From Blautia sp. (GTDB lineage Bacteria; Bacillota; Clostridia; Lachnospirales; Lachnospiraceae), in NCBI GenBank assembly GCA_021772055.1, contig JAETNR010000019.1, positions 1 through 64,000 of the forward strand: a DNA stretch of 64,000 nucleotides. Reading direction: 5' to 3'. Positions 1 to 64,000 of the stretch are shown here, one piece after another. The notes under the pieces are model-generated. The model saw only the letters and a list, made by a program, of their open reading frames with translations, was not told the origin of the DNA and did not search any database. Made by a program: the position numbers and the translations under genes. Position 1 is the first letter of the stretch; every line of letters begins with the position of its first letter.

Positions 1-2
1 CT

Positions 3-86
3 TTGATAGATTCTAAAAAGATTAAGCTTACAATACCTGATAAACCAACCAGTTCTAAGCAGAAGTATGTGTGGAACGATAATTAA
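3..86 (+). CDS. C-terminal fragment of an unidentified protein, truncated by window edge
   Basis: An open frame enters from the left edge and stops at TAA 84-86. Its visible residues are lysine-rich and end KYVWNDN. The stretch is too short to assign to a family. It is followed by a strong inverted repeat, which fits the end of a transcription unit or the edge of a mobile element. It could be a chance frame. Confidence 0.35.
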   Translation: MIDSKKIKLTIPDKPTSSKQKYVWNDN

Positions 87-88
87 CT

Positions 89-138
89 TGTACTTGACCT
101 GTACTTGACCTGTTGACATAGGTCAAGTACAGGTCGAG
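89..138. repeat. 11-bp tandem repeat embedded in a 16-bp perfect inverted repeat
   Basis: TGTACTTGACC occurs twice head to tail at 89-99 and 100-110. The 16-mer at 96-111 is the exact reverse complement of 120-135, with an 8-base loop; allowing one mismatch the arms reach 93-138. No T-tract follows, so it looks more like an operator or replication/partition site than a terminator. The surrounding plasmid-type debris makes a mobile-element origin plausible, but this is inference. Confidence 0.7.
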
Positions 139-303
139 TTGAGAAACTAATAATATGATTTTGGTAAAAAAACATAGGAAAAGGTTTAAAAAGGAGGGGG
201 GTTACTGGAAAAGTATGCTTGTACAGGGACGAAAAGAATATCCGTTGTTGTACAGAATCGGAAAAAACAATATTTAATAGTACAGAATTCAGATCAGGCT
301 TAT

Positions 304-846
304 ATGGAATTTCCAGGGATTATCTCCAAAGGATATAAAATGCCTGAGGACGACACTTTTTTTGTTATGGAAGAGGTTGGCAAAATTCTTGGAGTACAAT
401 TAGAATCTGTAAAACTCATAGAGATATATTATGACGATAGTATTCCGTGGAGGCATTATATTTATCATGCTGAAATATTATCAGGTAATCCGTCAAAGAT
501 AAAATACGAAAAAATAGTTTGGAAATCTTTTGAGAACATAGAATCTGGAGATTTCAATTTATATGGAAAGCAGGTTTATCAGAAAATAGCGGAATGTACA
601 TATTGCCGAAAACTTTGCGAGAAAAAGGCGGAACTAGATATTTTTTATGATGAATATATGGCTCAGGATGCCGGGATGCTCGTGTCAAATGTGATTAAAC
701 AGGCAGGTGATTCTGAAGATATTTATAAAATGGCGATTCGTTATTACTTCAGTCATCTAAGAGCTTGGTTGGTCGAAAGTCCAAACTTAAAGAAAAATCG
801 CACAGTTCAAAATTATTTGCTGTTATATGAGAGACAAAACAGATAG
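304..846 (+). CDS. Degenerate Nudix-like protein
   Basis: The 180-residue frame resembles a Nudix fold: a FPG turn is followed by a helix ending EEVGKILG, as in the REVxEExG half of a Nudix box. The first glycine/glutamate half and the arginine are missing, so pyrophosphohydrolase activity is doubtful. The frame is open upstream to about base 205 and encodes a strand like VVVQNRKKQYLIVQ that fits a Nudix N-terminus. No ATG, GTG or TTG lies in that extension; a CTG at 205 sits 8 bases after AAGGAGG (191-197). The true start is therefore unclear, and the N-terminus may be damaged or use CTG. Confidence 0.45.
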   Translation: MEFPGIISKGYKMPEDDTFFVMEEVGKILGVQLESVKLIEIYYDDSIPWRHYIYHAEILSGNPSKIKYEKIVWKSFENIESGDFNLYGKQVYQKIAECTYCRKLCEKKAELDIFYDEYMAQDAGMLVSNVIKQAGDSEDIYKMAIRYYFSHLRAWLVESPNLKKNRTVQNYLLLYERQNR

Positions 847-908
847 TAATATTTTGTAATTCTGTATTTGGAAAAGAAGGTAAGTTTCCTATTGATCAAT
901 TTGTAGGA

Positions 909-1073
909 ATGATGGAAAGCTACATGATGTCTTTAGTTATAGAAATGTGGTTTTATGCAGGTGAGTTAGGTGCAGATATTGGAAATCCAGATCCTGCAGT
1001 AGCGGTATTCATGGATGTTAATAGACAAGAACTGCTAGAGATGCTGAAGGAAAAGTTCAATGATAAGGAGTAG
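909..1073 (+). CDS. Small unidentified ORF
   Basis: This 54-residue acidic frame starts with tandem ATGs and ends MLKEKFNDKE before TAG 1071-1073. The frame is open upstream to 831 without a usable start, so it could be the tail of a longer damaged gene. I do not recognise it. It lies between a Nudix-like gene and an integrase remnant. Confidence 0.3.
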   Translation: MMESYMMSLVIEMWFYAGELGADIGNPDPAVAVFMDVNRQELLEMLKEKFNDKE

Positions 1074-1139
1074 GAGAGGATAATGTTGTCTGGTGATGAA
1101 ATACTAAAATTGGAAGAGTTCTATCATATTTTTTCATTC

Positions 1140-1381
1140 GAGCCCAATTTTCAAGTGGTAAGAATGAGCACCGAGATCCAATTATTATTCCTCATTTCTC
1201 GTGTCATGCGTTGAGACATACCTTCTGCAGTCGATGCTTTGAAAAAGGAATTACCCCAAAGGTTGTTCAGCAGCTCATGGGACATGCTCATTATTCCACA
1301 ACAATAGATATATACACACATGTATCAGAAGAGATGATGGGAAACGAATTGGAGAAATTCAAAGTAGCAATGAATTCCTGA
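1140..1381 (+). pseudogene. C-terminal remnant of a tyrosine integrase
   Basis: The frame ending TGA 1379-1381 encodes the hallmark end of a phage or ICE tyrosine recombinase: HALRHTFCSRCFEKG, then QQLMGHAHYSTTIDIYTHV. These hold the HxxR box, the second histidine and the catalytic tyrosine. The arm-binding and core-binding domains and the first catalytic arginine are absent, and a different short coding start (ATG 1083) abuts it. I read it as a deletion remnant of an old integrated element. Confidence 0.75.
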
Positions 1382-1931
1382 TGGACGGCTGCTTACGAAG
1401 AGAAGTTTTCGTAAGCCTTCGTAAAATAAATTCTACGAAAATGATAAAATCCTTTACGAAAATAAAGAAAAGGTAGGTATCGGGAGTAGAAAAATAGTAA
1501 AAAAGTTGTACGAAAAAAAAAGCTTCGTAAAATAAAAATGAAAAGAAGAAAAGCTGCTAGTGGAAAACACGAAAATAGTCAGTAAGTAAGCCACTTTTGA
1601 GGGTTGAGTCCTAGAGGCTCAGGTTCAAGAAGTTGCAAAACAGATGGGAATGTAATCCCGATTTTGCAAATCTGAAATAAGAACCTTAAAACCCTTGAAA
1701 ATCCAGTATTTTCAAGGGTTTTTCCTTTCCAGGGCACTTCATATATTGCATTATAAATTCATGTAACTTTTTAGGTGATTTTTCGTAATTGGTTCGTCAG
1801 TGTTTTCGTAATGATTCTGTACGAACTTCTTAACGCAAACTTCGCATGATTTTTAAGAATAATGTGGCGATTTCGGTAGCTATCTATAATGCGATTTATA
1901 ATGCAACTTTTCATTTTCGTAATCTTCGTAA
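1382..1931. repeat. Iteron-like TTCGTAA repeats upstream of a parA fragment
   Basis: The heptamer TTCGTAA or its complement occurs at 1393, 1408, 1418, 1454, 1524, 1782, 1805, 1916 and 1925, with further near-matches (for example 1434 and 1509). I see no gene in this 550-base stretch. Clustered short repeats directly ahead of a ParA gene are typical of plasmid partition or replication origins, so this is probably the control region of a decayed plasmid-like element. The role is inferred. Confidence 0.55.
1688..1726. terminator. Strong hairpin, likely bidirectional terminator
   Basis: Arms 1688-1702 and 1708-1722 are a perfect 15-bp inverted repeat with a 5-base loop. The arm ends in T4 on the plus strand and in T4 on the minus strand. 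It sits inside the TTCGTAA repeat region, between the integrase and ParA remnants. Confidence 0.6.
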
Positions 1932-1981
1932 AAAATCCACTGTTATTTCTTACTATTTTTCCTTCCTGATACCGGAAAGGA

Positions 1982-2173
1982 ATGAATATGGCAAATATTA
2001 TATCAGTAGTAAACCAGAAAGGCGGAACCGGAAAATCCGCATGTGCTGCAAATCTTGGTGTAGGGTTGGCTCTTATGAATAAGAAGGTGTTAGTTGTGGA
2101 TGCTGATCCTCAGTCAGATGTGTCTGCGGGATTTGATATGTTTTTCAAAGTGCATTACGAAATTTTGAGGTAG
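1982..2173 (+). pseudogene. Truncated ParA/Soj-type partition ATPase
   Basis: The first 45 or so residues are a clear ParA N-terminus: MANIISVVNQKGGTGKSA with the deviant Walker A KGGTGKS, then VLVVDADPQSD. Start is ATG 1982 or 1988, after GGAAAGG. After about residue 50 the frame leaves the family and stops at TAG 2171. ParA proteins normally have 250 or more residues, so this is a stump. It runs straight into the following STAND-like fragment, which marks a deletion junction. Confidence 0.8.
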
Positions 2174-3519
2174 ATGACTACAAAATATTCAATTATGCCA
2201 TGTATTATATCATTAATGAACTGGGCTACCAGGGAGAGTTATTCGATGATTATGATAGATTTGTGAGTCGTTTTTCATATGACAGGCATCGTGTGCTAAA
2301 GACAGAACGTATTGGGAAAAAGTATCAGTGGATTGCTATGTATAATATCTTAGCTCGAATATCAGATTATTATCCCATGAAGAATCGGTTTTCGATGGAA
2401 GAGGAGATTGTATTATACGATGGTCCATGGGAGCCTTATGTAAAAGACTTTGATCCAACATTGAATGCATATAATTTATTATGTGATGATGCCCCTTATT
2501 TTTCACAAATCAATGAGCATATAAGGGAGTCCGTTCAAGAGAATCATACTGTTAAAGACGATTCTGCATTTGATGAAGATATATGGACGAACTCTAATTC
2601 AATTTTTTTTGTACATCAGAAAGAAGACTTATTATTAACCGATGATGGAAGAAATCAATGGGTTGTTCTGTCTAAATATGCCGATACCGGTAGAAATGAT
2701 CTAGCATATGACAAACTGATGGTGTGGAATTGGTTGTATGGATATTTTGTTACGGATGAGCAAATGGCTATATTAAAAGAGTATGCAGGTAAAAATGTGA
2801 ATCTGCTTAATAGTGATATCACTGGGATTCCAGAAACGTATACTCTGTATAGCAGGGAGTATCCATGGTCGAGTGGTAGTAAATCTGTGTTAGGCTGGCA
2901 ATGGAAAGATATTAAATTAAGAACCGGTGAAACAAAATTGGTTACTAGTACAGTTGAAGAACCACAGTTTTCTTGGATAGATACATTATTGAAGAAGTAC
3001 TCAGGTAAAGCTGATGCTGAGGAAGTAGAGTTTGAATCGGAAATAGATTTGGATGAAGACTTTAAAATTCCGACCGTTACCAAAACATACACAAAAGAAG
3101 AACCGGTGACAATAGACTTGGGTAAAGTGCTAAATGCTACGCAAGACTTAATATGGGAGGAAGAATTTGATGCATCTAAAGAAGATGCCCTTTCGTATTT
3201 CCATCCATGTGCAGAAATCATTAATACGTTGGGACTTAGGCAAAAGAAGTATGATGGATATTATTACGATGAAGCAGGTGTACTCATAGCTTTTGATACT
3301 GATTTGACAAAACAAAAAGCTGGATTGATTATTCGGAAAGATGCTTTGGATAAATTCTTAGATATTAAGAAGTTTCATCTTGTATGGTTTGTAAATGCAT
3401 CTAAAGAGATACATGACAAAACTCTCATGATTACCAAGTTCACAGATTGGACTGGATTATTGGAATATACCGGTGATTCCATCTCATGGCTGCATTTCGG
3501 ACATTTTAAAGGGTCATAG
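2137..3519 (+). pseudogene. C-terminal fragment of a large STAND/Avs-like ATPase
   Basis: An open frame begins just after TGA 2134-2136 and runs to 3519, with the first ATG at 2200. It contains ERIGKKYQWIAMYNILARISD followed by an FxMEEE stretch, a signature I associate from memory with the C-terminal part of very large ATP-binding defence proteins of the AVAST/STAND type. No Walker motifs are present, so the nucleotide-binding half is gone. It overlaps the ParA stump in another frame, so the two were joined by deletion. The 439-residue ATG-initiated part could still be translated, but I would not expect function. Confidence 0.4.
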
Positions 3520-3883
3520 CCAAAGGAGATAAGGATTCACGCCATTTGTTAAAGCTTTTCAGAAGGGTATGTTTGGATTTTGGAACAGCTTTTCTGAGGG
3601 AGATGTCCTTTTCCCGGTTTCTTGCATACAGCCCATAATAACGTGTCATTTTGAAATTCCATTCAGGGATATGCTGGATAAGAAGTTTGATAAAATCAAT
3701 GGCAGGAAGAGGCTTTTCCACATAGACATTATCTTCATGGCGGTTGTAGTGGAAGGTGACATGTTCCCCATCATAGGAATCGATACGGCTCAGTGAGATC
3801 ACCGGTCGCCCGAGATAACGGCTGATATATTTTATGACAGTGTCCGTGTCACAGAGGGGCAGGGGAGTTGAGATGCCGAAGGC
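3506..3883 (-). pseudogene. IS91-type (Y2) transposase C-terminal remnant
   Basis: Read leftward, the frame from about 3882 gives VIKYISRYLGRPV, then SRIDSYDGEHVTFHYNRHED, then TRYYGLYARNR. This is the typical end of IS91/IS801-family transposases. The HUH/Y2 catalytic part is missing and an in-frame stop lies at the upstream edge. The last residues overlap the end of the STAND-like fragment. Confidence 0.7.
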
Positions 3884-3959
3884 ATTATTTTATGAATGAA
3901 GTCGAAAAGATAGAATAGTTGCATTGTGCCATCTCAAGAGTATAATAGTAGTTGGAGGA

Positions 3960-4497
3960 AAGATAATCTCATAATTTTGTCGAAGCAAGTTGCAGAGCAG
4001 CTGTTCGGTTATACTCAGGCAGCGAAGCGAATTGCGAATATCCGCCTGACAAGGATAAGAAAAGGAGTGGGTGTCATGACATAGTTTATAAGCAATGTTA
4101 ACAAATACTTATCTGAAATGAAGATTAAGCAGACCTATCTTAGCATGATTACGGGTATGGATAAATAAAATGTCACGCTTATTGACTGGCTCGCAAGAAG
4201 AAACTGGCACAGATATGGAAAAGATAGCGAACCATCTCACAGGCAGGAATAGGTTGCAAAGCAGTTAATGGAACTTATGGAAAATATTGATGAAGTGATG
4301 AGCACAAAAAGTCGATTTAAGAATATAGCAAGGGGATAGACGAGATGATAAATCTTATTTCTCAAGGGGCATCCGGGAATATTACTGTGATGGGGACTAC
4401 AGCTTTTGATTTGAAAGAGGATGAAAAGCTATCGATGACTAGCAGCGAATTGGTTGAAAAGATAATGGAACCGAATGGAATCAATATTGTATTTTAG
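3960..4497 (+). pseudogene. Shredded helix-turn-helix gene and short leftover ORF
   Basis: Around 4080-4320 the three frames in turn give pieces such as NKYLSEMKIKQTYLSMITGMDK, resembling a Cro/CI-type HTH protein, interrupted by stops and frame changes. A 50-residue frame (ATG 4345 to TAG 4497) follows, ending SSELVEKIMEPNG. None looks functional. I read this as decayed regulatory debris of a mobile element. Confidence 0.35.
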
Positions 4498-4511
4498 AAA
4501 TAAGCGGCGAA

Positions 4512-5117
4512 TTGACAGATCAAAATTGGAAGGGGATGATACTGTTGTCTCGGGAAAATCATAAAATGATTGATGGAAAACTGTTACAGACTGATAAGAA
4601 GTATTCTCATCTAAAATTAAAACAAAAAGATAAAATAGCAGAATGGATGTATCTGGAGACAAAGGCTTATCATGAGAAATACTATACGTTTCCTGATGAT
4701 GAACACATTGGGGATGTTGTCTCAAAAGTATATGATAAGATTGTGGATGCAGATATCTGGATACCTTATGGTGAAGTCCTGAAACACTATAAGAAAAAGA
4801 GATCGGATATTAACAAACGTGTGAAACGAGCTTTTAATCAGTATGAGGAAACGAAAAAGGAAACCGCATGCTTCATGAATATGTGCATGGTGCAGGATAA
4901 GAAAGGAAATGTACTTGCACTGGACAAAGTAAACGACAGCTATTCCGGTACGACATTTCCGGGAGGGCATGTAGAAAAAGAAGAGGCGTTTACAGATTCT
5001 GTTATCCGTGAAGTGCAGGAAGAAACGGGGATTTTGATTGAAAATCCTATGCTCTGCGGAGTATATCATTGGATGGAATCCGGCATTGATCCTCAAGGTC
5101 TGTCAGATAGCTTATAA
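4512..5117 (+). CDS. Nudix hydrolase with N-terminal helical extension, C-terminus shortened
   Basis: The first 110 residues are helical and charged (an IPYGEVLKHYKKKRSDI segment). From about residue 115 it is an 8-oxo-dGTP-type Nudix domain with a full box: GGHVEKEE, then AFTDSVIREVQEETGI. Nudix enzymes hydrolyse nucleoside diphosphate derivatives in the cytoplasm. After CGVYHWME the sequence switches to SGIDPQGLSDSL and ends, lacking the usual last 30-40 residues, so the gene may be truncated. The start is uncertain: TTG 4512 or ATG 4536. It is followed 23 bases later by another Nudix gene. Confidence 0.6.
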   Translation: MTDQNWKGMILLSRENHKMIDGKLLQTDKKYSHLKLKQKDKIAEWMYLETKAYHEKYYTFPDDEHIGDVVSKVYDKIVDADIWIPYGEVLKHYKKKRSDINKRVKRAFNQYEETKKETACFMNMCMVQDKKGNVLALDKVNDSYSGTTFPGGHVEKEEAFTDSVIREVQEETGILIENPMLCGVYHWMESGIDPQGLSDSL

Positions 5118-5140
5118 AATTCGGAGGAATACATAACAAT

Positions 5141-5998
5141 ATGGAAAGATGGGACTTGTATACAAAATATAGAGAAAAGACAGGGAAAGAGCAGATTCGG
5201 GGAGAAAAGATTCCAAAAGGTTTCTACCATTTGGTAGTGCATGTATGGATACGAAATCGCAAAGGGGAATATCTTATTTCCCAACGTTCAGCTAGCAGGC
5301 CAACCTTTCCGCTTATGTGGGAGTGCGTTGGAGGTTCTGTTTTGATGGGAGAAAGCAGTATTGACGGAGCGCTTAGAGAAGTAAAAGAAGAAGTGGGACT
5401 GGATTTAAAACCTGAAACCGGAAAACTTCTTTTTACTAAAATCCGGGGAACTGATGTTAAATATGAACGCAAAGAATTTAATGATATTATGGATGTATGG
5501 CTTTTTGAATACGATGAAGACCTGCATTTGGAAGATGCAGCAACGGATGAAGTTGCTGACTGTAAATGGATGACAGTTCCTGAGATCAGAAAGTTATATG
5601 AGGATAATAGGCTTGTGCAGACATTGGACTATTTTTTTTGTGTTATGGAAGCAGATGAACCTGATTACAGCCATATTATTGGAAAAATGGTAGGCGGAAC
5701 CGTTGATAGACCATTAGGCACCGCTCATCCTCGTCATCCGGAGATGATTTATCCAGTCAATTATGGATATGTAAATAATGTACTTGCTGGTGATGGAGCA
5801 GAACAGGATGTTTATATATTTGGAACAGATAAGCCGCTGAAAAATTTTCAGGGTAAGGTAGTTGCAGTATGGCACCGTTTTGATGATGTGGAGGATAAAT
5901 GGATTGTGTCTTTGAATGGAGAAGATATTGCAAAAGAAAAAATATTAGGCGACATTTCATTCCAAGAGCAGTTTTTCTATGGAAAATTGTATAAATAA
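5141..5998 (+). CDS. Nudix hydrolase fused to a pyrophosphatase-like domain
   Basis: Start is ATG 5141 after CGGAGGA. Residues 25-150 form a Nudix domain with box GGSVLMGE, then SSIDGALREVKEEVGL. Residues 175-285 carry a second domain with GGTVDRPLGTAHPRHP and YPVNYGYVNNVLAGDGAEQD, the pattern of the small inorganic-pyrophosphatase-like module often fused to Nudix in Firmicutes. The protein probably cleaves a nucleotide-type substrate; which one cannot be read from the sequence. It may be co-transcribed with the preceding Nudix gene. Confidence 0.75.
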   Translation: MERWDLYTKYREKTGKEQIRGEKIPKGFYHLVVHVWIRNRKGEYLISQRSASRPTFPLMWECVGGSVLMGESSIDGALREVKEEVGLDLKPETGKLLFTKIRGTDVKYERKEFNDIMDVWLFEYDEDLHLEDAATDEVADCKWMTVPEIRKLYEDNRLVQTLDYFFCVMEADEPDYSHIIGKMVGGTVDRPLGTAHPRHPEMIYPVNYGYVNNVLAGDGAEQDVYIFGTDKPLKNFQGKVVAVWHRFDDVEDKWIVSLNGEDIAKEKILGDISFQEQFFYGKLYK

Positions 5999-6092
5999 TA
6001 TTAAATTGCAACTGGCATTTGCAGAATAGGAAAGGATTGAGTACGGGAAAACTAAACGATTTATATAAATGCTACGAAAAAGAGGTGATCCG

Positions 6093-6884
6093 ATGATTAT
6101 AAGCGCAAGCAGACGTACCGATATACCATCTTATTACTAAAAATGGATGATAAACAGATTAAAAGAAAAATATGTGTTGGTCAGAAATCCGAGCCCGGAT
6201 GTGGAAAAAAATCTGCCGTCCAAAAACAGGATTATTATTCCGGTATTCCAAAGGCTGTCCAGGGAGCTTGGGAAAGAAAGGGTTATATGGAGATATGCCC
6301 CTATTTTGATCTGTGAGAAATATTCCATGGATTATCACCGCAGATATTTTGAGGTGCTGGCGTCTAAACTAGCAAATTATACAGAAAAATGCACCGTTAG
6401 TTTTATGGACCTATACCGAAGCACAGCGAGAAATGTGAAAACGCTGCATATTGTGAAAGATACCTATGAAATGCAGGCAGAATTACTGTAGCGATTTGCA
6501 GAGATAGGGAAGGAATATGGTATCTATATTGATACCTGTGCAGAAACAGGAGATTTTCATAAACTGGGAGTTGAGCACGGACAGTGTATTGACAGAGAAA
6601 GAATTGAGCGAATTGGAGGTTTTAAGCTTAATGCTAAGAAACACACCGGCCAAAGAGCAGAATGCGGATGCGCGGCAAGTATTGATATAGGGGCTTACAA
6701 TACCTGTAAAAACGGTTGTCTGTATTGTTATGCAAATGACAGCGAGAATGCTGTTTGCAGAAATTTTGGAATGCATGATTCAAAATCACTTCTTTTATTT
6801 GGAAAAATTGATGATTCGGACGTGATAAAGGAAAGAAAAATAAAATCGCTCATTGAAAATCAGATGAGTTTATTTGATCTATAA
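6093..6884 (+). pseudogene. DUF1848 radical-SAM-like protein, inactivated
   Basis: ATG 6093 gives MIISASRRTDIPSYY, the invariant start of DUF1848, then an in-frame TAA. Reading on, the same frame gives RLKEKYVLVRNP and SRELGKERVIWRYAP, stops again near 6491, and continues to the family C-terminus GAYNTCKNGCLYCYAN, which carries the CxxxCxxC iron-sulfur motif. The middle is shorter than the family. Two in-frame stops and an internal deletion make this a pseudogene. Confidence 0.8.
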
Positions 6885-6922
6885 AAAATTCGGGCGGCTA
6901 TAAACGATAGGAGATGGATATT

Positions 6923-7789
6923 ATGTGGATATTTTATGCAATAGGTTCCTCGTTTTTTGCGGGGATTACAGCAATCCTTGCGAAGTGTGGGATCCGTAAA
7001 ACAGATTCTACTGTAGCGACTGCAATCAGGACGGTCATTGTGCTGTTGTTTTCGTGGCTGATGGTGCTGATCACAGGAACAGAGGGAGGAATCAGACAGA
7101 TTGACGGCAGGACATTCCTGTTTCTTGTGTTGTCCGGGCTGGCAACAGGCGTATCGTGGCTGTGTTATTTTCATGCCCTGCAAAAGGGGGACATTAACAA
7201 AGTGGTGCCTATTGATAAATCCAGCACGGTGCTGACAATTCTGCTGGCGCTGATATTTCTTCAGGAAGGGATTTCAGGAGTAAAAATACTATCCATTTTA
7301 TTGATCGGCGGTGGAACGATGCTTATGATTGATAAAAAAGACATCGAAACGGACGTACAAAAGAAAAGCGGCGGGTGGGTGATTTATGCGGTTCTGTCTG
7401 CGGTGTTTGCCAGCCTGACTGCGATTCTGGGGAAGATCGGGATCGCAGAAATTGACTCGAATCTTGGTACGGCAATCCGTACAACCGTTGTGCTTGTTAT
7501 GGCATGGATGATGGTATTTCTCACCGGAAAACAAAGAGAAATCAGAAAGATAGAGAAAAAGGAACTGGTTTTTATCTGCCTGTCCGGGCTGGCAACGGGT
7601 GCCTCGTGGCTGTGTTATTACCGGGCGCTTAAGGACGGGCCGGCGAGTGTGGTCGTTCCGATAGATAAACTGAGTATTCTTGTTACAATTGCTTTCTCGT
7701 GGATCGTGTTCCATGAAAAACTGGCCAGAAAGTCAATGCTGGGTGTGGCTTGTATTACATTTGGAACAGTGCGGTTGGCAATAGCCTAG
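6923..7789 (+). CDS. EamA/DMT-family membrane transporter
   Basis: This is a hydrophobic protein of about 288 residues made of two similar halves, each starting with a helix like IGSSFFAGITAILAKCGI and containing SGLATGVSWLCYF. That is the duplicated EamA layout with ten predicted membrane helices. The start at ATG 6923 is preferred over 6914 because AGGAG (6909-6913) is properly spaced only for the former. The substrate is unknown; relatives export metabolites. The two halves are unusually alike. Confidence 0.85.
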   Translation: MWIFYAIGSSFFAGITAILAKCGIRKTDSTVATAIRTVIVLLFSWLMVLITGTEGGIRQIDGRTFLFLVLSGLATGVSWLCYFHALQKGDINKVVPIDKSSTVLTILLALIFLQEGISGVKILSILLIGGGTMLMIDKKDIETDVQKKSGGWVIYAVLSAVFASLTAILGKIGIAEIDSNLGTAIRTTVVLVMAWMMVFLTGKQREIRKIEKKELVFICLSGLATGASWLCYYRALKDGPASVVVPIDKLSILVTIAFSWIVFHEKLARKSMLGVACITFGTVRLAIA

Positions 7790-7830
7790 ACATATATTGG
7801 AGTAAATTCATGGATAAGGAGACGGGACAT

Positions 7831-8241
7831 ATGAGGTATGGTTGGATTGATGAGTATTTACTGAGCAAAACGGGAGTGACGAAAGACCTTCAGAAGGAAT
7901 GGAACTGGATCCGCTATCAGATTGGCGGAAAGATGTTTGCGGCGGTCTGCTTAGACGGGCATGATGAGCCATCTTATATTACACTGAAGCTGGAGCCGGC
8001 TGAAGGTGATTTCCTGCGGCAGCAGTATGAAGATATCATTCCCGGATATTATATGAATAAAGTGCATTGGAATTCCATCAAGCCGGACGGGGAAGTCCAG
8101 GATGATCTGTTAAAAGACCTGTTGGATAAATCCTATCAGCTTGTGCTTAGCGGATTCAGCAAAAAGAAACAACGGGAAATTCTGGATGGATTGTCTCTGG
8201 AAAAGCCAATAAGCGGCTGCGGCACGGAGCATGCAAAATAA
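7831..8241 (+). CDS. YjbR/MmcQ family protein
   Basis: This is a 136-residue cytoplasmic protein. SYITLKLEP, the PGYYMNKVHWNSI segment and the helix DLLDKSYQLVLSG match the YjbR/MmcQ (CyaY-like fold) family, whose role is unclear and may involve DNA binding. ATG 7831 follows AAGGAGACGG at good spacing; an upstream in-frame ATG (7750) lies inside the transporter gene and is unlikely. Confidence 0.8.
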   Translation: MRYGWIDEYLLSKTGVTKDLQKEWNWIRYQIGGKMFAAVCLDGHDEPSYITLKLEPAEGDFLRQQYEDIIPGYYMNKVHWNSIKPDGEVQDDLLKDLLDKSYQLVLSGFSKKKQREILDGLSLEKPISGCGTEHAK

Positions 8242-8274
8242 AATTTTTGTGAAAAAGATTTGAGTAACGGATAA

Positions 8275-8319
8275 AATCCCGGAAGCGCTGATAAAATGGA
8301 CATTTCCGGGATTCTTTTT
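8275..8319 (+). terminator. Rho-independent terminator
   Basis: AATCCCGGAA (8275-8284) pairs with TTCCGGGATT (8304-8313), followed by a T-rich run. It closes the transporter/YjbR unit. Confidence 0.75.
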
Positions 8320-8363
8320 ACGATCTATAGTGTAATCGCTGGCGGTGTTTTTAATGAATACCT

Positions 8364-8843
8364 TTAACCCAAAGGAAATAAAGCATTTTCATGATCTTTT
8401 ACATAGTATCTGATGTTTTTACGTCCTTTTTGGATAATCGTGTGTCCTTCCGATTCCAGCTTTTCTTTCTGGGCTTCCATGCCGCCGGGGTATTTTGCGT
8501 TCAATTCCCCGTTGGCTTTTAATGTCCGCCAGTATGGCGTTTTATTTTCAGAACGCTGGTGGCTTGCCCAGGCCACGATGGATACAAATATTCCGGCTGT
8601 GATCGGTTCTGTAAAATCTGCACCGCTTTGTCTGGCAAAGTATTCCCTTATCGTTCCTACCGTAAGCAGCTTCCCGAATGGTACAAGCCGCATTACTCTG
8701 TCATAGTCAATGGGCGGGGCAAAATACATTCTGTCTCCGCCATATTTTTCGATACTTTTTTCATCTGTAATTGTTTGAAACTTCGGCATATCCTTACGAT
8801 CATTCAACATTGCGTTAAAATCTTTTTTATCTTCATTTGCCAT
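8364..8843 (-). CDS. MGMT-family alkyltransferase-like protein
   Basis: The protein has 159 residues, start at 8843 after AGGAGGTGG. Its middle has the winged-helix DNA-binding domain of O6-alkylguanine-DNA alkyltransferases: VPFGKLLTVGTIREYFA and then TAGIFVSIVAWA. Where true enzymes carry PCHRV, this has TPYWRTLKANGEL, so the acceptor cysteine is missing. It is therefore alkyltransferase-like, probably binding DNA lesions without repairing them directly. The conserved tail is KYPGGMEAQKEKLESEGH. Confidence 0.8.
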   Translation of the reverse strand: MANEDKKDFNAMLNDRKDMPKFQTITDEKSIEKYGGDRMYFAPPIDYDRVMRLVPFGKLLTVGTIREYFARQSGADFTEPITAGIFVSIVAWASHQRSENKTPYWRTLKANGELNAKYPGGMEAQKEKLESEGHTIIQKGRKNIRYYVKDHENALFPLG

Positions 8844-8984
8844 GATACCACCTCCTAGCTAAAAGCATACCCTAAATAAAAAACATATGCAATGAGGCTG
8901 TTTGGAAAATTTATTATATTGCTTATATTGAAAATCAGATAAGTTTATTTGATACTTAAAAATGAGCGTATAATGCTACTTTTG

Positions 8985-9021
8985 AGTGCATATTCCGTTT
9001 CGGGATATGCACTTATTTTTT
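8985..9021 (+). terminator. Hairpin with T-tract, candidate terminator
   Basis: GTGCATATTCC (8986-8996) pairs with GGGATATGCAC (9002-9012), with one G-U pair, followed by TTATTTTTTAT. No intact plus-strand gene lies directly upstream. The rest of 8844-9100 shows nothing clear. Confidence 0.5.
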
Positions 9022-9101
9022 ATAATAAAGCAAAGGGCTGTAATAGAAGCTTTCAGAACGAGAAATCCTAACGGAAAAGGAGCTGGATACGATGTTGTTT
9101 A

Positions 9102-10111
9102 TTGATCATATACGATTTACATTTTTATATATTGAGTTTTATTCCATGGGAAGAACATGGGTATATCCGGTTTACGGGGGAGAATTTTGACCCGGATAAG
9201 TGGTGCAGTTTTTTAAAAAAAGCAGGTGCCTGTTATGTAATGCCTGTTGCCGAGCATCATGATGGATTCCAGATGTATCAAAGTGAGATATCACACTGGA
9301 ATGCGGCTGAGAAGGGACCCTGCAGGGATATTCTTGGAGAAATTGCAAAAGCTGCAGAAAATCATGGATTGGTTTTCGGCTCGTCCTCACACAGAATAGA
9401 ACACTGGTTTTTCATGAGTCATGGTAAAAAAATTGACAGTGATGTAAAAGAACCTGTGAGATTATTGATCGATATCATCCGAAAATATTGTATTTTGACT
9501 GGTGGATACAGCATAGCGCTGCGAAACCTTATTTAAAGAAGCTGGCGGCATATTATTATAATCGTGCGGCGCAGTGGGGAGAAGAGGCAGTTATCTGCTA
9601 CAAACATGATGCCTTTATGTTTGGCAGTGCCGTGGTGGAAATCGAGAGAGGACAATTTGCGGATGCCAAACCGTACTATTGGCAGACAGATACTTCCGTG
9701 GCCTTGAACTCATGGTGCTTTACCAGGAATAATATATATAAGACGCCGGAGGAACTTGTCTGCGACCTGGTGGATATTGTCAGCAAAAACGGGAATTTTC
9801 TTCTGAATGTGGGGCCGAAGAAGGATGGTACGATTCCGCAGGAGGATGAAAAGATCCTGCTGGGGATTGGAAAATGGCTTCAGACGAATGGGGAGGCGAT
9901 ATATGGCAGCAGTGTGTGGAGAAAGTCAGGGGAAGGACCTGCGAAGATTACAGAAGGGCAGTTTTCTGACGGAATCCGAAAAGAGTTTACCAGTCAGGAT
10001 ATTCGTTATACTGTAAACGGAGGCAGACTTTACGGGATTGTTTTAAAATGCAGCGATGAGGGGAACTGTCAGACAGTTCCCCTGTATTTTCCCGGGGAGA
10101 TTCCCACGTGA
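9102..10111 (+). pseudogene. Broken GH29 alpha-L-fucosidase
   Basis: Two frames together give a GH29 core. The first (9102 to about 9490) has GENFDPDKWCSFLKKAGACYVMPVAEHHDGFQMY. The second (from 9488) has YFDWWIQHSAAKPYLKKLAAYY and NGNFLLNVGPKKDGTIP. The start of the enzyme, part of the middle and the C-terminal module are missing, and the frame changes at about 9490. The FDWW aspartate is at the nucleophile position, but the gene cannot make a whole enzyme. It probably once served fucosylated-glycan use alongside kduI/kduD. Confidence 0.8.
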
Positions 10112-10917
10112 GAGGTAAAGGTACGGATAAAACTTGCGTAATCCCCGAAACCGCATTGCATTGCAGTATCGGAAACACTGCATCCGTTTCTTAAGCATTT
10201 TTTTGCTTCGGATATCCGTCTTCCGGTTACATATTTTAAGACGGTTGTGCCAAAGTTTTCCTTGAAAAGTTTACATAATTGAGTGACGGAAATATAGGAA
10301 TTTTGTGCGATGGTTTCAAGACTGATCCTTTCCTGAAAATGAGTATCAATATATCCAAGGGCGTTCTGCAGGGAAAGGTTTGGGATAATCGTTTCCTTAT
10401 CGTTATTGAGATGCCGGGCCAGCAGATTAAACTGTGCCAGGATCTGCATGGCAATGCTTTGTTTGATTACATCGTCTGCGAAATCGTATTTCTGTTCCAG
10501 ACCGCTGAAATATTCCCTGAAAAGCGACTGCTGTTCGTGATTCAGGGATATTTTATTGCATTTTTTTGGACTCTTTCTGTAAAAACATTCTGCCAGGTTC
10601 GTCTGCTCTGTGGAAAAGTGCAGCATAAAGTCAGGATGTATCTGCAGGACATATCTTTCTACCGGCTTGCCGGGCAAAAAAGTAATTTTGTGCGGCTCAA
10701 ACTGGTTCATAAAAAACAGATCTCCGTCTTCCGCATCGTAAACCCTGCCGTCAATCAAAAAGTTATTTCCGCCTTTCAGGCAGAAGAAAATTTCACAGCA
10801 TTCGTGAGTATGGATGCTGGTATTTGTCGTGTTTTCCGTGGAATGAAAAAGCCCGAAGGATTTATTTTTTATTGCATAGTCTAATGCTTTTGCGCATTTA
10901 TCAAAACAAATATCCAT
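10069..10917 (-). CDS. AraC-family transcriptional regulator
   Basis: The protein has 282 residues. The N-terminal 100 form a cupin-like sensing domain (HTHECCEIFFCLKGG, then YDAEDGDLFFMNQFEPH). The C-terminal 100 hold the two AraC helix-turn-helices: LETIAQNSYISVTQLCKLFKE and VSDTAMQCGFGDYASFIRTF, ending GISPGKYR. It is divergent from kduI-kduD across 141 bases, so it probably senses a uronate- or glycan-derived sugar and activates that operon. Its end overlaps the end of the fucosidase remnant. Confidence 0.9.
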   Translation of the reverse strand: MDICFDKCAKALDYAIKNKSFGLFHSTENTTNTSIHTHECCEIFFCLKGGNNFLIDGRVYDAEDGDLFFMNQFEPHKITFLPGKPVERYVLQIHPDFMLHFSTEQTNLAECFYRKSPKKCNKISLNHEQQSLFREYFSGLEQKYDFADDVIKQSIAMQILAQFNLLARHLNNDKETIIPNLSLQNALGYIDTHFQERISLETIAQNSYISVTQLCKLFKENFGTTVLKYVTGRRISEAKKCLRNGCSVSDTAMQCGFGDYASFIRTFTSHVGISPGKYRGTV

Positions 10918-10981
10918 GACGTGCTCACCTCATGGGCATTTTATCACTTTTGTGTAAGAAATGCAATAAACTATGTGAAAA

Positions 10982-11010
10982 TTGCAAAGAAATGATGATT
11001 TATATATATT
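10982..11010 (+). promoter_or_regulatory. Probable promoter of kduI-kduD
   Basis: TTGCAA (10982-10987) and TATATT (11005-11010) are separated by 17 bases, about 50 bases ahead of kduI. The region between the divergent AraC gene and kduI is the likely regulator target. Confidence 0.55.
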
Positions 11011-11058
11011 ATACTTAAGAAAACAGAAAACTATTAACGGATAAAGGAGTTTCGTAAA

Positions 11059-11889
11059 ATGGAAGTAAGATATGCATCAAATCCAAAGGACGTAAAACAT
11101 TACACAACAGAAAGATTGAGAGAGGAATTTCACATCAGCAGGCTGTTTACAAAAGATAATGTAAGAATGGTATACAGCCATATTGACCGTATCATCACAG
11201 CGGGAATCATGCCTGTTTATCAGGAACTGAAATTAGTAGGCGGCGAGGAACTTGCTTCGGAGTATTTCCTTGAGAGACGGGAACTGGGCTGTATTAATAT
11301 CGGCGGAAAAGGAATTATCACAATCGATGGAACGGATTATGAGATGAATCCCCGCGATGGCATTTATGTTGGAATGGGGAATAAAGAAATTTCTTTTCAA
11401 TGTGTGGATACGGAAAATCCCCCCAAATTCTATGTTTCATCCTGCCCGGCACACAAAGCGTACCCGATTGTGAAGATCGATATTACAAAAGCAAAAAAAG
11501 TGCCATGCGGAAGTGCGGAAGAATGCAACAAGCGTGTGATCAACCAGTATATCCATCCGGAAGTTATAAAGAGCTGCCAGCTTGCAATGGGGCTTACGCA
11601 GCTTGAGGTGGGATCAAATTGGAATACAATGCCATGCCATACCCATGACAGACGTATGGAAGTATATCTTTATCTTGATATGGAAGAAAACGATGCGGTA
11701 TTCCATATGATGGGAGAACCGCAGGAAACAAGGCATATCATCATGCATAATGAAGAAGCGGTAATTTCTCCAAGCTGGTCCATCCATACAGGTGTGGAAA
11801 CGAAAAATTACTCTTTCATTTGGGCAATGTGCGGTGAAAACCAGGAATTTGATGACATGGACTTTATTGAAACCAGAGATCTGAAATAA
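11059..11889 (+). CDS. kduI: 5-keto-4-deoxyuronate isomerase
   Basis: This 276-residue cupin matches KduI along its length: MEVRYASNPKDVKHYTTERLREEF at the start and the zinc-site motif PCHTHDRRMEVYLY in the second half. KduI converts 5-keto-4-deoxyuronate, from pectin or glycosaminoglycan unsaturated uronates, to 3-deoxy-D-glycero-2,5-hexodiulosonate in the cytoplasm. A ribosome site AAGGAG precedes the ATG. kduD follows directly and performs the next step. Confidence 0.96.
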   Translation: MEVRYASNPKDVKHYTTERLREEFHISRLFTKDNVRMVYSHIDRIITAGIMPVYQELKLVGGEELASEYFLERRELGCINIGGKGIITIDGTDYEMNPRDGIYVGMGNKEISFQCVDTENPPKFYVSSCPAHKAYPIVKIDITKAKKVPCGSAEECNKRVINQYIHPEVIKSCQLAMGLTQLEVGSNWNTMPCHTHDRRMEVYLYLDMEENDAVFHMMGEPQETRHIIMHNEEAVISPSWSIHTGVETKNYSFIWAMCGENQEFDDMDFIETRDLK

Positions 11890-11904
11890 TTGGAGGATAA
11901 AAAA

Positions 11905-12705
11905 ATGTGGAGCATGGATTGTTTCTCTCTTGAGGGAAAAGTAGCGCTGGTAACAGGCGCAGCATACGGAATCGGATTTGCAATAGCAGAAGCCCTTGCA
12001 GGTGCGGGTGCGAAGATCGTATTTAACTGCCGCAATGAGAAAAATATGGAGAAGGCGATGGCTTCCTATGCAGAAAAAGGAATCAAAGCGAAGGGATATA
12101 TTTGCGACGTCACAGATGAGTCACAGGTAAAAAGAATGGTAGAAGATATCGAAAAGACTTTAGGAACTGTGGATATTCTGGTGAATAATGCGGGAATCAT
12201 CAAACGGATTCCCATGACGGAAATGGCATGTGAGGAATTCCGGGAAGTGATCGATATTGACCTTGTGGCGCCGTTTATTGTATCAAAGGCGGTAATCCCG
12301 GGGATGATCAAAAAAGGACATGGGAAAATCATCAATATTTGTTCCATGATGTCTGAGCTTGGAAGGGAGACGGTTTCTGCATATGCAGCAGCAAAGGGCG
12401 GACTGAAAATGCTGACGAAGAATATCGCTTCTGAGTATGGGGAATACAATATCCAGTGCAACGGCATCGGCCCCGGATATATTGCCACACCCCAGACCGC
12501 ACCTCTGCGGGAAAAACAGGCGGATGGTTCCCCTCATCCTTTTGACCGCTTTATTATCGGAAAAACCCCTGCAGCACGCTGGGGAGTGCCGGAGGACCTG
12601 GGAGGCCCGGCAGTATTTCTCGCTTCCGATGCCTCAAATTTCGTAAACGGCCATGTACTGTATGTGGACGGAGGAATCCTTGCCTATATCGGGAAGCAGC
12701 CGTAA
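11905..12705 (+). CDS. kduD: 2-dehydro-3-deoxy-D-gluconate 5-dehydrogenase (short-chain dehydrogenase)
   Basis: This 266-residue Rossmann protein has TGAAYGIG (residues 17-24) for NAD binding, NNAG, and the catalytic pair SAYAAAKGG (Tyr and Lys of YxxxK). The end VNGHVLYVDGGILAYIG fits SDR enzymes. KduD reduces the KduI product to 2-keto-3-deoxygluconate. ATG 11905 lies 8 bases after TTGGAGGA; an upstream in-frame TTG (11890) lies in the ribosome site itself. It is 15 bases downstream of kduI. Confidence 0.94.
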   Translation: MWSMDCFSLEGKVALVTGAAYGIGFAIAEALAGAGAKIVFNCRNEKNMEKAMASYAEKGIKAKGYICDVTDESQVKRMVEDIEKTLGTVDILVNNAGIIKRIPMTEMACEEFREVIDIDLVAPFIVSKAVIPGMIKKGHGKIINICSMMSELGRETVSAYAAAKGGLKMLTKNIASEYGEYNIQCNGIGPGYIATPQTAPLREKQADGSPHPFDRFIIGKTPAARWGVPEDLGGPAVFLASDASNFVNGHVLYVDGGILAYIGKQP

Positions 12706-12783
12706 GGAAACAGAGACGGCAGAGGAACCAGAGATATATAGTTTATTTGACAGTATTTTATAGAATTGCGCAGAAATAAAAGG

Positions 12784-12840
12784 GCTGCTGCATCAGAGAT
12801 CGGACTGTTCCGAAGATCTCTGGTGCGGCAGCTTTTTTTT
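12784..12840 (+). terminator. Strong terminator after kduID
   Basis: The 18-base arms 12784-12801 and 12815-12832 pair almost perfectly and are followed by T8 (12833-12840). The remaining bases of 12706-12987 hold a TATAAT (12922-12927) that may drive the next gene, without a clear -35 box. Confidence 0.9.
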
Positions 12841-12987
12841 GCTCTGTGAAAAATGCTCGAAATGGAACCATAATTATGTGAAAGAAACGGAATTTGTCTT
12901 TAAAAATGGAAAGCAATTCAGTATAATGATGAGTTGGAAGACAGTCCTATGGACTGCTTCATGATATCGTAACTTTAGGAGGAAAAA

Positions 12988-14241
12988 ATGAACAAAGAAT
13001 TTCATATGGGAAACAGACAGCGGATGTACAGGCAGATGAAAGATCACTCTCTGCTGGTACTATTTTCAGGAATAGAAGTACGGAAGACGAATGATGAATA
13101 TTATCCGTTTTATACAGACAGAAACTTTCTGTATCTTACGGGGCTGGACAGCAAGGAATTGGTTTTTGTAGCGAAAAAAGAGGCGGATGGACAGGTAAAG
13201 GAAAAGATTTATATTTTAAGGCCTGATTTTATGAAAGAGCGCTGGACAGGGGAGCGGATGAAGCCTGAGCAGGCAGCGCAGTTCTCCGGTATTGAAGAAG
13301 TGGGATTTTCCGATGAATTTCCATCGGAGTTTCACAAGCTGGCATTTTCCGGGTATTACGAGCATCTGTATCTTGATCTGTACAGAGCGGATCCGGAAGA
13401 CAGGGATCAGCCTGCCCACAGACTGCTTTCCCGGGTTTCCGGTGATTATCCTTTTCTCAAGGTGGAAAATGCCAATGCGATTATCCGCAGGTTGCGCACC
13501 ATAAAGCAGCCATGTGAAATAGAAGCCATGAGGGAAGCAGAAAAGATTACCCGGGACGGCATCGTGGCAATGATGAAGGCATCCAGGCCGGGAATGTATG
13601 AATACCAGTATAAGGCAGAGTTTGATTATGTCCTGGGACAGCATGGCCCCATGGGACCTGCATTTCCATCCATTATTTCTGCAGGAAGAAATAACTTCTG
13701 CATTCATTACTATTCTTATAAAGGCATGGCCCATGACGGTGATATGGTGCTGAACGATGTGGGCGCATGGTATGACAATCTGATGAATGATGTATCCAGA
13801 GGATGGCCCTGCAATGGAAAATATAATGAAAAGCAGAAACTTTTGTATGAGTGTGCACTTGGCACCTCGGATCATATGTTCAGCATCATTAAGCCGGGGA
13901 TGCCTATGGCAGAAGTGGATAAGGAAGCAAGAAGGTACAATGCACTTTTGCTGAAAGATGCAGGAGTATTAAAAAACACGGAGGATATCGGAACCTATAT
14001 GTGGCATGGCGGTGCGCACCATGTGGGATACGATGTGCATGATGCGGTAGAGACACCGGAGATCATTGCTCCGGGAATGGTATTTTGTGTGGATATCGGG
14101 ATCTATCATGAGGAATGGGGAATCGGATTCCGTGTGGAGGATAACTGCCTTGTAACGGAGGGAGGATGTGAAAACCTTTCCGCAATTACCCCAAGAACCA
14201 TTCCTGAAATAGAAGATACCATGAGAAAGGGCATCATATGA
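12988..14241 (+). CDS. M24-family Xaa-Pro aminopeptidase
   Basis: The protein has 417 residues. The N-terminal AMP_N domain has LFSGIEVRKTNDEYYPFYTDRNFLYLTGL. The C-terminal pita-bread domain has the metal ligands in LNDVGAWYDNLMNDVSR (Asp, Asp), HHVGYDVHD (His), and the glutamates near DIGIYHEEWGIGFRVEDN. Such enzymes release an N-terminal residue before proline. ATG 12988 follows TAGGAGGA. Its stop overlaps the start of eutH by four bases, so the two are translationally coupled. Confidence 0.9.
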   Translation: MNKEFHMGNRQRMYRQMKDHSLLVLFSGIEVRKTNDEYYPFYTDRNFLYLTGLDSKELVFVAKKEADGQVKEKIYILRPDFMKERWTGERMKPEQAAQFSGIEEVGFSDEFPSEFHKLAFSGYYEHLYLDLYRADPEDRDQPAHRLLSRVSGDYPFLKVENANAIIRRLRTIKQPCEIEAMREAEKITRDGIVAMMKASRPGMYEYQYKAEFDYVLGQHGPMGPAFPSIISAGRNNFCIHYYSYKGMAHDGDMVLNDVGAWYDNLMNDVSRGWPCNGKYNEKQKLLYECALGTSDHMFSIIKPGMPMAEVDKEARRYNALLLKDAGVLKNTEDIGTYMWHGGAHHVGYDVHDAVETPEIIAPGMVFCVDIGIYHEEWGIGFRVEDNCLVTEGGCENLSAITPRTIPEIEDTMRKGII

Positions 14242-15026
14242 ACCGTATACTGATGCTGATCATGGCTGCAGGGGCTGTACTTGGAGGAATTGACCGGATT
14301 CGAGGCAATAAGCACGGATATGGAAAAAAGTTTGAGGAAGGGTTTCTGTTTTTGGGGCCTACCGCATTGTCCATGGCGGGAATGATCTGTCTTGCCCCTG
14401 TTCTTGCGGACGTTCTGGGGAGGGTAATTATCCCGTTTTACGAGTGGATGGGGGTAGACCCTGCCATGTTCGGCAGCCTTCTGGCAATTGACATGGGCGG
14501 TTATCAGCTTGCAGGGGAACTTGCAGGGAATGTACTTATAGGAAACTATGCGGGGATCGTTGTGGCTGCCATATTTGGGTGTACCGTGGTATTTATAATT
14601 CCTGTAGGCATGGGGATGGTAAAGAAGGAAGATCGGGTTTTTCTGGCCAGGGGGATCATGATCGGTTTGATCACCATGCCTGTAGGGCTTCTTGTGGGAG
14701 GTATGACTGCAGGGCTTTCCCTTACGGTATGCGTTCATCAGAACCTGCCGGTATTTGTGCTTTCCTTCGCTTTACTTTTAGGTTTGTGGAAAATTCCCGA
14801 AAAAATGATCCGGGGATTTTGCATATTTGCAGACGGAATTCATGGGCTGATCACCATCGGACTGGTGTTGGCTGCTGTAGAATCAATGTGCGGATGGAAT
14901 CCGGTAAAAGGGATGGGATCTTTGCAGGATGCGATGAGTGTGGTGTCTTCCATAGGAATTGTCATGCTGGGAAGTCTTCCCATGTCCGAAGAACGATGTA
15001 TAACAGAACGTGAAAGAAGCCTTTAA
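14238..15026 (+). pseudogene. eutH: EutH ethanolamine permease, C-terminus cut off by prophage
   Basis: Residues 1-250 match EutH: a hydrophobic protein with GPTALSMAGMICLAPVLA, FGSLLAIDMGGYQLA and SSIGIVMLGSLPM. The normal family continues for over 100 further residues with several more membrane helices. Here the sequence switches after about base 14,985 to SEERCITERERSL and stops. The next genes are phage-type and the integrase lies less than 1 kb away, so I infer insertion of the prophage into eutH. No other eut genes are in view. Confidence 0.8.
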
Positions 15027-15064
15027 ATTCAAGCGTTACCGCATGAATAAAGGGGGCCGGAATC
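14980..15064. other. Inferred left attachment junction of the prophage
   Basis: EutH similarity ends around 14,980-15,000 and prophage genes begin at 15,065. Large serine integrases use attachment sites of about 50 bp with a 2-bp crossover, so no long direct repeat is expected. The core cannot be placed without the empty site or the right end, which may lie outside the window. Confidence 0.5.
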
Positions 15065-15283
15065 ATGTGTCTTTTAAACAAAATCGGGCTGATAATTGCG
15101 ATTATCGTTTTGTTTCTGGTTGCAGTTGCTATATTTTCTATGCTGATTATGAATGTTCTTTTTGACCTTTATTCTGCGGGCTTCATTGATGATTGCTTCT
15201 TGTGCAAGGGCAAGCGAAAAGGCATGTGTAAAGATTGCAGATACAGTCAAAAGAGGGGGAAAAGGCATGAAGAAAGAACATGA
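15065..15283 (+). CDS. Small membrane protein, prophage left end
   Basis: This 72-residue protein has one strong membrane helix (residues 6-35, IGLIIAIIVLFLVAVAIF) and a cysteine-bearing basic tail with CFLCKGKRKGMCKDC, possibly a metal knuckle. GGGGGCC precedes the ATG. It overlaps the next gene by 17 bases. Function unknown. Confidence 0.6.
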   Translation: MCLLNKIGLIIAIIVLFLVAVAIFSMLIMNVLFDLYSAGFIDDCFLCKGKRKGMCKDCRYSQKRGKRHEERT

Positions 15284-15593
15284 AAAAGTCATTAAAAATA
15301 TGCTGGAAGATATCCGCCAGATTCCGGGATATGTTACCGGGATGGGTTCCCGATCGGCGTTCCTGGAATCCTATATTTCCGCGGCGAAGGATTACCAGGA
15401 AGCACACGAACACGAAGTCGTCATTCTGGACGCTATTTTTCAAAGTGAATCCTTTTCCGCGTTACTCCGCAAGAAAGACGTTGACCGTTGCGAAATAGAA
15501 GGATCGGTTGAATATTACGAAGAAATCATTCAGAGACATTCAAAGGAACTACACGAATTTATTGAATTCAGGAAATCCAGAAAGTGGAAATAA
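15267..15593 (+). CDS. Hypothetical helical protein
   Basis: This 108-residue charged protein is mainly helical, ending EEIIQRHSKELHEFIEFRKSRKWK. ATG 15267 follows AAAAGGC; the open frame extends upstream but there it overlaps the membrane protein. No family recognised. Confidence 0.6.
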   Translation: MKKEHEKVIKNMLEDIRQIPGYVTGMGSRSAFLESYISAAKDYQEAHEHEVVILDAIFQSESFSALLRKKDVDRCEIEGSVEYYEEIIQRHSKELHEFIEFRKSRKWK

Positions 15594-15633
15594 TAACGGC
15601 GGCCGTCGCATTTCAAAGAAAGGAAAGCAATAA

Positions 15634-15861
15634 ATGAACGACGATATGAAAAACTATGTGCCTGACTTTGAACACATTAGAAGGCTGGCTGATGGATTAG
15701 AAAACCAGATTATAGCGGAGCGCATACGCGAACGTAACGCTTCTTCAGAATGGATTCCGGGCGGTTTTCTTCCCGATCTATTTCCAGAGCGCACATTGAT
15801 CCTTCCAACAGACGAAAGTTTGTGGGAAAAATATAAAAGGGATCGAAAAGATTTTCAATAA
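15634..15861 (+). CDS. Hypothetical small protein
   Basis: This 75-residue acidic protein has a clear ribosome site (AAAGGAAAG) before ATG 15634. Features are DFEHIRRLADGLENQI and a C-terminal WEKYKRDRKDFQ. No family recognised. It lies tail to tail with the integrase gene. Confidence 0.6.
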   Translation: MNDDMKNYVPDFEHIRRLADGLENQIIAERIRERNASSEWIPGGFLPDLFPERTLILPTDESLWEKYKRDRKDFQ

Positions 15862-15881
15862 ACACCCAACAAGGGCGGCCG

Positions 15882-17870
15882 TTACTGGCCGCCCTTCTCG
15901 TTTCCTGGAAAGTGTTCACATGAAATATATTGTTTACCACATATCGGGCAACGTTCCGCTTCACAGCCGTAATGATGGCGGCGGCCGAACCTGGCGGCAC
16001 AATCATAGCAGATCGCGCCCTTTTTGCCCTCAAACGTGTCGCCCGGATCGCCGACCTTGATTCTCCGATACATTTTCCCTTGATATGTGATTGACCGAAC
16101 GCGACAACCTAATGTTGTCCCTATCCTTCCGCCACACTTCGGACATGTCTGTTTGAACTTATCACGATATATAAATTTGTGCGTTAGGCCGTTCGCGAAC
16201 GTGATTTCCATGATCCGGCCTTCTTTTATGACAATATGGTCGATAATCTGTTCAAAGAAATCCTTTAGTATTTCGGTGTCGATTTGTAAAGCCAGATCAA
16301 TATAATCAATGTGTTTTTTGGAAACGATCTTCTGACTGATAAGAAATGCTGAAGCTTTTCGTATGAATGAAAGGTCAGCGGCGTCCGGCCCAGCCGGAAC
16401 GTCCAGAAGGTCGATTTTTTCCTGAATATCACGGATCGTCTTTTGAATTTCTTTTCGCCGGTTCGACATTTCTTCCGCCGACATGCTTTCCGGATCAAAA
16501 AGATATAGTTCCATAAGCCGATCAGCGGCGCGCTGGGCCTTTTCTTTTTCTGCCTTCAGGATTTCCAGTTCAGCACTTGCGGGCGCACTGTCAAACGATT
16601 CCGCAAGTTCCGGAACAAACCGGCCGCCACCAGCGGCCCCGCCTGACAAGGCCGTGAACATTTCGTTTAATCCCTGGTGTTCAATCCCGACAATATTTAA
16701 AAATTCGTCGCCGCGAAGAAGTTCCCGTTCAAGTTGTTCTATTGTTGTTATTTTCGCGAAATTCTTCTGTACACGTGTCATATTCGCCGCATAGTTCAAT
16801 ACAAACGGCCCTAGTACGGTTTCGCTGATCGTCTTTTTGTCACAATCCAGCGTGTGCGACTGGCGGGTACAGCGATAAACAGACGGCCGGAAACCATTGT
16901 CACGCACTCTGTCCTTCGACACAATAAAGCCGCCGCCGCACGTTCCACAACGAAGCAGACCGGCGAACGTGTGAACATGACACTTTCGGAACTTGGCCGT
17001 ATTCCTGGAAGCGTTTTCGTCCATGATTTTGTTACACCTGTCAAATTGTTCTTCCGAAATAATCGGCGTATGATTATTTTTCCGGACGATCCATTCACTT
17101 TCGGGCTTTATTGCACCGCGCGACGATTCCCTGACGTTATAGCGGTATGTTCCGATGTAAAACGGATTCCGGATCATATCGCCGATAACTTTCGACGTCC
17201 ATTCCCCGCCGCGCCGCCCGCGGATTCCATCATGATATAACATACGTGCAATTTGCGCCGTTGACTTGGTTTCTTCGTACTTGTTAAAGATCATTTGCAC
17301 AAATTCAGCTTCCCCGTTCCAGTCCGGAACCGGAAAAGCGTCGCCGTCGTTTAGGCGATAACCGAACGGAATATGTCCGCCGTTCCACAATCCACTTTCC
17401 GCGCGGTCAAGCATGATTCCCATAACACGTTCGGCGGTCATTTTACGTTCAAGTTCAGCAAAGATCAGGATTATTTTCAACATAGCTTCACCGATCGCGG
17501 TTGATGTGTCAAACTGTTCGTTCAAGGAAATAAAAGTGACTTTATGTTGCTTCAGTTCCTCATACATAGCCGCAAAGTCAAGAAGATTCCTGGAAATTCT
17601 GTCAACCTTCCATACAATCAGGTGTGAAAACTGGCCGCGCCGGACGCCGGACATCATTTTTTGAAATTCCGGCCGGTCGGTATTCTTGGCGGAATAACCG
17701 TCGTCCTCAAAGATTTCATATTTTTTGATCCCTAAATATTTCAAGTATTCCTTCAGCTTTTTTCGCTGAAAAGGTAAACTGTCCTTGTCTACCTGGTAGC
17801 GCGTTGAAACGCGCACGTACAGAGCCGCGCAAGGCTCGGACAATACCGCGCACACTTTTTTATATGCCAT
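15882..17870 (-). CDS. Large serine recombinase (prophage integrase)
   Basis: The protein has 662 residues. The catalytic domain carries ALYVRVSTRYQ with the nucleophile at Ser22 and then DRISRNLLDFAAMYEEL. The recombinase domain follows (GHIPFGYRLNDG). A zinc ribbon has RCGTCGGGF, with partner cysteines in CTRQSHTLDC. The coiled-coil arm around residues 430-490 fits that of other large serine integrases. An unusual C-terminal tail adds a second and third cysteine cluster (CPKCGG, CYDCAARFG, CPICGKQY). It catalyses attP x attB integration and lies next to the presumed left attachment site in eutH. Confidence 0.93.
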   Translation of the reverse strand: MAYKKVCAVLSEPCAALYVRVSTRYQVDKDSLPFQRKKLKEYLKYLGIKKYEIFEDDGYSAKNTDRPEFQKMMSGVRRGQFSHLIVWKVDRISRNLLDFAAMYEELKQHKVTFISLNEQFDTSTAIGEAMLKIILIFAELERKMTAERVMGIMLDRAESGLWNGGHIPFGYRLNDGDAFPVPDWNGEAEFVQMIFNKYEETKSTAQIARMLYHDGIRGRRGGEWTSKVIGDMIRNPFYIGTYRYNVRESSRGAIKPESEWIVRKNNHTPIISEEQFDRCNKIMDENASRNTAKFRKCHVHTFAGLLRCGTCGGGFIVSKDRVRDNGFRPSVYRCTRQSHTLDCDKKTISETVLGPFVLNYAANMTRVQKNFAKITTIEQLERELLRGDEFLNIVGIEHQGLNEMFTALSGGAAGGGRFVPELAESFDSAPASAELEILKAEKEKAQRAADRLMELYLFDPESMSAEEMSNRRKEIQKTIRDIQEKIDLLDVPAGPDAADLSFIRKASAFLISQKIVSKKHIDYIDLALQIDTEILKDFFEQIIDHIVIKEGRIMEITFANGLTHKFIYRDKFKQTCPKCGGRIGTTLGCRVRSITYQGKMYRRIKVGDPGDTFEGKKGAICYDCAARFGRRHHYGCEAERCPICGKQYISCEHFPGNEKGGQ

Positions 17871-18007
17871 AATTTCCCCTTTCTTCAGCCTGGCCGAAAA
17901 AAGGGTATAAAAAGAAAGCCCGTTGCATTTTTCAGGCTTTCATGATATACTTAACGTGCTTATTTTTAAGTATCAGATTGCCCGATCCGGTCAAGCTGGT
18001 ATAAACG

Positions 18008-18050
18008 GCGGTTGTCTATTGCAGTAGATAGCCGCTATTTTTATTTATTT
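18008..18050. terminator. Hairpin beside the integrase-side gene
   Basis: Arms 18008-18018 and 18025-18035 pair with two G-U contacts and are followed on the plus strand by a T-rich run. It lies in the 170-base gap between the integrase and the next leftward gene. Orientation fits a plus-strand terminator, though no plus-strand gene leads into it. Confidence 0.35.
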
Positions 18051-18265
18051 TTCAATTTTCTTATCAGCCGCGCCTTCTGAAAAGAGTTCATGCTAGGATT
18101 CTGGCGGATCAGCGTGATTTCTTCTTCCGGATCAAGCGCGGCGCGCCATGCCGCCGCGTATTGTTCCAACCTGGCCGCCAGTTCGCCGGTTGTCGTTCCT
18201 AAACGATTCATCACTTCGCAAAATGTAGCGATTTCGGATTCATTCACGGGAATCACTTCTTTCAA
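18041..18265 (-). CDS. Hypothetical small protein, immunity region
   Basis: This 74-residue helical protein has TTGELAARLEQYAAAWRAAL followed by a basic C-terminus SFQKARLIRKLKNK. It overlaps the end of the SWIM-finger gene, suggesting one leftward operon. Not recognised. Confidence 0.6.
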   Translation of the reverse strand: MKEVIPVNESEIATFCEVMNRLGTTTGELAARLEQYAAAWRAALDPEEEITLIRQNPSMNSFQKARLIRKLKNK

Positions 18266-18716
18266 TCTGATCCATCAAATAGTACATATGTTTGCACGGG
18301 GCCTTTCTTTCCTTGAAGTCCGGGCATGTACAGGATTTTAATGTTGCCCGATATGATCCGCCTTTTCGTCCAGAAAACGTTGCACAACGGCATTTTGCAT
18401 TAATTTTCCGCGGCGTCAGTTCTCCGTTCCTGGCGCGTTCCTGACGCTGTATCTGCGGCCGCGCGTCCTTGTTCACTTCATACCGCTTCAGAAGCTTTTC
18501 TGTTTTTGTCAGTGAATAAACAATTTCAGGGATAATGAAAATCAGCCCGATCGCGGCATACAAGAGAACCATTCCGGCAATTTCAACGGGGCCGTATTCA
18601 GAATACGCCCCGGCCGCCGCCTGGATCGGTATAGTCACCGCAATAAGTAGGAAAAGCAATGTTATGTAAAATCTCTTTGTGCTTGTGAATAAAAACATTT
18701 TAGTCCTTCCTTCCAC
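18240..18716 (-). CDS. Two-helix membrane protein with SWIM zinc finger
   Basis: The protein has 158 residues. Two membrane helices lie near residues 10-35 and 45-70. The cytoplasmic part ends in SCTCPDFKERKAPCKHMYYLM, a SWIM-type CxC...CxH finger, preceded by CRCATFSGRK. SWIM fingers bind nucleic acid or protein. It lies between the repressor and integrase genes in the leftward lysogeny operon. Function not known; a membrane-tethered zinc protein here may be an accessory or superinfection factor, which is inference. Confidence 0.7.
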   Translation of the reverse strand: MEGRTKMFLFTSTKRFYITLLFLLIAVTIPIQAAAGAYSEYGPVEIAGMVLLYAAIGLIFIIPEIVYSLTKTEKLLKRYEVNKDARPQIQRQERARNGELTPRKINAKCRCATFSGRKGGSYRATLKSCTCPDFKERKAPCKHMYYLMDQIERSDSRE

Positions 18717-18719
18717 GCT

Positions 18720-19253
18720 TTAGGCGTTCTTTTTGTCGGCGGTATCGCCGTAAGCTGACGATTCTTCCGCCTGTCTTGCTTCAAGTTCCAGTTCGCGTCG
18801 ATAATCATTCACTTCGGCTTCGATCCGATCAGCAACATTTTCGTTTGCTGAAGCTGACGTTTCTACTTTCCGATATGCTGGCGCGTCTGGATTTACTTCG
18901 TCCAGGGCGGCGGTGATCTCATGGAAGAAATCAAACAGGCCCTTTCGCATTTCCGGACTTAACGAAAGAAACTTTTCGACGATTACATAATCGGAATTAG
19001 AAAGCTGATATTTGTCTGCTAACTGATCCAGAATGTCCGAAGGCTTCGGCTTAAACATTTTTCCGTCACCGGTGCGAAGCCATTCTTCCCGGATATTGAA
19101 TTCCCGACAGATTAAAGAAATAACAGAATCGACGGGTTCGTTTCGCCCGATCTCATAATTTGCTATCGCTCCGCGCTTGATTCCTAATCTATCCGCGAAT
19201 TCTTGTTGTGTCAAATCTAATTCCTTTCTAATCTTTTTGATTCGTTCCTTCAA
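18720..19253 (-). CDS. XRE-family phage repressor
   Basis: Residues 1-70 are a Cro/CI-type helix-turn-helix: LDLTQQEFADRLGIKRGAIANYEIGRNEP. The remaining 107 residues are acidic and helical with no visible LexA-like serine protease site. I place the start at TTG 19253, which follows AAAGGGGGTGA at correct spacing; the in-frame ATG 19289 sits upstream of that site. A consensus leftward promoter lies just upstream. It is likely the lysogeny repressor acting on the operators at 19.28-19.39 kb. Confidence 0.85.
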   Translation of the reverse strand: MKERIKKIRKELDLTQQEFADRLGIKRGAIANYEIGRNEPVDSVISLICREFNIREEWLRTGDGKMFKPKPSDILDQLADKYQLSNSDYVIVEKFLSLSPEMRKGLFDFFHEITAALDEVNPDAPAYRKVETSASANENVADRIEAEVNDYRRELELEARQAEESSAYGDTADKKNA

Positions 19254-19277
19254 CTTGTCACCCCCTTTCACTTGTTG

Positions 19278-19306
19278 ATTATAAAGCAAAACGAATCACA
19301 AGTCAA
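19278..19306 (-). promoter_or_regulatory. Leftward repressor promoter
   Basis: Read leftward: TTGACT (19306-19301), a 17-base spacer, TATAAT (19283-19278). This is a near-perfect sigma-A promoter 25 bases ahead of the TTG start of the repressor. Confidence 0.8.
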
Positions 19307-19308
19307 GC

Positions 19309-19377
19309 AACAAAATCACAAAATGCAACGAAATCACAAAAAAGAAGAAAAACCTATTGACAAATGTGAGATTGTTG
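19309..19377. promoter_or_regulatory. Repressor operator cluster between divergent promoters
   Basis: The divergent gap repeats the motif AATCACAA: at 19293, within AACAAAATCACAAAATGC (from 19309) and at 19332, plus a related inverted GTGAGATTGTTGC in the spacer of the rightward promoter. Such repeats between two back-to-back promoters are the usual CI/Cro operator layout. Confidence 0.6.
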
Positions 19378-19385
19378 CATATAAT
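19357..19385 (+). promoter_or_regulatory. Rightward early promoter
   Basis: TTGACA (19357-19362), exactly 17 bases, TATAAT (19380-19385). This is a perfect consensus promoter feeding the early genes, overlapped by operator-like sequence. Confidence 0.85.
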
Positions 19386-19430
19386 AGCAACAGAAACACA
19401 AATACAGCACAGCAAGAAAGGAGTGGTTAC

Positions 19431-19616
19431 ATGATGAATCTTGCAAAAGAATACACGCCGGATCAGATTTCCGACGCCGAAAAATTGTGTCAGCTTATGC
19501 GGGATATCCCGGACGGCCGCCGTCAGTTATACGCAGTTTCGATGATGGCCTACATGAGCGGGTGCGAAGCCGGGGCCGCCCTGGAACGCAATGCAAGGCA
19601 GAAAAGCCCGGCTTGA
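19431..19616 (+). CDS. First early protein, Cro position, unidentified
   Basis: This 61-residue protein is preceded by AAAGGAGTGG. It has YTPDQISDAEKLCQLMRDIP and then YAVSMMAYMSGCEAGAALER, like small phage early proteins of unknown function. It lacks an obvious helix-turn-helix, so it is not clearly a Cro protein. Confidence 0.65.
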   Translation: MMNLAKEYTPDQISDAEKLCQLMRDIPDGRRQLYAVSMMAYMSGCEAGAALERNARQKSPA

Positions 19617-19645
19617 CTTCCAGGCCGGGAATGAAAGGAACAACT

Positions 19646-19804
19646 ATGATGAATAAAAATGAAATCATGCAGTATGCCGCGGAATGCGGCGGAGAATCAG
19701 CGGCAAATCTTTTATTGCTGATAGGGCCAGACGGTTTTGACGGATCGCTCGATGAATATGAAGAAATGGAAAGAATGTTCCAGAAAGGCGTAATTCATGA
19801 ATAA
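19646..19804 (+). CDS. Small acidic early protein
   Basis: The 52-residue frame from ATG 19646 (after AAAGGAAC) has IMQYAAECGGESAANLLLL and an acidic end. Not recognised. Its stop overlaps the next short frame. Confidence 0.55.
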   Translation: MMNKNEIMQYAAECGGESAANLLLLIGPDGFDGSLDEYEEMERMFQKGVIHE

Positions 19805-19883
19805 AGAAAGAAGAAAGCAGATCAAAGAAGTGATAGCGAAACTGGATGAAATCCAGGGAAATCTTAAAGAAGCGGCAGAATAG
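19797..19883 (+). CDS. Very small basic helical protein
   Basis: A 28-residue frame overlaps the preceding stop and ends TAG 19881-19883. The sequence MNKERRKQIKEVIAKLDEIQ resembles the small helical peptides common in Firmicutes phage early operons. Translation by coupling is plausible. Confidence 0.4.
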   Translation: MNKERRKQIKEVIAKLDEIQGNLKEAAE

Positions 19884-19892
19884 GGGGGTAAT

Positions 19893-20306
19893 ATGTGGGC
19901 TTATAGTTTTGACAATCAGTATTACATGGGAACGATGGAAACGCGCGATCTGGCAATCGAAGCCGCCGCCAAAGAAGCACAGGCAACGCTTGACGCCCGC
20001 CGTCGCAACTGGAACAATCCGGATATTCCCGGCCGCCGCGTGAAGGTGTATGTCGGCGAATGTGAGTTTCACAAGCCTTGTTTTTCTTCTTGTTGCGATA
20101 TCATCGAACGCTTGGAAGAACAGGTCGCTGACAGCGAATTCGGCGAATATGTAGACGGTTGGCTTGACGGCGTAACGTCTGAACAGGTTCAGGAGTTGGA
20201 AAACGCCGTTGACGCCGCCGTCAATGAATGGCTGAAAAAGAATAATCTTGAACCGTCGTTCTTTTTGGTTCGCGCATACGATGAAGTGGAAGTTGTGACG
20301 AAGTGA
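19893..20306 (+). CDS. Hypothetical early protein
   Basis: This 137-residue protein has a GGGGG site just before ATG 19893. It starts MWAYSFDNQYYMGTMETRD and later has an acidic helix SEQVQELENAVDAAVNEWLKK. I do not recognise it, though similar proteins are frequent in Clostridia prophages. Confidence 0.7.
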   Translation: MWAYSFDNQYYMGTMETRDLAIEAAAKEAQATLDARRRNWNNPDIPGRRVKVYVGECEFHKPCFSSCCDIIERLEEQVADSEFGEYVDGWLDGVTSEQVQELENAVDAAVNEWLKKNNLEPSFFLVRAYDEVEVVTK

Positions 20307-20363
20307 CGCCGGAGCCTGACTGCAATCGGGTGGTGTGATATTTAAAAATGAGCAAAGGTGGAA

Positions 20364-21275
20364 ATGATGTACTCATTTACAATTTATGATTCAACAATCA
20401 GTTTACACAAAAACAGGGGGATTCAAAGAAACGACGGAAAATGCAATCATTACGGAATTCTTTACCGCGTTTTAAACATGCTGAAAGATTGCGGATTCGT
20501 GGTTACAAACGACGACAAGGTTGACAAAATAATCCGAAAAGATTACTTCTATGGACGCCGTGACGAACTTGAATTTTCTGCAAGCAGATATCCGGCCGGT
20601 TTTGAAATTACGTTTTTTCAAAACGTCATTTACAAAAATCCGAACGGTGGCCGCTATGACTTCGACAAATTAAACGGAATGCCTTATCTGACACGCATGA
20701 AATGCACGTTGTATTTGCGAAAAATAAGCCGCTTTTTTATTTCTGAAATTGGAATTAAAAATTGCACCGAACAAAGTTATAAATTCGCGGAAGACAAGAT
20801 CAAATACAGATACGTCCGTTCCGTCCATGCCGAACAACAAAGCATGAATTTTAATCTTTCAGACCTTGACGGGCAAACGGTAGAAGGCCGGAACGGGCTT
20901 GATCGGAACGGAAAGACAATCAGGAATGGCGACGTAAAGTATTTTCGCGATTACGACGGATATATCCGCCGCGGGCGTGTTTATCACAACCTGAACAATA
21001 TGTGGTATGTAATACAGGACAAATTCACAGTTAGAAATATAGCCAGTTTTGAACTGTTTGATTTCACAAATGATATTTGCCTGAAACGTCAGAAGAAGCC
21101 GAACATTCCGAAAGAATATGCAGACAGAAGGAAAGCTATCTCCGAAACGTCAACAAAAGAGTTAATCCGTGAGTTATGCCGGAGAAACAGTCTGACGGAT
21201 TGTAAAAATCATCCAGATTTTGTTGCAAGCCGGAATAAGGCGGCTGAAAGATTGTTTGCTTTAAACAGGAGGTGA
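20364..21275 (+). CDS. Hypothetical early protein with C-terminal basic region
   Basis: A protein of about 303 residues, start at ATG 20364 or 20367 after AAAGGTGG. The N-terminal 150 residues are beta-rich with GFEITFFQNVIYKNPNGGRYDF. The centre has GRNGLDRNGKTIRNGDVKYF and YIRRGRVYHNLNNMWYV, the pattern of a small nucleic-acid-binding barrel. The end is basic and helical. No family recognised. Confidence 0.65.
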   Translation: MMYSFTIYDSTISLHKNRGIQRNDGKCNHYGILYRVLNMLKDCGFVVTNDDKVDKIIRKDYFYGRRDELEFSASRYPAGFEITFFQNVIYKNPNGGRYDFDKLNGMPYLTRMKCTLYLRKISRFFISEIGIKNCTEQSYKFAEDKIKYRYVRSVHAEQQSMNFNLSDLDGQTVEGRNGLDRNGKTIRNGDVKYFRDYDGYIRRGRVYHNLNNMWYVIQDKFTVRNIASFELFDFTNDICLKRQKKPNIPKEYADRRKAISETSTKELIRELCRRNSLTDCKNHPDFVASRNKAAERLFALNRR

Positions 21276-21279
21276 TTTC

Positions 21280-21435
21280 ATTCAGTGCGTATTGTGTGAG
21301 TGGATGAAAGACATTGAAGACAGCCGGGGACAGACAGTTTATTTATGTGTGAACGCCGAAAGCCCTTGTTATCTGGAAGAAACCGGAATTTGCGGTTTCT
21401 GCAATATTGAGAAAGAAGGTGAAGAAAATGAGTGA
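21280..21435 (+). CDS. Small cysteine-rich protein with probable ATT start
   Basis: The 51-residue frame has two CxxC pairs (CVLC near the start and CGFC near the end), suggesting a zinc knuckle. AGGAGGTGA (21268-21276) is correctly spaced only to an ATT codon at 21280; the first ATG (21298) would lose the first CxxC and has no ribosome site. The stop overlaps the next gene. Short zinc-ribbon proteins of this type are common in phage early operons. Confidence 0.5.
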   Translation: MQCVLCEWMKDIEDSRGQTVYLCVNAESPCYLEETGICGFCNIEKEGEENE

Positions 21436-21679
21436 AAACGGCAAAGGAACGCCAGCAAATGAGCCTGAAGTGAAGAATTTTGTTGTGAACTATACAGACG
21501 GATCACAGCGGATCATTGAAAAAGGATTTTTCTGTGAGATCACCAAAGGCCCGGAAACGGCTAATTTAACTTTTATCATGGCCGATTGCGCCGGAAGCGA
21601 CATTGAAATGATCGTCAAAGGGTGTATCGAATTAGGCTTCAAATTAGGCATTCTTCCGGGGAATACAGAAAATGAATAA
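21428..21679 (+). CDS. Hypothetical early protein
   Basis: This 83-residue acidic protein has ATG 21428 after GAAGGTGA. The sequence FVVNYTDGSQRIIEKGFFCEI and ATLTFIMA-like strands suggest a small beta-rich fold. The end overlaps the start of the HNH gene. Not recognised. Confidence 0.6.
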   Translation: MSENGKGTPANEPEVKNFVVNYTDGSQRIIEKGFFCEITKGPETANLTFIMADCAGSDIEMIVKGCIELGFKLGILPGNTENE

Positions 21680-22235
21680 GTTTCAGGAATGGAAAACCGT
21701 TCCGGGCTTCGGCGGTGCTTATCAGGCGTCATTCTTCGGCCAGGTTCGCCGGGTGTACAAGAACGGCAAAATACGCGTTCTGACACCGTATGAAAAGAAA
21801 GGGGATCGCCGCGGATCGCGCAAACTGTACGTGAAAATGAAGTCACAGGAAGTAATTCTTGCACACATTATCGCCCTGACCTTTATCGGAAAACGGCCAC
21901 CTGACTGCGTTGTGTACCATAAAAACGGCGATTTCCGCGACAATATGGTAAATAACCTGGCTTACATGGAGAAGTACGAAATAGGGCGGCTGACGGGCGC
22001 ACGATCAGGCAAACGGGCGGTTGTAAAGATAAACAGTAACGGCGAAATTATTGACGTGTATTATTCTGCCAGGGAAGCCGGGCGACGAAATTACATGTCT
22101 TATCAAACAATTATCGACCGTTGCAACGGCCGCGTGAAAAAAGGCCCGGCCCCGGATGGCTACGAATACGCCTGGGAAGACCGGCCCGCTTCGATCCGAA
22201 AAGCGGTTCAGAGAATGAAAGAAAGAGAGGGCTAA
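21672..22235 (+). CDS. HNH homing-type endonuclease with NUMOD motifs
   Basis: The protein has 187 residues. The NUMOD4-like start is FQEWKTVPGFGGAYQASFFGQVRR. The HNH core is VVYHKNGDFRDNMVNNLAYM, with the histidine and the two asparagines expected. The C-terminal part (REAGRRNYMSYQTIIDRCNG) resembles the NUMOD1/IENR1 DNA-binding helix. It is likely a free-standing homing or nicking nuclease in the early operon; it overlaps the gene before it by eight bases. Confidence 0.8.
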   Translation: MNKFQEWKTVPGFGGAYQASFFGQVRRVYKNGKIRVLTPYEKKGDRRGSRKLYVKMKSQEVILAHIIALTFIGKRPPDCVVYHKNGDFRDNMVNNLAYMEKYEIGRLTGARSGKRAVVKINSNGEIIDVYYSAREAGRRNYMSYQTIIDRCNGRVKKGPAPDGYEYAWEDRPASIRKAVQRMKEREG

Positions 22236-22238
22236 ACA

Positions 22239-23329
22239 ATGGCTGAAAATGTGTTAGAGCGCATGGAACGCATTGACGGAAAAACCAAAATTGCGACTTT
22301 CATGGTTAAAGAAAAACAGCCGTATGATTTCAAGGTAAAATATGCCAGAATTCGCGCAGAGGAATTCGTCAACGAATGCGACAAACGGGGGCTGAATTAT
22401 CATGTTTCCGTTGGCGGTTTGGATTCCATAACCTTATTTCTATTCCTGAAATCAATCGGCATAGACGCGCCAGGAATAAGCGTTTCATATCTCGAAGATT
22501 TAAGCATTCAGAAGATTCATAAAATGCTTGGAATTGAACGCTTAAAATCTTCTGTAAGAAACGTTGATGAAAACGGTCGCGAACACAGGTGGAGCAAGCC
22601 GGAAATTATTCAAGAATTCGGCTTCCCGGTTTTGTCGAAGGAAACGGCGGCAAAGATAGAATCGCTTGCGAATCCAACAGACAGAAACAAAACGGTGCGA
22701 CATGCTATTGTTACCGGAGAAACCGGCGCATATGGCGGCTTTCAAAAGAATAGCAGAATGAAAATGTCGCAGAAGTGGCTTGAAAAATTTGCCGGTTACG
22801 CAAACGAAGAAGAAGGAACTGATTATCAAATCGCACCGTTCAAAGTATCGGCTAAATGTTGTTATTACCTGAAAGAAAAGCCGTGCGACGATTGGGCTAA
22901 AGAACACAATAGCGTTCCATTCTTGGGCCTTATGGCTTCCGAGGGGGGGGGCGCAGAGCTAAAAGCCTTAGAATAAACGGATGTAATTATTTTGGAAAAT
23001 CAACTATAAGATCAGCGCCGTTTGCGATCTTTAGCCGACAAGATTTATTACAACTTGCCCTTGATCTGGACGTGCCGGTTCCGGATATATACGGAACAAT
23101 AGAGAGAAAAGAAGATGGAACGCTTTATACTACAAGGGCACAAAGAACGGGATGTTCTATGTGTGGATTCGGAATCCACCTTGAAAAACGTCCACATAGA
23201 TTTGACTTACTTAAAGAACGCAATATAAAAGAATGGAATTATTGGATGTACGAATGTTGTACAGACATAGACACCGGCGAAAAATACGGGTGGGCGCGCG
23301 TTCTGGATTATATTGGCGTTGATTACTAA
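22239..23329 (+). pseudogene. Phage PAPS-reductase-like protein, frameshifted at a G9 tract
   Basis: The first frame (22239-22976) is a PP-loop/PAPS-reductase-family protein: YHVSVGGLDSITLFLFLKS and later KCCYYLKEKPCDDWA. It meets a run of nine G at 22943-22951 and stops 8 codons later. In the frame two bases on, the homology continues seamlessly: RRAKSLRINGCNYF, RSAPFAIFSRQDLLQLALDLDVPVP and the final cysteine pair CSMCGFG, ending at 23329. Seven or ten G would restore one protein of about 363 residues. It could be a real mutation, a switchable tract or a sequencing error. Family members activate sulfate or modify nucleic acids; the phage role is unknown. Confidence 0.8.
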
Positions 23330-23372
23330 ACATTTTTATAACAGCAAAAAAAGAAAGAGAGGACAAAAAGAA

Positions 23373-24332
23373 ATGAATAACATTTTGAAGCGCACAGTTG
23401 CAATTATTGACGATCAGGGGATTCCTTCGTTCATGGTGAAGTTTGAGAATACCGCAAAGACCGCTGAAGAAGCTAATCGGGTTTTCTTTGTTCGGGGCCA
23501 GGAATACGACGCTTTCTATATGTCGGCATTCCCGAACGTGGTAATTAACGGACGCGCCTATTCATTGCCGCTTATGACGCCGACGACGCGCCTGACGCTT
23601 GACGAAATGATCGCGGCGTGTCGCAAGAAGGGCAAGGGCTGGCATGTGGCAACGGCCGCGGAATGGTTCCATATGGTCGAAGAAAGCCGCCAGACCGGAA
23701 CAATGCCGCACGGCAACACGAACAACGGAAAATTCTACTATGACGCGAATGAACGCGGTATTCCTGGCAATATTTACGGAACAACGCTGACCGGATCAGG
23801 CCCGGCAACCTGGCGGCATGACGGCACGTTTGACGGCGTTTCAGATACGAACGGCGACGTCTGGAAGCGGCTGACCGGAATCAGGCTGAAAAATGGTATT
23901 TTCCAGTACATACCAGATAACGACGCCGCACATCCGGAAGCCGATCTTTCCGAAGATAGCGCGGAATATAAAGACGTACAGGTCAGCGGAAAGCCTGTCA
24001 GAATCGGCATGATGGACGGGGAAGTTTGTATTACGACTGACGAAGATATTGACGGATGGGCGGTCAGTTGCCGCAAAGAGGTTATCAACCTTCTTCCGGA
24101 AACACCTGAAATTCTTCGCCGCCTGGGAATCGTGACGCCGGATCAGGAAGAATCGAACGAATGGTTAGCCGCCGACGCTGATCTTGACGAAGCAACGCCG
24201 TTTGTGCGCGCGCGCTGGAACCACACTTCCCACGCCGGTTCGTCCGCTCTGTCCTTGCACAACCCGCGGTCGCGCGTGCACACGTCCCTCGGCTTCTTCT
24301 CCGCTTTTCTGGGGGAACCTGTAATCCGGTAA
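23373..24332 (+). CDS. Second DGR variable protein, early region (C-type-lectin/FGE fold)
   Basis: The protein has 319 residues from ATG 23373 after AGAGAGGAC. The body shares family features with the tail-region variable protein: GKGWHVATAAEW, HGNTNNGKFYY and GSGPATWRHDGTFDG, the formylglycine-generating-enzyme/C-type lectin pattern of DGR targets. The last 40 residues are encoded by a variable repeat matching the template at 59.5 kb, with RWNHTSHAGSSALSLHNPRS followed by LGFFSAF. It lies 44 bases past the PAPS-reductase gene, amid early genes, far from tail genes. The ligand is unknown. Confidence 0.9.
   Translation: MNNILKRTVAIIDDQGIPSFMVKFENTAKTAEEANRVFFVRGQEYDAFYMSAFPNVVINGRAYSLPLMTPTTRLTLDEMIAACRKKGKGWHVATAAEWFHMVEESRQTGTMPHGNTNNGKFYYDANERGIPGNIYGTTLTGSGPATWRHDGTFDGVSDTNGDVWKRLTGIRLKNGIFQYIPDNDAAHPEADLSEDSAEYKDVQVSGKPVRIGMMDGEVCITTDEDIDGWAVSCRKEVINLLPETPEILRRLGIVTPDQEESNEWLAADADLDEATPFVRARWNHTSHAGSSALSLHNPRSRVHTSLGFFSAFLGEPVIR
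24197..24306 (+). repeat. DGR variable repeat 2 (remote)
   Basis: This 110-base stretch aligns without gaps to the template repeat 59502-59611. I count 14 differences: 13 at positions where the template has A and one G-to-C near the left edge. It forms the 3' end of the variable protein gene. Confidence 0.93.
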
Positions 24333-24344
24333 CTGTAATCTGAT

Positions 24345-24364
24345 TGCGCCGCGATCGCGGCGCA
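24345..24364. repeat. DGR target hairpin beside variable repeat 2
   Basis: TGCGCCGC (24345-24352), loop GATC, GCGGCGCA (24357-24364): a perfect 20-base palindrome 38 bases after the variable repeat. It is preceded by ACTGTAATCTGAT, also found before the hairpin of variable repeat 1. In the Bordetella phage DGR, such hairpins downstream of the variable repeat are needed for efficient retrohoming. Confidence 0.75.
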
Positions 24365-24380
24365 TATAAGGGGGAAGAAC

Positions 24381-24662
24381 ATGTTTGAAGGTTATGTAAT
24401 AGCCGCGGTTCGCGCGCAAATCGAACAGGACAATGCAAACGCGGTTTTGATTTCCCTGGCCGGGAAAGAGGTCGGGGAACGCCTGATCCGGATTATTGAA
24501 GGGCAACATGCAGAAAAACAACTTGCCTTCACAGAAACGACGATCGAAGCGATAAAGGCCGGTTACGATTATTCCCAGTGCAAAACAATCGACGCTATGG
24601 CGGAAGTGTACGCGCGCTATCTTATGGAAAAAGCGTTCGGGAAAAATCCGCTGAATTATTAA
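24381..24662 (+). CDS. Hypothetical early protein
   Basis: This 93-residue helical protein, ATG 24381 after GGGGGAAG, has IAAVRAQIEQDNANAVLISL and a C-terminal AEVYARYLMEKAFGKN. It follows the DGR hairpin at once. Not recognised. Confidence 0.65.
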   Translation: MFEGYVIAAVRAQIEQDNANAVLISLAGKEVGERLIRIIEGQHAEKQLAFTETTIEAIKAGYDYSQCKTIDAMAEVYARYLMEKAFGKNPLNY

Positions 24663-24682
24663 AAGAATGGGGGCAAACGAAA

Positions 24683-25195
24683 ATGTTAAAACCAACAAAT
24701 AGACGAAGCTACAAAGAAGTGTGTTCCCTTTACGAAGCCCGCGGCCTGACAGATTATCGACTTCGGACGGCGGAAGATGTAAAGGCGATACATAATTTTG
24801 ATTTAACAGATACAGAGGGCTATTCTGATCTTTCGGCTGAAAATAAGGAATTGTTCATTAAATTCATGATTTCCTTCATGAACGGCCAGGGAATGAACCT
24901 GAAAATCACAGTTTTCCCGCGTTCCGTTCATTTCGTCCGCAAGACAATATTCTTGAAGGAATGTCCGCCTGATCCGGAAGACGGGAAAATTTACAAGGAA
25001 GAAATCGGTATGAAGTTTATGATTCTGAAGGCAAACGGCAGAACGAAGGTATTATCACGCGCCGGTTATTTTGACAAAGACAAGACACAGGCAGACGTCA
25101 CACATACACGCGACGAAGAATTCCTTCGGGTTGATCTGTTTATGGGCGGTAGTAAAACATGGTTTCATGTTTTGGCCCCGGATCGGTATTTCTAG
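24683..25195 (+). CDS. Hypothetical early protein
   Basis: This 170-residue protein starts at ATG 24683 after GGGGGC. The first 60 residues are helical (RRSYKEVCSLYEARGLTDYR), the rest mixed alpha/beta with FMNGQGMNLKITVFPRSVHF. No family recognised. Confidence 0.65.
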   Translation: MLKPTNRRSYKEVCSLYEARGLTDYRLRTAEDVKAIHNFDLTDTEGYSDLSAENKELFIKFMISFMNGQGMNLKITVFPRSVHFVRKTIFLKECPPDPEDGKIYKEEIGMKFMILKANGRTKVLSRAGYFDKDKTQADVTHTRDEEFLRVDLFMGGSKTWFHVLAPDRYF

Positions 25196-25207
25196 GGGGG
25201 TGTGAAA

Positions 25208-25378
25208 ATGAAAAAAATAAGAAATCCTGACATTAACGCATTGAAAGAATCACTGAAAGCATACGGGATTCAGACGGCGGATCAGCTTGATAAAGCGTTG
25301 TATGAATCCCTGGATAAACTGGAAGTCGGCATTATGACGGAACGCCTGTCAATACCGGCCCCGGAAAAGACAGCATAA
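25208..25378 (+). CDS. Small helical protein
   Basis: The 56-residue frame has a GGGGGTG site before ATG 25208. It contains NALKESLKAYGIQTADQLDKAL, resembling small phage proteins of the DUF6774 type, but I am not sure. The stop is TAA 25376-25378. Confidence 0.55.
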   Translation: MKKIRNPDINALKESLKAYGIQTADQLDKALYESLDKLEVGIMTERLSIPAPEKTA

Positions 25379-25380
25379 AA

Positions 25381-25479
25381 GGGATAGCGCACGATCGGGA
25401 AATCAGCCGCTATCCCCTGGATGGCTCCGCGATAATAGCAAAGCCTTTAATAATTTTAGACAAAATCATTGATTTTGTC
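25381..25479. promoter_or_regulatory. Hairpin and operator-like palindrome before the partition module
   Basis: GGGATAGCG (25381-25389) pairs with CGCTATCCC (25408-25416). Further on, GACAAAATCA (25459-25468) and TGATTTTGTC (25470-25479) form a perfect palindrome around one base. The same TGATTTTGTC half-site recurs at 34648-34657, and a 9-of-10 match (AACAAAATCA) lies in the repressor operators at 19309. This suggests control by the same repressor. Confidence 0.5.
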
Positions 25480-25491
25480 AATAGGGGGCTT

Positions 25492-25734
25492 ATGCGCGAA
25501 TTTAAAGAGCAACGCAAGACGTATAGTGACGGTATCACATATATTATTGATCCGTTTTGGCTAGGCAAATGTCGGAAATGCGGTCATGAATACCTGTCAT
25601 GTATATGCACTGGAACATGTCCGAAGTGTGGAAACGATAATATTGAATACACACTCGGCGGAAGGAGCCTTGAAGAAATTATCGCGGAAAGAAGACCTGA
25701 TTTAATCAGAGATAATCAGAGTAAATCCGAATAA
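25492..25734 (+). CDS. Zinc-ribbon protein
   Basis: This 80-residue protein has paired knuckles CRKCGHEY, then CICTGTCPKCGNDN, typical of a zinc ribbon. GGGGGC precedes ATG 25492. Its last codons run into the iteron array. Function unknown. Confidence 0.65.
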   Translation: MREFKEQRKTYSDGITYIIDPFWLGKCRKCGHEYLSCICTGTCPKCGNDNIEYTLGGRSLEEIIAERRPDLIRDNQSKSE

Positions 25735-25780
25735 ATCAGAGTTAATCAGAGTTAATCAGAATATATCAGAGTAAATCAGA
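25701..25780 (+). repeat. Eight 10-bp iterons, candidate tubC centromere
   Basis: Eight consecutive 10-bp units with consensus GTTAATCAGA fill 25701-25780 in perfect register, for example 25741-25750 and 25751-25760. A 10-bp period puts every unit on one face of the helix. The array precedes a winged-helix gene and a TubZ-like gene, the order of tubC-tubR-tubZ in type III partition systems. The centromere role is inferred. Confidence 0.75.
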
Positions 25781-25800
25781 GAAGAAGAAAGGGTGATACA

Positions 25801-26058
25801 GTGAATAGGCTCGGCTTCATAGTTCTTTCGATTCTTCGCCAGAACGGGGCGAACAACCGTCTATCAGCTATGGCGGTTAGCGAAATAGTGGATGAAGAAG
25901 AATTTGTATATAAAGACAACACAATTTATAAAAAAATCAAAGAATTTGAAACGGCTGGGCTTGTGGCGCAAGGATTGAAGGAAGGCCGCGCGGCGACGTT
26001 CTACATCACAGAAAAAGGCGTTCAAATTCTGGAAGGGGAAAAGAATGCTGAAACATAA
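25801..26058 (+). CDS. Winged-helix DNA-binding protein, TubR candidate
   Basis: This 85-residue protein starts with GTG/ATG-type initiation at 25801 after AAAGGGTG. The whole is one winged helix: LGFIVLSILRQNGANNRLSAM, KKIKEFETAGLVAQGL, then ATFYITEKGVQIL (wing). The size fits TubR, which binds iterons and links them to TubZ filaments. The position between the iteron array and a TubZ-like gene supports this. A PadR/MarR-like regulator is the alternative. Confidence 0.6.
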   Translation: MNRLGFIVLSILRQNGANNRLSAMAVSEIVDEEEFVYKDNTIYKKIKEFETAGLVAQGLKEGRAATFYITEKGVQILEGEKNAET

Positions 26059-26545
26059 ATTATTTTTTAAAAGTCTGATTTTGGTTTCCTGGATCATGAC
26101 CGCCGCACTTGTGGTTGTTGCCGTGATCCAGGCGGGAAAAATTAACGCGTTACAGGCAAAAATCATTGATCCGTATGAGGGACAGCAATTCGCGACGATT
26201 CAGTACACGGACAATTACGCGGGGGAACTGATAACCGTCCAGGGAGTGTTGAACTTTGAAGCGCCGCTTCAGCCGCCCGGAGATTGGCTGTATGAATTTA
26301 ACGGTGTGGAAGCCGTCCTGACCGGTGCGCGCGTGATCGGAGACAAACGCGTTCCATATGGCACAAACGGAAACGTGACGATTTATCTTGCGGATGGCGG
26401 CTCCGTGTCGTTTTACGGAACGGTTGTCAAGCCGCTTGAAAATGATGATAACTTAGTTTTTTACATGGTCGATTCGGAAATTACAGACCGTGAAAACATC
26501 CTGAAGGATTATTTTGACGAAGGGAGAACAGAAAATGAAGAATAA
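26045..26545 (+). CDS. Membrane-anchored protein inside the partition module
   Basis: The protein has 166 residues. One N-terminal helix (residues 8-32, LILVSWIMTAALVVVAVIQA) would anchor it, with a beta-rich outer or periplasm-side domain of about 120 residues, including TVQGVLNFEAPLQPPGDWLYEF. It overlaps the winged-helix gene by 14 bases and the TubZ-like gene by 11, so all three are coupled. No family recognised. Known tubRZ operons do not have such a gene between tubR and tubZ. Confidence 0.7.
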   Translation: MLKHKLFFKSLILVSWIMTAALVVVAVIQAGKINALQAKIIDPYEGQQFATIQYTDNYAGELITVQGVLNFEAPLQPPGDWLYEFNGVEAVLTGARVIGDKRVPYGTNGNVTIYLADGGSVSFYGTVVKPLENDDNLVFYMVDSEITDRENILKDYFDEGRTENEE

Positions 26546-27581
26546 GATCGCTTTTGTAGCAGTAGGCCAGGCCGGGGGAAATATCGGTCGCCTGTTTGAA
26601 GAAAAGGGTTATACAGTTATTTATATTAACACGTCACAGGAAGACCTTGATACGCTGACCGCGGCAAAATATAAGTATCACATTCCGGACGGCGAAGGTT
26701 GTAATAAAGACCGCCACAAGGCGAAACAGCTTGTTGTTGATGATTTTGACCGGATTGCGGCCGAAATTGATTCAAAGATTACGCAGAAAATGATCTTTGT
26801 GATTTTTGCCGCTGGCGGCGGAACCGGATCAGGGGCCGGGCCAATGCTGATTGATCTTCTGACCGATGAAGACAAAACGGTTGGCGCGATCACAATTATT
26901 CCGGCAAAAACAGAAAGTGTAAAATCGCATATTAATGCTTACGAATGCTTCAGCGAATTAGTCGAAATCGACGCAACCGCGGCTTGTTTCATTCTCGATA
27001 ATGACCGGGGCGAAAAAATGAAATTGAATCCCGCTTTCGTTGACGCTTTTTGTTCATTCCTGGAAATTCCAGAAAAATGCAAGAGTGAAGAAGGGAATAT
27101 TGACAAAGCAGAAATCGAAGAAACGCTGAAAGCGCACGGAATGGCCGTTGTTCTTCGCAAAAAGGCTGATAATTCCGCGAAAGTAATTGACGCCCTGAAG
27201 GACAATATTTTCGCCCCGATTGAATCCGATCAGGCCGTCAAATATATCACGGCCGCGCTCCCAGCAAAGATTGCTATGACGGACATCCAGAAGGCCGCTG
27301 GCGTTCCGATCGACACATTCCAGACAGTTTCAAAGGACGACGCGGCGATCTGCCTTTCGGGGTTGTCATATCCAACGACGCGGCTTGAAACGGTGTACAA
27401 GCGTGTTGATGATAGCCGGGAAACAATTATTAAAAATCTGTCAGCCACAAAGGAAACAAGCCTGAAAAAAGGTGTGAATTTCCTTGACGAAATATCAGGC
27501 GGCCGGAAATCTTCCAAACAGCCGGAACCGCCGAAACGTCCAAAAGCGCGGCGCGACATTATGAGCAAATATTTAAACTAG
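26535..27581 (+). CDS. tubZ: TubZ/FtsZ-like GTPase
   Basis: The protein has 348 residues from ATG 26535 after GAAGGGAGA. The N-terminus AFVAVGQAGGNIGRLF is the tubulin-superfamily first loop. The GTP signature GGGTGSG is at residues 94-100 (FAAGGGTGSGAGPML). The C-terminus is disordered and basic (PKRPKARRDIMSKYLN), as in TubZ tails that bind TubR-DNA. TubZ polymers push plasmids and phage-plasmids (such as C. botulinum c-st) to daughter cells. PhuZ-type phage tubulins are an alternative, but iterons and a TubR-like neighbour favour partition. Confidence 0.82.
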   Translation: MKNKIAFVAVGQAGGNIGRLFEEKGYTVIYINTSQEDLDTLTAAKYKYHIPDGEGCNKDRHKAKQLVVDDFDRIAAEIDSKITQKMIFVIFAAGGGTGSGAGPMLIDLLTDEDKTVGAITIIPAKTESVKSHINAYECFSELVEIDATAACFILDNDRGEKMKLNPAFVDAFCSFLEIPEKCKSEEGNIDKAEIEETLKAHGMAVVLRKKADNSAKVIDALKDNIFAPIESDQAVKYITAALPAKIAMTDIQKAAGVPIDTFQTVSKDDAAICLSGLSYPTTRLETVYKRVDDSRETIIKNLSATKETSLKKGVNFLDEISGGRKSSKQPEPPKRPKARRDIMSKYLN

Positions 27582-27592
27582 GGGTAATGAAA

Positions 27593-28606
27593 ATGGCTGA
27601 TATAACTTGGATCAAACTTCGGATTGACATGTTCGATGATGAAAAAATAAAGCTGATTCAGGCCCTTCCGGATGGTGACACGATCCTTGTTATCTGGATT
27701 AGAATTCTTGCACTGGCCGGGAAGTGCAATGCAAACGGCTACTTGTGCATTGAGGATGAATTCCCGTATTCTGACGAAATGCTTGCAACGATTTTTAATA
27801 AATCCTTGCCGCAAGTTCGCCTTGCGTTGGAAACGTTCAGCCGGTTCGGCATGATCGAAAAGACGCAAAAGGGAATTTATATTTCAAATTTCACAAAACA
27901 TCAAAATGCTGACGGAATGGAGCGAATCAGGGAACAAAACCGGCTTCGGAAGCAACGCCAGCGCGAACGACAAAATCAAATAAAGGCACAGGAACAACTT
28001 CTTCTTTCGGACATGTCGCGTGACGTGTCACGTGACAGTCACGAAGAAATCACGGGAAGTCACGCAACAGAGATAGAAGAAGATAAAGAAAAAGATATAG
28101 ATAATAATATATTAAATTCTAGCGAATTTAATATTAGTCAAAATCCTGAAAAAACGGACGATCAGACGCCGGATCAGCCGGAGCCGCAGAAACGGACGTC
28201 GATTGACTGGAAACAGATTCAATCAGACTATTCCGCGATATGTGTTGATCTTCCGGGAATCCGGGGGCTGACAGAAGGCCGGAAAACGAAAATACGGACA
28301 TTGTTGAAAGAATTTAAGGCCCTGAAAATTATGGACGGAATGACGCCGGAAGAAATACTGAACCGCCTTTTCCGCATGGTACAGGATAGCGATTTTCTTA
28401 CCGGCCGCAATGGAAAATGGGCCGCGTGTACGTTTGACTGGATTATCAACAAAACAAATGCGATCAAGATTGTCGAGGGAAATTATAAAAACAAAGGGGG
28501 CGGGAATAGTGATCCAGACAGAAACGTTAGAACAGAAAGTCAGACGAATAGCAGAACAGCAGAAAACGAAGCCCTTGAACGGTTCCGCCGGAATAAACGA
28601 TTATAG
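27593..28606 (+). CDS. Phage replication initiator (replisome organizer N-domain)
   Basis: This is a 337-residue protein. Residues 1-115 match the phage replisome-organizer N-terminal domain: ITWIKLRIDMFDDEKIKLIQ, then DEMLATIFNKSLPQVRLALE. A basic, glutamine-rich linker follows, then a DnaD-like C-terminal part (LEALFR-type helices). ATG 27593 is preferred over 27587 because the AGGGG site is then properly spaced. It probably recognises the phage origin and recruits the loader encoded next; the two overlap by about 100 bases. Confidence 0.85.
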   Translation: MADITWIKLRIDMFDDEKIKLIQALPDGDTILVIWIRILALAGKCNANGYLCIEDEFPYSDEMLATIFNKSLPQVRLALETFSRFGMIEKTQKGIYISNFTKHQNADGMERIREQNRLRKQRQRERQNQIKAQEQLLLSDMSRDVSRDSHEEITGSHATEIEEDKEKDIDNNILNSSEFNISQNPEKTDDQTPDQPEPQKRTSIDWKQIQSDYSAICVDLPGIRGLTEGRKTKIRTLLKEFKALKIMDGMTPEEILNRLFRMVQDSDFLTGRNGKWAACTFDWIINKTNAIKIVEGNYKNKGGGNSDPDRNVRTESQTNSRTAENEALERFRRNKRL

Positions 28607-29342
28607 CTGTCCGTTATGTCATGACAGCGGTTGGATCATGGAAATGCGCGGGAATTACGAAGTCGCAGTTCCTTGCAAATGCGGGATCAGGGAAAAGCAA
28701 ATCCTTGAAAGCAAACTGTCATTCGCCACAATCCCGAAAGAATTTAAAGGCCACACCGTTGAAAATTTCCGGACAGACTGTTATTCGTCGCCGGAAGCCG
28801 CGGAACTGGCAGAAATGGCGAAAGCGATCGCCGGGAATTACGTGATCCAGTTTAAAGAGATTCAGGAAACCGGGAAAGGATTGTATTTTTATTCCGCGGT
28901 TAAGGGTTCCGGAAAAACGCGGCTTGCAGTTTCAATCGCAAATGATATTATCTGCAAATACTTTGTTTCAGCGAAATTCGCGACCACGCTTCAGATTTTG
29001 GACGAAATCAAAAGCAGTTGGAAGGCAAACGGCGGCGAGACAGAACAAAAGCTGATTCAGGATATTATTCGCGTTCCCGTCCTGGTTATCGACGATATAG
29101 GCGTCGAACAGAGCAAAGGCTGGATTGAAGAACGGTTTTACAATATCCTGAATGGCCGCATGATCCAGAAAAAAATAACGATTTTTACAAGTAATTGCGC
29201 GATTGAGGATTTAGGGCTTGACGATCGCATTGTAAACAGAATTCAGAAAATGGCGTTGCCGGTATCATTCCCGAATGAATCCGTCCGCGCGACGCTGGCC
29301 CGTCAGGAGAACAGCGAACTTCTGGCGCGCTTACTTGGATAA
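28509..29342 (+). CDS. DnaC-like helicase loader
   Basis: A 277-residue AAA+ protein. A zinc knuckle near residues 33-62 (CPLCHDSGW and VPCKCG) is followed by Walker A in AVKGSGKTRLA and Walker B in VLVIDDIGVEQ. FTSNCAIEDL and the arginine-rich sensor region DDRIVNRI fit DnaC/DnaI loaders. The start GTG 28509 follows AAAGGGGGC. It overlaps the initiator gene in another frame, a common phage arrangement. Confidence 0.9.
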   Translation: MIQTETLEQKVRRIAEQQKTKPLNGSAGINDYSCPLCHDSGWIMEMRGNYEVAVPCKCGIREKQILESKLSFATIPKEFKGHTVENFRTDCYSSPEAAELAEMAKAIAGNYVIQFKEIQETGKGLYFYSAVKGSGKTRLAVSIANDIICKYFVSAKFATTLQILDEIKSSWKANGGETEQKLIQDIIRVPVLVIDDIGVEQSKGWIEERFYNILNGRMIQKKITIFTSNCAIEDLGLDDRIVNRIQKMALPVSFPNESVRATLARQENSELLARLLG

Positions 29343-29366
29343 TTTGAGAGAAGGAAAGGTGAACAA

Positions 29367-29786
29367 ATGGCTAAAAAAAGAAAATGCCGCATGAACGAAG
29401 AAGAAATCATGATCCATGAAGCGGCGATCAAACTTCGGAAAAAGACCGACGCACAGCTTGTTCAGGAATTCAAAGATCAATTCCGGAAAGGAAAAGAATC
29501 AGCCGGGATCAGCCGCGACGACGCTGACCTTCTGGCACAGATAGGCGTTCAGCTTATTTCAAAGGCCGGTAAGGAAAAGACGGTTTCAAATATCATTCAG
29601 GAATTAGTTTCCATTATCGCCAGGAACCGACAGCGGAAGCCGGACGGATTTTTCAAGAGTAGCGGCGCAAAGTATAAATTTCTGGAAATCACAAAGCAGA
29701 CGCCAGGAATCGGCGCGGCTACATACCGCAAGATTGAAAGTCTTGTAAACGGAACCGATGAAAGCGGGGTGAATGATGGTGAATGA
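29367..29786 (+). CDS. Hypothetical replication-region protein
   Basis: This 139-residue basic, helical protein has KKRKCRMNEEEIMIHEAAIK and, near the end, TKQTPGIGAATYRKIESLV. ATG 29367 follows GAAAGGTG. Its stop overlaps the next gene by 14 bases. No function assigned. Confidence 0.65.
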   Translation: MAKKRKCRMNEEEIMIHEAAIKLRKKTDAQLVQEFKDQFRKGKESAGISRDDADLLAQIGVQLISKAGKEKTVSNIIQELVSIIARNRQRKPDGFFKSSGAKYKFLEITKQTPGIGAATYRKIESLVNGTDESGVNDGE

Positions 29787-30468
29787 TCCACACGATAAGA
29801 TTATCGACAAAATAGACAAACTTCTTCGCCTGTCACGCTCTGACAACGAGAACGAAGCCCGCGCCGCTATGGTTAAGGCACAGGAATTGATCGCGAAGCA
29901 CAATATCAGCCGGGAAGAATTAGGCCAGGAAGAAGAACGCCAGGTTGTGACAATGACTTCCCAGGCATTCAGGGAAGAATGGGTTCAAATGGTTGCTGGG
30001 GTTATTGCTTCAAATTTCCGTTGCCGGGCATTAACACTTGTGATGTATTCAGGAAACTTTAAAATCCGATTTTTCGGATTTTATGAAGACGCCGTTGTCT
30101 GCATTAATATTTTTCAGTATGCGATCAAAGTGATCCGTAAACGCTTCGGAACGCTCCGGGCGATTTACGAAAGTGCTGACAGAAAATTCGGCGGCGACGA
30201 AAAGTTCAGCTATGTCACAGGATTTTGCGCGGGATTGCAAAAGAACTTTGATGAACAGAAACAAAACGACAATCAATTCGCGCTGGCCCTTGTGGTTCCT
30301 GAAGAAGTTAATAATTTTGTAGACAGTATTCCGGGAGTGGAACAAAGCGATTTCCAGGAACCGAAGCGGAACAAAGCGCACCGTCTATTGCAACAAAACG
30401 GATATATTGACGGAAAAGCGTTCCAGAACGCCGGTGACAAGGAACGCCTTCGGGGATCGGGGGTATAA
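29773..30468 (+). CDS. DUF2786-domain protein
   Basis: The protein has 231 residues. Residues 6-45 form the DUF2786 helix pair (IDKIDKLLRLSRSDNENEAR, then MVKAQELIAKHNIS). The next 130 residues (AGVIASNFRCRALTL, FFGFYEDAVVCINIFQYAI) match the domain usually following it. Such proteins recur in phage replication modules, role unknown. Confidence 0.8.
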   Translation: MMVNDPHDKIIDKIDKLLRLSRSDNENEARAAMVKAQELIAKHNISREELGQEEERQVVTMTSQAFREEWVQMVAGVIASNFRCRALTLVMYSGNFKIRFFGFYEDAVVCINIFQYAIKVIRKRFGTLRAIYESADRKFGGDEKFSYVTGFCAGLQKNFDEQKQNDNQFALALVVPEEVNNFVDSIPGVEQSDFQEPKRNKAHRLLQQNGYIDGKAFQNAGDKERLRGSGV

Positions 30469-30469
30469 C

Positions 30470-30637
30470 ATGGAATTTAAGCCTGGAAAAGATAAATATT
30501 TCGTTCTGGTGGAAGGCGACGAAAAGGCTTCTATCCGCGACACGCCTGAAGCGGCCGAAAAGAAACGTCAAAAACTGGCGAAATACAGCAAGGGTAAAAA
30601 GGTTATCATTTACAAATCAGCAGAAAGGAACGGTTAA
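30470..30637 (+). CDS. Small basic protein
   Basis: The 55-residue frame from ATG 30470 after GGGGGT has YFVLVEGDEKASIRDTPEAA and a lysine-rich end. It directly precedes ssb. Not recognised. Confidence 0.55.
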   Translation: MEFKPGKDKYFVLVEGDEKASIRDTPEAAEKKRQKLAKYSKGKKVIIYKSAERNG

Positions 30638-30639
30638 GT

Positions 30640-31104
30640 ATGAATAAATGGCTAGGAAGCGGCCGCCTGACAGAAAATCCGGTGATCCGATATAACCGCG
30701 ACGCAAAGCCGTTTGTCACATTCACTATAATGTGTAAAAGAGACAAACGGATCGGCCAGAATGAAAGCCCGGTTGATTTTATTGACTGCATATGCACCGG
30801 CCGACATGTTACGTTCGCGCAAGAAAACCTTTATCAATACAAAAAGGTTGAAGTCACAGGCCCGATCAGGTCGGGACATTACACAGACCGCGACGGAAAG
30901 AAAATATATACAAAAACAGTTTCCGTCGAAACAATCGAATTCGCCGAAACGAAGGCTGAAGAAGTAGCGTATTTGAAAACAATAAACAAATACCAGGAAC
31001 CGGAAACAACGCCTGAAGGCCGGGAAACATTACCGCCGCCCGCGCCGGAAAATGCGTTTATGGATATTCCGGAAGGTATTGACGACGAACTTCCGTTCAG
31101 ATAG
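30640..31104 (+). CDS. ssb: Single-stranded DNA-binding protein
   Basis: The 154-residue OB-fold protein has NKWLGSGRLTENPVIRY, VTFTIMCKR, DFIDCICTGRHVTF and YKKVEVTGPI in SSB order. A flexible proline-rich segment leads to the acidic tail DDELPF with one extra arginine. That tail recruits replication and repair proteins. It belongs to the phage replication operon. Confidence 0.93.
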   Translation: MNKWLGSGRLTENPVIRYNRDAKPFVTFTIMCKRDKRIGQNESPVDFIDCICTGRHVTFAQENLYQYKKVEVTGPIRSGHYTDRDGKKIYTKTVSVETIEFAETKAEEVAYLKTINKYQEPETTPEGRETLPPPAPENAFMDIPEGIDDELPFR

Positions 31105-31113
31105 GGGCCAGGC

Positions 31114-31311
31114 ATGGAAAGAGAAATTACGTACAATGGTTCCGGCGTGAAGGATTTCACAGCGGCGAAAGCAATACAAAAGGCGGATGTTCAGCCGATG
31201 GAAGTAAACCGGCTGATCGAAATTATAAAAAATATTGTCGATCTGGCCGGATATGAGGTTGAAGGCCGGATCGCCCTGAAAAATAAAAGGACAAGGAAGG
31301 TATATCGGTAA
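31114..31311 (+). CDS. Small hypothetical protein
   Basis: This 65-residue protein, ATG 31114 after AGGGGCC, has QPMEVNRLIEIIKNIVDLAG. Its final base overlaps the next ATG, so the two are coupled. Not recognised. Confidence 0.55.
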   Translation: MEREITYNGSGVKDFTAAKAIQKADVQPMEVNRLIEIIKNIVDLAGYEVEGRIALKNKRTRKVYR

Positions 31312-31934
31312 TGTATGGAGATAGCACACAATTAACGGCGCGCCGCATGTTCCAGGAAAGCGAAAGCGCAAGAATCAGAGAATTTACAGAAATAGCCGGT
31401 GACATGATTCCGAATAATTTAATCACAGCACTGATTGACCGCGGATTCTTTACGGCTCCGGCTGGTATGAAACATCATGGAAATTTTGAAGGCGGCCTTT
31501 ACTGGCATAGTAAAAACGTTGCTGACCTTCTGGGAGATTACACAAAACGCCTTGATCTGGAATGGCAGAACGGGCGAAGTCCGTTTGTGATCGGATTCCT
31601 TCACGATGTTTGCAAAATGGACTATTACAAAAAGACATACACGCGTGAAATGACAGATTATTCCATCATTGAGGGAAGCGGAACCGATCTGAAATTTTAT
31701 AATTACGAATGGAACGACGAACAGTTCATTCCGGGACATGCTGACAAATCATTAATCTTTATCGGCCAGTACATGAATTTGACAGACGAAGAAGTCGCTT
31801 GCATTCGCTGGCATATGGGAGCCTTCGACGATCGGAACAACTGGAAGTATTACAACGAAGCCGTGTCGCGGTGGCCGAATATTCTTTACACGCATACTGC
31901 CGATATGATGGCGGCGAAGGTGTGGGAAAGATAA
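31311..31934 (+). CDS. HD-domain phosphohydrolase
   Basis: The protein has 207 residues. The HD metal ligands are visible: GLYWHSKNV (His), GFLHDVCKM (His-Asp), PGHADKSLIF and RWHMGAF (His), and a late HTADMMA aspartate. Family members hydrolyse nucleotides or phosphoesters. In this early operon, nucleotide-pool control is plausible but the substrate cannot be read. Confidence 0.8.
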   Translation: MYGDSTQLTARRMFQESESARIREFTEIAGDMIPNNLITALIDRGFFTAPAGMKHHGNFEGGLYWHSKNVADLLGDYTKRLDLEWQNGRSPFVIGFLHDVCKMDYYKKTYTREMTDYSIIEGSGTDLKFYNYEWNDEQFIPGHADKSLIFIGQYMNLTDEEVACIRWHMGAFDDRNNWKYYNEAVSRWPNILYTHTADMMAAKVWER

Positions 31935-31960
31935 AATTCAAAGTCGAAAGGAGCGGAAAT

Positions 31961-32188
31961 ATGAAGACACAGGACGAAAGAATTGAAAGATTCATGGAGC
32001 TTATGAACGCGGCACTTCAGGAAACCGGGATCACGTGCGCCACGGAAGAAGGGGAACCGCTTACGCTTTTTGACGCGTTCCAGGAAGAACCGATATTTCT
32101 TGAGATCACGCGCGGCACAGACACACATATTCAGGACGGCCGTGTCGTCAGCCGGGAAGTATTTGACACTGGCGACATAAATGAATGA
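31961..32188 (+). CDS. Small acidic hypothetical protein
   Basis: This 75-residue protein is preceded by GAAAGGAGCGG. It contains RIERFMELMNAALQETG followed by acidic strands. It overlaps the start of the radical-SAM gene by eight bases. Not recognised. Confidence 0.55.
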   Translation: MKTQDERIERFMELMNAALQETGITCATEEGEPLTLFDAFQEEPIFLEITRGTDTHIQDGRVVSREVFDTGDINE

Positions 32189-33236
32189 TGGGAAAAGTCG
32201 TGATCGGGAGAATAACCAGGCCGAAACGCCGGAAGAAGCCGTTTTGCGCCGGTTTTGGGAAAGCAGACAAATGACGGTTTATGATTACAAGGAACTGATC
32301 CCGGAAGGAATGAAAAAGCGGATCGCACTAATTGACGTTGACGGACATAATTTTCCGAATTTGCCGTTGATGAAATTATCTGCCTGGCATAAACGCCGCG
32401 GCGATTCCGTGGAATGGTACGATCCGCTTTTTCACAACGAAGCCTATTCAAAACCATTCGATATTGTTTACATGAGTAAAGTATTTACCTTCACGCCTGA
32501 TTTTCAATATCCGGTAAATGCGGATGTAATTATAAAGGGCGGAACCGGTTATTCCTATCCCGATGGCGGCGATCCGCTTCCAGAAGAAATTGAACACATA
32601 TATCCCGATTATTCGCTGTACGGGATAACAGATACAGCATACGGATTTTTGACGAGAGGTTGTCCGCGGAACTGTGAATTCTGCATAGTTGGAAAGAAAG
32701 AAGGTCTAAAAAGCTATAAAGTCGCGAATTTGTCGGAATTCTGGCGCGGTCAGAAGAATATTATGATTTGCGATCCGAACCTGATCGCATGTCCTGATTG
32801 GAAAGACCTGATTCAACAGCTTATTGACAGCAAAGCGAAGGTAAATATAAATCAGGGAATCGACATTCGTATTATGACCGAAGAAAAGGCTGAAATGATT
32901 AAGAAAATGCGCGTTGACAGCGTTCATTTTGCCTGGGATAGATACGAGGACAAAAAGCGGATCGTTCCAAAATTCAAAGCATTCAAGGAAATCACGGGAT
33001 GGCCCGCCAGAAAAACAAGCGTCTATGTGCTGACTAACTTCAACACAACGATCGAACAAGACCTTGAACGGATATATACGCTTCGTGATCTTGACTATGA
33101 TCCGTATGTGATGATTTATGATAAAGAAAAGACAAAAAGGGACGATCCTGTCAGGAAACTTCAAAGGTGGGTGAATAACAGAAAAATATTCAAAACAATC
33201 CCGAAATTTGAAGACTATGATTCAAAAATGGGATAA
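32181..33236 (+). CDS. Phage radical SAM protein
   Basis: The protein has 351 residues. The cluster motif is GCPRNCEFC (CxxxCxxC) near residue 160, followed by KNIMICDPNLIACPDWKDL. The N-terminal 140 residues are B12-binding-like in layout (IALIDVDGHNFPNLPLMKLS, KVFTFTPDF). Such radical SAM genes recur in Firmicutes phages; the reaction is unknown, with nucleotide or base modification a guess. No partner gene is evident beyond the PAPS-reductase-like gene 9 kb upstream. Confidence 0.82.
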   Translation: MNDGKSRDRENNQAETPEEAVLRRFWESRQMTVYDYKELIPEGMKKRIALIDVDGHNFPNLPLMKLSAWHKRRGDSVEWYDPLFHNEAYSKPFDIVYMSKVFTFTPDFQYPVNADVIIKGGTGYSYPDGGDPLPEEIEHIYPDYSLYGITDTAYGFLTRGCPRNCEFCIVGKKEGLKSYKVANLSEFWRGQKNIMICDPNLIACPDWKDLIQQLIDSKAKVNINQGIDIRIMTEEKAEMIKKMRVDSVHFAWDRYEDKKRIVPKFKAFKEITGWPARKTSVYVLTNFNTTIEQDLERIYTLRDLDYDPYVMIYDKEKTKRDDPVRKLQRWVNNRKIFKTIPKFEDYDSKMG

Positions 33237-33249
33237 ATGAAGGGCAAAA

Positions 33250-33561
33250 ATGGATAGAAGGATTGAAAAAATTACGCTTTATAGCTGTCCTATATGCGGA
33301 ATGAATTCAACGGATCGCAAAGAAATTCAGGATCATTTTAAGAAGCATACGATCCGGGCTGAAGAATGGGTTTATTGCCGCGCTTGCGGGGCCGGGTGGA
33401 GCGTTGCCGCCTGGGGGCCGGACGGAGCCGCGGAACATGCAAGGAACTGTTATCAAAAACACATAGACGAAGGGAACCTGACCGAAACGGCGGTAAGAGC
33501 CTTTTTCTTGTCTGGCGGAACGGCCGGGTTTCCAGTGATCCGGAAAGGGGGGATTACATGA
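33250..33561 (+). CDS. Zinc-finger protein
   Basis: This 103-residue protein has CPICGMNSTDRKEIQDHFKKH (residues 11-31), a C2H2-like finger, and a second C...H/C set, YCRACGAG with EHARNC. It is probably a small zinc-binding adapter. It overlaps the next gene by four bases. Confidence 0.65.
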   Translation: MDRRIEKITLYSCPICGMNSTDRKEIQDHFKKHTIRAEEWVYCRACGAGWSVAAWGPDGAAEHARNCYQKHIDEGNLTETAVRAFFLSGGTAGFPVIRKGGIT

Positions 33562-33842
33562 AAAAAGACACGACATTCAAGGATTGCGTTGTGATATGCC
33601 GGGAATACAACCGGAAGGAAGCGAAAATTGAGGTCACGACGATAGAAAAAGGCGTGACGTCAAGCCTTGTCCGTCAGCTTTCCCGCCTGTCAATGCAAGA
33701 AACACATTATCGTTATTTCATGGTAAGGCGGCGCGATTATCAGAAACACAAGGCTTCCATTCTTCACCAGATCGAAGTAATGGGAATTAAAAACAAAAAA
33801 ATGATTGTGGAATTCGGCCGCGCCGCGCTGGAAACCGCATAG
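33558..33842 (+). CDS. Hypothetical protein
   Basis: This 94-residue basic protein, ATG 33558 after AAAGGGGGG, has TSLVRQLSRLSMQETHYRYF and an alternation of strands and helices. Not recognised. Confidence 0.6.
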   Translation: MKKDTTFKDCVVICREYNRKEAKIEVTTIEKGVTSSLVRQLSRLSMQETHYRYFMVRRRDYQKHKASILHQIEVMGIKNKKMIVEFGRAALETA

Positions 33843-33854
33843 AAAGGGGTTCAC

Positions 33855-34247
33855 ATGAACGAAAAGAATGAAAATCGGCTGATCCTTGATCCGCCTTGCA
33901 AATTCCGAAAACCTGTTCGGTTTATCGACGAACCGTTAAAATATTATTGCGAAAGGGGCGGGATTTCGTGCAAAGAATGTAAAGCGCGCGGCCTGGGATA
34001 TGAACCGATGGAGCGCGCAACAGAAATGAAAGAACGGCAAAACAAAGAAGCGGCACAAAGAATCGGGTTCCGGATCGGACAAATGATCGTCTATTACAGT
34101 TTTTCGGTTTTGTTCCTGGCGGCGCTTTCTGTTTTGTTTGGACGCCGAATTGCGTTGCTGAAAATACTGTTTTTTGTTGCCGTATTTGATTTTTTGCATG
34201 AATTTCACAATTTTTGCTTTAAAAATCCGCATCAGGAGAAAAAATGA
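33855..34247 (+). CDS. Hypothetical protein with C-terminal membrane helices
   Basis: The 130-residue protein begins with a cysteine-bearing segment (PPCKFRKPVRF, YYCERGGISCKECKA) resembling a small metal site. Residues 75-120 form one or two membrane helices (IVYYSFSVLFLAALSVLFG, then LLKILFFVAVFDFL). The stop overlaps the GIY-YIG start. Not recognised. Confidence 0.6.
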   Translation: MNEKNENRLILDPPCKFRKPVRFIDEPLKYYCERGGISCKECKARGLGYEPMERATEMKERQNKEAAQRIGFRIGQMIVYYSFSVLFLAALSVLFGRRIALLKILFFVAVFDFLHEFHNFCFKNPHQEKK

Positions 34248-34633
34248 AAGAAAAGAAGTTCGTGCTGTATAAAATATTCTATTCCGGGGCCGCGGGAGAT
34301 TTCGTCGCGTATCTTGGAAGAACAAAACAACCTATAAACGCCAGGCTTCGCGGCCACTTCTACAAATTACCCATGCACAAACTGATTGATATATTCAGTG
34401 TCAGCAGAATCGAACTTGCAGAATGTGAAAGCGAAGCAGATATGTTCTTGTATGAAATATACTACATAAACAAATTCAAACCGGCCCTGAACCGGGATGA
34501 TAAAGCGGGGGATGATCTGACGATTACGCTTCCGGAACTGGAATTCAGGCCGTATGAATGTAAATTACTGGAAAAATGGAAAAATGATCTTCGGCCGCGC
34601 CCGGAAGCAGAATCAGAAGAAAACTGGCTGTAA
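34244..34633 (+). CDS. GIY-YIG nuclease-like protein
   Basis: The 129-residue protein has a GIY-YIG core: FVLYKIFYSG, AYLGRTKQPINARLRGHF with the arginine, and later EADMFLYEIYYINKFKPALN with the glutamate. It may be a homing or structure-specific nuclease. It overlaps the preceding gene by four bases. Confidence 0.75.
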   Translation: MKEKKFVLYKIFYSGAAGDFVAYLGRTKQPINARLRGHFYKLPMHKLIDIFSVSRIELAECESEADMFLYEIYYINKFKPALNRDDKAGDDLTITLPELEFRPYECKLLEKWKNDLRPRPEAESEENWL

Positions 34634-34764
34634 AAGCGAAATTCAGTTGATTTTGTCAAATGGATTTAGTAAAATAAATGGAGCGAATCGCTTTTTGCAA
34701 ATCCGCCCCGAACGCCTTTAATAATTATATCATGTTTCGATATAATTTCAAGGGGAAGTTGCGA

Positions 34765-35214
34765 ATGGCGACGCCAAAAACAGAAAGGAACATCTTAAAA
34801 GACATTGACCTTCAGATCATGCTATGCAATGAGAGCATACGGACACACCGGAAATCAATCGAAAAGGTGAAAAGGGCTTGCGGGTGGAATGGGCCGCAAC
34901 CGGTCGGCGGAATTGATTATTCAAAGCAGTCTTCCCATTCAACGCCTATTGCATTCATTGAAGGGTACGAAATCATTCGAAAAGACGAAAAGAAAATCGA
35001 AGAACTGAAAGAGGAAAGGCGCGATCTTCACGCCACAAAGCGGCGCATTGAAAAAATTTACGCCAGCTTGTCAGGCGACGAAGCACAAATTTATTATAAA
35101 CGGGTTATTGCTAAAAAAACACAGGCACAAACGGCCCGCGAATTGCATATGTCAGAACGCCAGGTTCAGCGGATTGAAAAGGGGATGAAGAAGAAGGGGT
35201 TGCTAAAAAAATAA
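34765..35214 (+). CDS. Late regulator with sigma-region-4-like helix-turn-helix
   Basis: This 149-residue protein starts at ATG 34765 after AAGGGGAAG. A coiled, charged middle (EGYEIIRKDEKKIEELKEER) leads to a C-terminal helix-turn-helix, AQTARELHMSERQVQRIEKG. Its layout resembles ArpU/RinA-type phage late-gene activators. It is the last early gene, just before the repeat-rich late promoter, supporting that role. Confidence 0.7.
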   Translation: MATPKTERNILKDIDLQIMLCNESIRTHRKSIEKVKRACGWNGPQPVGGIDYSKQSSHSTPIAFIEGYEIIRKDEKKIEELKEERRDLHATKRRIEKIYASLSGDEAQIYYKRVIAKKTQAQTARELHMSERQVQRIEKGMKKKGLLKK

Positions 35215-35314
35215 TTTTTTTTTGAACAAGCAGTTTGAAAAAAATTAGAACGGTTTTTCGTAAGCCGATTTTTTGAAAAAACCTTGAATTTACAAGGAAA
35301 ACCGCGATTTACGC

Positions 35315-35396
35315 ATGTCGTGTTTTATGTCGTGTTTTTGTCGTGTTTTCGGTGGGAAATATGTCGTGGAAATGTCGTGTCAAGGTGTGCTATAAT
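35315..35396 (+). promoter_or_regulatory. Late promoter with five phased ATGTCGTG repeats
   Basis: ATGTCGTG (one TTGTCGTG) starts at 35315, 35327, 35338, 35361 and 35372: spacings of 12, 11, 23 and 11, about one or two helical turns. A TATAAT lies at 35391-35396 with no -35 consensus upstream, so an activator bound to the repeats probably replaces it. The 100 bases before (35215-35314) hold only A/T-rich sequence. Confidence 0.65.
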
Positions 35397-35429
35397 GTGT
35401 ATCGTGGTAATTTAACAAAGACATTCAAA

Positions 35430-35454
35430 GGCGTCGCGAAAGCGGCGTCTTTTT
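35430..35454 (+). terminator. Leader terminator after the late promoter
   Basis: GGCGTCGC (35430-35437), GAAA loop, GCGGCGTC (35442-35449) then T5. It lies only about 30 bases after the expected start of the late transcript, so it may be an attenuator or antitermination target. Confidence 0.7.
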
Positions 35455-35478
35455 GTGTGGTAGAAAGAAGGCGAATAT

Positions 35479-36039
35479 ATGAACACAGTGGAGCCGATCA
35501 GGGATAAGAATGTTGTTCTCGATCTGGCTGATTACCTGAAGGCGCGGAACGAACGCGATTACGTCCTGTATATGTTCGGAATATATTCGGGTCTTCGGAT
35601 TTCGGACATTCTGATTTTCCGCGTCCGGGATGTACGCGGAAAGAATGCGGTCTATCTTCGTGAGAAGAAGACCGGGAAAGAAAAGCGTTTTGCCCTGAAT
35701 GATGAACTGATTGCAATTCTGGATCAGTATGTGAAGAACAAAAAAGATTATGAATATTTGTTCAAATCGCCCCGCTATCCAAACAAGCCGATCACGCGCC
35801 AGCAAGCCTATAATATTCTGACGGCCGCCGCCCGCGCGTTTGGTATTGACAGCATAGGCACACACACACTTCGGAAGACATTCGGTTATCACATGTATCA
35901 ACAGACACACGACGCCGTGACGCTGAAAGAGATATTCAATCATTCTGACATTAGCGTGACATTACGTTACATCGGGATCAATCAGGATAATAAAGACAAA
36001 GCGATCCGCGGTTTGTCTTACGGAAGAAGGAAGCATTGA
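35479..36039 (+). CDS. Tyrosine recombinase, catalytic domain only
   Basis: This is a 186-residue protein. It has the full active-site set: GLRISDIL (Arg), EKKTGKEKR (Lys), HTLRKTFGYH (His, Arg), NHSDISVTLRYIGI (His, Tyr). It lacks the N-terminal core-binding domain of normal integrases. Such short recombinases are found next to terminase genes in Firmicutes prophages, and a role in genome circularisation or dimer resolution is possible. The integrase proper is the serine enzyme at 15.9 kb. Confidence 0.85.
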   Translation: MNTVEPIRDKNVVLDLADYLKARNERDYVLYMFGIYSGLRISDILIFRVRDVRGKNAVYLREKKTGKEKRFALNDELIAILDQYVKNKKDYEYLFKSPRYPNKPITRQQAYNILTAAARAFGIDSIGTHTLRKTFGYHMYQQTHDAVTLKEIFNHSDISVTLRYIGINQDNKDKAIRGLSYGRRKH

Positions 36040-36372
36040 CAGCACTGTCAAACGGTATTCCTTTTTCTTTTTGCCCTTTACTTGACATAATAAACACTTG
36101 TCAAATAGCAATGTCTTCTTTTGGTCGCACTTAAATGAAAGAAAACAGCGTCGGCGTGACTTTACACAATATTAAGATATGTCAAATAAGTGAACGTCCC
36201 GGAACGGCCCGGAAATCCGCCCGAACAGATTTTTTCACACCCCGAAAAATCTAGGTTCTTTTTACCGAACAAACGTTCTTGCGGGTGCGCGAGGCCCGTT
36301 TTTTTCTTAGGCACAGGCTGAAAAACAAAAGAGTTTCCGTTTCCGTTCCGGGGCCGAAAGGTGGGTGGTAGC
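36040..36372. other. Non-coding region before terminase; expected cos location
   Basis: No gene is visible. It holds an inverted pair TTGACA (36082-36087) and TGTCAA (36099-36104), and a weak hairpin CGGG/CCCG (36282-36298) followed by T7, a possible terminator. Lambda-type terminases cut at cos just upstream of the small-subunit gene, so cos may lie here; I cannot point to it. Confidence 0.45.
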
Positions 36373-36933
36373 ATGGCAAAAGGTGATAATGAGGGGGTAA
36401 AGCTGACGGACGTTGAATCCCTGACCGTCAGCGCCGCCGTTTTAGGCGATATATTCGGCGTATCAGACAGAAGAATCCGCCAGATGGCGGAAGAAGGGAT
36501 CATTTCCAGAGTGGCGAAAGGCCGGTACAACTTCAAAGAGAGCGTCAAGAACTATATTCTTTCTCTGAAACTGGCCGCTGACGCTTCCACGTCGGAGAAT
36601 CCGGACGGGGAACTTGATTTCAATGAGGAAAAAGCACTTCACGAAAGGGTGAAACGCCACATATCCGAATTGAAATTGCAGACAATGAAAGGCGAACTTC
36701 ACAAGGCGGAAGACGTCCAAAAAGTAATGACAGACATGTTGACGGCTTTCAAAACGCGAATCCTGAACATACCGGCGAAGGCGTCGCCGCTTCTGACGAA
36801 CCGGTCAGAGGTTGGATATATTAAAGATGTCCTGATGAAAGAAGTTCTCGAAGCCCTGAATGAACTGAAAGAATACGATCCGAAGATGTTCTATTCGGAC
36901 GAATACGTTGACGGCCCGGACGATGAAGAATAA
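36373..36933 (+). CDS. terS: Terminase small subunit (Nu1-like)
   Basis: The 186-residue protein starts at ATG 36373 after AAAGGTGGG. The N-terminus is a winged-helix/MerR-like DNA-binding segment (LGDIFGVSDRRIRQMAEEGI), as in lambda Nu1, followed by a long helix (ALHERVKRHISELKLQTMKG). It recognises the packaging site for the GpA-type large subunit, whose start overlaps it by 11 bases. Confidence 0.88.
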   Translation: MAKGDNEGVKLTDVESLTVSAAVLGDIFGVSDRRIRQMAEEGIISRVAKGRYNFKESVKNYILSLKLAADASTSENPDGELDFNEEKALHERVKRHISELKLQTMKGELHKAEDVQKVMTDMLTAFKTRILNIPAKASPLLTNRSEVGYIKDVLMKEVLEALNELKEYDPKMFYSDEYVDGPDDEE

Positions 36934-38773
36934 AGAAGTTCAGATCGCTTTAAAAACGGTTCAGTTGTTCCGGGAAGTGGCGAAGGCCGTATCGCCGCCG
37001 CCGCTATTGACTGTCAGCCAGTGGGCGGACGCATACAGACGGCTTTCCGCGGAAGCGTCCGCGGAGCCTGGGCAATGGAACACAGACCGCGCACCGTATC
37101 AAAGGGCAATTATGGACGCGGTAAACGACGCCGAAGTTGAAGAAATTGTAATAAAATCGTCGGCACAGGTTGGAAAAACAGAATTAATCCTGAATGTGAT
37201 CGGGTATTTCATTGACTACGATCCCGCGCCGATCCTTGTTCTGGAACCAACGCTTGACATGGCACAGGCATTTTCTAAAGACAGGCTTGCGCCGATGATA
37301 CGCGACACACCGGCACTTCACGGAAAAGTGAAAGACGTCCGATCCAGGGATTCCGGGAACACGATTCTTCACAAGAAATTCCCTGGCGGTCATGTCACGA
37401 TTGCCGGTGCAAATTCCGCTTCTTCGCTGGCGTCCAGGCCGATTAGAATTGTCCTGATGGACGAAACTGACCGATATCCGGCCAGCGCGGGAACTGAAGG
37501 AAATCCGATCAAACTTGCAGAAAAAAGAACGGCGACATTCTGGAACCGGAAAAAAATCAAGGTTTCAACGCCTACGGACAAACTGACAAGCCAGATCGAA
37601 CGCGAATTTGCTTCCGGCACAATGGAAGAATGGAATGTTCCTTGTCCGTGTTGCGGGAAATATCAGCCTTACGAATGGGGCCGGGTACATTTTTCAGATG
37701 TGACAATGGAATGTAAATTCTGCCTGGAACGCTTTACGGAAGTGGAGTGGAAAGCGGGCGAAGGAAAATATATTGCTGAACATCCGGAGCGGAAGAAAAA
37801 AAGATCATTCCACCTGAACGAACTGGCGTCACCCTGGAAGCACTGGAACGAAATCATTGACGATTTCAAGGAAGCGAACAAAGCTGTCAAAGAATCCGGC
37901 GACGTGGAACGGCTGAAAGTATGGATCAATACGACACTTGGGGAAGCCTGGGAAGAACGCGGCGAAAGCGCGAACGATGATTCCCTTTTAAACCGGCGCG
38001 AACGATACACAGCCGATCTTCCGGAAGGTGTCCTTCTGATAACAGCCGGGATTGACGTTCAGGACGATCGTTTTGAAATAGAATTGACCGGATGGGGCCG
38101 GGGCTATGAATCATGGGGGATCAAGTATGAAAAGATTTTCGGTGATCTGGAAAAAGAAGAAACCTGGTGCAAGTTGGAAGAATACCTTGACCGGGAATTG
38201 TATTTTGAAGACGGCCACAGTCTTTTGATCGCGTGTTCCTGTATTGATACAGGAGGGCATTTTACAACGCAGACATACAAATTTCTGAAGAAAATGGAAC
38301 GGAAAAACAAAAGGATTTACGGTATAAAGGGCATGGGCGGCCCTGGATTGCCGCTGATCTATAAATTGTCAACGAATAACAGCCTGAAAGTGAAGGTTTT
38401 TATTCTTGGCGTCGATTCCGGAAAAGAAATTCTTATGACGCGTCTGAAAACCGTGGACGAAGGCCCCGGATATTGTCACTTCCCGATCAATAAAGATCGC
38501 GGATATGATGAAACATATATCAAGGGCTTAAATTCCGAACAACGTGTCATACAAATGAAGGACGGGCGGCCGGTTATGAAATGGGTGAAAAAGACCGGAA
38601 CCAGAAATGAACCGCTTGACCTTCGGAATTATTCCACAGCGGCGGCGGAAATCTTGCGGCCGGATTGGGATGTTCTTGAAAAGAAAGTGAAAGCGGGGAT
38701 CAACTACATGAAAAAGCAACCAAAAAAGAAAACGGCACGATCAGGAACGGTCAGCCGCGGAATACAACTGTAA
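36923..38773 (+). CDS. terL: Terminase large subunit (GpA family)
   Basis: The 616-residue protein has Walker A in KSSAQVGKTELI, an adenine-motif stretch LVLEPTLDMAQAFSKDRLAP, Walker B in IVLMDETDRYP and a zinc pair CPCCGKY and CKFC. The nuclease half has GIDVQDDRFEIE and CIDTGGH. It is the lambda GpA type, which packages at cos sites. It opens the lambda-like head module. Confidence 0.95.
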   Translation: MKNKEVQIALKTVQLFREVAKAVSPPPLLTVSQWADAYRRLSAEASAEPGQWNTDRAPYQRAIMDAVNDAEVEEIVIKSSAQVGKTELILNVIGYFIDYDPAPILVLEPTLDMAQAFSKDRLAPMIRDTPALHGKVKDVRSRDSGNTILHKKFPGGHVTIAGANSASSLASRPIRIVLMDETDRYPASAGTEGNPIKLAEKRTATFWNRKKIKVSTPTDKLTSQIEREFASGTMEEWNVPCPCCGKYQPYEWGRVHFSDVTMECKFCLERFTEVEWKAGEGKYIAEHPERKKKRSFHLNELASPWKHWNEIIDDFKEANKAVKESGDVERLKVWINTTLGEAWEERGESANDDSLLNRRERYTADLPEGVLLITAGIDVQDDRFEIELTGWGRGYESWGIKYEKIFGDLEKEETWCKLEEYLDRELYFEDGHSLLIACSCIDTGGHFTTQTYKFLKKMERKNKRIYGIKGMGGPGLPLIYKLSTNNSLKVKVFILGVDSGKEILMTRLKTVDEGPGYCHFPINKDRGYDETYIKGLNSEQRVIQMKDGRPVMKWVKKTGTRNEPLDLRNYSTAAAEILRPDWDVLEKKVKAGINYMKKQPKKKTARSGTVSRGIQL

Positions 38774-38785
38774 AGGGGTGGTTTT

Positions 38786-39019
38786 GTGGGTAGCGTAAAA
38801 GAAGAACGCCTGATTTTGCTGAAAAACAGGCTGAAAAATTATTATGCCGCTGAAGAAGCGATCCTTTTAAACCAGGAATACGTGATTGGAACAAAGAGCC
38901 TGAAGCGGGCTGATCTGGCAACCGTCCGCGCCGCGATAAAGGATTTACAGGACGAAATCGAACGTCTGGAAGGCGGCGGGAAAAATAAAGCGTTCCGTTT
39001 TGTACCGCGGGATATATAA
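38786..39019 (+). CDS. gpW/DUF6148-like head-tail joining protein
   Basis: The 77-residue helical protein starts at GTG 38786 after AAGGGGTGG. LKNYYAAEEAILLNQEYVIG and RADLATVRAAIKDLQDEI match the small DUF6148/gpW-type proteins located between terminase and portal. It probably helps join head and tail. Confidence 0.75.
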   Translation: MGSVKEERLILLKNRLKNYYAAEEAILLNQEYVIGTKSLKRADLATVRAAIKDLQDEIERLEGGGKNKAFRFVPRDI

Positions 39020-39034
39020 AAGGGGGCTGAAACA

Positions 39035-40720
39035 ATGAATTTTATTGATAAATTGATTGAAAATGTCAGCCCGCGCACCGCATTGAAACGGGAATCTGAC
39101 CGTTGGAAACTGGAAACAATCCGTTCATTCCGGAATTCCGGATATGACGAAAGCGGGGCTTCCAGGTCTAAAAATTCGATGAAAGGATGGAAGGCCCGGA
39201 GCCTGACACCGCAAGAAGACATTGACAGCAATCTTCCGACGCTACGCCAGAGGTCAAGAAGCCTTTTCATGTCTGCTCCGTTGGCAACGTCCGCGATTAA
39301 AACGAACCGGACGAACATCGTCGGCCAGGGATTGCGGCTGAAAAGCACGATCGACGCGGAATATTTGCATATGACGCACGAACAGGCCGAAGAATGGCAA
39401 CGCGCGGCGGAACGCGAATTCGGATTTTGGGCGAAATCAAAATTGTGTGACGCGACACGGGTGAATAATTTTTATGAAATCCAGCAAGTTGCGTGTTTGA
39501 ACTGGCTAATGAACGGAGACGCTTGCTGTCTGATCGAATATGACCGGAGCGCAAAACGATATTTTCCTTACGGCTTACGGTTACACCTGATCGAATCTGA
39601 CCGCGTATCAACGCCACATTCCGCGGGAACCTACGTCAATCTGACGTACCGTGATCCTGGAACAAAAAACAGGATTTTCAATGGCGTCGAAGTCGATGAT
39701 AAAGGAAAGATTGTCGCCTATCATATTTGTTCTAGCTATCCGGGAAGCAATCTTTATACACAAAAGAAGTGGACGCGCGTGAAAGCCTTCGGGGAACGAA
39801 CCGGCAATCCGAATGTTTTAATGATCTATGAATCAGAACGGGCGGAACAATACCGCGGCGTTCCGTATCTGGCCCCGGTGGTCGAATCACTGAAACAGCT
39901 TACCAGATACAGCGAAGCCGAAATGATGGCGGCCGTTATCAACGGATTCTTCACAGTATTTGTCACTTCGGAAAGCGGAACGACAGATCAGCCGTTCACT
40001 GGCGTAACAGACGAAGAAGACAGCGTAACGGACGACGATGTTTCCTACGAGTTAGGCCCTGGAATGGTGAACGTCCTTCGGCCTGGAGAAAAGATTGACA
40101 TTGCGGATTCCAAACGGCCGTCAACGAATTTTGACAGTTTTGTTTCTTCACTGGCTAAATACATCGGGGCCGCCCTTGAAATACCGTATGAATTACTGAT
40201 GAAGTCTTTCAATGCTTCTTATTCCGCGTCACGCGCGGCGATCCTGGAAGCGTGGAAAGCGTTTAAAATGAAAAGAACATGGTTAGCAAACGATTTGTGC
40301 CAGCCTGTTTATGAAATGTTCCTGGCGGAAGCGGTCGCGTCTGGCCGTTTAAATGCGCCGGGATTTTTTATTGATCCGCTGATTAAAGAAGCGTACTGCA
40401 AAGCACAGTGGAACGGCCCGGCACAAGGAATGATTGATCCGTTAAAAGAAGTAAATGCGGCTGAAAAGCGGATCAACCTGAATCTTTCCACACATGACCG
40501 CGAAACAACGGAAATGACAGGCGGCGATTTTGAAAGTAATATCCGCCAGTTACAGCGGGAAAAGAAACTGATCGCAGACATGGAACCGGAAAAAGCAAAA
40601 GCACCGGAACCGGACGACGATACAATCAAAGGAAAAGAAGGTGAAAACAATGAAAGGAATGGGAATCCTGAACCGGGTGGCGATCCGGGCGGCGGCCCCT
40701 CAAACGGCGGCAACAAATAA
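39035..40720 (+). CDS. Portal protein (lambda GpB family)
   Basis: The 561-residue protein has SLFMSAPLATSAIKTNRTNIVG, the insert GLRLHLIESDRVSTP and the stem region YSEAEMMAAVINGFF of lambda-like portals. The C-terminal glycine/asparagine-rich tail overlaps the protease gene. It forms the dodecameric channel through which DNA enters the capsid. Confidence 0.93.
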   Translation: MNFIDKLIENVSPRTALKRESDRWKLETIRSFRNSGYDESGASRSKNSMKGWKARSLTPQEDIDSNLPTLRQRSRSLFMSAPLATSAIKTNRTNIVGQGLRLKSTIDAEYLHMTHEQAEEWQRAAEREFGFWAKSKLCDATRVNNFYEIQQVACLNWLMNGDACCLIEYDRSAKRYFPYGLRLHLIESDRVSTPHSAGTYVNLTYRDPGTKNRIFNGVEVDDKGKIVAYHICSSYPGSNLYTQKKWTRVKAFGERTGNPNVLMIYESERAEQYRGVPYLAPVVESLKQLTRYSEAEMMAAVINGFFTVFVTSESGTTDQPFTGVTDEEDSVTDDDVSYELGPGMVNVLRPGEKIDIADSKRPSTNFDSFVSSLAKYIGAALEIPYELLMKSFNASYSASRAAILEAWKAFKMKRTWLANDLCQPVYEMFLAEAVASGRLNAPGFFIDPLIKEAYCKAQWNGPAQGMIDPLKEVNAAEKRINLNLSTHDRETTEMTGGDFESNIRQLQREKKLIADMEPEKAKAPEPDDDTIKGKEGENNERNGNPEPGGDPGGGPSNGGNK

Positions 40721-41861
40721 AAATAAATTCTGGAATTTCGTTGATAGCGGCGGCGACACAGCGACGCTTCAGCTTTTCGGAACAATCGAAAGTGAAGAAA
40801 GCTGGTGGTCGGAAGATAACGTCACATACCGGGAGTTTATCAATGAGTTGAACGGCCTGGGCGACAAAAAGACAATCAAAGTCGAAATCAATTCAGGCGG
40901 GGGCGACGTGTTCGCGGCAAACGCGATTTACACCGCGCTTCTGACGCACAAGGCGACAATCGAAGGATATGTGATCGGGTTGTGTGCAAGCGCGGCCACG
41001 ATCGTTTTGATGGCGTGTTCCGTCAGAAAAATCGCGAAAAATGCGCTTCTTATGGTTCACAATCCGAAAGTTACCGTTTACGGTTCATACGGTTCCGATG
41101 ACCTTATCAAATTGGCGGAGGTCACGGACAAAGTTAAAAAGTCCATTAAAACAGCCTACAAAGACAGGCTTGACAAAACAGACGAAGAAATTGATGAAAT
41201 GATGAATTCTGAAACATGGCTTGTCGGACAGGAAGCGATTGACGAAGGGTTCTGTACTGACCTGATCGAAGAAACGACAAGCATTTTGGCATTTATCAAT
41301 AAAAACACCCTGAAAGTGAACGGTATTGTTCACAATTTCCGGAATGACTTTGTTGAAACAGCCGTTCCGGATGATGTTCGCAAGAAGGTACTTGAATTTT
41401 CTAATACGCCGCAGAAAACAGGTGCTTTTTTGAATATTAAACACAAGAAAGGAAATGAAGCTATGGGCGAAAATGAAAACAGTTTCGAGAATGTTGAGCA
41501 GTTACGGGCCGCATATCCGGAATTATGCAGACAGATTGAAAATTCCGCAGTCAGCCAGGAGCGCGCGCGCCTTCAGGCAATCGACAAGATCGCGAACGGC
41601 ATTCCGGCCGACATGCTGGAAAAAGCAAAATACACGGAACCGATGTCTGCACAGGATTTGAGCTATGCAGTTCTGACGGCTTCCAACGCGGCCGGACAGA
41701 AATTCCTGAATAATGCAATCCGGGATTTGACGGGTTCCGGCGCGGCTGACATTGGGGCCGAACCGGGAGCCGGAACACCGGCCGGAGCAGAAGACGACAC
41801 CGCGGCAAAGATCAGCGGTTTCGCGGCGGCTATGAAAAGAGATAAAAGAAGGGGGAAATAA
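40650..41861 (+). CDS. Head maturation protease (ClpP/S49 type) with scaffold domain
   Basis: The protein has 403 residues. The protease core has KVEINSGGGDVFAANAIYTAL, the nucleophile region GLCASAATIVLMA and the histidine in LLMVHNPKV. After residue 270 comes an acidic, helical part likely acting as scaffold (as in lambda C/Nu3). ATG 40650 has the best spacing to AAGGTG. It overlaps the portal gene by 71 bases. Confidence 0.9.
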   Translation: MKGMGILNRVAIRAAAPQTAATNKNKFWNFVDSGGDTATLQLFGTIESEESWWSEDNVTYREFINELNGLGDKKTIKVEINSGGGDVFAANAIYTALLTHKATIEGYVIGLCASAATIVLMACSVRKIAKNALLMVHNPKVTVYGSYGSDDLIKLAEVTDKVKKSIKTAYKDRLDKTDEEIDEMMNSETWLVGQEAIDEGFCTDLIEETTSILAFINKNTLKVNGIVHNFRNDFVETAVPDDVRKKVLEFSNTPQKTGAFLNIKHKKGNEAMGENENSFENVEQLRAAYPELCRQIENSAVSQERARLQAIDKIANGIPADMLEKAKYTEPMSAQDLSYAVLTASNAAGQKFLNNAIRDLTGSGAADIGAEPGAGTPAGAEDDTAAKISGFAAAMKRDKRRGK

Positions 41862-41862
41862 T

Positions 41863-42249
41863 ATGAACATGTTTGAAAAAATCGGAGAATTCAAGCCGGA
41901 CAGCCTGATTGTATCAGGCGATTTCCCGATTCTGAAGGACGGTTGCGGTCTGAAATCCGGACAGGGGATTTTAAAGCGTGGTTCACTGATCGTAAAAGAT
42001 GCGGCCGGTGATTACGTCCTTGCACCGAAGGCCGGAGCCACGCCGGACGCTGTATTCGGGATTCTGACAGACGACACGGACACCGGCGACACCGCAGACG
42101 CCGCGAAAAATATTCCGGCCGTGTGCTATACAACGGGAGTCTTCAATCCGGACGCGGTTGTCGTTGCAACCGAAGCAACTGTTAATGAATATGCTGACGC
42201 TATGAAGACCGTTTCCCTGTTTCTTCGCGGCGTTCAGAAATATGAATAA
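41863..42249 (+). CDS. Head decoration protein (lambda D type)
   Basis: The 128-residue beta-rich protein has GQGILKRGSLIVKDAAGDYV and DAVFGILTDDTDTGDT, matching D-like trimers that stabilise expanded capsids. It lies between protease and major capsid genes as in lambda. Confidence 0.85.
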   Translation: MNMFEKIGEFKPDSLIVSGDFPILKDGCGLKSGQGILKRGSLIVKDAAGDYVLAPKAGATPDAVFGILTDDTDTGDTADAAKNIPAVCYTTGVFNPDAVVVATEATVNEYADAMKTVSLFLRGVQKYE

Positions 42250-42263
42250 AGGGGGTTTAGAAA

Positions 42264-43295
42264 ATGCCTGATTACACAACACGCGAAATGATGGCGGCCC
42301 GCGATCTGACGCCGCCCGTCAGAACATTTTTACAGAATACTTTCTTCCCGGACAGCAACACGCATGTCACGGAAAAGGTTGAATTCGACGTCCGCAAAGG
42401 AAAAAGGGTAATGGCCCCGTTCGTTGCGCCGCGTGTCGGCGGAAAAGTGCTGACGCGCCAGGGATTCCACACGAACCAGTTCACCACGCCGAAGATTGCG
42501 CCGGAAAGACCGCTGACAATCGACGACATTTCCACACGCGCGATCGGCGAAAACATTTACAGCCAGCGGACGCCGGAGGAAAGAGAAAATGAACTTCTGG
42601 CAAAAGATTACACCGATCTTGAAGAATCAATCGCAAGGCGACGCGAATGGATGTGCCGCCAGATTCTTTTTGAAGGAAAGATCGACATTCAGGACGAAGA
42701 CGAAGGGCTTGACATTCAGGTTGACTTTGGCTTTACAAACAAATATGTCCTGACAACAGACCAGTTCTGGTCGGTTGCGACGGTTGATCCGCTTCCGTTG
42801 CTCCGGAATATCCGAAAAGATATCATCAGGAAAACGGGTATCGCGCCCGACATTATGGTTTTTGCCGGGGATATGATCGAGGATTTTATCACGAATAAGT
42901 TTATCGTGGAAGCAGTAAACAAGCTGAACATGAAAAACGTCGTGATCGAACCGCGTGTGGTTGATCCAGCTCTGACTTTCTACGGCAGAATTCAGGAACT
43001 TGACATGGATATTTATTCTTATGACGAATGGTTCCTGAACGACGAAGGAGAGGAAGAAGCGATCGTTCCGTCCGGGCATGTCCTGATCGGTCATTCAAAG
43101 GGCGAAGGCGCGATTGAGTATGGAGCCGTTACGCAGATCGAGGACAAGAAGTTCGTTACATACGAAGGCGAACTTGTTCCGAAACAGTATGCAGACGAAA
43201 AGAACGAAGTTAAAATGTTCCGTCTGACTTCCCGGCCACTTCCGCGCCCTTACGATGTGGATAGCTGGGCCGTAATCGAAAAGGGGGCTGAATAA
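42264..43295 (+). CDS. Major capsid protein (lambda E family)
   Basis: The 343-residue protein is the GpE family: FFPDSNTHVTEKVEFDVRKGKR, DYTDLEESIARRREWMCRQI and SWAVIEKGAE at the end. ATG 42264 follows AAAGGGGG. It forms the icosahedral head. Confidence 0.95.
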   Translation: MPDYTTREMMAARDLTPPVRTFLQNTFFPDSNTHVTEKVEFDVRKGKRVMAPFVAPRVGGKVLTRQGFHTNQFTTPKIAPERPLTIDDISTRAIGENIYSQRTPEERENELLAKDYTDLEESIARRREWMCRQILFEGKIDIQDEDEGLDIQVDFGFTNKYVLTTDQFWSVATVDPLPLLRNIRKDIIRKTGIAPDIMVFAGDMIEDFITNKFIVEAVNKLNMKNVVIEPRVVDPALTFYGRIQELDMDIYSYDEWFLNDEGEEEAIVPSGHVLIGHSKGEGAIEYGAVTQIEDKKFVTYEGELVPKQYADEKNEVKMFRLTSRPLPRPYDVDSWAVIEKGAE

Positions 43296-43297
43296 TC

Positions 43298-43666
43298 ATG
43301 AAATACACAGCGAAAATTAAAGTTGTTCACAACGGAAAGCTGTACACGCCTGGAACCGCACTTCCCGACACGATTTCAAAAGCCGATATGGAATTCCTGA
43401 AATCGAAAAACTATCTGGTTCCGTGCATGGATGAACCGGACGCCGATGATTTCGACGCCGATGATTTCGACGAACAGACGCCGGATGATGATTATAAAAC
43501 GGCTGATGAAATCGGGAAAATACGGTCAAAGAAGGATGTTAAGGCATACGCCGACGCGATCGGCCTTGATCTTGGCGAAGGCTGGGAAGAAAAGTCACTG
43601 AAAGACCTGAAGGAAGCTGTGATTCTGTACCAGGATGAACAGGAAGCCGCCGCGGAAGCTGAATAA
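43298..43666 (+). CDS. Head protein, FI-like position
   Basis: The 122-residue acidic protein has an N-terminal barrel (KIKVVHNGKLYTPGTALPD) and a small helical end (KDVKAYADAIGLDLGEGW, a Rho/SAP-like pair). A short repeat DADDFDADDFD gives a tandem 12-base repeat at 43440-43460. Position suggests a head accessory protein. Confidence 0.7.
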   Translation: MKYTAKIKVVHNGKLYTPGTALPDTISKADMEFLKSKNYLVPCMDEPDADDFDADDFDEQTPDDDYKTADEIGKIRSKKDVKAYADAIGLDLGEGWEEKSLKDLKEAVILYQDEQEAAAEAE

Positions 43667-43681
43667 TCGCGGGGTGCGCTT

Positions 43682-44005
43682 ATGACATTCAAAGATCAGT
43701 TAGAAAAAGACCTGGATAACATTTTTTTTAATCCCGAAGAATTCGGAGAACCGCACACAATCAACGGGAAGGAAATACTGATTGTCGTTGATAACGATAT
43801 GCTGAAAGAACTGGAACTAGGGAAAACCGACCGCGACGATGGGATGTTGTCTGACAAAATCCTGATTTTCGTCCGGGAAGCTGACCTTGATTTTGAACCG
43901 GTTTCGGAAATGCTGATCGAGTACGACGGCAATCAGCACGAAATAACCGATGTACTTCACGACTTCGGCGGTTACACTATCATTTTGGGGGCAAATCAGG
44001 GATGA
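43682..44005 (+). CDS. Head-tail connector protein (FII-like)
   Basis: This 107-residue protein starts at ATG 43682 after GGGGTG. FNPEEFGEPHTINGKEILIVVD matches the FII/ATP-binding sugar transporter-like connector family. It seals the head at its joining to the tail. The stop overlaps the next ATG. Confidence 0.75.
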   Translation: MTFKDQLEKDLDNIFFNPEEFGEPHTINGKEILIVVDNDMLKELELGKTDRDDGMLSDKILIFVREADLDFEPVSEMLIEYDGNQHEITDVLHDFGGYTIILGANQG

Positions 44006-44592
44006 GCAACGTTATAGAAGTCAGGGTGTTAAACCAGAAACAAATTGAAAAGAAGCTAGGGGACATGAAATCAAAAGCCCCGGTTGTCATGGCCCGCGCG
44101 ATAAACCGCGCTGTCACGGCCGCTAAAACGGCTATGGGAAAAGAAGCAAGCGCGAAATATTATGTAGCAAGCGGAACCGTAAAATCAACGGTCAGACTAA
44201 CAAGGGCAAGTGCTGGCAATTTGCGCGGTATTGCGACGTCAAAAGACGCGCGTGTTCCGCTGTACAAATTTAAGGTCAGCCCCAAAACGCCGGTTCGTGT
44301 GACTGGCCGGGGAAGGAGAAGCCCTTCCGTCTACAAAGCCGCAGTAAAAAAAGCTGGCGGCTACAAACCATTAGACGGAAGCCCGAAAGCATTTGTGACG
44401 GGATTTAAAACCGGACATTCCGGCGTTTTTGAAAGGAAATCTTCTTCCAGGCTTCCGATCAAGGAACTTTACGGCCCGGCCGTTCCACAAATGCTCAAAA
44501 GTGAAGACGTTTTCCCGGAAATCGAAAAGCGCACAAATGAGGTGTTGCAGAACAGGCTTGAACATGAGATATCACGTCTTTTGTCGCAATAG
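44002..44592 (+). CDS. Minor tail protein Z-like
   Basis: This 196-residue basic protein has MARAINRAVTAAKTAMGKEAS and KYYVASGTVKSTVRL, matching the GpZ family, which helps finish the tail end that docks to the head. It overlaps its neighbour upstream by four bases. Confidence 0.82.
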   Translation: MSNVIEVRVLNQKQIEKKLGDMKSKAPVVMARAINRAVTAAKTAMGKEASAKYYVASGTVKSTVRLTRASAGNLRGIATSKDARVPLYKFKVSPKTPVRVTGRGRRSPSVYKAAVKKAGGYKPLDGSPKAFVTGFKTGHSGVFERKSSSRLPIKELYGPAVPQMLKSEDVFPEIEKRTNEVLQNRLEHEISRLLSQ

Positions 44593-44605
44593 GGGGGGTG
44601 AATAG

Positions 44606-45070
44606 ATGGACGACATTGATCTTCAGAAAACCTTGATTGAGCGGGTGAAAAAAGTGCTGGAAGGATTCACGCTTGCGAATAATTCTGCCGATCCGGCACA
44701 CGTGAATGTATATCGGCAAGAATTACCGGCGAAGAAAGACAAAAACGACGAAAGCCACTTCCCGTATGTTTTGGTATGCCTGGATGAAGAAGAAATCCGG
44801 GAAACTGACGACGGTTTAGCTGGCGTTTATTTTGTGATCGGCGTCAAAGACAACAATCCGGATAAAATCGGACACCTGGACGTTGCGCGGATTATGAATA
44901 AACTGGTCGAATCGTTTCTTGAAAGGCCGCTTGTCGGCATGAAATACCGGTTGCAATTTCCGATCCGGAAAAAATTCCAGGAAGAAGAAACACACCCTTA
45001 CTACCTGGGCGGAATATCTACATTCTGGACGTTACCGCAACCAAACATAAAGGAGACAGAATATGATTAA
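44606..45070 (+). CDS. Tail completion/terminator protein
   Basis: The 154-residue protein has ELPAKKDKNDESHFPYVLV and VIGVKDNNPDKIGHLDVARI, with an alpha/beta layout like tail terminators of siphoviruses and myoviruses. ATG 44606 follows GGGGGG. It overlaps the next gene by eight bases. Confidence 0.65.
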   Translation: MDDIDLQKTLIERVKKVLEGFTLANNSADPAHVNVYRQELPAKKDKNDESHFPYVLVCLDEEEIRETDDGLAGVYFVIGVKDNNPDKIGHLDVARIMNKLVESFLERPLVGMKYRLQFPIRKKFQEEETHPYYLGGISTFWTLPQPNIKETEYD

Positions 45071-45296
45071 AAATGATTCAACCCTAATTTATTTAGGGCC
45101 TACAATACGCGGCGTGGCAAAACACGGCGCGTCTTTTTGTGGCGGATTGCCGCGGAGCCTTGAAGAATTCCGCGAAAAAAATCCGGTTATTAAGAATTTA
45201 ATCGTTCCGGTTTCAAAAATAACGGAAACAACGAAGGCAATTTCCGTTGAAGGAACGATTGAAAATATTGCTTTCAGAAAACTACAAAACGTATGA
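45063..45296 (+). CDS. Small tail-region protein
   Basis: This 77-residue protein has STLIYLGPTIRGVAKHGASF, a pattern often seen directly before sheath genes in Clostridia myophages. Function unknown. Confidence 0.65.
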   Translation: MIKNDSTLIYLGPTIRGVAKHGASFCGGLPRSLEEFREKNPVIKNLIVPVSKITETTKAISVEGTIENIAFRKLQNV

Positions 45297-45312
45297 AAGG
45301 AGTAAGAAAAGC

Positions 45313-46785
45313 ATGTCTAATTACAAACATGGAATTAGAACAAGCCGTCAGGACACGTCTTTAATTGTGCCTACTAAGACAGACGGAAATATCCAGTGCG
45401 TAATCGGAACAGCCCCGGTAAACTTGGCGGCCGATCCGTATGACACGGTAAATCGGCCGTTTGCCGCATATAAGAAAGAGGACGCAATCAAATATGTCGG
45501 CTACAATACCGATTTTGAAAATTACACGTTATGCCAGAGCATTTATGCGACATTCGATGTATTCGGAACGGGGCCGCTGATCCTGATTAATGTTCTTGAT
45601 CCGAAGAAACATATTTCCGCGGAAACATCAAAAGAAGTCAGTGTTGTCTCTGGAAGGGCGGTTATCGAGGATCAGGGGATTCTCCTGGATCAGTTGAAAT
45701 TAACTGATGAAGCTGGAACAAAAACCTACGTTGCGGACACAGATTATATTACTTCGTTTGATTCTTCCGGCCGTGTGGTTGTTGCTATTGCAAAGGACGG
45801 TCAGGCGGCTAAAGCGGCAAAGATCAAGGCGACATTTGTAAAACTTGATCCGTCGATGGTAACAGAAGCGGACGTTATCGGCGCGTATAATGTGGCGACA
45901 CATAAACGAACTGGAATGGAACTGATCGGAAGCGTATGCTCAAAACTGAACCTGATCCCCGGGCTTTTGCTTGCGCCAGGATGGTCGCACAAAACAGCCG
46001 TTGCCCTTGCGCTGAATGCAAAGGCACAGCTTATTTACAGTTTATACGGCGCAAATGCTGTAATTGACCTGGATTCTTCCGCGGAAGGCGCGGATTCTTA
46101 CGAAAAAGTAAAGGAAACGAAAGAGGCCGCCGCCCTGACGGAAAGTTCCGAATGGGTTGTTTGGCCGAAAGTCAAAGTCGGCGATCTGACCTATTATTAC
46201 AGCGCACAAATGGGCGCAAGTCTTCAATCGCTTGCGGCCAAGAACAGCGGCGTTCCGTCACAGACGCCTTCAAACAAGGCAATTATGATTTCAGCGATTG
46301 TCAATGAAGCCGGAGAAGAAATTGAAATGGATATGGACGCGGCAAACGATTATTGCAATGCGAACGGCGTCATTACGGCGATCAATGTAAGCGGCTGGAA
46401 GTGCTGGGGAAGCAATACGGCCGCCTATCCGTCAACAACTGATCCGGTGAAACGTTGGCTTAATGTCGTGAACATTTTCACATATATTGAAAATGCTTTC
46501 AAGACAACATTCTTCCAGGAGGTTGATGATCTGACAAATTACCGGCTGATCGAAGATGTGGTTTCGACGGAAAATCGGTCGCTGAATGGGCTTCAGGGTT
46601 CCGACGATATCGCGGGCGGCGTTATTGAATTCAATCACGACGAAAATCCGATTACGGAAATTCTGGGCGGTCATATCAAGTTCCATGAGCGGATCGGCGG
46701 ATATACACCGGCTGAAGACATTGAAAATGTCTTTGAATTCGATCCTACGATCACACAGGCCGCGCTTGAAGGGGGTGCTGAATAA
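45313..46785 (+). CDS. Contractile tail sheath protein
   Basis: The 490-residue protein, ATG 45313 after AAAGGAG, has the P2 FI/Mu L-type sheath pattern: HGIRTSRQDTSLIVPTKTD, CVIGTAPVNLA, and the C-terminal ENAFKTTFFQEVDDLTNYRLI with HIKFHERIGGYTPAEDIENV. The sheath contracts during injection, so this is a myovirus. The last base overlaps the tube gene. Confidence 0.95.
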   Translation: MSNYKHGIRTSRQDTSLIVPTKTDGNIQCVIGTAPVNLAADPYDTVNRPFAAYKKEDAIKYVGYNTDFENYTLCQSIYATFDVFGTGPLILINVLDPKKHISAETSKEVSVVSGRAVIEDQGILLDQLKLTDEAGTKTYVADTDYITSFDSSGRVVVAIAKDGQAAKAAKIKATFVKLDPSMVTEADVIGAYNVATHKRTGMELIGSVCSKLNLIPGLLLAPGWSHKTAVALALNAKAQLIYSLYGANAVIDLDSSAEGADSYEKVKETKEAAALTESSEWVVWPKVKVGDLTYYYSAQMGASLQSLAAKNSGVPSQTPSNKAIMISAIVNEAGEEIEMDMDAANDYCNANGVITAINVSGWKCWGSNTAAYPSTTDPVKRWLNVVNIFTYIENAFKTTFFQEVDDLTNYRLIEDVVSTENRSLNGLQGSDDIAGGVIEFNHDENPITEILGGHIKFHERIGGYTPAEDIENVFEFDPTITQAALEGGAE

Positions 46786-47303
46786 TGGCTGGATATAAAA
46801 TTCCGACAGTCCTGAACAACTTTAATGTTTATGGAAATGGAACGAAATTCATCGGCGTATCATCCGAAACAACGCTTCCGAACCTGGAATCCATCACGGA
46901 AACCCTGGAAGGTGCCGGAATCGCCGGTGATATCGAAGAAGCGGTTCAGGGCGCGTTTTCGTCCATTGAAACGGAAGACACATTCACGAATCTTTCAAAA
47001 GAGTATTTCAGAATGGCTTCCATGAATGGATTAGTCACATACCGCGGATCAATGCAAGTCCTGAACACTTCCACACAGGTAAATGATTTCGTTCCGGTTG
47101 TCGTTACGACGGGCGGCCGCGCGAAAAACATTGACCTGGGATCGTTTAAAAAGGGCGGAAAGGGCGAACCGAAGGTCACGCGCGAAATCACATATATCAA
47201 GATCACGATCAGCAACGAGGTTCTTCTTGAACTGGATAAGTTTAATATGATCTATAAGCTGAATGGCGTTGATCTTTTGCAGAAGGTAAGAAGCCAGATT
47301 TAA
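46785..47303 (+). CDS. Tail tube protein (P2 FII family)
   Basis: The 172-residue protein has KIPTVLNNFNVYGNGTKFIG and TYRGSMQVLNTSTQVNDFVP, matching the P2 major tail tube. It begins at the overlapping TAATG with the sheath gene. Confidence 0.93.
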   Translation: MAGYKIPTVLNNFNVYGNGTKFIGVSSETTLPNLESITETLEGAGIAGDIEEAVQGAFSSIETEDTFTNLSKEYFRMASMNGLVTYRGSMQVLNTSTQVNDFVPVVVTTGGRAKNIDLGSFKKGGKGEPKVTREITYIKITISNEVLLELDKFNMIYKLNGVDLLQKVRSQI

Positions 47304-47346
47304 AAGAGGAAATCAAAAATAAGAAAGCAGAAAGGAAAATAAGTCC

Positions 47347-47763
47347 ATGAAAGAATATATGACAGATAAATCACATGAAGAAATGATCGAGGAAATCCCG
47401 GTAGCAACGCCGACGCCGGATGAAGAAGTCGCGAAATTACTTCCCGCGGCAGACAATGAGGACGACGACGAAAACTATCTGATCGTGAAGTTTAACAAAC
47501 CGTATTATTTTGAGGGCCAGAAATACGACGGGGTTGACCTGTCAGGGTTGGAAGATATTAAGGGCCGTGAGCTGACCGCACTGGAAAAGGCGTTCGGAAA
47601 AGCTGGCATTGTAACGACAATGCCGGAAACGACCGCGACGTATGCAAAACTGGCGGCAACGAAAGCGACCGGTCTTCCGGCCGAATTCTTTGAGGATCTT
47701 CCCGGAAAGGAAGTCCGCAAGATCAAAACAGCGGTTACACGTTTTTTCTACGACGAAGATTAA
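47347..47763 (+). CDS. Tail assembly chaperone (gpE-like)
   Basis: The 138-residue acidic protein has LIVKFNKPYYFEGQKYDGVD and ALEKAFGKAGIV, the Mu gp41/P2 E-type pattern. It ends RFFYDED. The heptamer T TTT TTC at 47742-47748 sits in frame just before the end, and a -1 shift there fuses it to the following 66-codon frame. Such chaperones coat the tape measure during tail assembly. Confidence 0.88.
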   Translation: MKEYMTDKSHEEMIEEIPVATPTPDEEVAKLLPAADNEDDDENYLIVKFNKPYYFEGQKYDGVDLSGLEDIKGRELTALEKAFGKAGIVTTMPETTATYAKLAATKATGLPAEFFEDLPGKEVRKIKTAVTRFFYDED

Positions 47764-47939
47764 GGTATGACGACGGACAGACAATTCAAAAAAGTGCTGT
47801 CCGTCTTTCTATGTCTACGAACACAAGCCTTGAATTTTACGTCGGGCTTCCGATCGCCGATTTCATTGATATAGCAAATGAGGTGATCGAAATTGGCAAG
47901 CAAAAGTCAGTACGAACTGGCAGTCGAAATCGCTGGTAA
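47742..47939 (+). CDS. Frameshift extension of tail assembly chaperone (E')
   Basis: Frame -1 relative to the chaperone is open from the slippery site to TAA 47937-47939. It contains SLEFYVGLPIADFIDIANEV, the expected E'/G-T-like extension that contacts the tape measure. It lacks its own strong start (ATG 47811 is possible). It overlaps the start of the tape measure gene. Confidence 0.7.
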   Translation, partial: FFLRRRLRYDDGQTIQKSAVRLSMSTNTSLEFYVGLPIADFIDIANEVIEIGKQKSVRTGSRNRW

Positions 47940-50900
47940 AGTTGCCGGATCGTTCGGGAAATCTATCAGCACTGTAAACAAATCGCTTTCCGGCCTGGGG
48001 AAAATCGCGGGCGCGGGGGCAAAACTGGCGACGGCCGGGTTCGCCGCGGCTGGTGCCGCAATCGCTGGCGTTGCCGCCGCTTCGGTCAATGTGGGAAAAG
48101 AATTTGAAGCGCAAATGTCAACCGTCCAGGCTATTTCCGGAGCAACGGGCGAGGAATTCGCGGCTATGGAAGCAAAGGCCAAAGAGATGGGCGCAACAAC
48201 ACAGTTTTCCGCAACAGAAGCCGGTCAAGCTATGGAATATATGGCTATGGCCGGATGGAAATCTGGCGATATGATCGGCGGCATTGAAGGAATCATGAAC
48301 CTTGCCGCCGCCAGCGGCGAAGACTTGGCGACGACTTCGGATATTGTAACGGACGCGCTGACGGCCTTTGGAATGACCGCTTCGGAAAGCGGGAAATTTG
48401 CCGATATACTGGCCGCGGCGTCGTCAAATGCAAACACGAACGTTTCCATGATGGGCGAATCGTTCAAGTACGTTGCACCGCTGGCCGGAACACTGGGCTA
48501 TTCCGCGGCGGACGTATCGGTCGCGCTGGGCCTTATGGCAAACGCTGGTATAAAGGGAAGCCAGGCGGGAACGTCGTTAAAAACGGCACTTGCAAATCTG
48601 GCGTCGCCAACGGACAAACAGGCGGCGGCTATGGCGGATTTAGGGATTTCGCTGACAGACGGGGAAGGGAAAATGCTTTCCATGCGCGAGGTCATGACGA
48701 ACCTTCGCGAAAGTTTCAGCGGGTTAGACGAATCACAGCAAGCCGCGGCCGCGTCAACGATATTCGGCAAAGAAGCAATGTCCGGTATGCTGGCGATCAT
48801 CAACGCCAGCGAAGACGACTGGAACAAATTAACAAATGCAATCGACAATTCTTCCGGAGCCGCGGCGGAAATGGCCGCAATCCGGTTGGATAACCTGGAA
48901 GGCGATATCACGATTCTGAAAAGCGGCCTGGAAGGTCTTGGCATAGAAATATACCAGGAAATGAACGCGCCGCTTCGCCAGGTCACACAGACCGGCACAG
49001 ACATGATCGCGCAACTGAACGCGGCATTCCAGGAAGGCGGATTTTCGGGCATGGTGGGCGCGCTTGGTGACGTCCTGGCACAAGCCGTTGTCATGGTTTC
49101 AGAATTCGCGCCGCAATTTGTACAAATGGCGGTTTCCATGATCCTGAGTTTTGCAAATGGAATTTCGGCGAATTCAGGCCAGATCGCCACCAGTGCAACA
49201 CAGGTTATAACCGTTCTTCTGAACGGGCTTTTACAGGCTCTCCCGGTTATTCTGGTAACGGGCCTTCAAATGATCGCACAACTGGCCGCGGGGCTGGCGC
49301 AAGCCGCACCGCAGATTGTAAGTAATGGAGTAGCGGCGATTCAGTATTTGATTCAGGGGATTTTAACATATCTTCCGACGCTGATTTCGTCCGCACAGAC
49401 GATTGTTTTCGCCTTACTTCAGGGCCTGATCGCGGCCGCTCCGTCGATTATTTCGGGCGCGGTTCAGATTATCGGTCAGCTGGTGCTTGGTATTGTTCAA
49501 ATGCTTCCGACAATCGTACAAATGGGATTACAGTTGATCGTCACACTGGCGAATTCGATTGTTCAAAATATCCCCTATATTTTGTCGGTCGGAATTCAGG
49601 TGATTATCGGCCTGATTAACGGGATCGGCCAGGCCCTTCCGATGATCGCACAAACGGCAATTCAGTTGATCGTCACGCTGATTCAGGGAATCCTTTCAAA
49701 CCTGGGGAACATTATTCAGGCGGCGATTCAGTTAATTTTCGCATTCGGAAGCGGAATCCTTCAGGCAATACCGACAATCTTTGCATTAATCCCGCAGTTG
49801 GTCGAAGGAATTATTTCGGCAATCTTTAACACAGACTGGATCGCAGTCGGCGGGGAACTGGTTGGCGGGATCGCAGAAGGTTTTATGTCCGGATTTAAGT
49901 CACTTGTCGATGGCGTGAAAGGTATGTGGGGAAAATTCACAGACTGGATTACGGGCGGCGGTGATGATGATGTGGGCGAAGCGGTGGCCGCAGAAATCGA
50001 AGCGTCCACGCCTACGGCGACAAGCGCGGCGGCAAACGCGGCACAACAGACCGCGGCGGCCTTCCAGATTGATCCGACGCTTATGAATCAGTACGGCATT
50101 GACGCAACAAACAGCATGGCAAACGGGATTACTTCCGGAATGCCAGACGTAACAACGGCGGCGGGCGAACTTGGCACACAAAGCATGAACGCGCTGAATA
50201 CGTCCTTTACCGCGAATATGCCGCTTCTGTCTACAAACGCGCAGACGGTTGGATTGACCGCAACGGACGGCTTGGCGGCCGGATTTACAACAGGTTCAGC
50301 AACGGCGGCGGACGCGGCTTCACAGGCAAGCCAGGAATCTATAAACGCGATTACGGCGTCTTTACAGGCGCAACAATCCGAAATTGTGGCGAACGCTTCG
50401 CAGATCGGAACCGACGCGACAAACGCGATCGGAACCGGGCTGAATTCCGCGCTTCCGTCTGTTTCAGAAACGGCAAGCCAGGCGGGAACGCAAAGTATTA
50501 CGGCTATGACACAAAGCATGTCGGCCGGAGCCGCAGATATTACAGCAACTATCAATCAGTTAAGTTCGGATATGCAGACGGCAATGTCTGAAGCATGGTC
50601 GAATATTAACACCACAACGACAACTTCCTTCAGCGAGATTTCCGCACAAATTACGTCGGAAGTTTCAAATATTGGGACGTCCGTGTCAACCGCTTTTTCC
50701 GGCATGTCTACACAGATTACGTCGGAACTGACAAGTATTCAGACAACGACGTCCACGGCATTTTCGGGAATGTCGTCACAAATCCGCGCACAGGTAACAA
50801 TCATTCGTGTCGCGACGACGACGGGATTTTCTGGAATGTCAGTCAGCATTAAAGCAAGCCTGACAGTGATCCGGACAACAATAACGACGACATGGCGGTC

Positions 50901-51735
50901 GGCGGCAACGTCGGCAGTTTCTTCCATGACGCAAATCCGGACAACTGGAACGGTCGCCTTTATGGGGTTACAAACGGCCGTTATTTCCAGTACAACGCAG
51001 ACAACCGCACAAATGATCGCGCTATGGCGATCAGCACAATCTTCGCTTGCGGCCGTATGGAATTCTTTCCGCGGTACATTCGCAAGTGCATGGAGCGGCG
51101 TACATTCTTATGCGGTCAGCGCGGCCAGAAGTACGGCGTCGGCGATCCGATCGGCGTTTGAAGGAATGTCGATCACAATTCCGCGCCCGCGGTTGCCGCA
51201 TGTCAATGTGTCCTACACGACGACAGGTTCAGGCGGTGCTTCTGTGAGCGTACCGAATTTTTCAGTTTCCTACTATGCGCACGGCGGCATTATGACCGAT
51301 CCGACAATGTTCGGCATGGTGGGCGGCGAAGCTGGCCCGGAAGCGATCCTTCCGCTTGATCCGTTTTGGGCGCAATTAAACAGCGCACTTTCCGGAGCGG
51401 GCAACAATCAGGCGATCCCGAACGAGGTGCAAGGGCAGATATACCAGGCATTGCAAAATGTCCTGGCGTTCCTTCAAATGCAGTCCGGCGTTGCGGGTAT
51501 GGGATCACAGGCGCGGGAAGTGTACGAACAGGTTACAAACAATGAAACTGTAAACAATAATCAGTCGAATTCTTCTGCAAAGAATGATGAAAAATTTGTT
51601 TATGCGCCGAACGTGATAATCCAGGGCAACGCAAGCCGTGAAGACGTCGAAGAAGCCCTGTCAATGTCACAGGATGAATTCAACCGCATGTTTGAAGAAT
51701 ACATGCGGCAGAAAGGCCGGACGGCGTTCGCATAA
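47893..51735 (+). CDS. Tail tape measure protein
   Basis: The 1280-residue protein has the TP901-type core GKEFEAQMSTVQAISGATGEEF and AQMEYMA-like helices. A long hydrophobic central stretch (residues 410-660) suits membrane insertion. The C-terminal half is rich in Thr/Ser/Ala repeats of the type TTTSFSEISAQITSE, and ends with a EEYMRQKGRTAFA helix. Start is TTG 47893 after GAGGTGATC. Length sets the tail at roughly 190 nm if 1.5 Å per residue holds. Confidence 0.93.
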   Translation: MASKSQYELAVEIAGKVAGSFGKSISTVNKSLSGLGKIAGAGAKLATAGFAAAGAAIAGVAAASVNVGKEFEAQMSTVQAISGATGEEFAAMEAKAKEMGATTQFSATEAGQAMEYMAMAGWKSGDMIGGIEGIMNLAAASGEDLATTSDIVTDALTAFGMTASESGKFADILAAASSNANTNVSMMGESFKYVAPLAGTLGYSAADVSVALGLMANAGIKGSQAGTSLKTALANLASPTDKQAAAMADLGISLTDGEGKMLSMREVMTNLRESFSGLDESQQAAAASTIFGKEAMSGMLAIINASEDDWNKLTNAIDNSSGAAAEMAAIRLDNLEGDITILKSGLEGLGIEIYQEMNAPLRQVTQTGTDMIAQLNAAFQEGGFSGMVGALGDVLAQAVVMVSEFAPQFVQMAVSMILSFANGISANSGQIATSATQVITVLLNGLLQALPVILVTGLQMIAQLAAGLAQAAPQIVSNGVAAIQYLIQGILTYLPTLISSAQTIVFALLQGLIAAAPSIISGAVQIIGQLVLGIVQMLPTIVQMGLQLIVTLANSIVQNIPYILSVGIQVIIGLINGIGQALPMIAQTAIQLIVTLIQGILSNLGNIIQAAIQLIFAFGSGILQAIPTIFALIPQLVEGIISAIFNTDWIAVGGELVGGIAEGFMSGFKSLVDGVKGMWGKFTDWITGGGDDDVGEAVAAEIEASTPTATSAAANAAQQTAAAFQIDPTLMNQYGIDATNSMANGITSGMPDVTTAAGELGTQSMNALNTSFTANMPLLSTNAQTVGLTATDGLAAGFTTGSATAADAASQASQESINAITASLQAQQSEIVANASQIGTDATNAIGTGLNSALPSVSETASQAGTQSITAMTQSMSAGAADITATINQLSSDMQTAMSEAWSNINTTTTTSFSEISAQITSEVSNIGTSVSTAFSGMSTQITSELTSIQTTTSTAFSGMSSQIRAQVTIIRVATTTGFSGMSVSIKASLTVIRTTITTTWRSAATSAVSSMTQIRTTGTVAFMGLQTAVISSTTQTTAQMIALWRSAQSSLAAVWNSFRGTFASAWSGVHSYAVSAARSTASAIRSAFEGMSITIPRPRLPHVNVSYTTTGSGGASVSVPNFSVSYYAHGGIMTDPTMFGMVGGEAGPEAILPLDPFWAQLNSALSGAGNNQAIPNEVQGQIYQALQNVLAFLQMQSGVAGMGSQAREVYEQVTNNETVNNNQSNSSAKNDEKFVYAPNVIIQGNASREDVEEALSMSQDEFNRMFEEYMRQKGRTAFA

Positions 51736-51748
51736 AAGGGGGTAGCGC

Positions 51749-51958
51749 ATGGACGAAAAGCGCATTTACATCACCGTTCAAGGTGACATGTGGGATTCAA
51801 TCGCATACCGGTTTTACGGTGATGATAAAAAAATCGGCCTACTTATGCGTAACAATCCGGATTTACTTGATATCTATGTTTTCTCCGCGGGGGTTCCGGT
51901 TTATATACCGGAACTTCCGGAAGAAGACGATTCAGACCTTCCGGAATGGAGAGATTAA
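51749..51958 (+). CDS. Tail protein X (LysM-like)
   Basis: The 69-residue protein has YITVQGDMWDSIAYRFYGD and VFSAGVPVYIPEL, matching P2 gpX. It precedes gene D as in P2-like phages. Confidence 0.9.
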   Translation: MDEKRIYITVQGDMWDSIAYRFYGDDKKIGLLMRNNPDLLDIYVFSAGVPVYIPELPEEDDSDLPEWRD

Positions 51959-51961
51959 ACC

Positions 51962-53221
51962 ATGTTAGCAAGACGGGCGGAAATCGTTGTCAATTACAAC
52001 GGGAAAAACATAACGAAAAAGATCAATGATTATATATTGTCATTCGATTATACCGACAACGCCAGCGGATCGGCGGACACGGTAACGCTGAAACTGTCTG
52101 ACCGTGATAAAAAATGGATCGGTTCTTGGATTCCAGTTCAGGGCGATTATGTCAATATCACGATAAAAATATCGGATTGGAAAAAAGAAGGAGATAATCG
52201 AAAACTGAATTGCGGAAAATTCTTCCTGGACGATCTGGCATTTTCCGGCCCGCCTTTAACGGCTTCGATTGGCGGTATAACAACACCGATCGTTGTTGAT
52301 TTTAATTGCACAGAAAAAAGCAAGACCTGGAAAAAGACAACAACGAAGGGGATTCTTTCGGAGATCGCGAAAAAAGCCGGGATTAAATTGTATTATTCCG
52401 GTGAGAATTATTCTATTTCTGAACTTGAACAGTCCGGACAGACAGACATGTCGTTTGCCTTTGAATTGTGCAAAAAATATAATCTTGCAATGAAACTTTA
52501 TAATGCAAAGCTGGTAGTTTTCGATCAGACAGAGTACGAAAAAAAGAAAGCGAAGTGCAAGATTGACCGGTCGGAAATGGAATCATGGAACATAGTCAAG
52601 AGCCTGACAAAACGGTACGACGGCGTTCAGATCAGTTACAGCGATTCAAAAAAGAATAAAACCTATAAATATAAATACATGATTTCAAAAGGTTCCCGCA
52701 TTCTGAAGATCACGGAAAAAGCCGAAAATTTACAGGACGCGGAAATCAAAGGCAAGTCAAAGCTACTTGAATTTAACCGGAAATGCCAGACGATCAACTT
52801 TAAAATCATGGGCGATACAAAATATATCGCTTCTTCCGTTGTGGAATTAACGGGGTTCGGGAAATTAAACGGAAATTATTATCTTGACACCGTAAAGCAT
52901 TCAAAGGCCCCGTCGTCGGGCTATAAATGCGATATAACCGCGCACAAAGTTGTAATCGTTCCGGGCGTCAAGGTTGCCAGCCAGCCAAAGGCGGCAAACG
53001 TAAAGAAAACAACGAAAAACACAGGCCGGAAATACACGATCGTTTCCGGTGATACATTGTGGGGGATTTCGTCGCGATTTCTTGGTTCTGGTTCAAAATA
53101 TACGCAGATATACAGCAAAAACAAGTCTACCATAGAATCAGCGGCAAAAAAACACGGGAAATCATCGTCGAGTAACGGACATTGGATATATCCCGGAACC
53201 GTCCTCACAATTCCGGGATAA
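51962..53221 (+). CDS. Late control D / tail hub protein with LysM domain
   Basis: The 419-residue protein has the GpD family pattern (VVNYNGKNITKKINDYILSF, TLKLSDRDKKWIGSW). Residues 360-419 form a LysM domain (YTIVSGDTLWGISSRFLGSG), which binds peptidoglycan. It forms the hub at the centre of the baseplate. Confidence 0.92.
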   Translation: MLARRAEIVVNYNGKNITKKINDYILSFDYTDNASGSADTVTLKLSDRDKKWIGSWIPVQGDYVNITIKISDWKKEGDNRKLNCGKFFLDDLAFSGPPLTASIGGITTPIVVDFNCTEKSKTWKKTTTKGILSEIAKKAGIKLYYSGENYSISELEQSGQTDMSFAFELCKKYNLAMKLYNAKLVVFDQTEYEKKKAKCKIDRSEMESWNIVKSLTKRYDGVQISYSDSKKNKTYKYKYMISKGSRILKITEKAENLQDAEIKGKSKLLEFNRKCQTINFKIMGDTKYIASSVVELTGFGKLNGNYYLDTVKHSKAPSSGYKCDITAHKVVIVPGVKVASQPKAANVKKTTKNTGRKYTIVSGDTLWGISSRFLGSGSKYTQIYSKNKSTIESAAKKHGKSSSSNGHWIYPGTVLTIPG

Positions 53222-53234
53222 AGGGGGCTTCATT

Positions 53235-53627
53235 ATGGCAAAAGTTGAGCCGGTCAGAATCGGCTACATATCAACGATTGATTATAAAAAAGGAACCGCA
53301 ACCGTCGTTTACAAAGAATGCGAAGATTCCGTGTCGCCGGAACTTCCGTTCCTTTCGGACGAATACGACATGCCGGATATTGACGATCAGGTGATTGTTC
53401 TGACGCCACAGGACACGACACGCGGGATCATCCTGGGGAAAATATATCACGACGGAAATAGGCCAAAAAATGGAAAAAAAGGAATCTGGCGGAAAGACTT
53501 CAAAGGCGGCGGATTCCTTCAGTATGATGTTGAAACAAAACATTTTACGGTCGGAGGTTCACTTTCAATTCAGGGAAGCCTTCATGTCGGCGGGAATCTG
53601 ACCGTTGACGGAAGCTATCCGCGATAG
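53235..53627 (+). CDS. Baseplate assembly/spike protein V
   Basis: The 130-residue protein has the gpV OB-fold (VRIGYISTIDYKKGTATVVY, DIDDQVIVLTPQDTTRGIIL) and a glycine repeat at the end (GGSLSIQGSLHVGGNLTVDG), a beta-helix tip. ATG 53235 follows AAAGGGGG. Confidence 0.88.
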   Translation: MAKVEPVRIGYISTIDYKKGTATVVYKECEDSVSPELPFLSDEYDMPDIDDQVIVLTPQDTTRGIILGKIYHDGNRPKNGKKGIWRKDFKGGGFLQYDVETKHFTVGGSLSIQGSLHVGGNLTVDGSYPR

Positions 53628-53638
53628 GGGGCGATTCC

Positions 53639-54028
53639 GTGATTGGATATTTTGGAGACATCATTTTTGAAACAAGCGACAAAAAGATTCTGACTTTCAA
53701 GGACTTCAAACGAACGATCGGCGCAAATTATTCCGAACATGATCGGATCGGAAAAAAATCGCGCCTGGAATTCAACCGGCCAGAAAATCAGGAAGTAACT
53801 TTCAAAATGAAGATTATCGCCGGATATGGCGTGAAGCCCTGGGAAATGCTACATAAATTAGTGGTGGCATGTGAAAAGGGAGAGGTCAGAAAACTTGTGA
53901 TCGGGACACATAAGGTCGGAAGCGGAAATTTCGTCATTACAAAATTGGGTGCGGAATACGATCACGTATGGAACCGCGGTGAACTTGTGGGCGTTTCGAT
54001 TGATGTTTCTCTGAAGGAATACAAGTAA
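53639..54028 (+). CDS. Tail protein U-like
   Basis: The 129-residue protein, GTG 53639 after AGGGGGC, has IGYFGDIIFETSDKKILTF and RLEFNRPENQEVTFKMKI, matching the P2 gpU family of baseplate-hub partners. It lies between spike V and gp25, as in related myophages. Confidence 0.85.
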   Translation: MIGYFGDIIFETSDKKILTFKDFKRTIGANYSEHDRIGKKSRLEFNRPENQEVTFKMKIIAGYGVKPWEMLHKLVVACEKGEVRKLVIGTHKVGSGNFVITKLGAEYDHVWNRGELVGVSIDVSLKEYK

Positions 54029-54040
54029 GGCGGTGATAAT

Positions 54041-54352
54041 TTGAAAATTGAAGGAATCGAAATCGAAATAAATTCAGTCTATGAACGGGGACTTCGGGAA
54101 GAATTAACTTCCCGAATTTCTTTTTTATTTTCGATATTGCAAGGCACTATTCCGATGAATCGGGCGATCGGGCTTCCTGAACGCTTGATAGACTTGAAAT
54201 CTTTTGAATCACGCGCACAGTTTACCGTCGCGGCGATCGAATTGATCGAAACGTATGAACCGCGCGTTTCAGTTGATTCTATTGATTTCATTGAGGACGA
54301 TTTCGGAAAATCTATTCCAAAGGTGGTGATCGTTTATCATGGCGATAATTGA
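54041..54352 (+). CDS. gp25-like baseplate wedge protein
   Basis: This 103-residue protein starts at TTG 54041 after AAGGCGGTG. It has LREELTSRISFLFSILQGTI and IDFIEDDFGKSIPKVVIVY, a short gp25/GpW type. It starts the wedge formation; overlaps gene J by 14 bases. Confidence 0.82.
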   Translation: MKIEGIEIEINSVYERGLREELTSRISFLFSILQGTIPMNRAIGLPERLIDLKSFESRAQFTVAAIELIETYEPRVSVDSIDFIEDDFGKSIPKVVIVYHGDN

Positions 54353-55505
54353 TATTCAACAACTTTATGATATCCCGGATATTTCTTTCATTGACGGTAT
54401 AACAGTTGATTCCATTATCAGCGAAATGATCGCAGATTATGAAAAGAAATACGAAGAACTGACAAAAAAGGAAATCACACTTCGCCCGGCCGACAAAGAC
54501 ACAATCCTTATGAATATTTACGCCGGAAAGTTTTATCAGCTTTATGAAAGACTGGATTTCTCCGCTAAAATGAATCTTCTGAAATATTCCAGAGGTGATT
54601 TCCTGAAGCACTTGGGGGCTATGAAGAAAACGTTTCTGAACGAGCCAAAAAGTGCGGTCACAATCGCGCGGTTTCACCTGGAAGAAGTCCGGCCAGACCT
54701 GGTATATATTCCGGCCGGAACACGGATCACCGCGGACGCCGCGGACGGAATTTACTTTGCGACGGATAACTACGCGGAAATTCCGCCAGGCACAAAAACG
54801 GTTGATATATCCTGTACGTGCGAAACACAGGGAGAAATCGGAAACGGCTACATAGAAGGACAGCTTGACATTATCGTTGATCCGATCCCGTATGTGTCCG
54901 GCGTCGAGAACATCACGAAGACTGAAGGCGGGGCCGGAGAGGAAACGGACGACGAATTCCGGGAACGAATCTTTCTTGCACCGTCCTCATTTTCAACGGC
55001 TGGCCCGGCCGACGCTTATGAATATTGGGTTCGCCAGTATAACAGCGCGGCTATTGAGGATGTAAAAATCTACGAGCCGACAGACGCTATTGTTGACGTG
55101 CGCGTTCTCCTGAAGGGCGGTGAATTACCGTCCGCCGCGTATTGCGAAAAGGTGAAGGAATATCTTCTTCAAAATCCGGTTGTTCCGCTTACTGATAACA
55201 GCATAGTCGCCGCGCCGGATGTTGTGAAATACAATCTGAAGGCGACATATTATATCAGCCGCCGCCACACGAACAACCTTGAAACAATAAAGGCCGCGAT
55301 CGAGGAAGCGAAAGACGAATATCTTCTTTACCAGCGTTCCGGAATTGGCCGCGACCTGAATCCGGATGTACTGATCGAATTTGTCAGGGCGGCCGGTGGG
55401 AAACGCGTTGTTATCGAATCCCCGCCCTTCCAGGTGGTACGGGAAACTTCCGTCGCGCAAGAAAACAATGTCGAATTTGTGTTCGGCGGGTTAGAAGATG
55501 ATTAG
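54339..55505 (+). CDS. Baseplate J-like protein
   Basis: The 388-residue protein has YIPAGTRITADAADGIYFAT and GGAGEETDDEFRERIFLAPS, the signature of baseplate J. It forms the wedge core and overlaps gene I by eight bases. Confidence 0.93.
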   Translation: MAIIDIQQLYDIPDISFIDGITVDSIISEMIADYEKKYEELTKKEITLRPADKDTILMNIYAGKFYQLYERLDFSAKMNLLKYSRGDFLKHLGAMKKTFLNEPKSAVTIARFHLEEVRPDLVYIPAGTRITADAADGIYFATDNYAEIPPGTKTVDISCTCETQGEIGNGYIEGQLDIIVDPIPYVSGVENITKTEGGAGEETDDEFRERIFLAPSSFSTAGPADAYEYWVRQYNSAAIEDVKIYEPTDAIVDVRVLLKGGELPSAAYCEKVKEYLLQNPVVPLTDNSIVAAPDVVKYNLKATYYISRRHTNNLETIKAAIEEAKDEYLLYQRSGIGRDLNPDVLIEFVRAAGGKRVVIESPPFQVVRETSVAQENNVEFVFGGLEDD

Positions 55506-56514
55506 TTTATATGACAGTGTAACATACAATCATATTCCGGCAGAAATGAAAACGCCGGAATATGCCGCGTTTTGTTACGCAGTAGATAACCAGGTCAAGA
55601 AGGCTTTTATCAGGACGCGGCGGGCGCACATATGGGCGAACCTGGAAGACGTCGCGGACGAACATCTTGACTTGCTTGCGGTCGAATGCCGCGTTTTATT
55701 TTACAATTCTGATCTTTCCCCGGAAATCAAGCGGAAATTGATTCTGAATTCTATGTACTGGTACATGAAGTTAGGTACAAGCCAGGCTATGCGGGAAATG
55801 ATCGACATTGTTTTTGAAAACTACAATACAACCGTGGAAGAATGGCACACATACGGCGGGGAACCATTTCATTTCATGGTGGCCGTGGATTCAAATGTCA
55901 CGCAAATTTCTATTTCTGAATTCTTGCGATATCTGAACACGGTTAAAAATGCACGTTCCCGGTTCGACTACCTGATTCTTCAGAATAGCGCGGTGATCCG
56001 CCTGACGACGTATTCAGATTTTTATAATTTCTTTTATACATTTTGTGGCGACTTGGAGTGCGGAACATATCCGGACACAAACACGGCCCTTCGGATTGCG
56101 GAAAGCGCAGTCCTTTTTACGCCGGACGGAAACACCGGATCGGCGGCTTACGATGAATCCGGAACAATCCCGGATATTGCAATCGGTTTTGAGATAAAAG
56201 AAAATACCGTCGCTATGAGCGGCGACGCGGATCAGCTTGGAACCGTATATTCTGGGAACGAAACGGAATCCGGAACAAATCCGGATATTGCGGTCGGCTC
56301 CGTTGCCGCTGGCGCGGAAATCGGCCTTGAAGGATCAGGCGGCGAAATGCCGGTTGTATATCCTTCTGACAGTGAAGCAGAATCCGGAACCTATCCGGCC
56401 CCGACGACGGGGTTCGCTTCGGCGGAAAGCGGCGTGGAAACCGAAGCCGGAAGGTCTGAATCTGACTTATATTACAATCAGGCCAGTGAAATAGATTTCG
56501 CTGGCGACGAATGA
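55498..56514 (+). CDS. Tail protein I-like with C-terminal repeats
   Basis: The 338-residue protein has a gpI domain (residues 1-190; HLDLLAVECRVLFYNSDLSP, LGTSQAMREMIDIVFENYNT). Beyond residue 185 there are four degenerate repeats of 33-38 residues keyed by CGTYPDT, SGTIPDI, SGTNPDI and SGTYPAP, a strand-rich extension not present in P2 I. It may attach side fibres. Confidence 0.88.
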   Translation: MISLYDSVTYNHIPAEMKTPEYAAFCYAVDNQVKKAFIRTRRAHIWANLEDVADEHLDLLAVECRVLFYNSDLSPEIKRKLILNSMYWYMKLGTSQAMREMIDIVFENYNTTVEEWHTYGGEPFHFMVAVDSNVTQISISEFLRYLNTVKNARSRFDYLILQNSAVIRLTTYSDFYNFFYTFCGDLECGTYPDTNTALRIAESAVLFTPDGNTGSAAYDESGTIPDIAIGFEIKENTVAMSGDADQLGTVYSGNETESGTNPDIAVGSVAAGAEIGLEGSGGEMPVVYPSDSEAESGTYPAPTTGFASAESGVETEAGRSESDLYYNQASEIDFAGDE

Positions 56515-56527
56515 AAGGAGTGAAAGC

Positions 56528-56893
56528 ATGGCGAACACGTGGAAACTATCCGATCAGTTACTTTCGGATATAAAGGAATACTTGCAAAACAAGGTTTCTT
56601 ATGCGCGTTTCAAAAGCGGATCGACATGGACGAAAATCAAGATTTACCAGACGTCAATTTTGACAGACGGGCGCGTCGGAATTTATCTTCTTTTCGATCA
56701 TGAAGCCCCGGATCAGATATCACAAATCGAATTTTACGACACAGCCGGAAAACTTTTTGCTTCCGGAACGGAAAACATCAATAAAGAATCTTTCGATGAA
56801 GGCGTTCTTTTCCGGTTTTCAATCCGGGTTGAACAGGCGTTTTCCCCGGAAGCGTCCACAAGGTCGCTTTCTTCCGGCATTTACGACGATTAA
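56528..56893 (+). CDS. Hypothetical baseplate/fibre-region protein
   Basis: This 121-residue protein starts at ATG 56528 after GAAAGGAG. LLSDIKEYLQNKVSYARFKSG and RFSIRVEQAFSPE are typical of proteins following gene I in Clostridia prophages. Not otherwise recognised. Confidence 0.65.
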   Translation: MANTWKLSDQLLSDIKEYLQNKVSYARFKSGSTWTKIKIYQTSILTDGRVGIYLLFDHEAPDQISQIEFYDTAGKLFASGTENINKESFDEGVLFRFSIRVEQAFSPEASTRSLSSGIYDD

Positions 56894-56911
56894 CAGAAGG
56901 GAAGTGAAATT

Positions 56912-57403
56912 ATGTATATTCCGGTATTTTGGAAAGACAGAATTGTTCAGTTTCCGCGACGGGTTTCCGTGAAGGATGTTGGAAACGGCCTGAAAGAATG
57001 GACGCCAGCACCAGGAGAAATTGAACGGCACGGCACGGCGCAGAGTGAACGTAATTTCGGGAAAATGGATTTTGGCGTTCTGGAAAATGCGCTTCTTGTT
57101 GCACATTGCATGGAAGGGCTTCGGATTGCGGCAGACCAGGCCAAAGACAACAGCGGCCAGTTTTTCGATGTTACATTGAAAAATACGTTCCGCTATCCGG
57201 CGTCAAACGCTGAACAGACCGTCACACTTCCACATGTCCTGAACAACCTTGACTATGAAGTTCATACGGAAGTTAAGTCACAGGACGGCTATATTGACCG
57301 TATAGAGGTTTACGGAAAAGCCCTGAACGCTTTTAAGGTCAAATATTTCGGAAGCGCGAAACAGGTGAAATTGCGGCTTCATGTGGTAGGGGGTATGTTC
57401 TGA
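56912..57403 (+). CDS. Hypothetical tail-fibre-region protein
   Basis: The 163-residue protein starts MYIPVFWKDRIVQFPRRVSV. The middle has QAKDNSGQFFDVTLKNTFRY, a beta-rich pattern, and the end is strand-rich. Perhaps a receptor-binding accessory. Its last base overlaps the next gene. Confidence 0.65.
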   Translation: MYIPVFWKDRIVQFPRRVSVKDVGNGLKEWTPAPGEIERHGTAQSERNFGKMDFGVLENALLVAHCMEGLRIAADQAKDNSGQFFDVTLKNTFRYPASNAEQTVTLPHVLNNLDYEVHTEVKSQDGYIDRIEVYGKALNAFKVKYFGSAKQVKLRLHVVGGMF

Positions 57404-57573
57404 TGGCAAATATTATTATCAAATCTGACGACAGAAGACGCCAGGAAGCGGCAATGTTGCGGGCATTCGGCGGCGGTGATCCCCGGAATGGCGCAAAAGT
57501 CAACCGGGAATATGCGGAAGAAATCAACGCAAGAATGAACGACGTTAAAAGAAAGGTGGGAATGAGGACATGA
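57403..57573 (+). CDS. Small basic protein
   Basis: The 56-residue frame starts in an overlapping TGATG and has IIIKSDDRRRQEAAMLRAFG and EEINARMNDVKRKVG. It shares four bases with the next gene. Not recognised. Confidence 0.6.
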   Translation: MANIIIKSDDRRRQEAAMLRAFGGGDPRNGAKVNREYAEEINARMNDVKRKVGMRT

Positions 57574-57929
57574 AAATTATTGAAAAGGACGAAGGGCAGA
57601 AGATTTCCTTTTCTGAAATCGGAAATTGGTTAAACATTGGCGATCAGCTTATGTTCAACCTTGAAAAGATGGAAGACGACGCCGCGGTTCACATCGACGT
57701 GATGGGGAGCGCAAACGGCAAACTTCGCGAAAGCGACGGCGTTTATTATGTCGCACAGATCGACATTCCGCCGCGGGCCTATACGGAAGAAGAAATTGAC
57801 AATCCGGATTATAGCCCGGAAACGGACGGATCACAGAAGAAAATAATCAAGCGCGATCCGGTTCCGTTCGACATGAAAAATGTAACGCTGACACTGTTTG
57901 CATTGAAAGAAGGTGTATTCGATGAATAA
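57570..57929 (+). CDS. Hypothetical protein before the DGR target
   Basis: The 119-residue protein has SEIGNWLNIGDQLMFNLEKM and DNPDYSPETDG. Its end overlaps the variable protein start by eight bases, so it may be a chaperone or partner for it. Not recognised. Confidence 0.65.
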   Translation: MKIIEKDEGQKISFSEIGNWLNIGDQLMFNLEKMEDDAAVHIDVMGSANGKLRESDGVYYVAQIDIPPRAYTEEEIDNPDYSPETDGSQKKIIKRDPVPFDMKNVTLTLFALKEGVFDE

Positions 57930-58971
57930 TTATAATTTTGACGCGCTGAAATTTGCGGTCGAAGGTATTTCGGGCGGCGCAAATACGGTTATCATGGATA
58001 ATGTCGATCTTCCGTCCTTCATGGTTCCCGTGTATAAACGCACGAACTCACAGCTTTTCACAGGCGGATCAGAACACACACATCCGGCTTTTATCGTGGA
58101 TGAAGCAGAATATAGTGTATTCTATTTCAGCCAGTTTATAAATTGCGTTGTAGATGGCCGCGCGTATTCCTGGCCGTTGGTTGATCCGGCCGCGTCACTG
58201 AACTACGATACCGCGCACAATTACTGCAATAAAAAGGGCGCGGGCTGGCACCTGGGAAGTATTCCTGAATGGGCGGTTATTAATCACCTGATCCGGAAAT
58301 CAGGATTTGAGCCACACGGAAACACTAACTTCGGGAAGGCGTATCAGCACGACCACGAAACGGGCGCGATCACATATTCCTACACAGAAGAAGGCGTAAA
58401 AAAGAACGGACGCACAGCGACCGGATCAGGCCCGGCAACCTGGCGACATGATGGCACGTTCGCCGGTATTGCCGATTGGGTTGGCGACGTCTGGAAATGG
58501 ATGTCCGGAATGCGGATCGTAAACGGCGAAATTCAGGTATTTGTCGGCAATCTGGCCGCAAAGCAGACGGCGCACGGAAACTCAAGCACATTCTGGAAAG
58601 CAATTCTTCCGAACGGAAGCCTTGTCGCACCTGGAACGGCCGGAACGCTGAAATACACAAAGGCAATGAAAATCGGAACAAGTACGGGAGAAGTCGGAAC
58701 AAATTCAATGTCGAATTTTGGAAATGTTGTTGCAGAAACCGGCGTTACAATTCCGGAATTGCTTTACGCTCTGAATCTGGCTCCGGTTCCGGCCGACAAA
58801 GACAAATACAAGGGCGGCTTCTGGATAAACAACGACGGTGAACGCTTGCCGTTTGTGGGCGCGAGCTGGAGCAACACTTCCCGCGCCGGTTCGTCCGCTC
58901 TGAACTTGAACTACCCGCGGTCGCACGTGCACCCGCTCATCGGCTTCTTCTCCGCTTTTATGGAGTTGTAA
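57922..58971 (+). CDS. DGR variable protein 1 (tail receptor-binding candidate)
   Basis: The protein has 349 residues from ATG 57922 after AAGGTG. It has GWHLGSIPEWAVI, HGNTNFGKAYQHD, GSGPATWRHDGTFAGIADW and GDVWKWMSG, the C-type lectin/FGE fold of DGR targets. The last 42 residues come from the variable repeat (ASWSNTSRAGSSALNLNYPR then IGFFSAF). Placement at the end of the tail operon and upstream of avd and the reverse transcriptase fits a host receptor-binding tip, as Mtd in Bordetella phage BPP-1. Confidence 0.95.
   Translation: MNNYNFDALKFAVEGISGGANTVIMDNVDLPSFMVPVYKRTNSQLFTGGSEHTHPAFIVDEAEYSVFYFSQFINCVVDGRAYSWPLVDPAASLNYDTAHNYCNKKGAGWHLGSIPEWAVINHLIRKSGFEPHGNTNFGKAYQHDHETGAITYSYTEEGVKKNGRTATGSGPATWRHDGTFAGIADWVGDVWKWMSGMRIVNGEIQVFVGNLAAKQTAHGNSSTFWKAILPNGSLVAPGTAGTLKYTKAMKIGTSTGEVGTNSMSNFGNVVAETGVTIPELLYALNLAPVPADKDKYKGGFWINNDGERLPFVGASWSNTSRAGSSALNLNYPRSHVHPLIGFFSAFMEL
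58842..58957 (+). repeat. DGR variable repeat 1
   Basis: This 116-base stretch aligns gap-free to the template repeat 59496-59611. I count 10 differences, all at template A (A to C, G or T). It ends 11 bases before the stop codon. Confidence 0.96.
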
Positions 58972-58999
58972 TCTGTAATCTGAAACACTGTAATCTGAT

Positions 59000-59019
59000 G
59001 GGGCCGCGAGAGCGGCCCC
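59000..59019. repeat. DGR target hairpin beside variable repeat 1
   Basis: GGGGCCGC (59000-59007), loop GAGA, GCGGCCCC (59012-59019). An 8-bp GC-rich stem with a GRNA-type loop, 42 bases after the variable repeat, matches the retrohoming hairpin described for BPP-1. ACTGTAATCTGAT precedes it, as at variable repeat 2. It could also act as a terminator, but no T-tract follows. Confidence 0.75.
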
Positions 59020-59039
59020 TATTACTGAAAGGCTAGAAA

Positions 59040-59471
59040 ATGGAAAGCAAAAACAGATATAACCGGAAATACGGACAAAAGCTGACGCCGGATCAGGAAA
59101 CACAGGAATCTAAAGAGCAAAGAAAGGGCCTTATAATCCTACAAAGGACGAAAGACCTTGCAAAATATCTTTATATTTCTTTTGTAAAATATCCGAAATA
59201 TGAAAAGATGGGCTTCGTGACTGACTACAAGAAGACCTTGTTTCAGTTTTTGGCCCTGATTATCGCGGCGCAGAAGAAATATTATAAAAAGACAACCTTA
59301 CAGGACGCCGACGTTCAGCTTGAATTATTGCGGCTTTTCAATGATCTATCCTACGATCTGCAATTTATAGACGAAAAGCGTTATTTGCTGGTTGCAAACA
59401 TGACAAACGAGATAGGACGGCTTCTCGGCGGCTGGATTCAATCTCAAAAAGATACCAGCAAAACGGGATAA
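59040..59471 (+). CDS. avd: Accessory variability determinant (Avd)
   Basis: The 143-residue helical, basic protein has IILQRTKDLAKYLYISFVKY, then FQFLALIIAAQKKYYKKTTL and MTNEIGRLLGGWIQSQ. This four-helix pattern matches Avd/bAvd of DGRs, a pentameric partner that binds the reverse transcriptase and template RNA. It is just upstream of the template repeat. Confidence 0.92.
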   Translation: MESKNRYNRKYGQKLTPDQETQESKEQRKGLIILQRTKDLAKYLYISFVKYPKYEKMGFVTDYKKTLFQFLALIIAAQKKYYKKTTLQDADVQLELLRLFNDLSYDLQFIDEKRYLLVANMTNEIGRLLGGWIQSQKDTSKTG

Positions 59472-59495
59472 ATCCCGTTCAGGGAATAGGTCATT

Positions 59496-59611
59496 ACGCT
59501 TGCCGATTGTGGGCGCGAGCTGGAACAACACTTCCAACGCCGGTTCGTCCGCTCTGAACTTGAACAACCCGCGGTCGAACGTGAACACGAACATCGGCTT
59601 CTTCTCCGCTT
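59496..59611 (+). ncRNA. DGR template repeat (TR)
   Basis: This 116-base non-coding copy matches both variable repeats. It has repeated AAC codons in the matching frame (WNNTSNAGSSALNLNNPRSN), the common DGR design giving maximal adenine-based variety. It would be transcribed as part of the DGR RNA and reverse transcribed with adenine-specific errors. Confidence 0.95.
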
Positions 59612-59844
59612 ACCCTTTTATCGAGAATGCGTCGTCTACGGCCGCCGCACAGTGAAAGCAAAGGGAAAGGGGCTTATTTCCTCAACCGGCTACGGCCGGA
59701 GAAAATTAAACAATCCGGATTCTGTCCGGGGAAAACTAATTTGTCCGGCTATACAGCTAGTAGCAAGTCGAACGGTGTACCGGTCGGACGCCGCGCGGCG
59801 GTCGAAAGTCGCCGCGCAATCCTTTCTGAAAGGAATATATCAGT
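59612..59844 (+). ncRNA. Spacer of the DGR RNA between TR and reverse transcriptase
   Basis: I see no convincing gene here; short frames overlap it but look incidental. The stretch has several GC-rich complementary segments (for example GTCGGACGCCGCGCGG, then GTCGCCGCGC). In BPP-1 the sequence just downstream of TR is a structured RNA needed to prime cDNA synthesis; the same role is inferred here. Confidence 0.55.
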
Positions 59845-60990
59845 ATGCCAAAAACATTCAATATCACGCATGAAGAAATTATCAGTCAGGAAAATTTACT
59901 GATTGCGAATAAGAACGCCAGCGATTGCAAGAGGTTTCGCGACGAAATCTTAGCATTCCAGGCGCACCGACAAGAAAACATAATCAGCCTTCACAACGAC
60001 CTGACCTATTACCCGGAAGGCGGGGAGCCTGGCGGCGAATTATATTCAAATTACAAGGTCGGCAAATACCGCATGAAAAAAATATTTGAGCCAAAGCCGC
60101 GGATCATTATGGCCCTTCCGTATCGCGATCGCGTTGTTCAGTGGGCTTTTTATCAAAAATTAAGCCCGCTATTCGATAAGACGTTCATTGAACATTCTTA
60201 CGCTTGCCGCGAAGGAAAAGGCGCGGATCGTGCGCGAAAAGTGTTGCAAAAGTGGCTTCGCAAAGTCAACCGGAGCGGTGGGAAATGGTACGTTCTGAAG
60301 TTGGATATATCAAAATACTTTTATCGCGTGGATCATGAAATTCTCATGAAAATCCTTTCGCGCCGGATCAAGGACGAATTGATCCTGAAAGACCTTTATA
60401 ACCTGATAAATTGCGAAGACATGGCGTTCGGGCTTCCGTCCGGCGTTCAGCCTGAATTATGCGACCGCGAAGAATGGATTTTCAATAAAGGAATGCCGAT
60501 CGGGAACCTGACATCACAGATGTTTGCGAATATCTATCTAAACGAACTGGATCAGTATTGCAAACACGAACTGAAGGTTCATTATCTGATCCGTTACGCC
60601 GACGATATAATTATTCTTTTTCAGGGGAAAAAGGAAACGGAAGGATTGAAAGATCAGATCGAAATATTCCTGAATGAAGAATTGCGCCTTGATCTGAATG
60701 ACAAAACAACGATCCGCCCGGCCTGGCTTCCAGTGGAATTTGTCGGCGCGATCATTTCGCCGCTTTTTATCAAAATGCGGAAAAGCACACAAAAGCGCAT
60801 GAAGGCGCGAATGCGGTTCATTAAAAAGTTGTATGAAGCCGGGCTTATAACCTGGCAAAAAGTAGATAGCACTATGCAAAGTTATTTCGGGCTGATCCGC
60901 GGCTTTACGGCCGGGAACCTTCTTCGGAAGATATTGGACGAATTTGTTTTTGTTATCAACAATGCAAAGCGGGGAAAGCCCCGCTTTTAA
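59845..60990 (+). CDS. DGR reverse transcriptase
   Basis: The 381-residue protein, ATG 59845 after GAAAGGAA, has the catalytic YADD at residues 251-254 (LIRYADDIII), the DGR-type motif IGNLTSQ at 219-225 in place of QGxxSP, and motifs LKLDISKYFYRVDHE and RIIMALPYRDRVVQWAFY. It copies the template RNA with errors at adenines. Size and position after TR are standard for DGRs. Confidence 0.97.
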   Translation: MPKTFNITHEEIISQENLLIANKNASDCKRFRDEILAFQAHRQENIISLHNDLTYYPEGGEPGGELYSNYKVGKYRMKKIFEPKPRIIMALPYRDRVVQWAFYQKLSPLFDKTFIEHSYACREGKGADRARKVLQKWLRKVNRSGGKWYVLKLDISKYFYRVDHEILMKILSRRIKDELILKDLYNLINCEDMAFGLPSGVQPELCDREEWIFNKGMPIGNLTSQMFANIYLNELDQYCKHELKVHYLIRYADDIIILFQGKKETEGLKDQIEIFLNEELRLDLNDKTTIRPAWLPVEFVGAIISPLFIKMRKSTQKRMKARMRFIKKLYEAGLITWQKVDSTMQSYFGLIRGFTAGNLLRKILDEFVFVINNAKRGKPRF

Positions 60991-61023
60991 TTTGTCTAAT
61001 AATCAGGAAAGGGGGTTCACATC

Positions 61024-61296
61024 ATGTCGGAAACGCCAAAAACGTTTGAATATGAAGTTCTGGAACGGCTGACGATCATCGAACAGAAGTTAGATGGTTA
61101 CAGTAATGCAAAAGCGAAAACATACGAGAACGAAAAGAAACTTATCAACATTGAAAACAAGGTCAACGATCAGGAAGAACGAATTCAAAGCCTGGAAGAA
61201 AAAAACACATGGCTTTCAAGAACGATCGTTGCGGCAGTAATCGCGGCCGCCGTTGGCGTTGTTTTCACGCTGGCACGTATGGGCGCGGGAATTTAG
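61024..61296 (+). CDS. XhlA-like hemolysin/holin-associated protein
   Basis: The 90-residue protein is a coiled coil (EVLERLTIIEQKLDGYSNAK, KLINIENKVNDQEERIQSLE) followed by one membrane helix (RTIVAAVIAAAVGVVFTLA). This matches XhlA family proteins of lysis cassettes. Confidence 0.82.
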   Translation: MSETPKTFEYEVLERLTIIEQKLDGYSNAKAKTYENEKKLINIENKVNDQEERIQSLEEKNTWLSRTIVAAVIAAAVGVVFTLARMGAGI

Positions 61297-61307
61297 AGGT
61301 GAAAATC

Positions 61308-61625
61308 ATGAGCAGACGCAAGAAAAAAGCGCGGAAGCCTGAATTTTCAAAGTTCATTCTTGCCGTGTCCGCGGCGGAATGCTGGATCGTGACGGCGGCC
61401 GCGCTTGTCATGGCGTGGATCGGAAAAGACACGTCGGTTTTCTGCTATCTGATCCCGTCTTCGTGGGGAGCCTACGGAATATCGCGGGCTTTTTACTACA
61501 ATAAAGCAAAATCAGAAAACGCGATCAAACTTCGCAAGGCGTACCAGGCGGCCGGTCTGGATTCGACGCCAGCGGATCAGGAATTTGAAACCGCAATGTC
61601 GGAAGAAATTCAAAACACATATTAG
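61308..61625 (+). CDS. Small membrane protein, lysis cassette
   Basis: The 105-residue protein has a basic start (SRRKKKARK) and two membrane helices (FILAVSAAECWIVTAAALVM, YLIPSSWGAYGISRA). ATG 61308 follows AGAGGTG. It may be a holin or holin partner. Confidence 0.65.
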   Translation: MSRRKKKARKPEFSKFILAVSAAECWIVTAAALVMAWIGKDTSVFCYLIPSSWGAYGISRAFYYNKAKSENAIKLRKAYQAAGLDSTPADQEFETAMSEEIQNTY

Positions 61626-61641
61626 AAGGGAGCAAAAGAAA

Positions 61642-62028
61642 ATGGATATTCAGGCAATGTTACAGACTTTATTTATTGCCGTGGCATGTGCGGCGATCCC
61701 GGTTGTGGTAAAAGCCGCAACAGGTTTTCTCCGGGAAATCACAGAAGGAACCGTAATTAACGAAGCAGTCGGGATCATTTGCGACGCCGTTGACGAAACG
61801 AACCAGACGTTCGCGGATCAGCTTCGCGAGGATGGCACGTTCAACGAAGAAAATCAGAAGGAAGCCTTGCGGCGGTCGCTTGAAAATTCGATCGCGAAAA
61901 TGAATGACCGCATGAAGGACGTGATCGAAAAGCACTATAACGATCTGAATTCGTGGGTTCTGACACAGATCGAAGCGGCTTGCAAGCAGAACAAGAAGGA
62001 CAGGGGAACCACAATATTTAATAATTAA
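61642..62028 (+). CDS. Holin, LLH-type
   Basis: The 128-residue protein has one N-terminal membrane helix (LQTLFIAVACAAIPVVVKAA) and a long soluble helical part (SLENSIAKMNDRMKDVIEKH), fitting the phage holin LLH family. It lies directly before the endolysin. Confidence 0.75.
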   Translation: MDIQAMLQTLFIAVACAAIPVVVKAATGFLREITEGTVINEAVGIICDAVDETNQTFADQLREDGTFNEENQKEALRRSLENSIAKMNDRMKDVIEKHYNDLNSWVLTQIEAACKQNKKDRGTTIFNN

Positions 62029-62034
62029 TGACAC

Positions 62035-62066
62035 GGCGGGCGTCTTTTCGGGCGTCCGCCTGTTTT
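62035..62066 (+). terminator. Hairpin between holin and endolysin genes
   Basis: Arms 62035-62044 and 62051-62060 pair with G-U contacts, followed by TGTTTT. It could dampen endolysin expression relative to upstream genes. Confidence 0.5.
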
Positions 62067-62083
62067 AGAAAGGGGTAATTTAC

Positions 62084-63646
62084 ATGAAAATTTTATTGAT
62101 TTCAGGACACGGCGCGGGCGATTCCGGCGCGGCGTCAATTTTCGGAGTAGAAGCAACGGAAACGGTTGTCATGGTTCAGGAAATCAAAAAGGCCCTGGAC
62201 GGTTACGCCGACGTTTCTTTGTATCCCACAGATCGGAACGCATACACCGACATTCACCGCGGCGGTCTGAAGGTAAATCCGGCAGATTATGACTATATCC
62301 TGGAAGTACATTTCAATGCTTGCGTCCAGGACATTAAGGGGAACGGCGTCACAACCGGAACCGAAATCTTTGTTACAACGACAGAAAGTGGCATTTCGGT
62401 TGAACAGGCAATCGTGAACCAGATCGCGAAGCTTGGATTCAAAAACCGCGGCGTCAAGCGGACGAATTTTTCTGTTATTTACAAGTGCAAACAGGCCGGG
62501 ACGTCCGCCGCGCTTCTGGAAACGTGCTTCATCGACGACAAGGACGACATGACAATCTACAACGCCGACAAAGCCGCCGTCGCAAATGCCGTCGCAAAAG
62601 GAATCGTTGAGGGGTTCGGCCTGAAAAAGAGTGGCTCCGGATCAACAGGCCAGGCGTCCGGGAACACTGGAAATTCCGGAAAGAAACAGATCAATGCGAA
62701 ATGCGCTTCTCCGGACGCATTTATCAAAAAAATCGCGCCGTTATGCCAGGCGGATTATGAAAAACACAAGATTCTTCCGTCGCTTAAAATCGCGCAGTCA
62801 TGCCTTGAAACCGGCCACGGAACAAGTGATCTTTATATTTACGCAAGCGCGGCGTTTGGAATCAAGGCTTCCGGCGGCTGGAATGGAAAAGTATTCCGAA
62901 AAAAATCAAAAGAAGTTTATAATAATGTGGAAACGTTCGAGGAATCAGATTTCCGCGCATATGACAGCCTGGAAGCGTCCGTCAACGATCACGGCGAATT
63001 CTTGCAGAAAGACCGCTACAAAAAGGTTGTCGGCGAAACAGACTTCAATAAAGCCGCGGCTGAAATCAAGGCGGCCGGATATGCAACCGATCCGGGATAT
63101 ACGGACAGCCTGAAAAAGATTTACAATACCTACAATTTAGGCCAGTACGATTCTATTATTCCGAATAAACCGTCCACAGACGCACAGAGCGGCACAGAAA
63201 CGGCCGGAAATGCTTCGGACGGTATTTCGGTCGGCTCCGTCGTTAAAATCGCTTCAGGGGCCGTTTACGGCGGTTTGAGCGGCACACGCGGAAAGAAGGT
63301 TCCGGCCGCACAGTGCGGATCAAAGAAACATACGGTTGCGGCCCTGGCAACACACAAGGGCGTAAAAGAAGCGAAGCTGAAGGAAATTAATTCCTGGGTG
63401 GCCGTATCTTCGCTTTTGGCGGCCGGAAATGCTACGGCCAGTATTTCGGTCGGCTCCGTCGTCAAAATCGCTTCAGGGGCCGTTTACGGCGGTTTGAGCG
63501 GCACACGTGGAAAGAAGGTTCCGGCCGCACAGTGCGGATCAAAGAAACATACGGTCGCGGCCCTGGCAACACACAAGGGCGTGAAAGAAGCGAAGCTGAA
63601 GGAAATTAATTCCTGGGTGGCCGTAAAGTATTTAAACCTTGCCTGA
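62084..63646 (+). CDS. Modular endolysin: amidase plus glucosaminidase plus two wall-binding repeats
   Basis: The 520-residue protein starts with an Amidase_3 domain: LISGHGAGDSGA, YILEVHFNA (His) and ALLETCFID (Glu). Residues 205-360 form a glucosaminidase-type domain (LKIAQSCLETGHGTSDLYIY). The C-terminus has two nearly identical 61-residue repeats (VGSVVKIASGAVYGGLSGTR in both), likely cell-wall binding. No signal peptide, so it uses the holin for export. AAAGGGGT precedes ATG 62084. Confidence 0.9.
   Translation: MKILLISGHGAGDSGAASIFGVEATETVVMVQEIKKALDGYADVSLYPTDRNAYTDIHRGGLKVNPADYDYILEVHFNACVQDIKGNGVTTGTEIFVTTTESGISVEQAIVNQIAKLGFKNRGVKRTNFSVIYKCKQAGTSAALLETCFIDDKDDMTIYNADKAAVANAVAKGIVEGFGLKKSGSGSTGQASGNTGNSGKKQINAKCASPDAFIKKIAPLCQADYEKHKILPSLKIAQSCLETGHGTSDLYIYASAAFGIKASGGWNGKVFRKKSKEVYNNVETFEESDFRAYDSLEASVNDHGEFLQKDRYKKVVGETDFNKAAAEIKAAGYATDPGYTDSLKKIYNTYNLGQYDSIIPNKPSTDAQSGTETAGNASDGISVGSVVKIASGAVYGGLSGTRGKKVPAAQCGSKKHTVAALATHKGVKEAKLKEINSWVAVSSLLAAGNATASISVGSVVKIASGAVYGGLSGTRGKKVPAAQCGSKKHTVAALATHKGVKEAKLKEINSWVAVKYLNLA
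63202..63625 (+). repeat. Near-identical 205-bp direct repeats in the endolysin gene
   Basis: Copy 1 spans 63202-63406 and copy 2 spans 63421-63625, offset 219 bases (73 codons). They differ at only a few positions, mostly silent, e.g. GTTAAA/GTCAAA and CGCGGA/CGTGGA. This is a recent in-frame duplication. Confidence 0.95.
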
Positions 63647-63703
63647 CGTGCATATTCGCCCCATACGGGCATTTTGACACCTTGTTCAATAATTTATAAG
63701 ATA

Positions 63704-63734
63704 AGCCCCGTAAAACAGCTTTACGGGGCTTTTT
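63704..63734 (+). terminator. Late operon terminator
   Basis: AGCCCCGTAAA (63704-63714) and TTTACGGGGCT (63720-63730) form a perfect 11-bp stem followed by a T-tract. It closes the late transcript. Confidence 0.9.
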
Positions 63735-63753
63735 GTTACGTTTCCTTTTAAAT

Positions 63754-63810
63754 TCTGATTAACTCTGATATACTTTGATTAATTCTGATCTATTCTGACG
63801 TTCTCTGATC
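63754..63810 (-). repeat. Six 10-bp iterons, reverse orientation of the tubC-like array
   Basis: TCTGATTAAC at 63754-63763 is the exact reverse complement of the early-array unit GTTAATCAGA; five more units (TCTGATATAC, TTTGATTAAT, TCTGATCTAT, TCTGACGTTC, TCTGATC) follow in 10-base register. It is the only other place in the window where I see this repeat. Confidence 0.75.
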
Positions 63811-63814
63811 CAGC

Positions 63815-63835
63815 AAAAAGGGCCTTGCGGCCCTT
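63815..63835 (-). terminator. Terminator of a leftward gene
   Basis: AAGGGCC (63818-63824) pairs with GGCCCTT (63829-63835). On the minus strand it is followed by T5. It terminates transcription entering from the right. Confidence 0.7.
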
Positions 63836-63879
63836 AATCGTTAATGTCATTTATGCACTTTCTTTCACAATATTCATCA

Positions 63880-63999
63880 TCAGATTTCGATTCCGAATTC
63901 ACTTTCTAATAGTGATTCAAAATCAGGATCGCGCTCAAGATAGGCAATCAAAAATTCTTCCGGTTCGCACGGCGCAAGTTCAAAATGCAATCCCTTTCT
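63880..63999 (-). CDS. C-terminal part of a leftward gene cut by window edge
   Basis: The 39 visible residues are acidic: LHFELAPCEPEEFLIAYLER then DFESLLESEFGIEI, stop at 63880. I do not recognise it. Opposite orientation to the late operon suggests a separate moron-type or right-end gene. Confidence 0.45.
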   Translation of the reverse strand, partial: RKGLHFELAPCEPEEFLIAYLERDPDFESLLESEFGIEI

Positions 64000-64000
64000 G

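Follow-up and report, generated by a model that had tools for sequence, protein, structure and literature searches.

A diversity-generating retroelement with one target in the tail operon and a remote target in the early region of a Blautia prophage

The question raised by this locus is what kind of protein a phage diversifies when one of the two targets of its diversity-generating retroelement (DGR) lies far from the tail genes. The stretch of DNA analyzed here (the window) comprises 64,000 nucleotides of a Blautia sp. contig (JAETNR010000019.1, positions 1 to 64,000), and a complete DGR consisting of Avd, template (TR) and reverse transcriptase (RT) is present within its prophage. One target, T1, follows the baseplate genes and closes the tail operon. 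The other, T2, carries a variable repeat (VR2) that is separated by 34.5 kb from that of T1 (VR1). All features are listed in Table 1.

Table 1 Coordinates of the features analyzed in the window
Feature	Position	Strand	Basis or remark
Large serine recombinase (prophage integrase)	15882..17870	-	Pfam Resolvase, Recombinase and Zn_ribbon_recom above cut-offs
CI-like HTH repressor gene	18720..19289	-	Pfam HTH_3 2.5e-13, above cut-off; Phage_CI_repr 8.6e-4, below cut-off
Promoter-like site, 11/12	19306-19278	-	Faces repressor gene
Consensus sigma-70 promoter, TTGACA-17-TATAAT	19357..19385	+	Likely early promoter of rightward operon
T2, remote DGR target protein	23373..24332	+	phrog_2889 1.9e-72; TaqVP 5vf4 1.3e-29
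VR2	24197..24306	+	Differs from TR at 14 positions, 13/14 template adenines
Hairpin 3' of VR2	24345..24364	+	Stem of 8 bp; GATC loop, unlike GRNA; 81-base stretch z -1.76
T1, tail-operon DGR target protein	57913..58971	+	phrog_2889 2.3e-105; TaqVP 5vf4 1.6e-56
VR1	58842..58957	+	Differs from TR at 10 positions, 10/10 template adenines
Hairpin 3' of VR1	59000..59019	+	Stem of 8 bp; GAGA loop, in agreement with GRNA; z -4.42
avd	59040..59471	+	bAvd 6.3e-20 and DivGenRetAVD 4e-26, both above cut-off
TR	59496..59611	+	Template matching VR1 and VR2
DGR reverse transcriptase	59845..60990	+	RVT_1 4.2e-23, above cut-off; phrog_1423 2.1e-114; YADD, GNLTSQ

The sequence-only reading of this DNA had placed every VR1 difference and all but one VR2 difference at TR adenines and had proposed that one DGR serves both targets. 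The first statement was reproduced by computational alignment of TR, VR1 and VR2, which is free of gaps, and the second is supported. When TR was searched against the host genome by BLAST, the TR, VR1 and VR2 copies were found and no fourth copy. The sole non-adenine change in VR2 is G to C. For differences placed randomly along the 110 columns in common, 23 of which are adenines, the adenine bias has a hypergeometric chance of 2.4e-8 for VR1 and 5.5e-10 for VR2. The Avd exceeded the cut-offs of both Pfam bAvd and NCBIfam DivGenRetAVD. The RT scored far under the cut-offs of group II and antiviral RT models and contains YADD and GNLTSQ, which we take to be DGR-type RT motifs. The element is classed as a DGR by its DGR-type RT, its Avd and the TR/VR differences at TR adenines.

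The T2 ORF can be extended to 23313 by ORF finding, and the start at 23373 agrees with the homologue of Blautia schinkii. T1 and T2 share 38 % identity and phrog_2889. The C-type-lectin/FGE scaffold that had been suggested for both is supported by the sequence homology of each to the solved protein TaqVP (PDB 5vf4). It is also the scaffold of known receptor binders, which speaks against the reading favoured below. By annotation, T2 would be a metabolic FGE-like enzyme, as phage records name SUMF1/EgtB/PvdO or formylglycine-generating enzyme and a C. clostridioforme survey files phrog_2889 genes under host metabolism. However, T2 has no Pfam match up to an E-value of 0.1, T1 reaches only 0.02 (15.0 bits against a cut-off of 23.3), and no NCBIfam match was obtained. 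In addition, the closest solved protein, TaqVP, is a DGR variable protein and the C-terminus is hypervariable. We give the enzyme identity hardly any credence, and it was rejected on the family scores.

For comparison, 31 genomes or prophages containing both T1 and T2 were collected; T2-like matches without a located T1 were left out, and the G092, G377 and G139 stretches lay outside the analysis. Most of these sets are prophages or prophage-like. VR2 matches a TR of its own genome in 29 of the 31 sets (27 plus phage Lagaffe and G490). Over 26 VR2s, 330 of 649 TR adenines were changed vs 23 of 2248 other positions, and the own TR was the best fit for 25 of them, with one tie. Within the pair G472 and G473 (96 % identical), 13/22 template adenines of VR2 have changed, whereas the background is about 3 % (3/88 other VR2 positions and 32/985 positions outside VR2). 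By these comparisons, VR2 bears the mark of homing in many lineages and is hypervariable between two near-identical genes. The refuting conditions set by the sequence-only reading (identical VR2s, non-adenine drift, a frozen VR2) were checked on relatives of the window phage, and the check did not refute activity at VR2. One strain contig, L093, is 99.98 % identical over 14982-24206 and stops 10 bases into VR2, and a pattern scan of IMG/VR for near-identical repeats returned one contig, L005, with TR and VR1 and without T2.

The T2 scaffold outside the VR is under purifying selection (dN 0.083 and dS 0.606 against Blautia schinkii; dN/dS about 0.14), and the residues at its variable codons are filtered (Cys 4 vs 21.2 expected; Ser 56 vs 33.0 expected). 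These data bear on the rival view, in which a past tail-gene duplication left VR2 behind as a dead copy. The non-adenine difference in the window VR2 would fit a relic of this kind, as would a one-base shift in the VR2 of G038a that alters the frame of the last residues. Against it stand the constrained scaffold, the filtered residues and the fact that VR2 follows its own diverging TR. A dead copy is very improbable, and was rejected on the TR-VR2 tracking and the near-identical pair.

The remote target had been assigned to the early region, and the assignment stands in the window, where early genes flank T2 near the CI-like repressor gene and VR2 is well away from the structural genes. T2 lies about 4 kb downstream of the consensus promoter, which diverges from the repressor gene and is the only perfect one in the window (0.05 expected; 5/100 shuffles have one). 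No terminator-like site was found on the + strand from this promoter to the T2 end. The promoter looks repressor-controlled and early, and because T2 is downstream of it, the further claim that T2 is host-expressed in lysogeny finds no support. The window contains no Rfam match at gathering thresholds.

A PAPS-reductase-like gene does adjoin T2 in the window, as had been described, but it is missing beside T2 in the closest relative and is therefore probably incidental. In the neighbour-gene tests, which rest on small reference sets built for this analysis, its cluster was rejected as a T2 partner (it occurs in 5/31 neighbourhoods including the window, its position varies, and in B. schinkii it does not adjoin T2), no conserved partner gene was found among the 31 neighbourhoods (the cluster directly downstream occurs in 5/31, the window included), and a replication, SSB or repressor cluster was within 5 kb of T2 in only 15/31 sets. 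A promoter-like site of at least 11/12 was absent from the stretch searched upstream of T2 in 19/31 sets, B. schinkii included. Early placement is not universal, since in G478 T2 precedes T1 by 3.5 kb and has structural-like genes as neighbours. T1 and T2 are 6 kb apart in G502, and in Dulem virus 37 T2 is located between lysis genes and the integrase.

Hairpins 3' of the repeats were also analyzed. A tetraloop hairpin with a GRNA loop was found within 100 nt for VR1 in 21/27 cases, VR2 in 19/27, TR in 1/27 and shuffles in 0/1620. The GRNA loop of the hairpin mattered in BPP-1, and the loop of the window VR2 departs from it (PMC3240598, available text).

T2 may alternatively be a second virion receptor-binding protein encoded outside the tail operon, giving the phage two independently diversified tropism determinants. 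T2 has the scaffold of T1 and the TaqVP homology, and the variable-residue make-up of the two proteins showed no detectable difference (chi-square p 0.35), which fits a similar job. Moreover, the authors of the Lagaffe study suggest a doubled host-range effect from its two Mtd-like targets (PMC11792537, available text). On the other hand, the motif [N/D]FD is found in the first 25 residues of 26/31 T1 proteins and in the first 60 residues of 0/31 T2 proteins; the usual N-terminus of the tail target is missing from T2. Three N-terminal extensions of T2 proteins were searched with Pfam, and no match was better than E 0.067. T2 also lies among early genes in the window and many relatives, and in a tree drawn without the VR it is separated from T1 by one 100/99 branch. 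We consider a second receptor-binding protein unlikely. Still less probable is that T2 works in lysogens, in immunity, and keeps related phages out by binding their variable tail tips or by masking a receptor. Competing phages could, in principle, be followed by a lectin that is hypervariable and a paralogue of the tail binder of the phage itself, and the prevalence of prophages or prophage-like elements among the sets would suit this view. However, no 19-residue Kyte-Doolittle window exceeded 1.6 in any T2 (0/31); T2 has no evident membrane stretch, which makes a surface place unlikely, and in the window it is downstream of a presumed repressed promoter.

We favour as the probable explanation that a temperate phage uses one DGR to diversify two anciently separated paralogues, the tail protein T1 and an early, non-virion T2. 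T1 would serve as receptor binder on the tail side, with its gene closing the tail operon, and T2 would be encoded in the early operon adjoining the repressor. TR RNA would be reverse-transcribed with adenine errors, and the cDNA would home to VR1 or, 35 kb off, to VR2, which may be addressed by the common VR sequence in addition to its own ACTG-containing spacer and hairpin. The pair may have come from a duplication. The function of T2 we infer from sequence only: it would be expressed early as a cytoplasmic, non-virion binding protein, and its variable face may track a changing partner in the infected cell, such as host defence, a host regulator or a competing phage. It is a more tentative suggestion, less likely than not, that T2 represents an old and widespread family of early-made intracellular binders, DGR-diversified and antibody-like, which evolve against changing factors in the infected cell, be they defence proteins, regulators of the host or rival phages, and were split long ago from the tail binder while using the same template.

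Related viruses in many gut Clostridia kept the same two-target arrangement. If hypervariation of an early paralogue outside the tail is also maintained by one template in many Clostridia prophages, phages would be directing targeted hypermutation at something encountered once the cell has been entered, and the binding partners of remote DGR targets would become testable in an isolate, Blautia schinkii DSM 10518, as well as in Lagaffe. T2-family genes, filed as an iron enzyme in records or as host metabolism in one survey, could be corrected.

The best studied phage DGR is that of Bordetella phage BPP-1, which diversifies a tail protein (Mtd) as its one tail target. The window resembles it in TR, Avd, RT, a C-type-lectin tail target and a GC-rich hairpin 3' of the VR, with a GRNA loop at VR1 (PMC3240598, available text), and differs by the second target 35 kb away in the early region, whose hairpin has the loop GATC. 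The TaqVP of a Thermus aquaticus prophage DGR is an FGE-subtype C-type-lectin variable protein homologous to T1 and T2, but one variable protein is described for that DGR (PMC6328139, available text). The gut phages nd4/nd12 likewise have one TR and two targets, but within a single phage these two are dissimilar in sequence, one of them being a tentaclin that carries Ig-like domains (PMC10743442, available text). Lagaffe (NC_047911.1), a distant Faecalibacterium phage known to release virions (PMC5883640, available text), has two related targets: its T1 (21487-22584) adjoins Avd and RT, and its T2 (31798-33060), whose VR is internal to the protein, has an IS30-type transposase on one side and exonuclease/Gam/ERF/SSB on the other. 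For Lagaffe_CP, nucleotide variation was reported at both repeats over 18 cognate genomes and no signal in reads from the lysogen cultures; the early location of T2 is not discussed in the available text (PMC11792537). The Quimbyvirus phages of Bacteroidetes, reported in 2021 (PMC8008677), resemble the window by placement, with a second VR that is remote from the structural genes; their remote gene belongs to a defence-related island and runs on the opposite strand, and their RT is in three frames. One large DGR survey notes that remote targets would be missed in its short contigs (PMC8144416, available text). Diversification of an early protein had been described as outside the classic tail-tropism model, but Quimbyvirus (2021) and the second repeat of Lagaffe (2024; PMC11792537, available text) are precedents for a remote, probably non-structural target, so the idea itself is not new; an old, widespread T2 family of early targets appears to be.

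When the template repeat (TR) was compared with the variable repeats VR1, of the tail-operon target T1, and VR2, of the remote target T2, the three aligned with one another without gaps. As the sequence-only reading had claimed, the differences fell at template adenines: 10/10 in VR1 and 13/14 in VR2 (chance of such concentration 2.4e-8 and 5.5e-10, respectively). No copy beyond these three repeats was found when the host genome was searched with TR by BLAST. Both the accessory protein (Avd) and the reverse transcriptase (RT) passed their family cut-offs, and group II intron and antiviral RT models matched the RT only far under cut-off. The sequence argues strongly for a DGR with two live targets.

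Table. Coordinates of DGR and prophage features in the window
Feature	Position	Strand	Remark
Serine recombinase gene	15882-17870	minus	
CI-like HTH gene	18720-19289		
11/12 promoter site	19306-19278		consensus scan; directed at repressor gene
Perfect consensus promoter	19357-19385		consensus scan; directed into early region
HNH endonuclease gene	21672-22235		HNH_3 slightly over cut-off, NUMOD4 under
T2	23373-24332	plus	
VR2	24197-24306		
TubZ/PhuZ-like tubulin gene	26514-27581		early region; Tubulin 2.7e-17, TubZ_C_3 2.9e-14
T1	57913-58971	plus	
VR1	58842-58957		
TR	59496-59611		

Blautia schinkii DSM 10518 (G015) was the closest full relative, and Blautia sp. MSJ-19 (G024) was another relative. 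A T2 profile scan of genome contigs gave 45 loci, some of them T1-like, chiefly in Lachnospiraceae, Oscillospiraceae and other Clostridia, with others in Gemmiger, Desulfosporosinus, Phascolarctobacterium and one MAG labelled Izemoplasmatales. Within the genus Blautia, 6 of 64 genomes matched, including one weak fragment (G044); among the remaining five, six prophages carry T1 together with TR. T2 was found in five of these six, and for G025 T1 alone was found. The family sample gave a match in 11 of 397 genomes, counting the window's own. In the phage collection, the T2 protein matched 54 places in 51 records, the three two-place records being two of the Faecalibacterium phage Lagaffe and one of Dulem virus 37. 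Clostridiaceae bacterium 1XD21-29 (G481) carried three separate dual-target DGR prophages (contigs C272, C208 and C108), and a single contig of another genome (G092:C88, 158-2445) held a pair of adjacent T2-like matches.

The comparison comprised 31 sets, each with a T1-like and a T2-like gene in the same genome or record; T2-like matches without a located partner were excluded. The T2 end held a repeat matching the T1-adjacent TR in 27 of the 31 sets. Lagaffe and genome G490 have the repeat inside T2, where it matches TR with 11 and 13 adenine differences, respectively, and zero others; for genomes G483 and G473, no TR was found within the stretch fetched. One VR2 (G038a, L040; G038:C2, about 70220-70330, minus strand) matches TR with a shift of one base: it has one extra base relative to TR, with the last T2 residues in another frame. 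It was omitted from the pooled counts. In the 26 pooled VR2s, 330 of 649 template adenines were changed vs 23 of 2248 other template bases. The phage's own TR gave the fewest non-adenine mismatches for 25 of these 26, and G462 tied with a close relative. The poorest fits were those of G462 and G486 (five non-adenine differences each, in G486 at the 3' end of the matched stretch) and Dulem virus 37 (four). Since the TRs differ between phages at up to 29 columns without adenine in either, the rewriting of VR2 must postdate the split of these phages.

A single pair of T2 genes (G472 and G473, 95.6% identical) was compared on the template of G472, as none was found for G473. The two differed at 13 of the 22 template adenines; in the rest of VR2 3 of 88 positions differed, and outside it 32 of 985. 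Together with the pooled adenine bias, this pair of relatives argues against the remote repeat being a dead copy. VR1 and VR2 vary independently of each other: both were changed at 190 template adenines, with the same base at 74 (39%), the comparison value being about 36% by arithmetic from base counts. IMG/VR contig L005, 98.3% identical to the window phage, had the same TR and a different VR1, with 12 differences from TR, all at adenines, and 17 from the window VR1; the L005 sequence is without T2, and strain contig L093 ends within VR2.

Outside VR, the window and B. schinkii genes gave dN 0.083 and dS 0.606 for T2 (273 codons), and dN 0.126 and dS 0.986 for T1 (308 codons). At template AAY codons, pooled across phages and not fully independent, Cys was observed 4 times in T2 and 4 times in T1 vs 21.2 and 17.0 expected from position-specific base use. 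Ser was observed 56 times in T2 vs 33.0 expected, and the rise in Tyr was only marginal (p 0.05 to 0.06).

When a VR-trimmed tree was drawn for 62 sequences (31 T1 and 31 T2; 289 columns, those less than 60% filled being removed), T1 and T2 were parted by one branch (100/99), and the split was recovered in 200/200 bootstrap trees. Lagaffe and G490 T2 keep their internal VR in this tree, and labels were assigned by TR adjacency in 29 sets and by likeness to the window T2 in G483 and G473. The tree is unrooted; because the root of the midpoint drawing leaves four T2 rows (Lagaffe, G490, G502 and G479) on the side of T1, a single old duplication would be the simplest, but not the sole, reading of the pair. 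An [N/D]FD motif occurs within the first 25 residues of 26/31 T1s and within the first 60 of 0/31 T2s, whose N-termini are either short or extended in various ways. In a hydropathy scan, which is not a signal-peptide test, the 31 T2s had zero 19-residue Kyte-Doolittle windows above 1.6; the top T1 value was 1.93.

The left prophage end is likely at or near position 14982, where the match to strain contig L093 (JAETOO010000012.1, 99.98% identical) starts, with different sequence before it; the right edge is probably the window end or past it. The early region runs rightward through genes for the HNH endonuclease, a PAPS-reductase-like protein, T2, the TubZ-like protein and DnaD- and DnaC-like replication proteins. 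Late and then baseplate genes come next, with T1, Avd, TR, RT and an amidase/glucosaminidase gene after them. The HNH endonuclease gene lies two genes upstream of T2, and its B. schinkii counterpart is 85% identical. The cluster to which the TubZ/PhuZ-like gene belongs was found near T2 in five further sets.

The perfect consensus promoter is the sole one in the window (0.05 expected), and no plus-strand terminator-like site was found by consensus scan from it to the T2 end. Upstream of T2, 14 sites of at least 11/12 were found in 12 sets (1 in one shuffle per set), and 19/31 sets had none in an upstream stretch of 1.3 to 5.5 kb. Within 5 kb of T2, an early-gene reference match was found in 22/31 sets (the window's own genes excluded, being part of the reference set), a replication, SSB or repressor cluster in 15/31, and a structural-reference-only match in 3/31 (Lagaffe, G474_C20 and G478), with neighbour clusters named partly by eye and reference sets drawn from a few phages. 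With distances taken between gene starts, 17 sets, the window among them, have T2 at 29 to 37 kb upstream of T1. In 8 it is 10 to 25 kb downstream, in 2 (G478 and G502) it is nearer, and in 4 the genes are on separate contigs. We infer that T2 is likely an early, non-virion protein; our main confidence is slightly lower because early-gene neighbours and promoters occur in part of the sets only. Our preferred guess for its partner is a fast-changing factor within the infected cell.

Remote second targets of phage DGRs have already been published. The initial Lagaffe study described a single target (PMC5883640). In the Lagaffe_CP passages of PMC11792537, two variable regions are reported, both in Mtd-like targets that vary across 18 cognate genomes, with no signal in the phage's own reads. 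The C. clostridioforme prophage LM41phi3 has two genes of phrog_2889, the family of T1 and T2 (ORF 13 and ORF 71, the latter near Avd and RT), both classed as host metabolism; in Table 3 of the same paper, phrog_2889 genes are entered as formylglycine-generating sulfatase enzyme in a prophage that also carries Avd and RT (PMC11318856). These genes are likely misannotated DGR targets. No description of an old early-target clade was found in searches of open-licence PMC papers and in those among them that were read.

Tetraloop hairpins (stem of at least 6 pairs, at most 100 nt 3' of the repeat) were searched for in 27 sets and 1620 shuffles. They were found at VR1 in 22/27, VR2 in 22/27 and TR in 5/27 (shuffles 7/1620), with a GRNA-fitting loop in 21/27, 19/27 and 1/27, respectively (shuffles 0/1620). 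The spacer ahead of the hairpin is often common to VR1 and VR2 of the same phage (in the window, ACTGTAATCTGAT). The window VR2 flank folds only mildly better than shuffles (z -1.76, vs -4.42 for VR1). According to the hairpin experiments of PMC3240598, a hairpin of this kind affects homing efficiency in BPP-1, and relocating IMH plus hairpin sufficed to target another gene. The loop sequence also counts in BPP-1. GATC, the loop at VR2 in both the window and B. schinkii, departs from the GRNA consensus.
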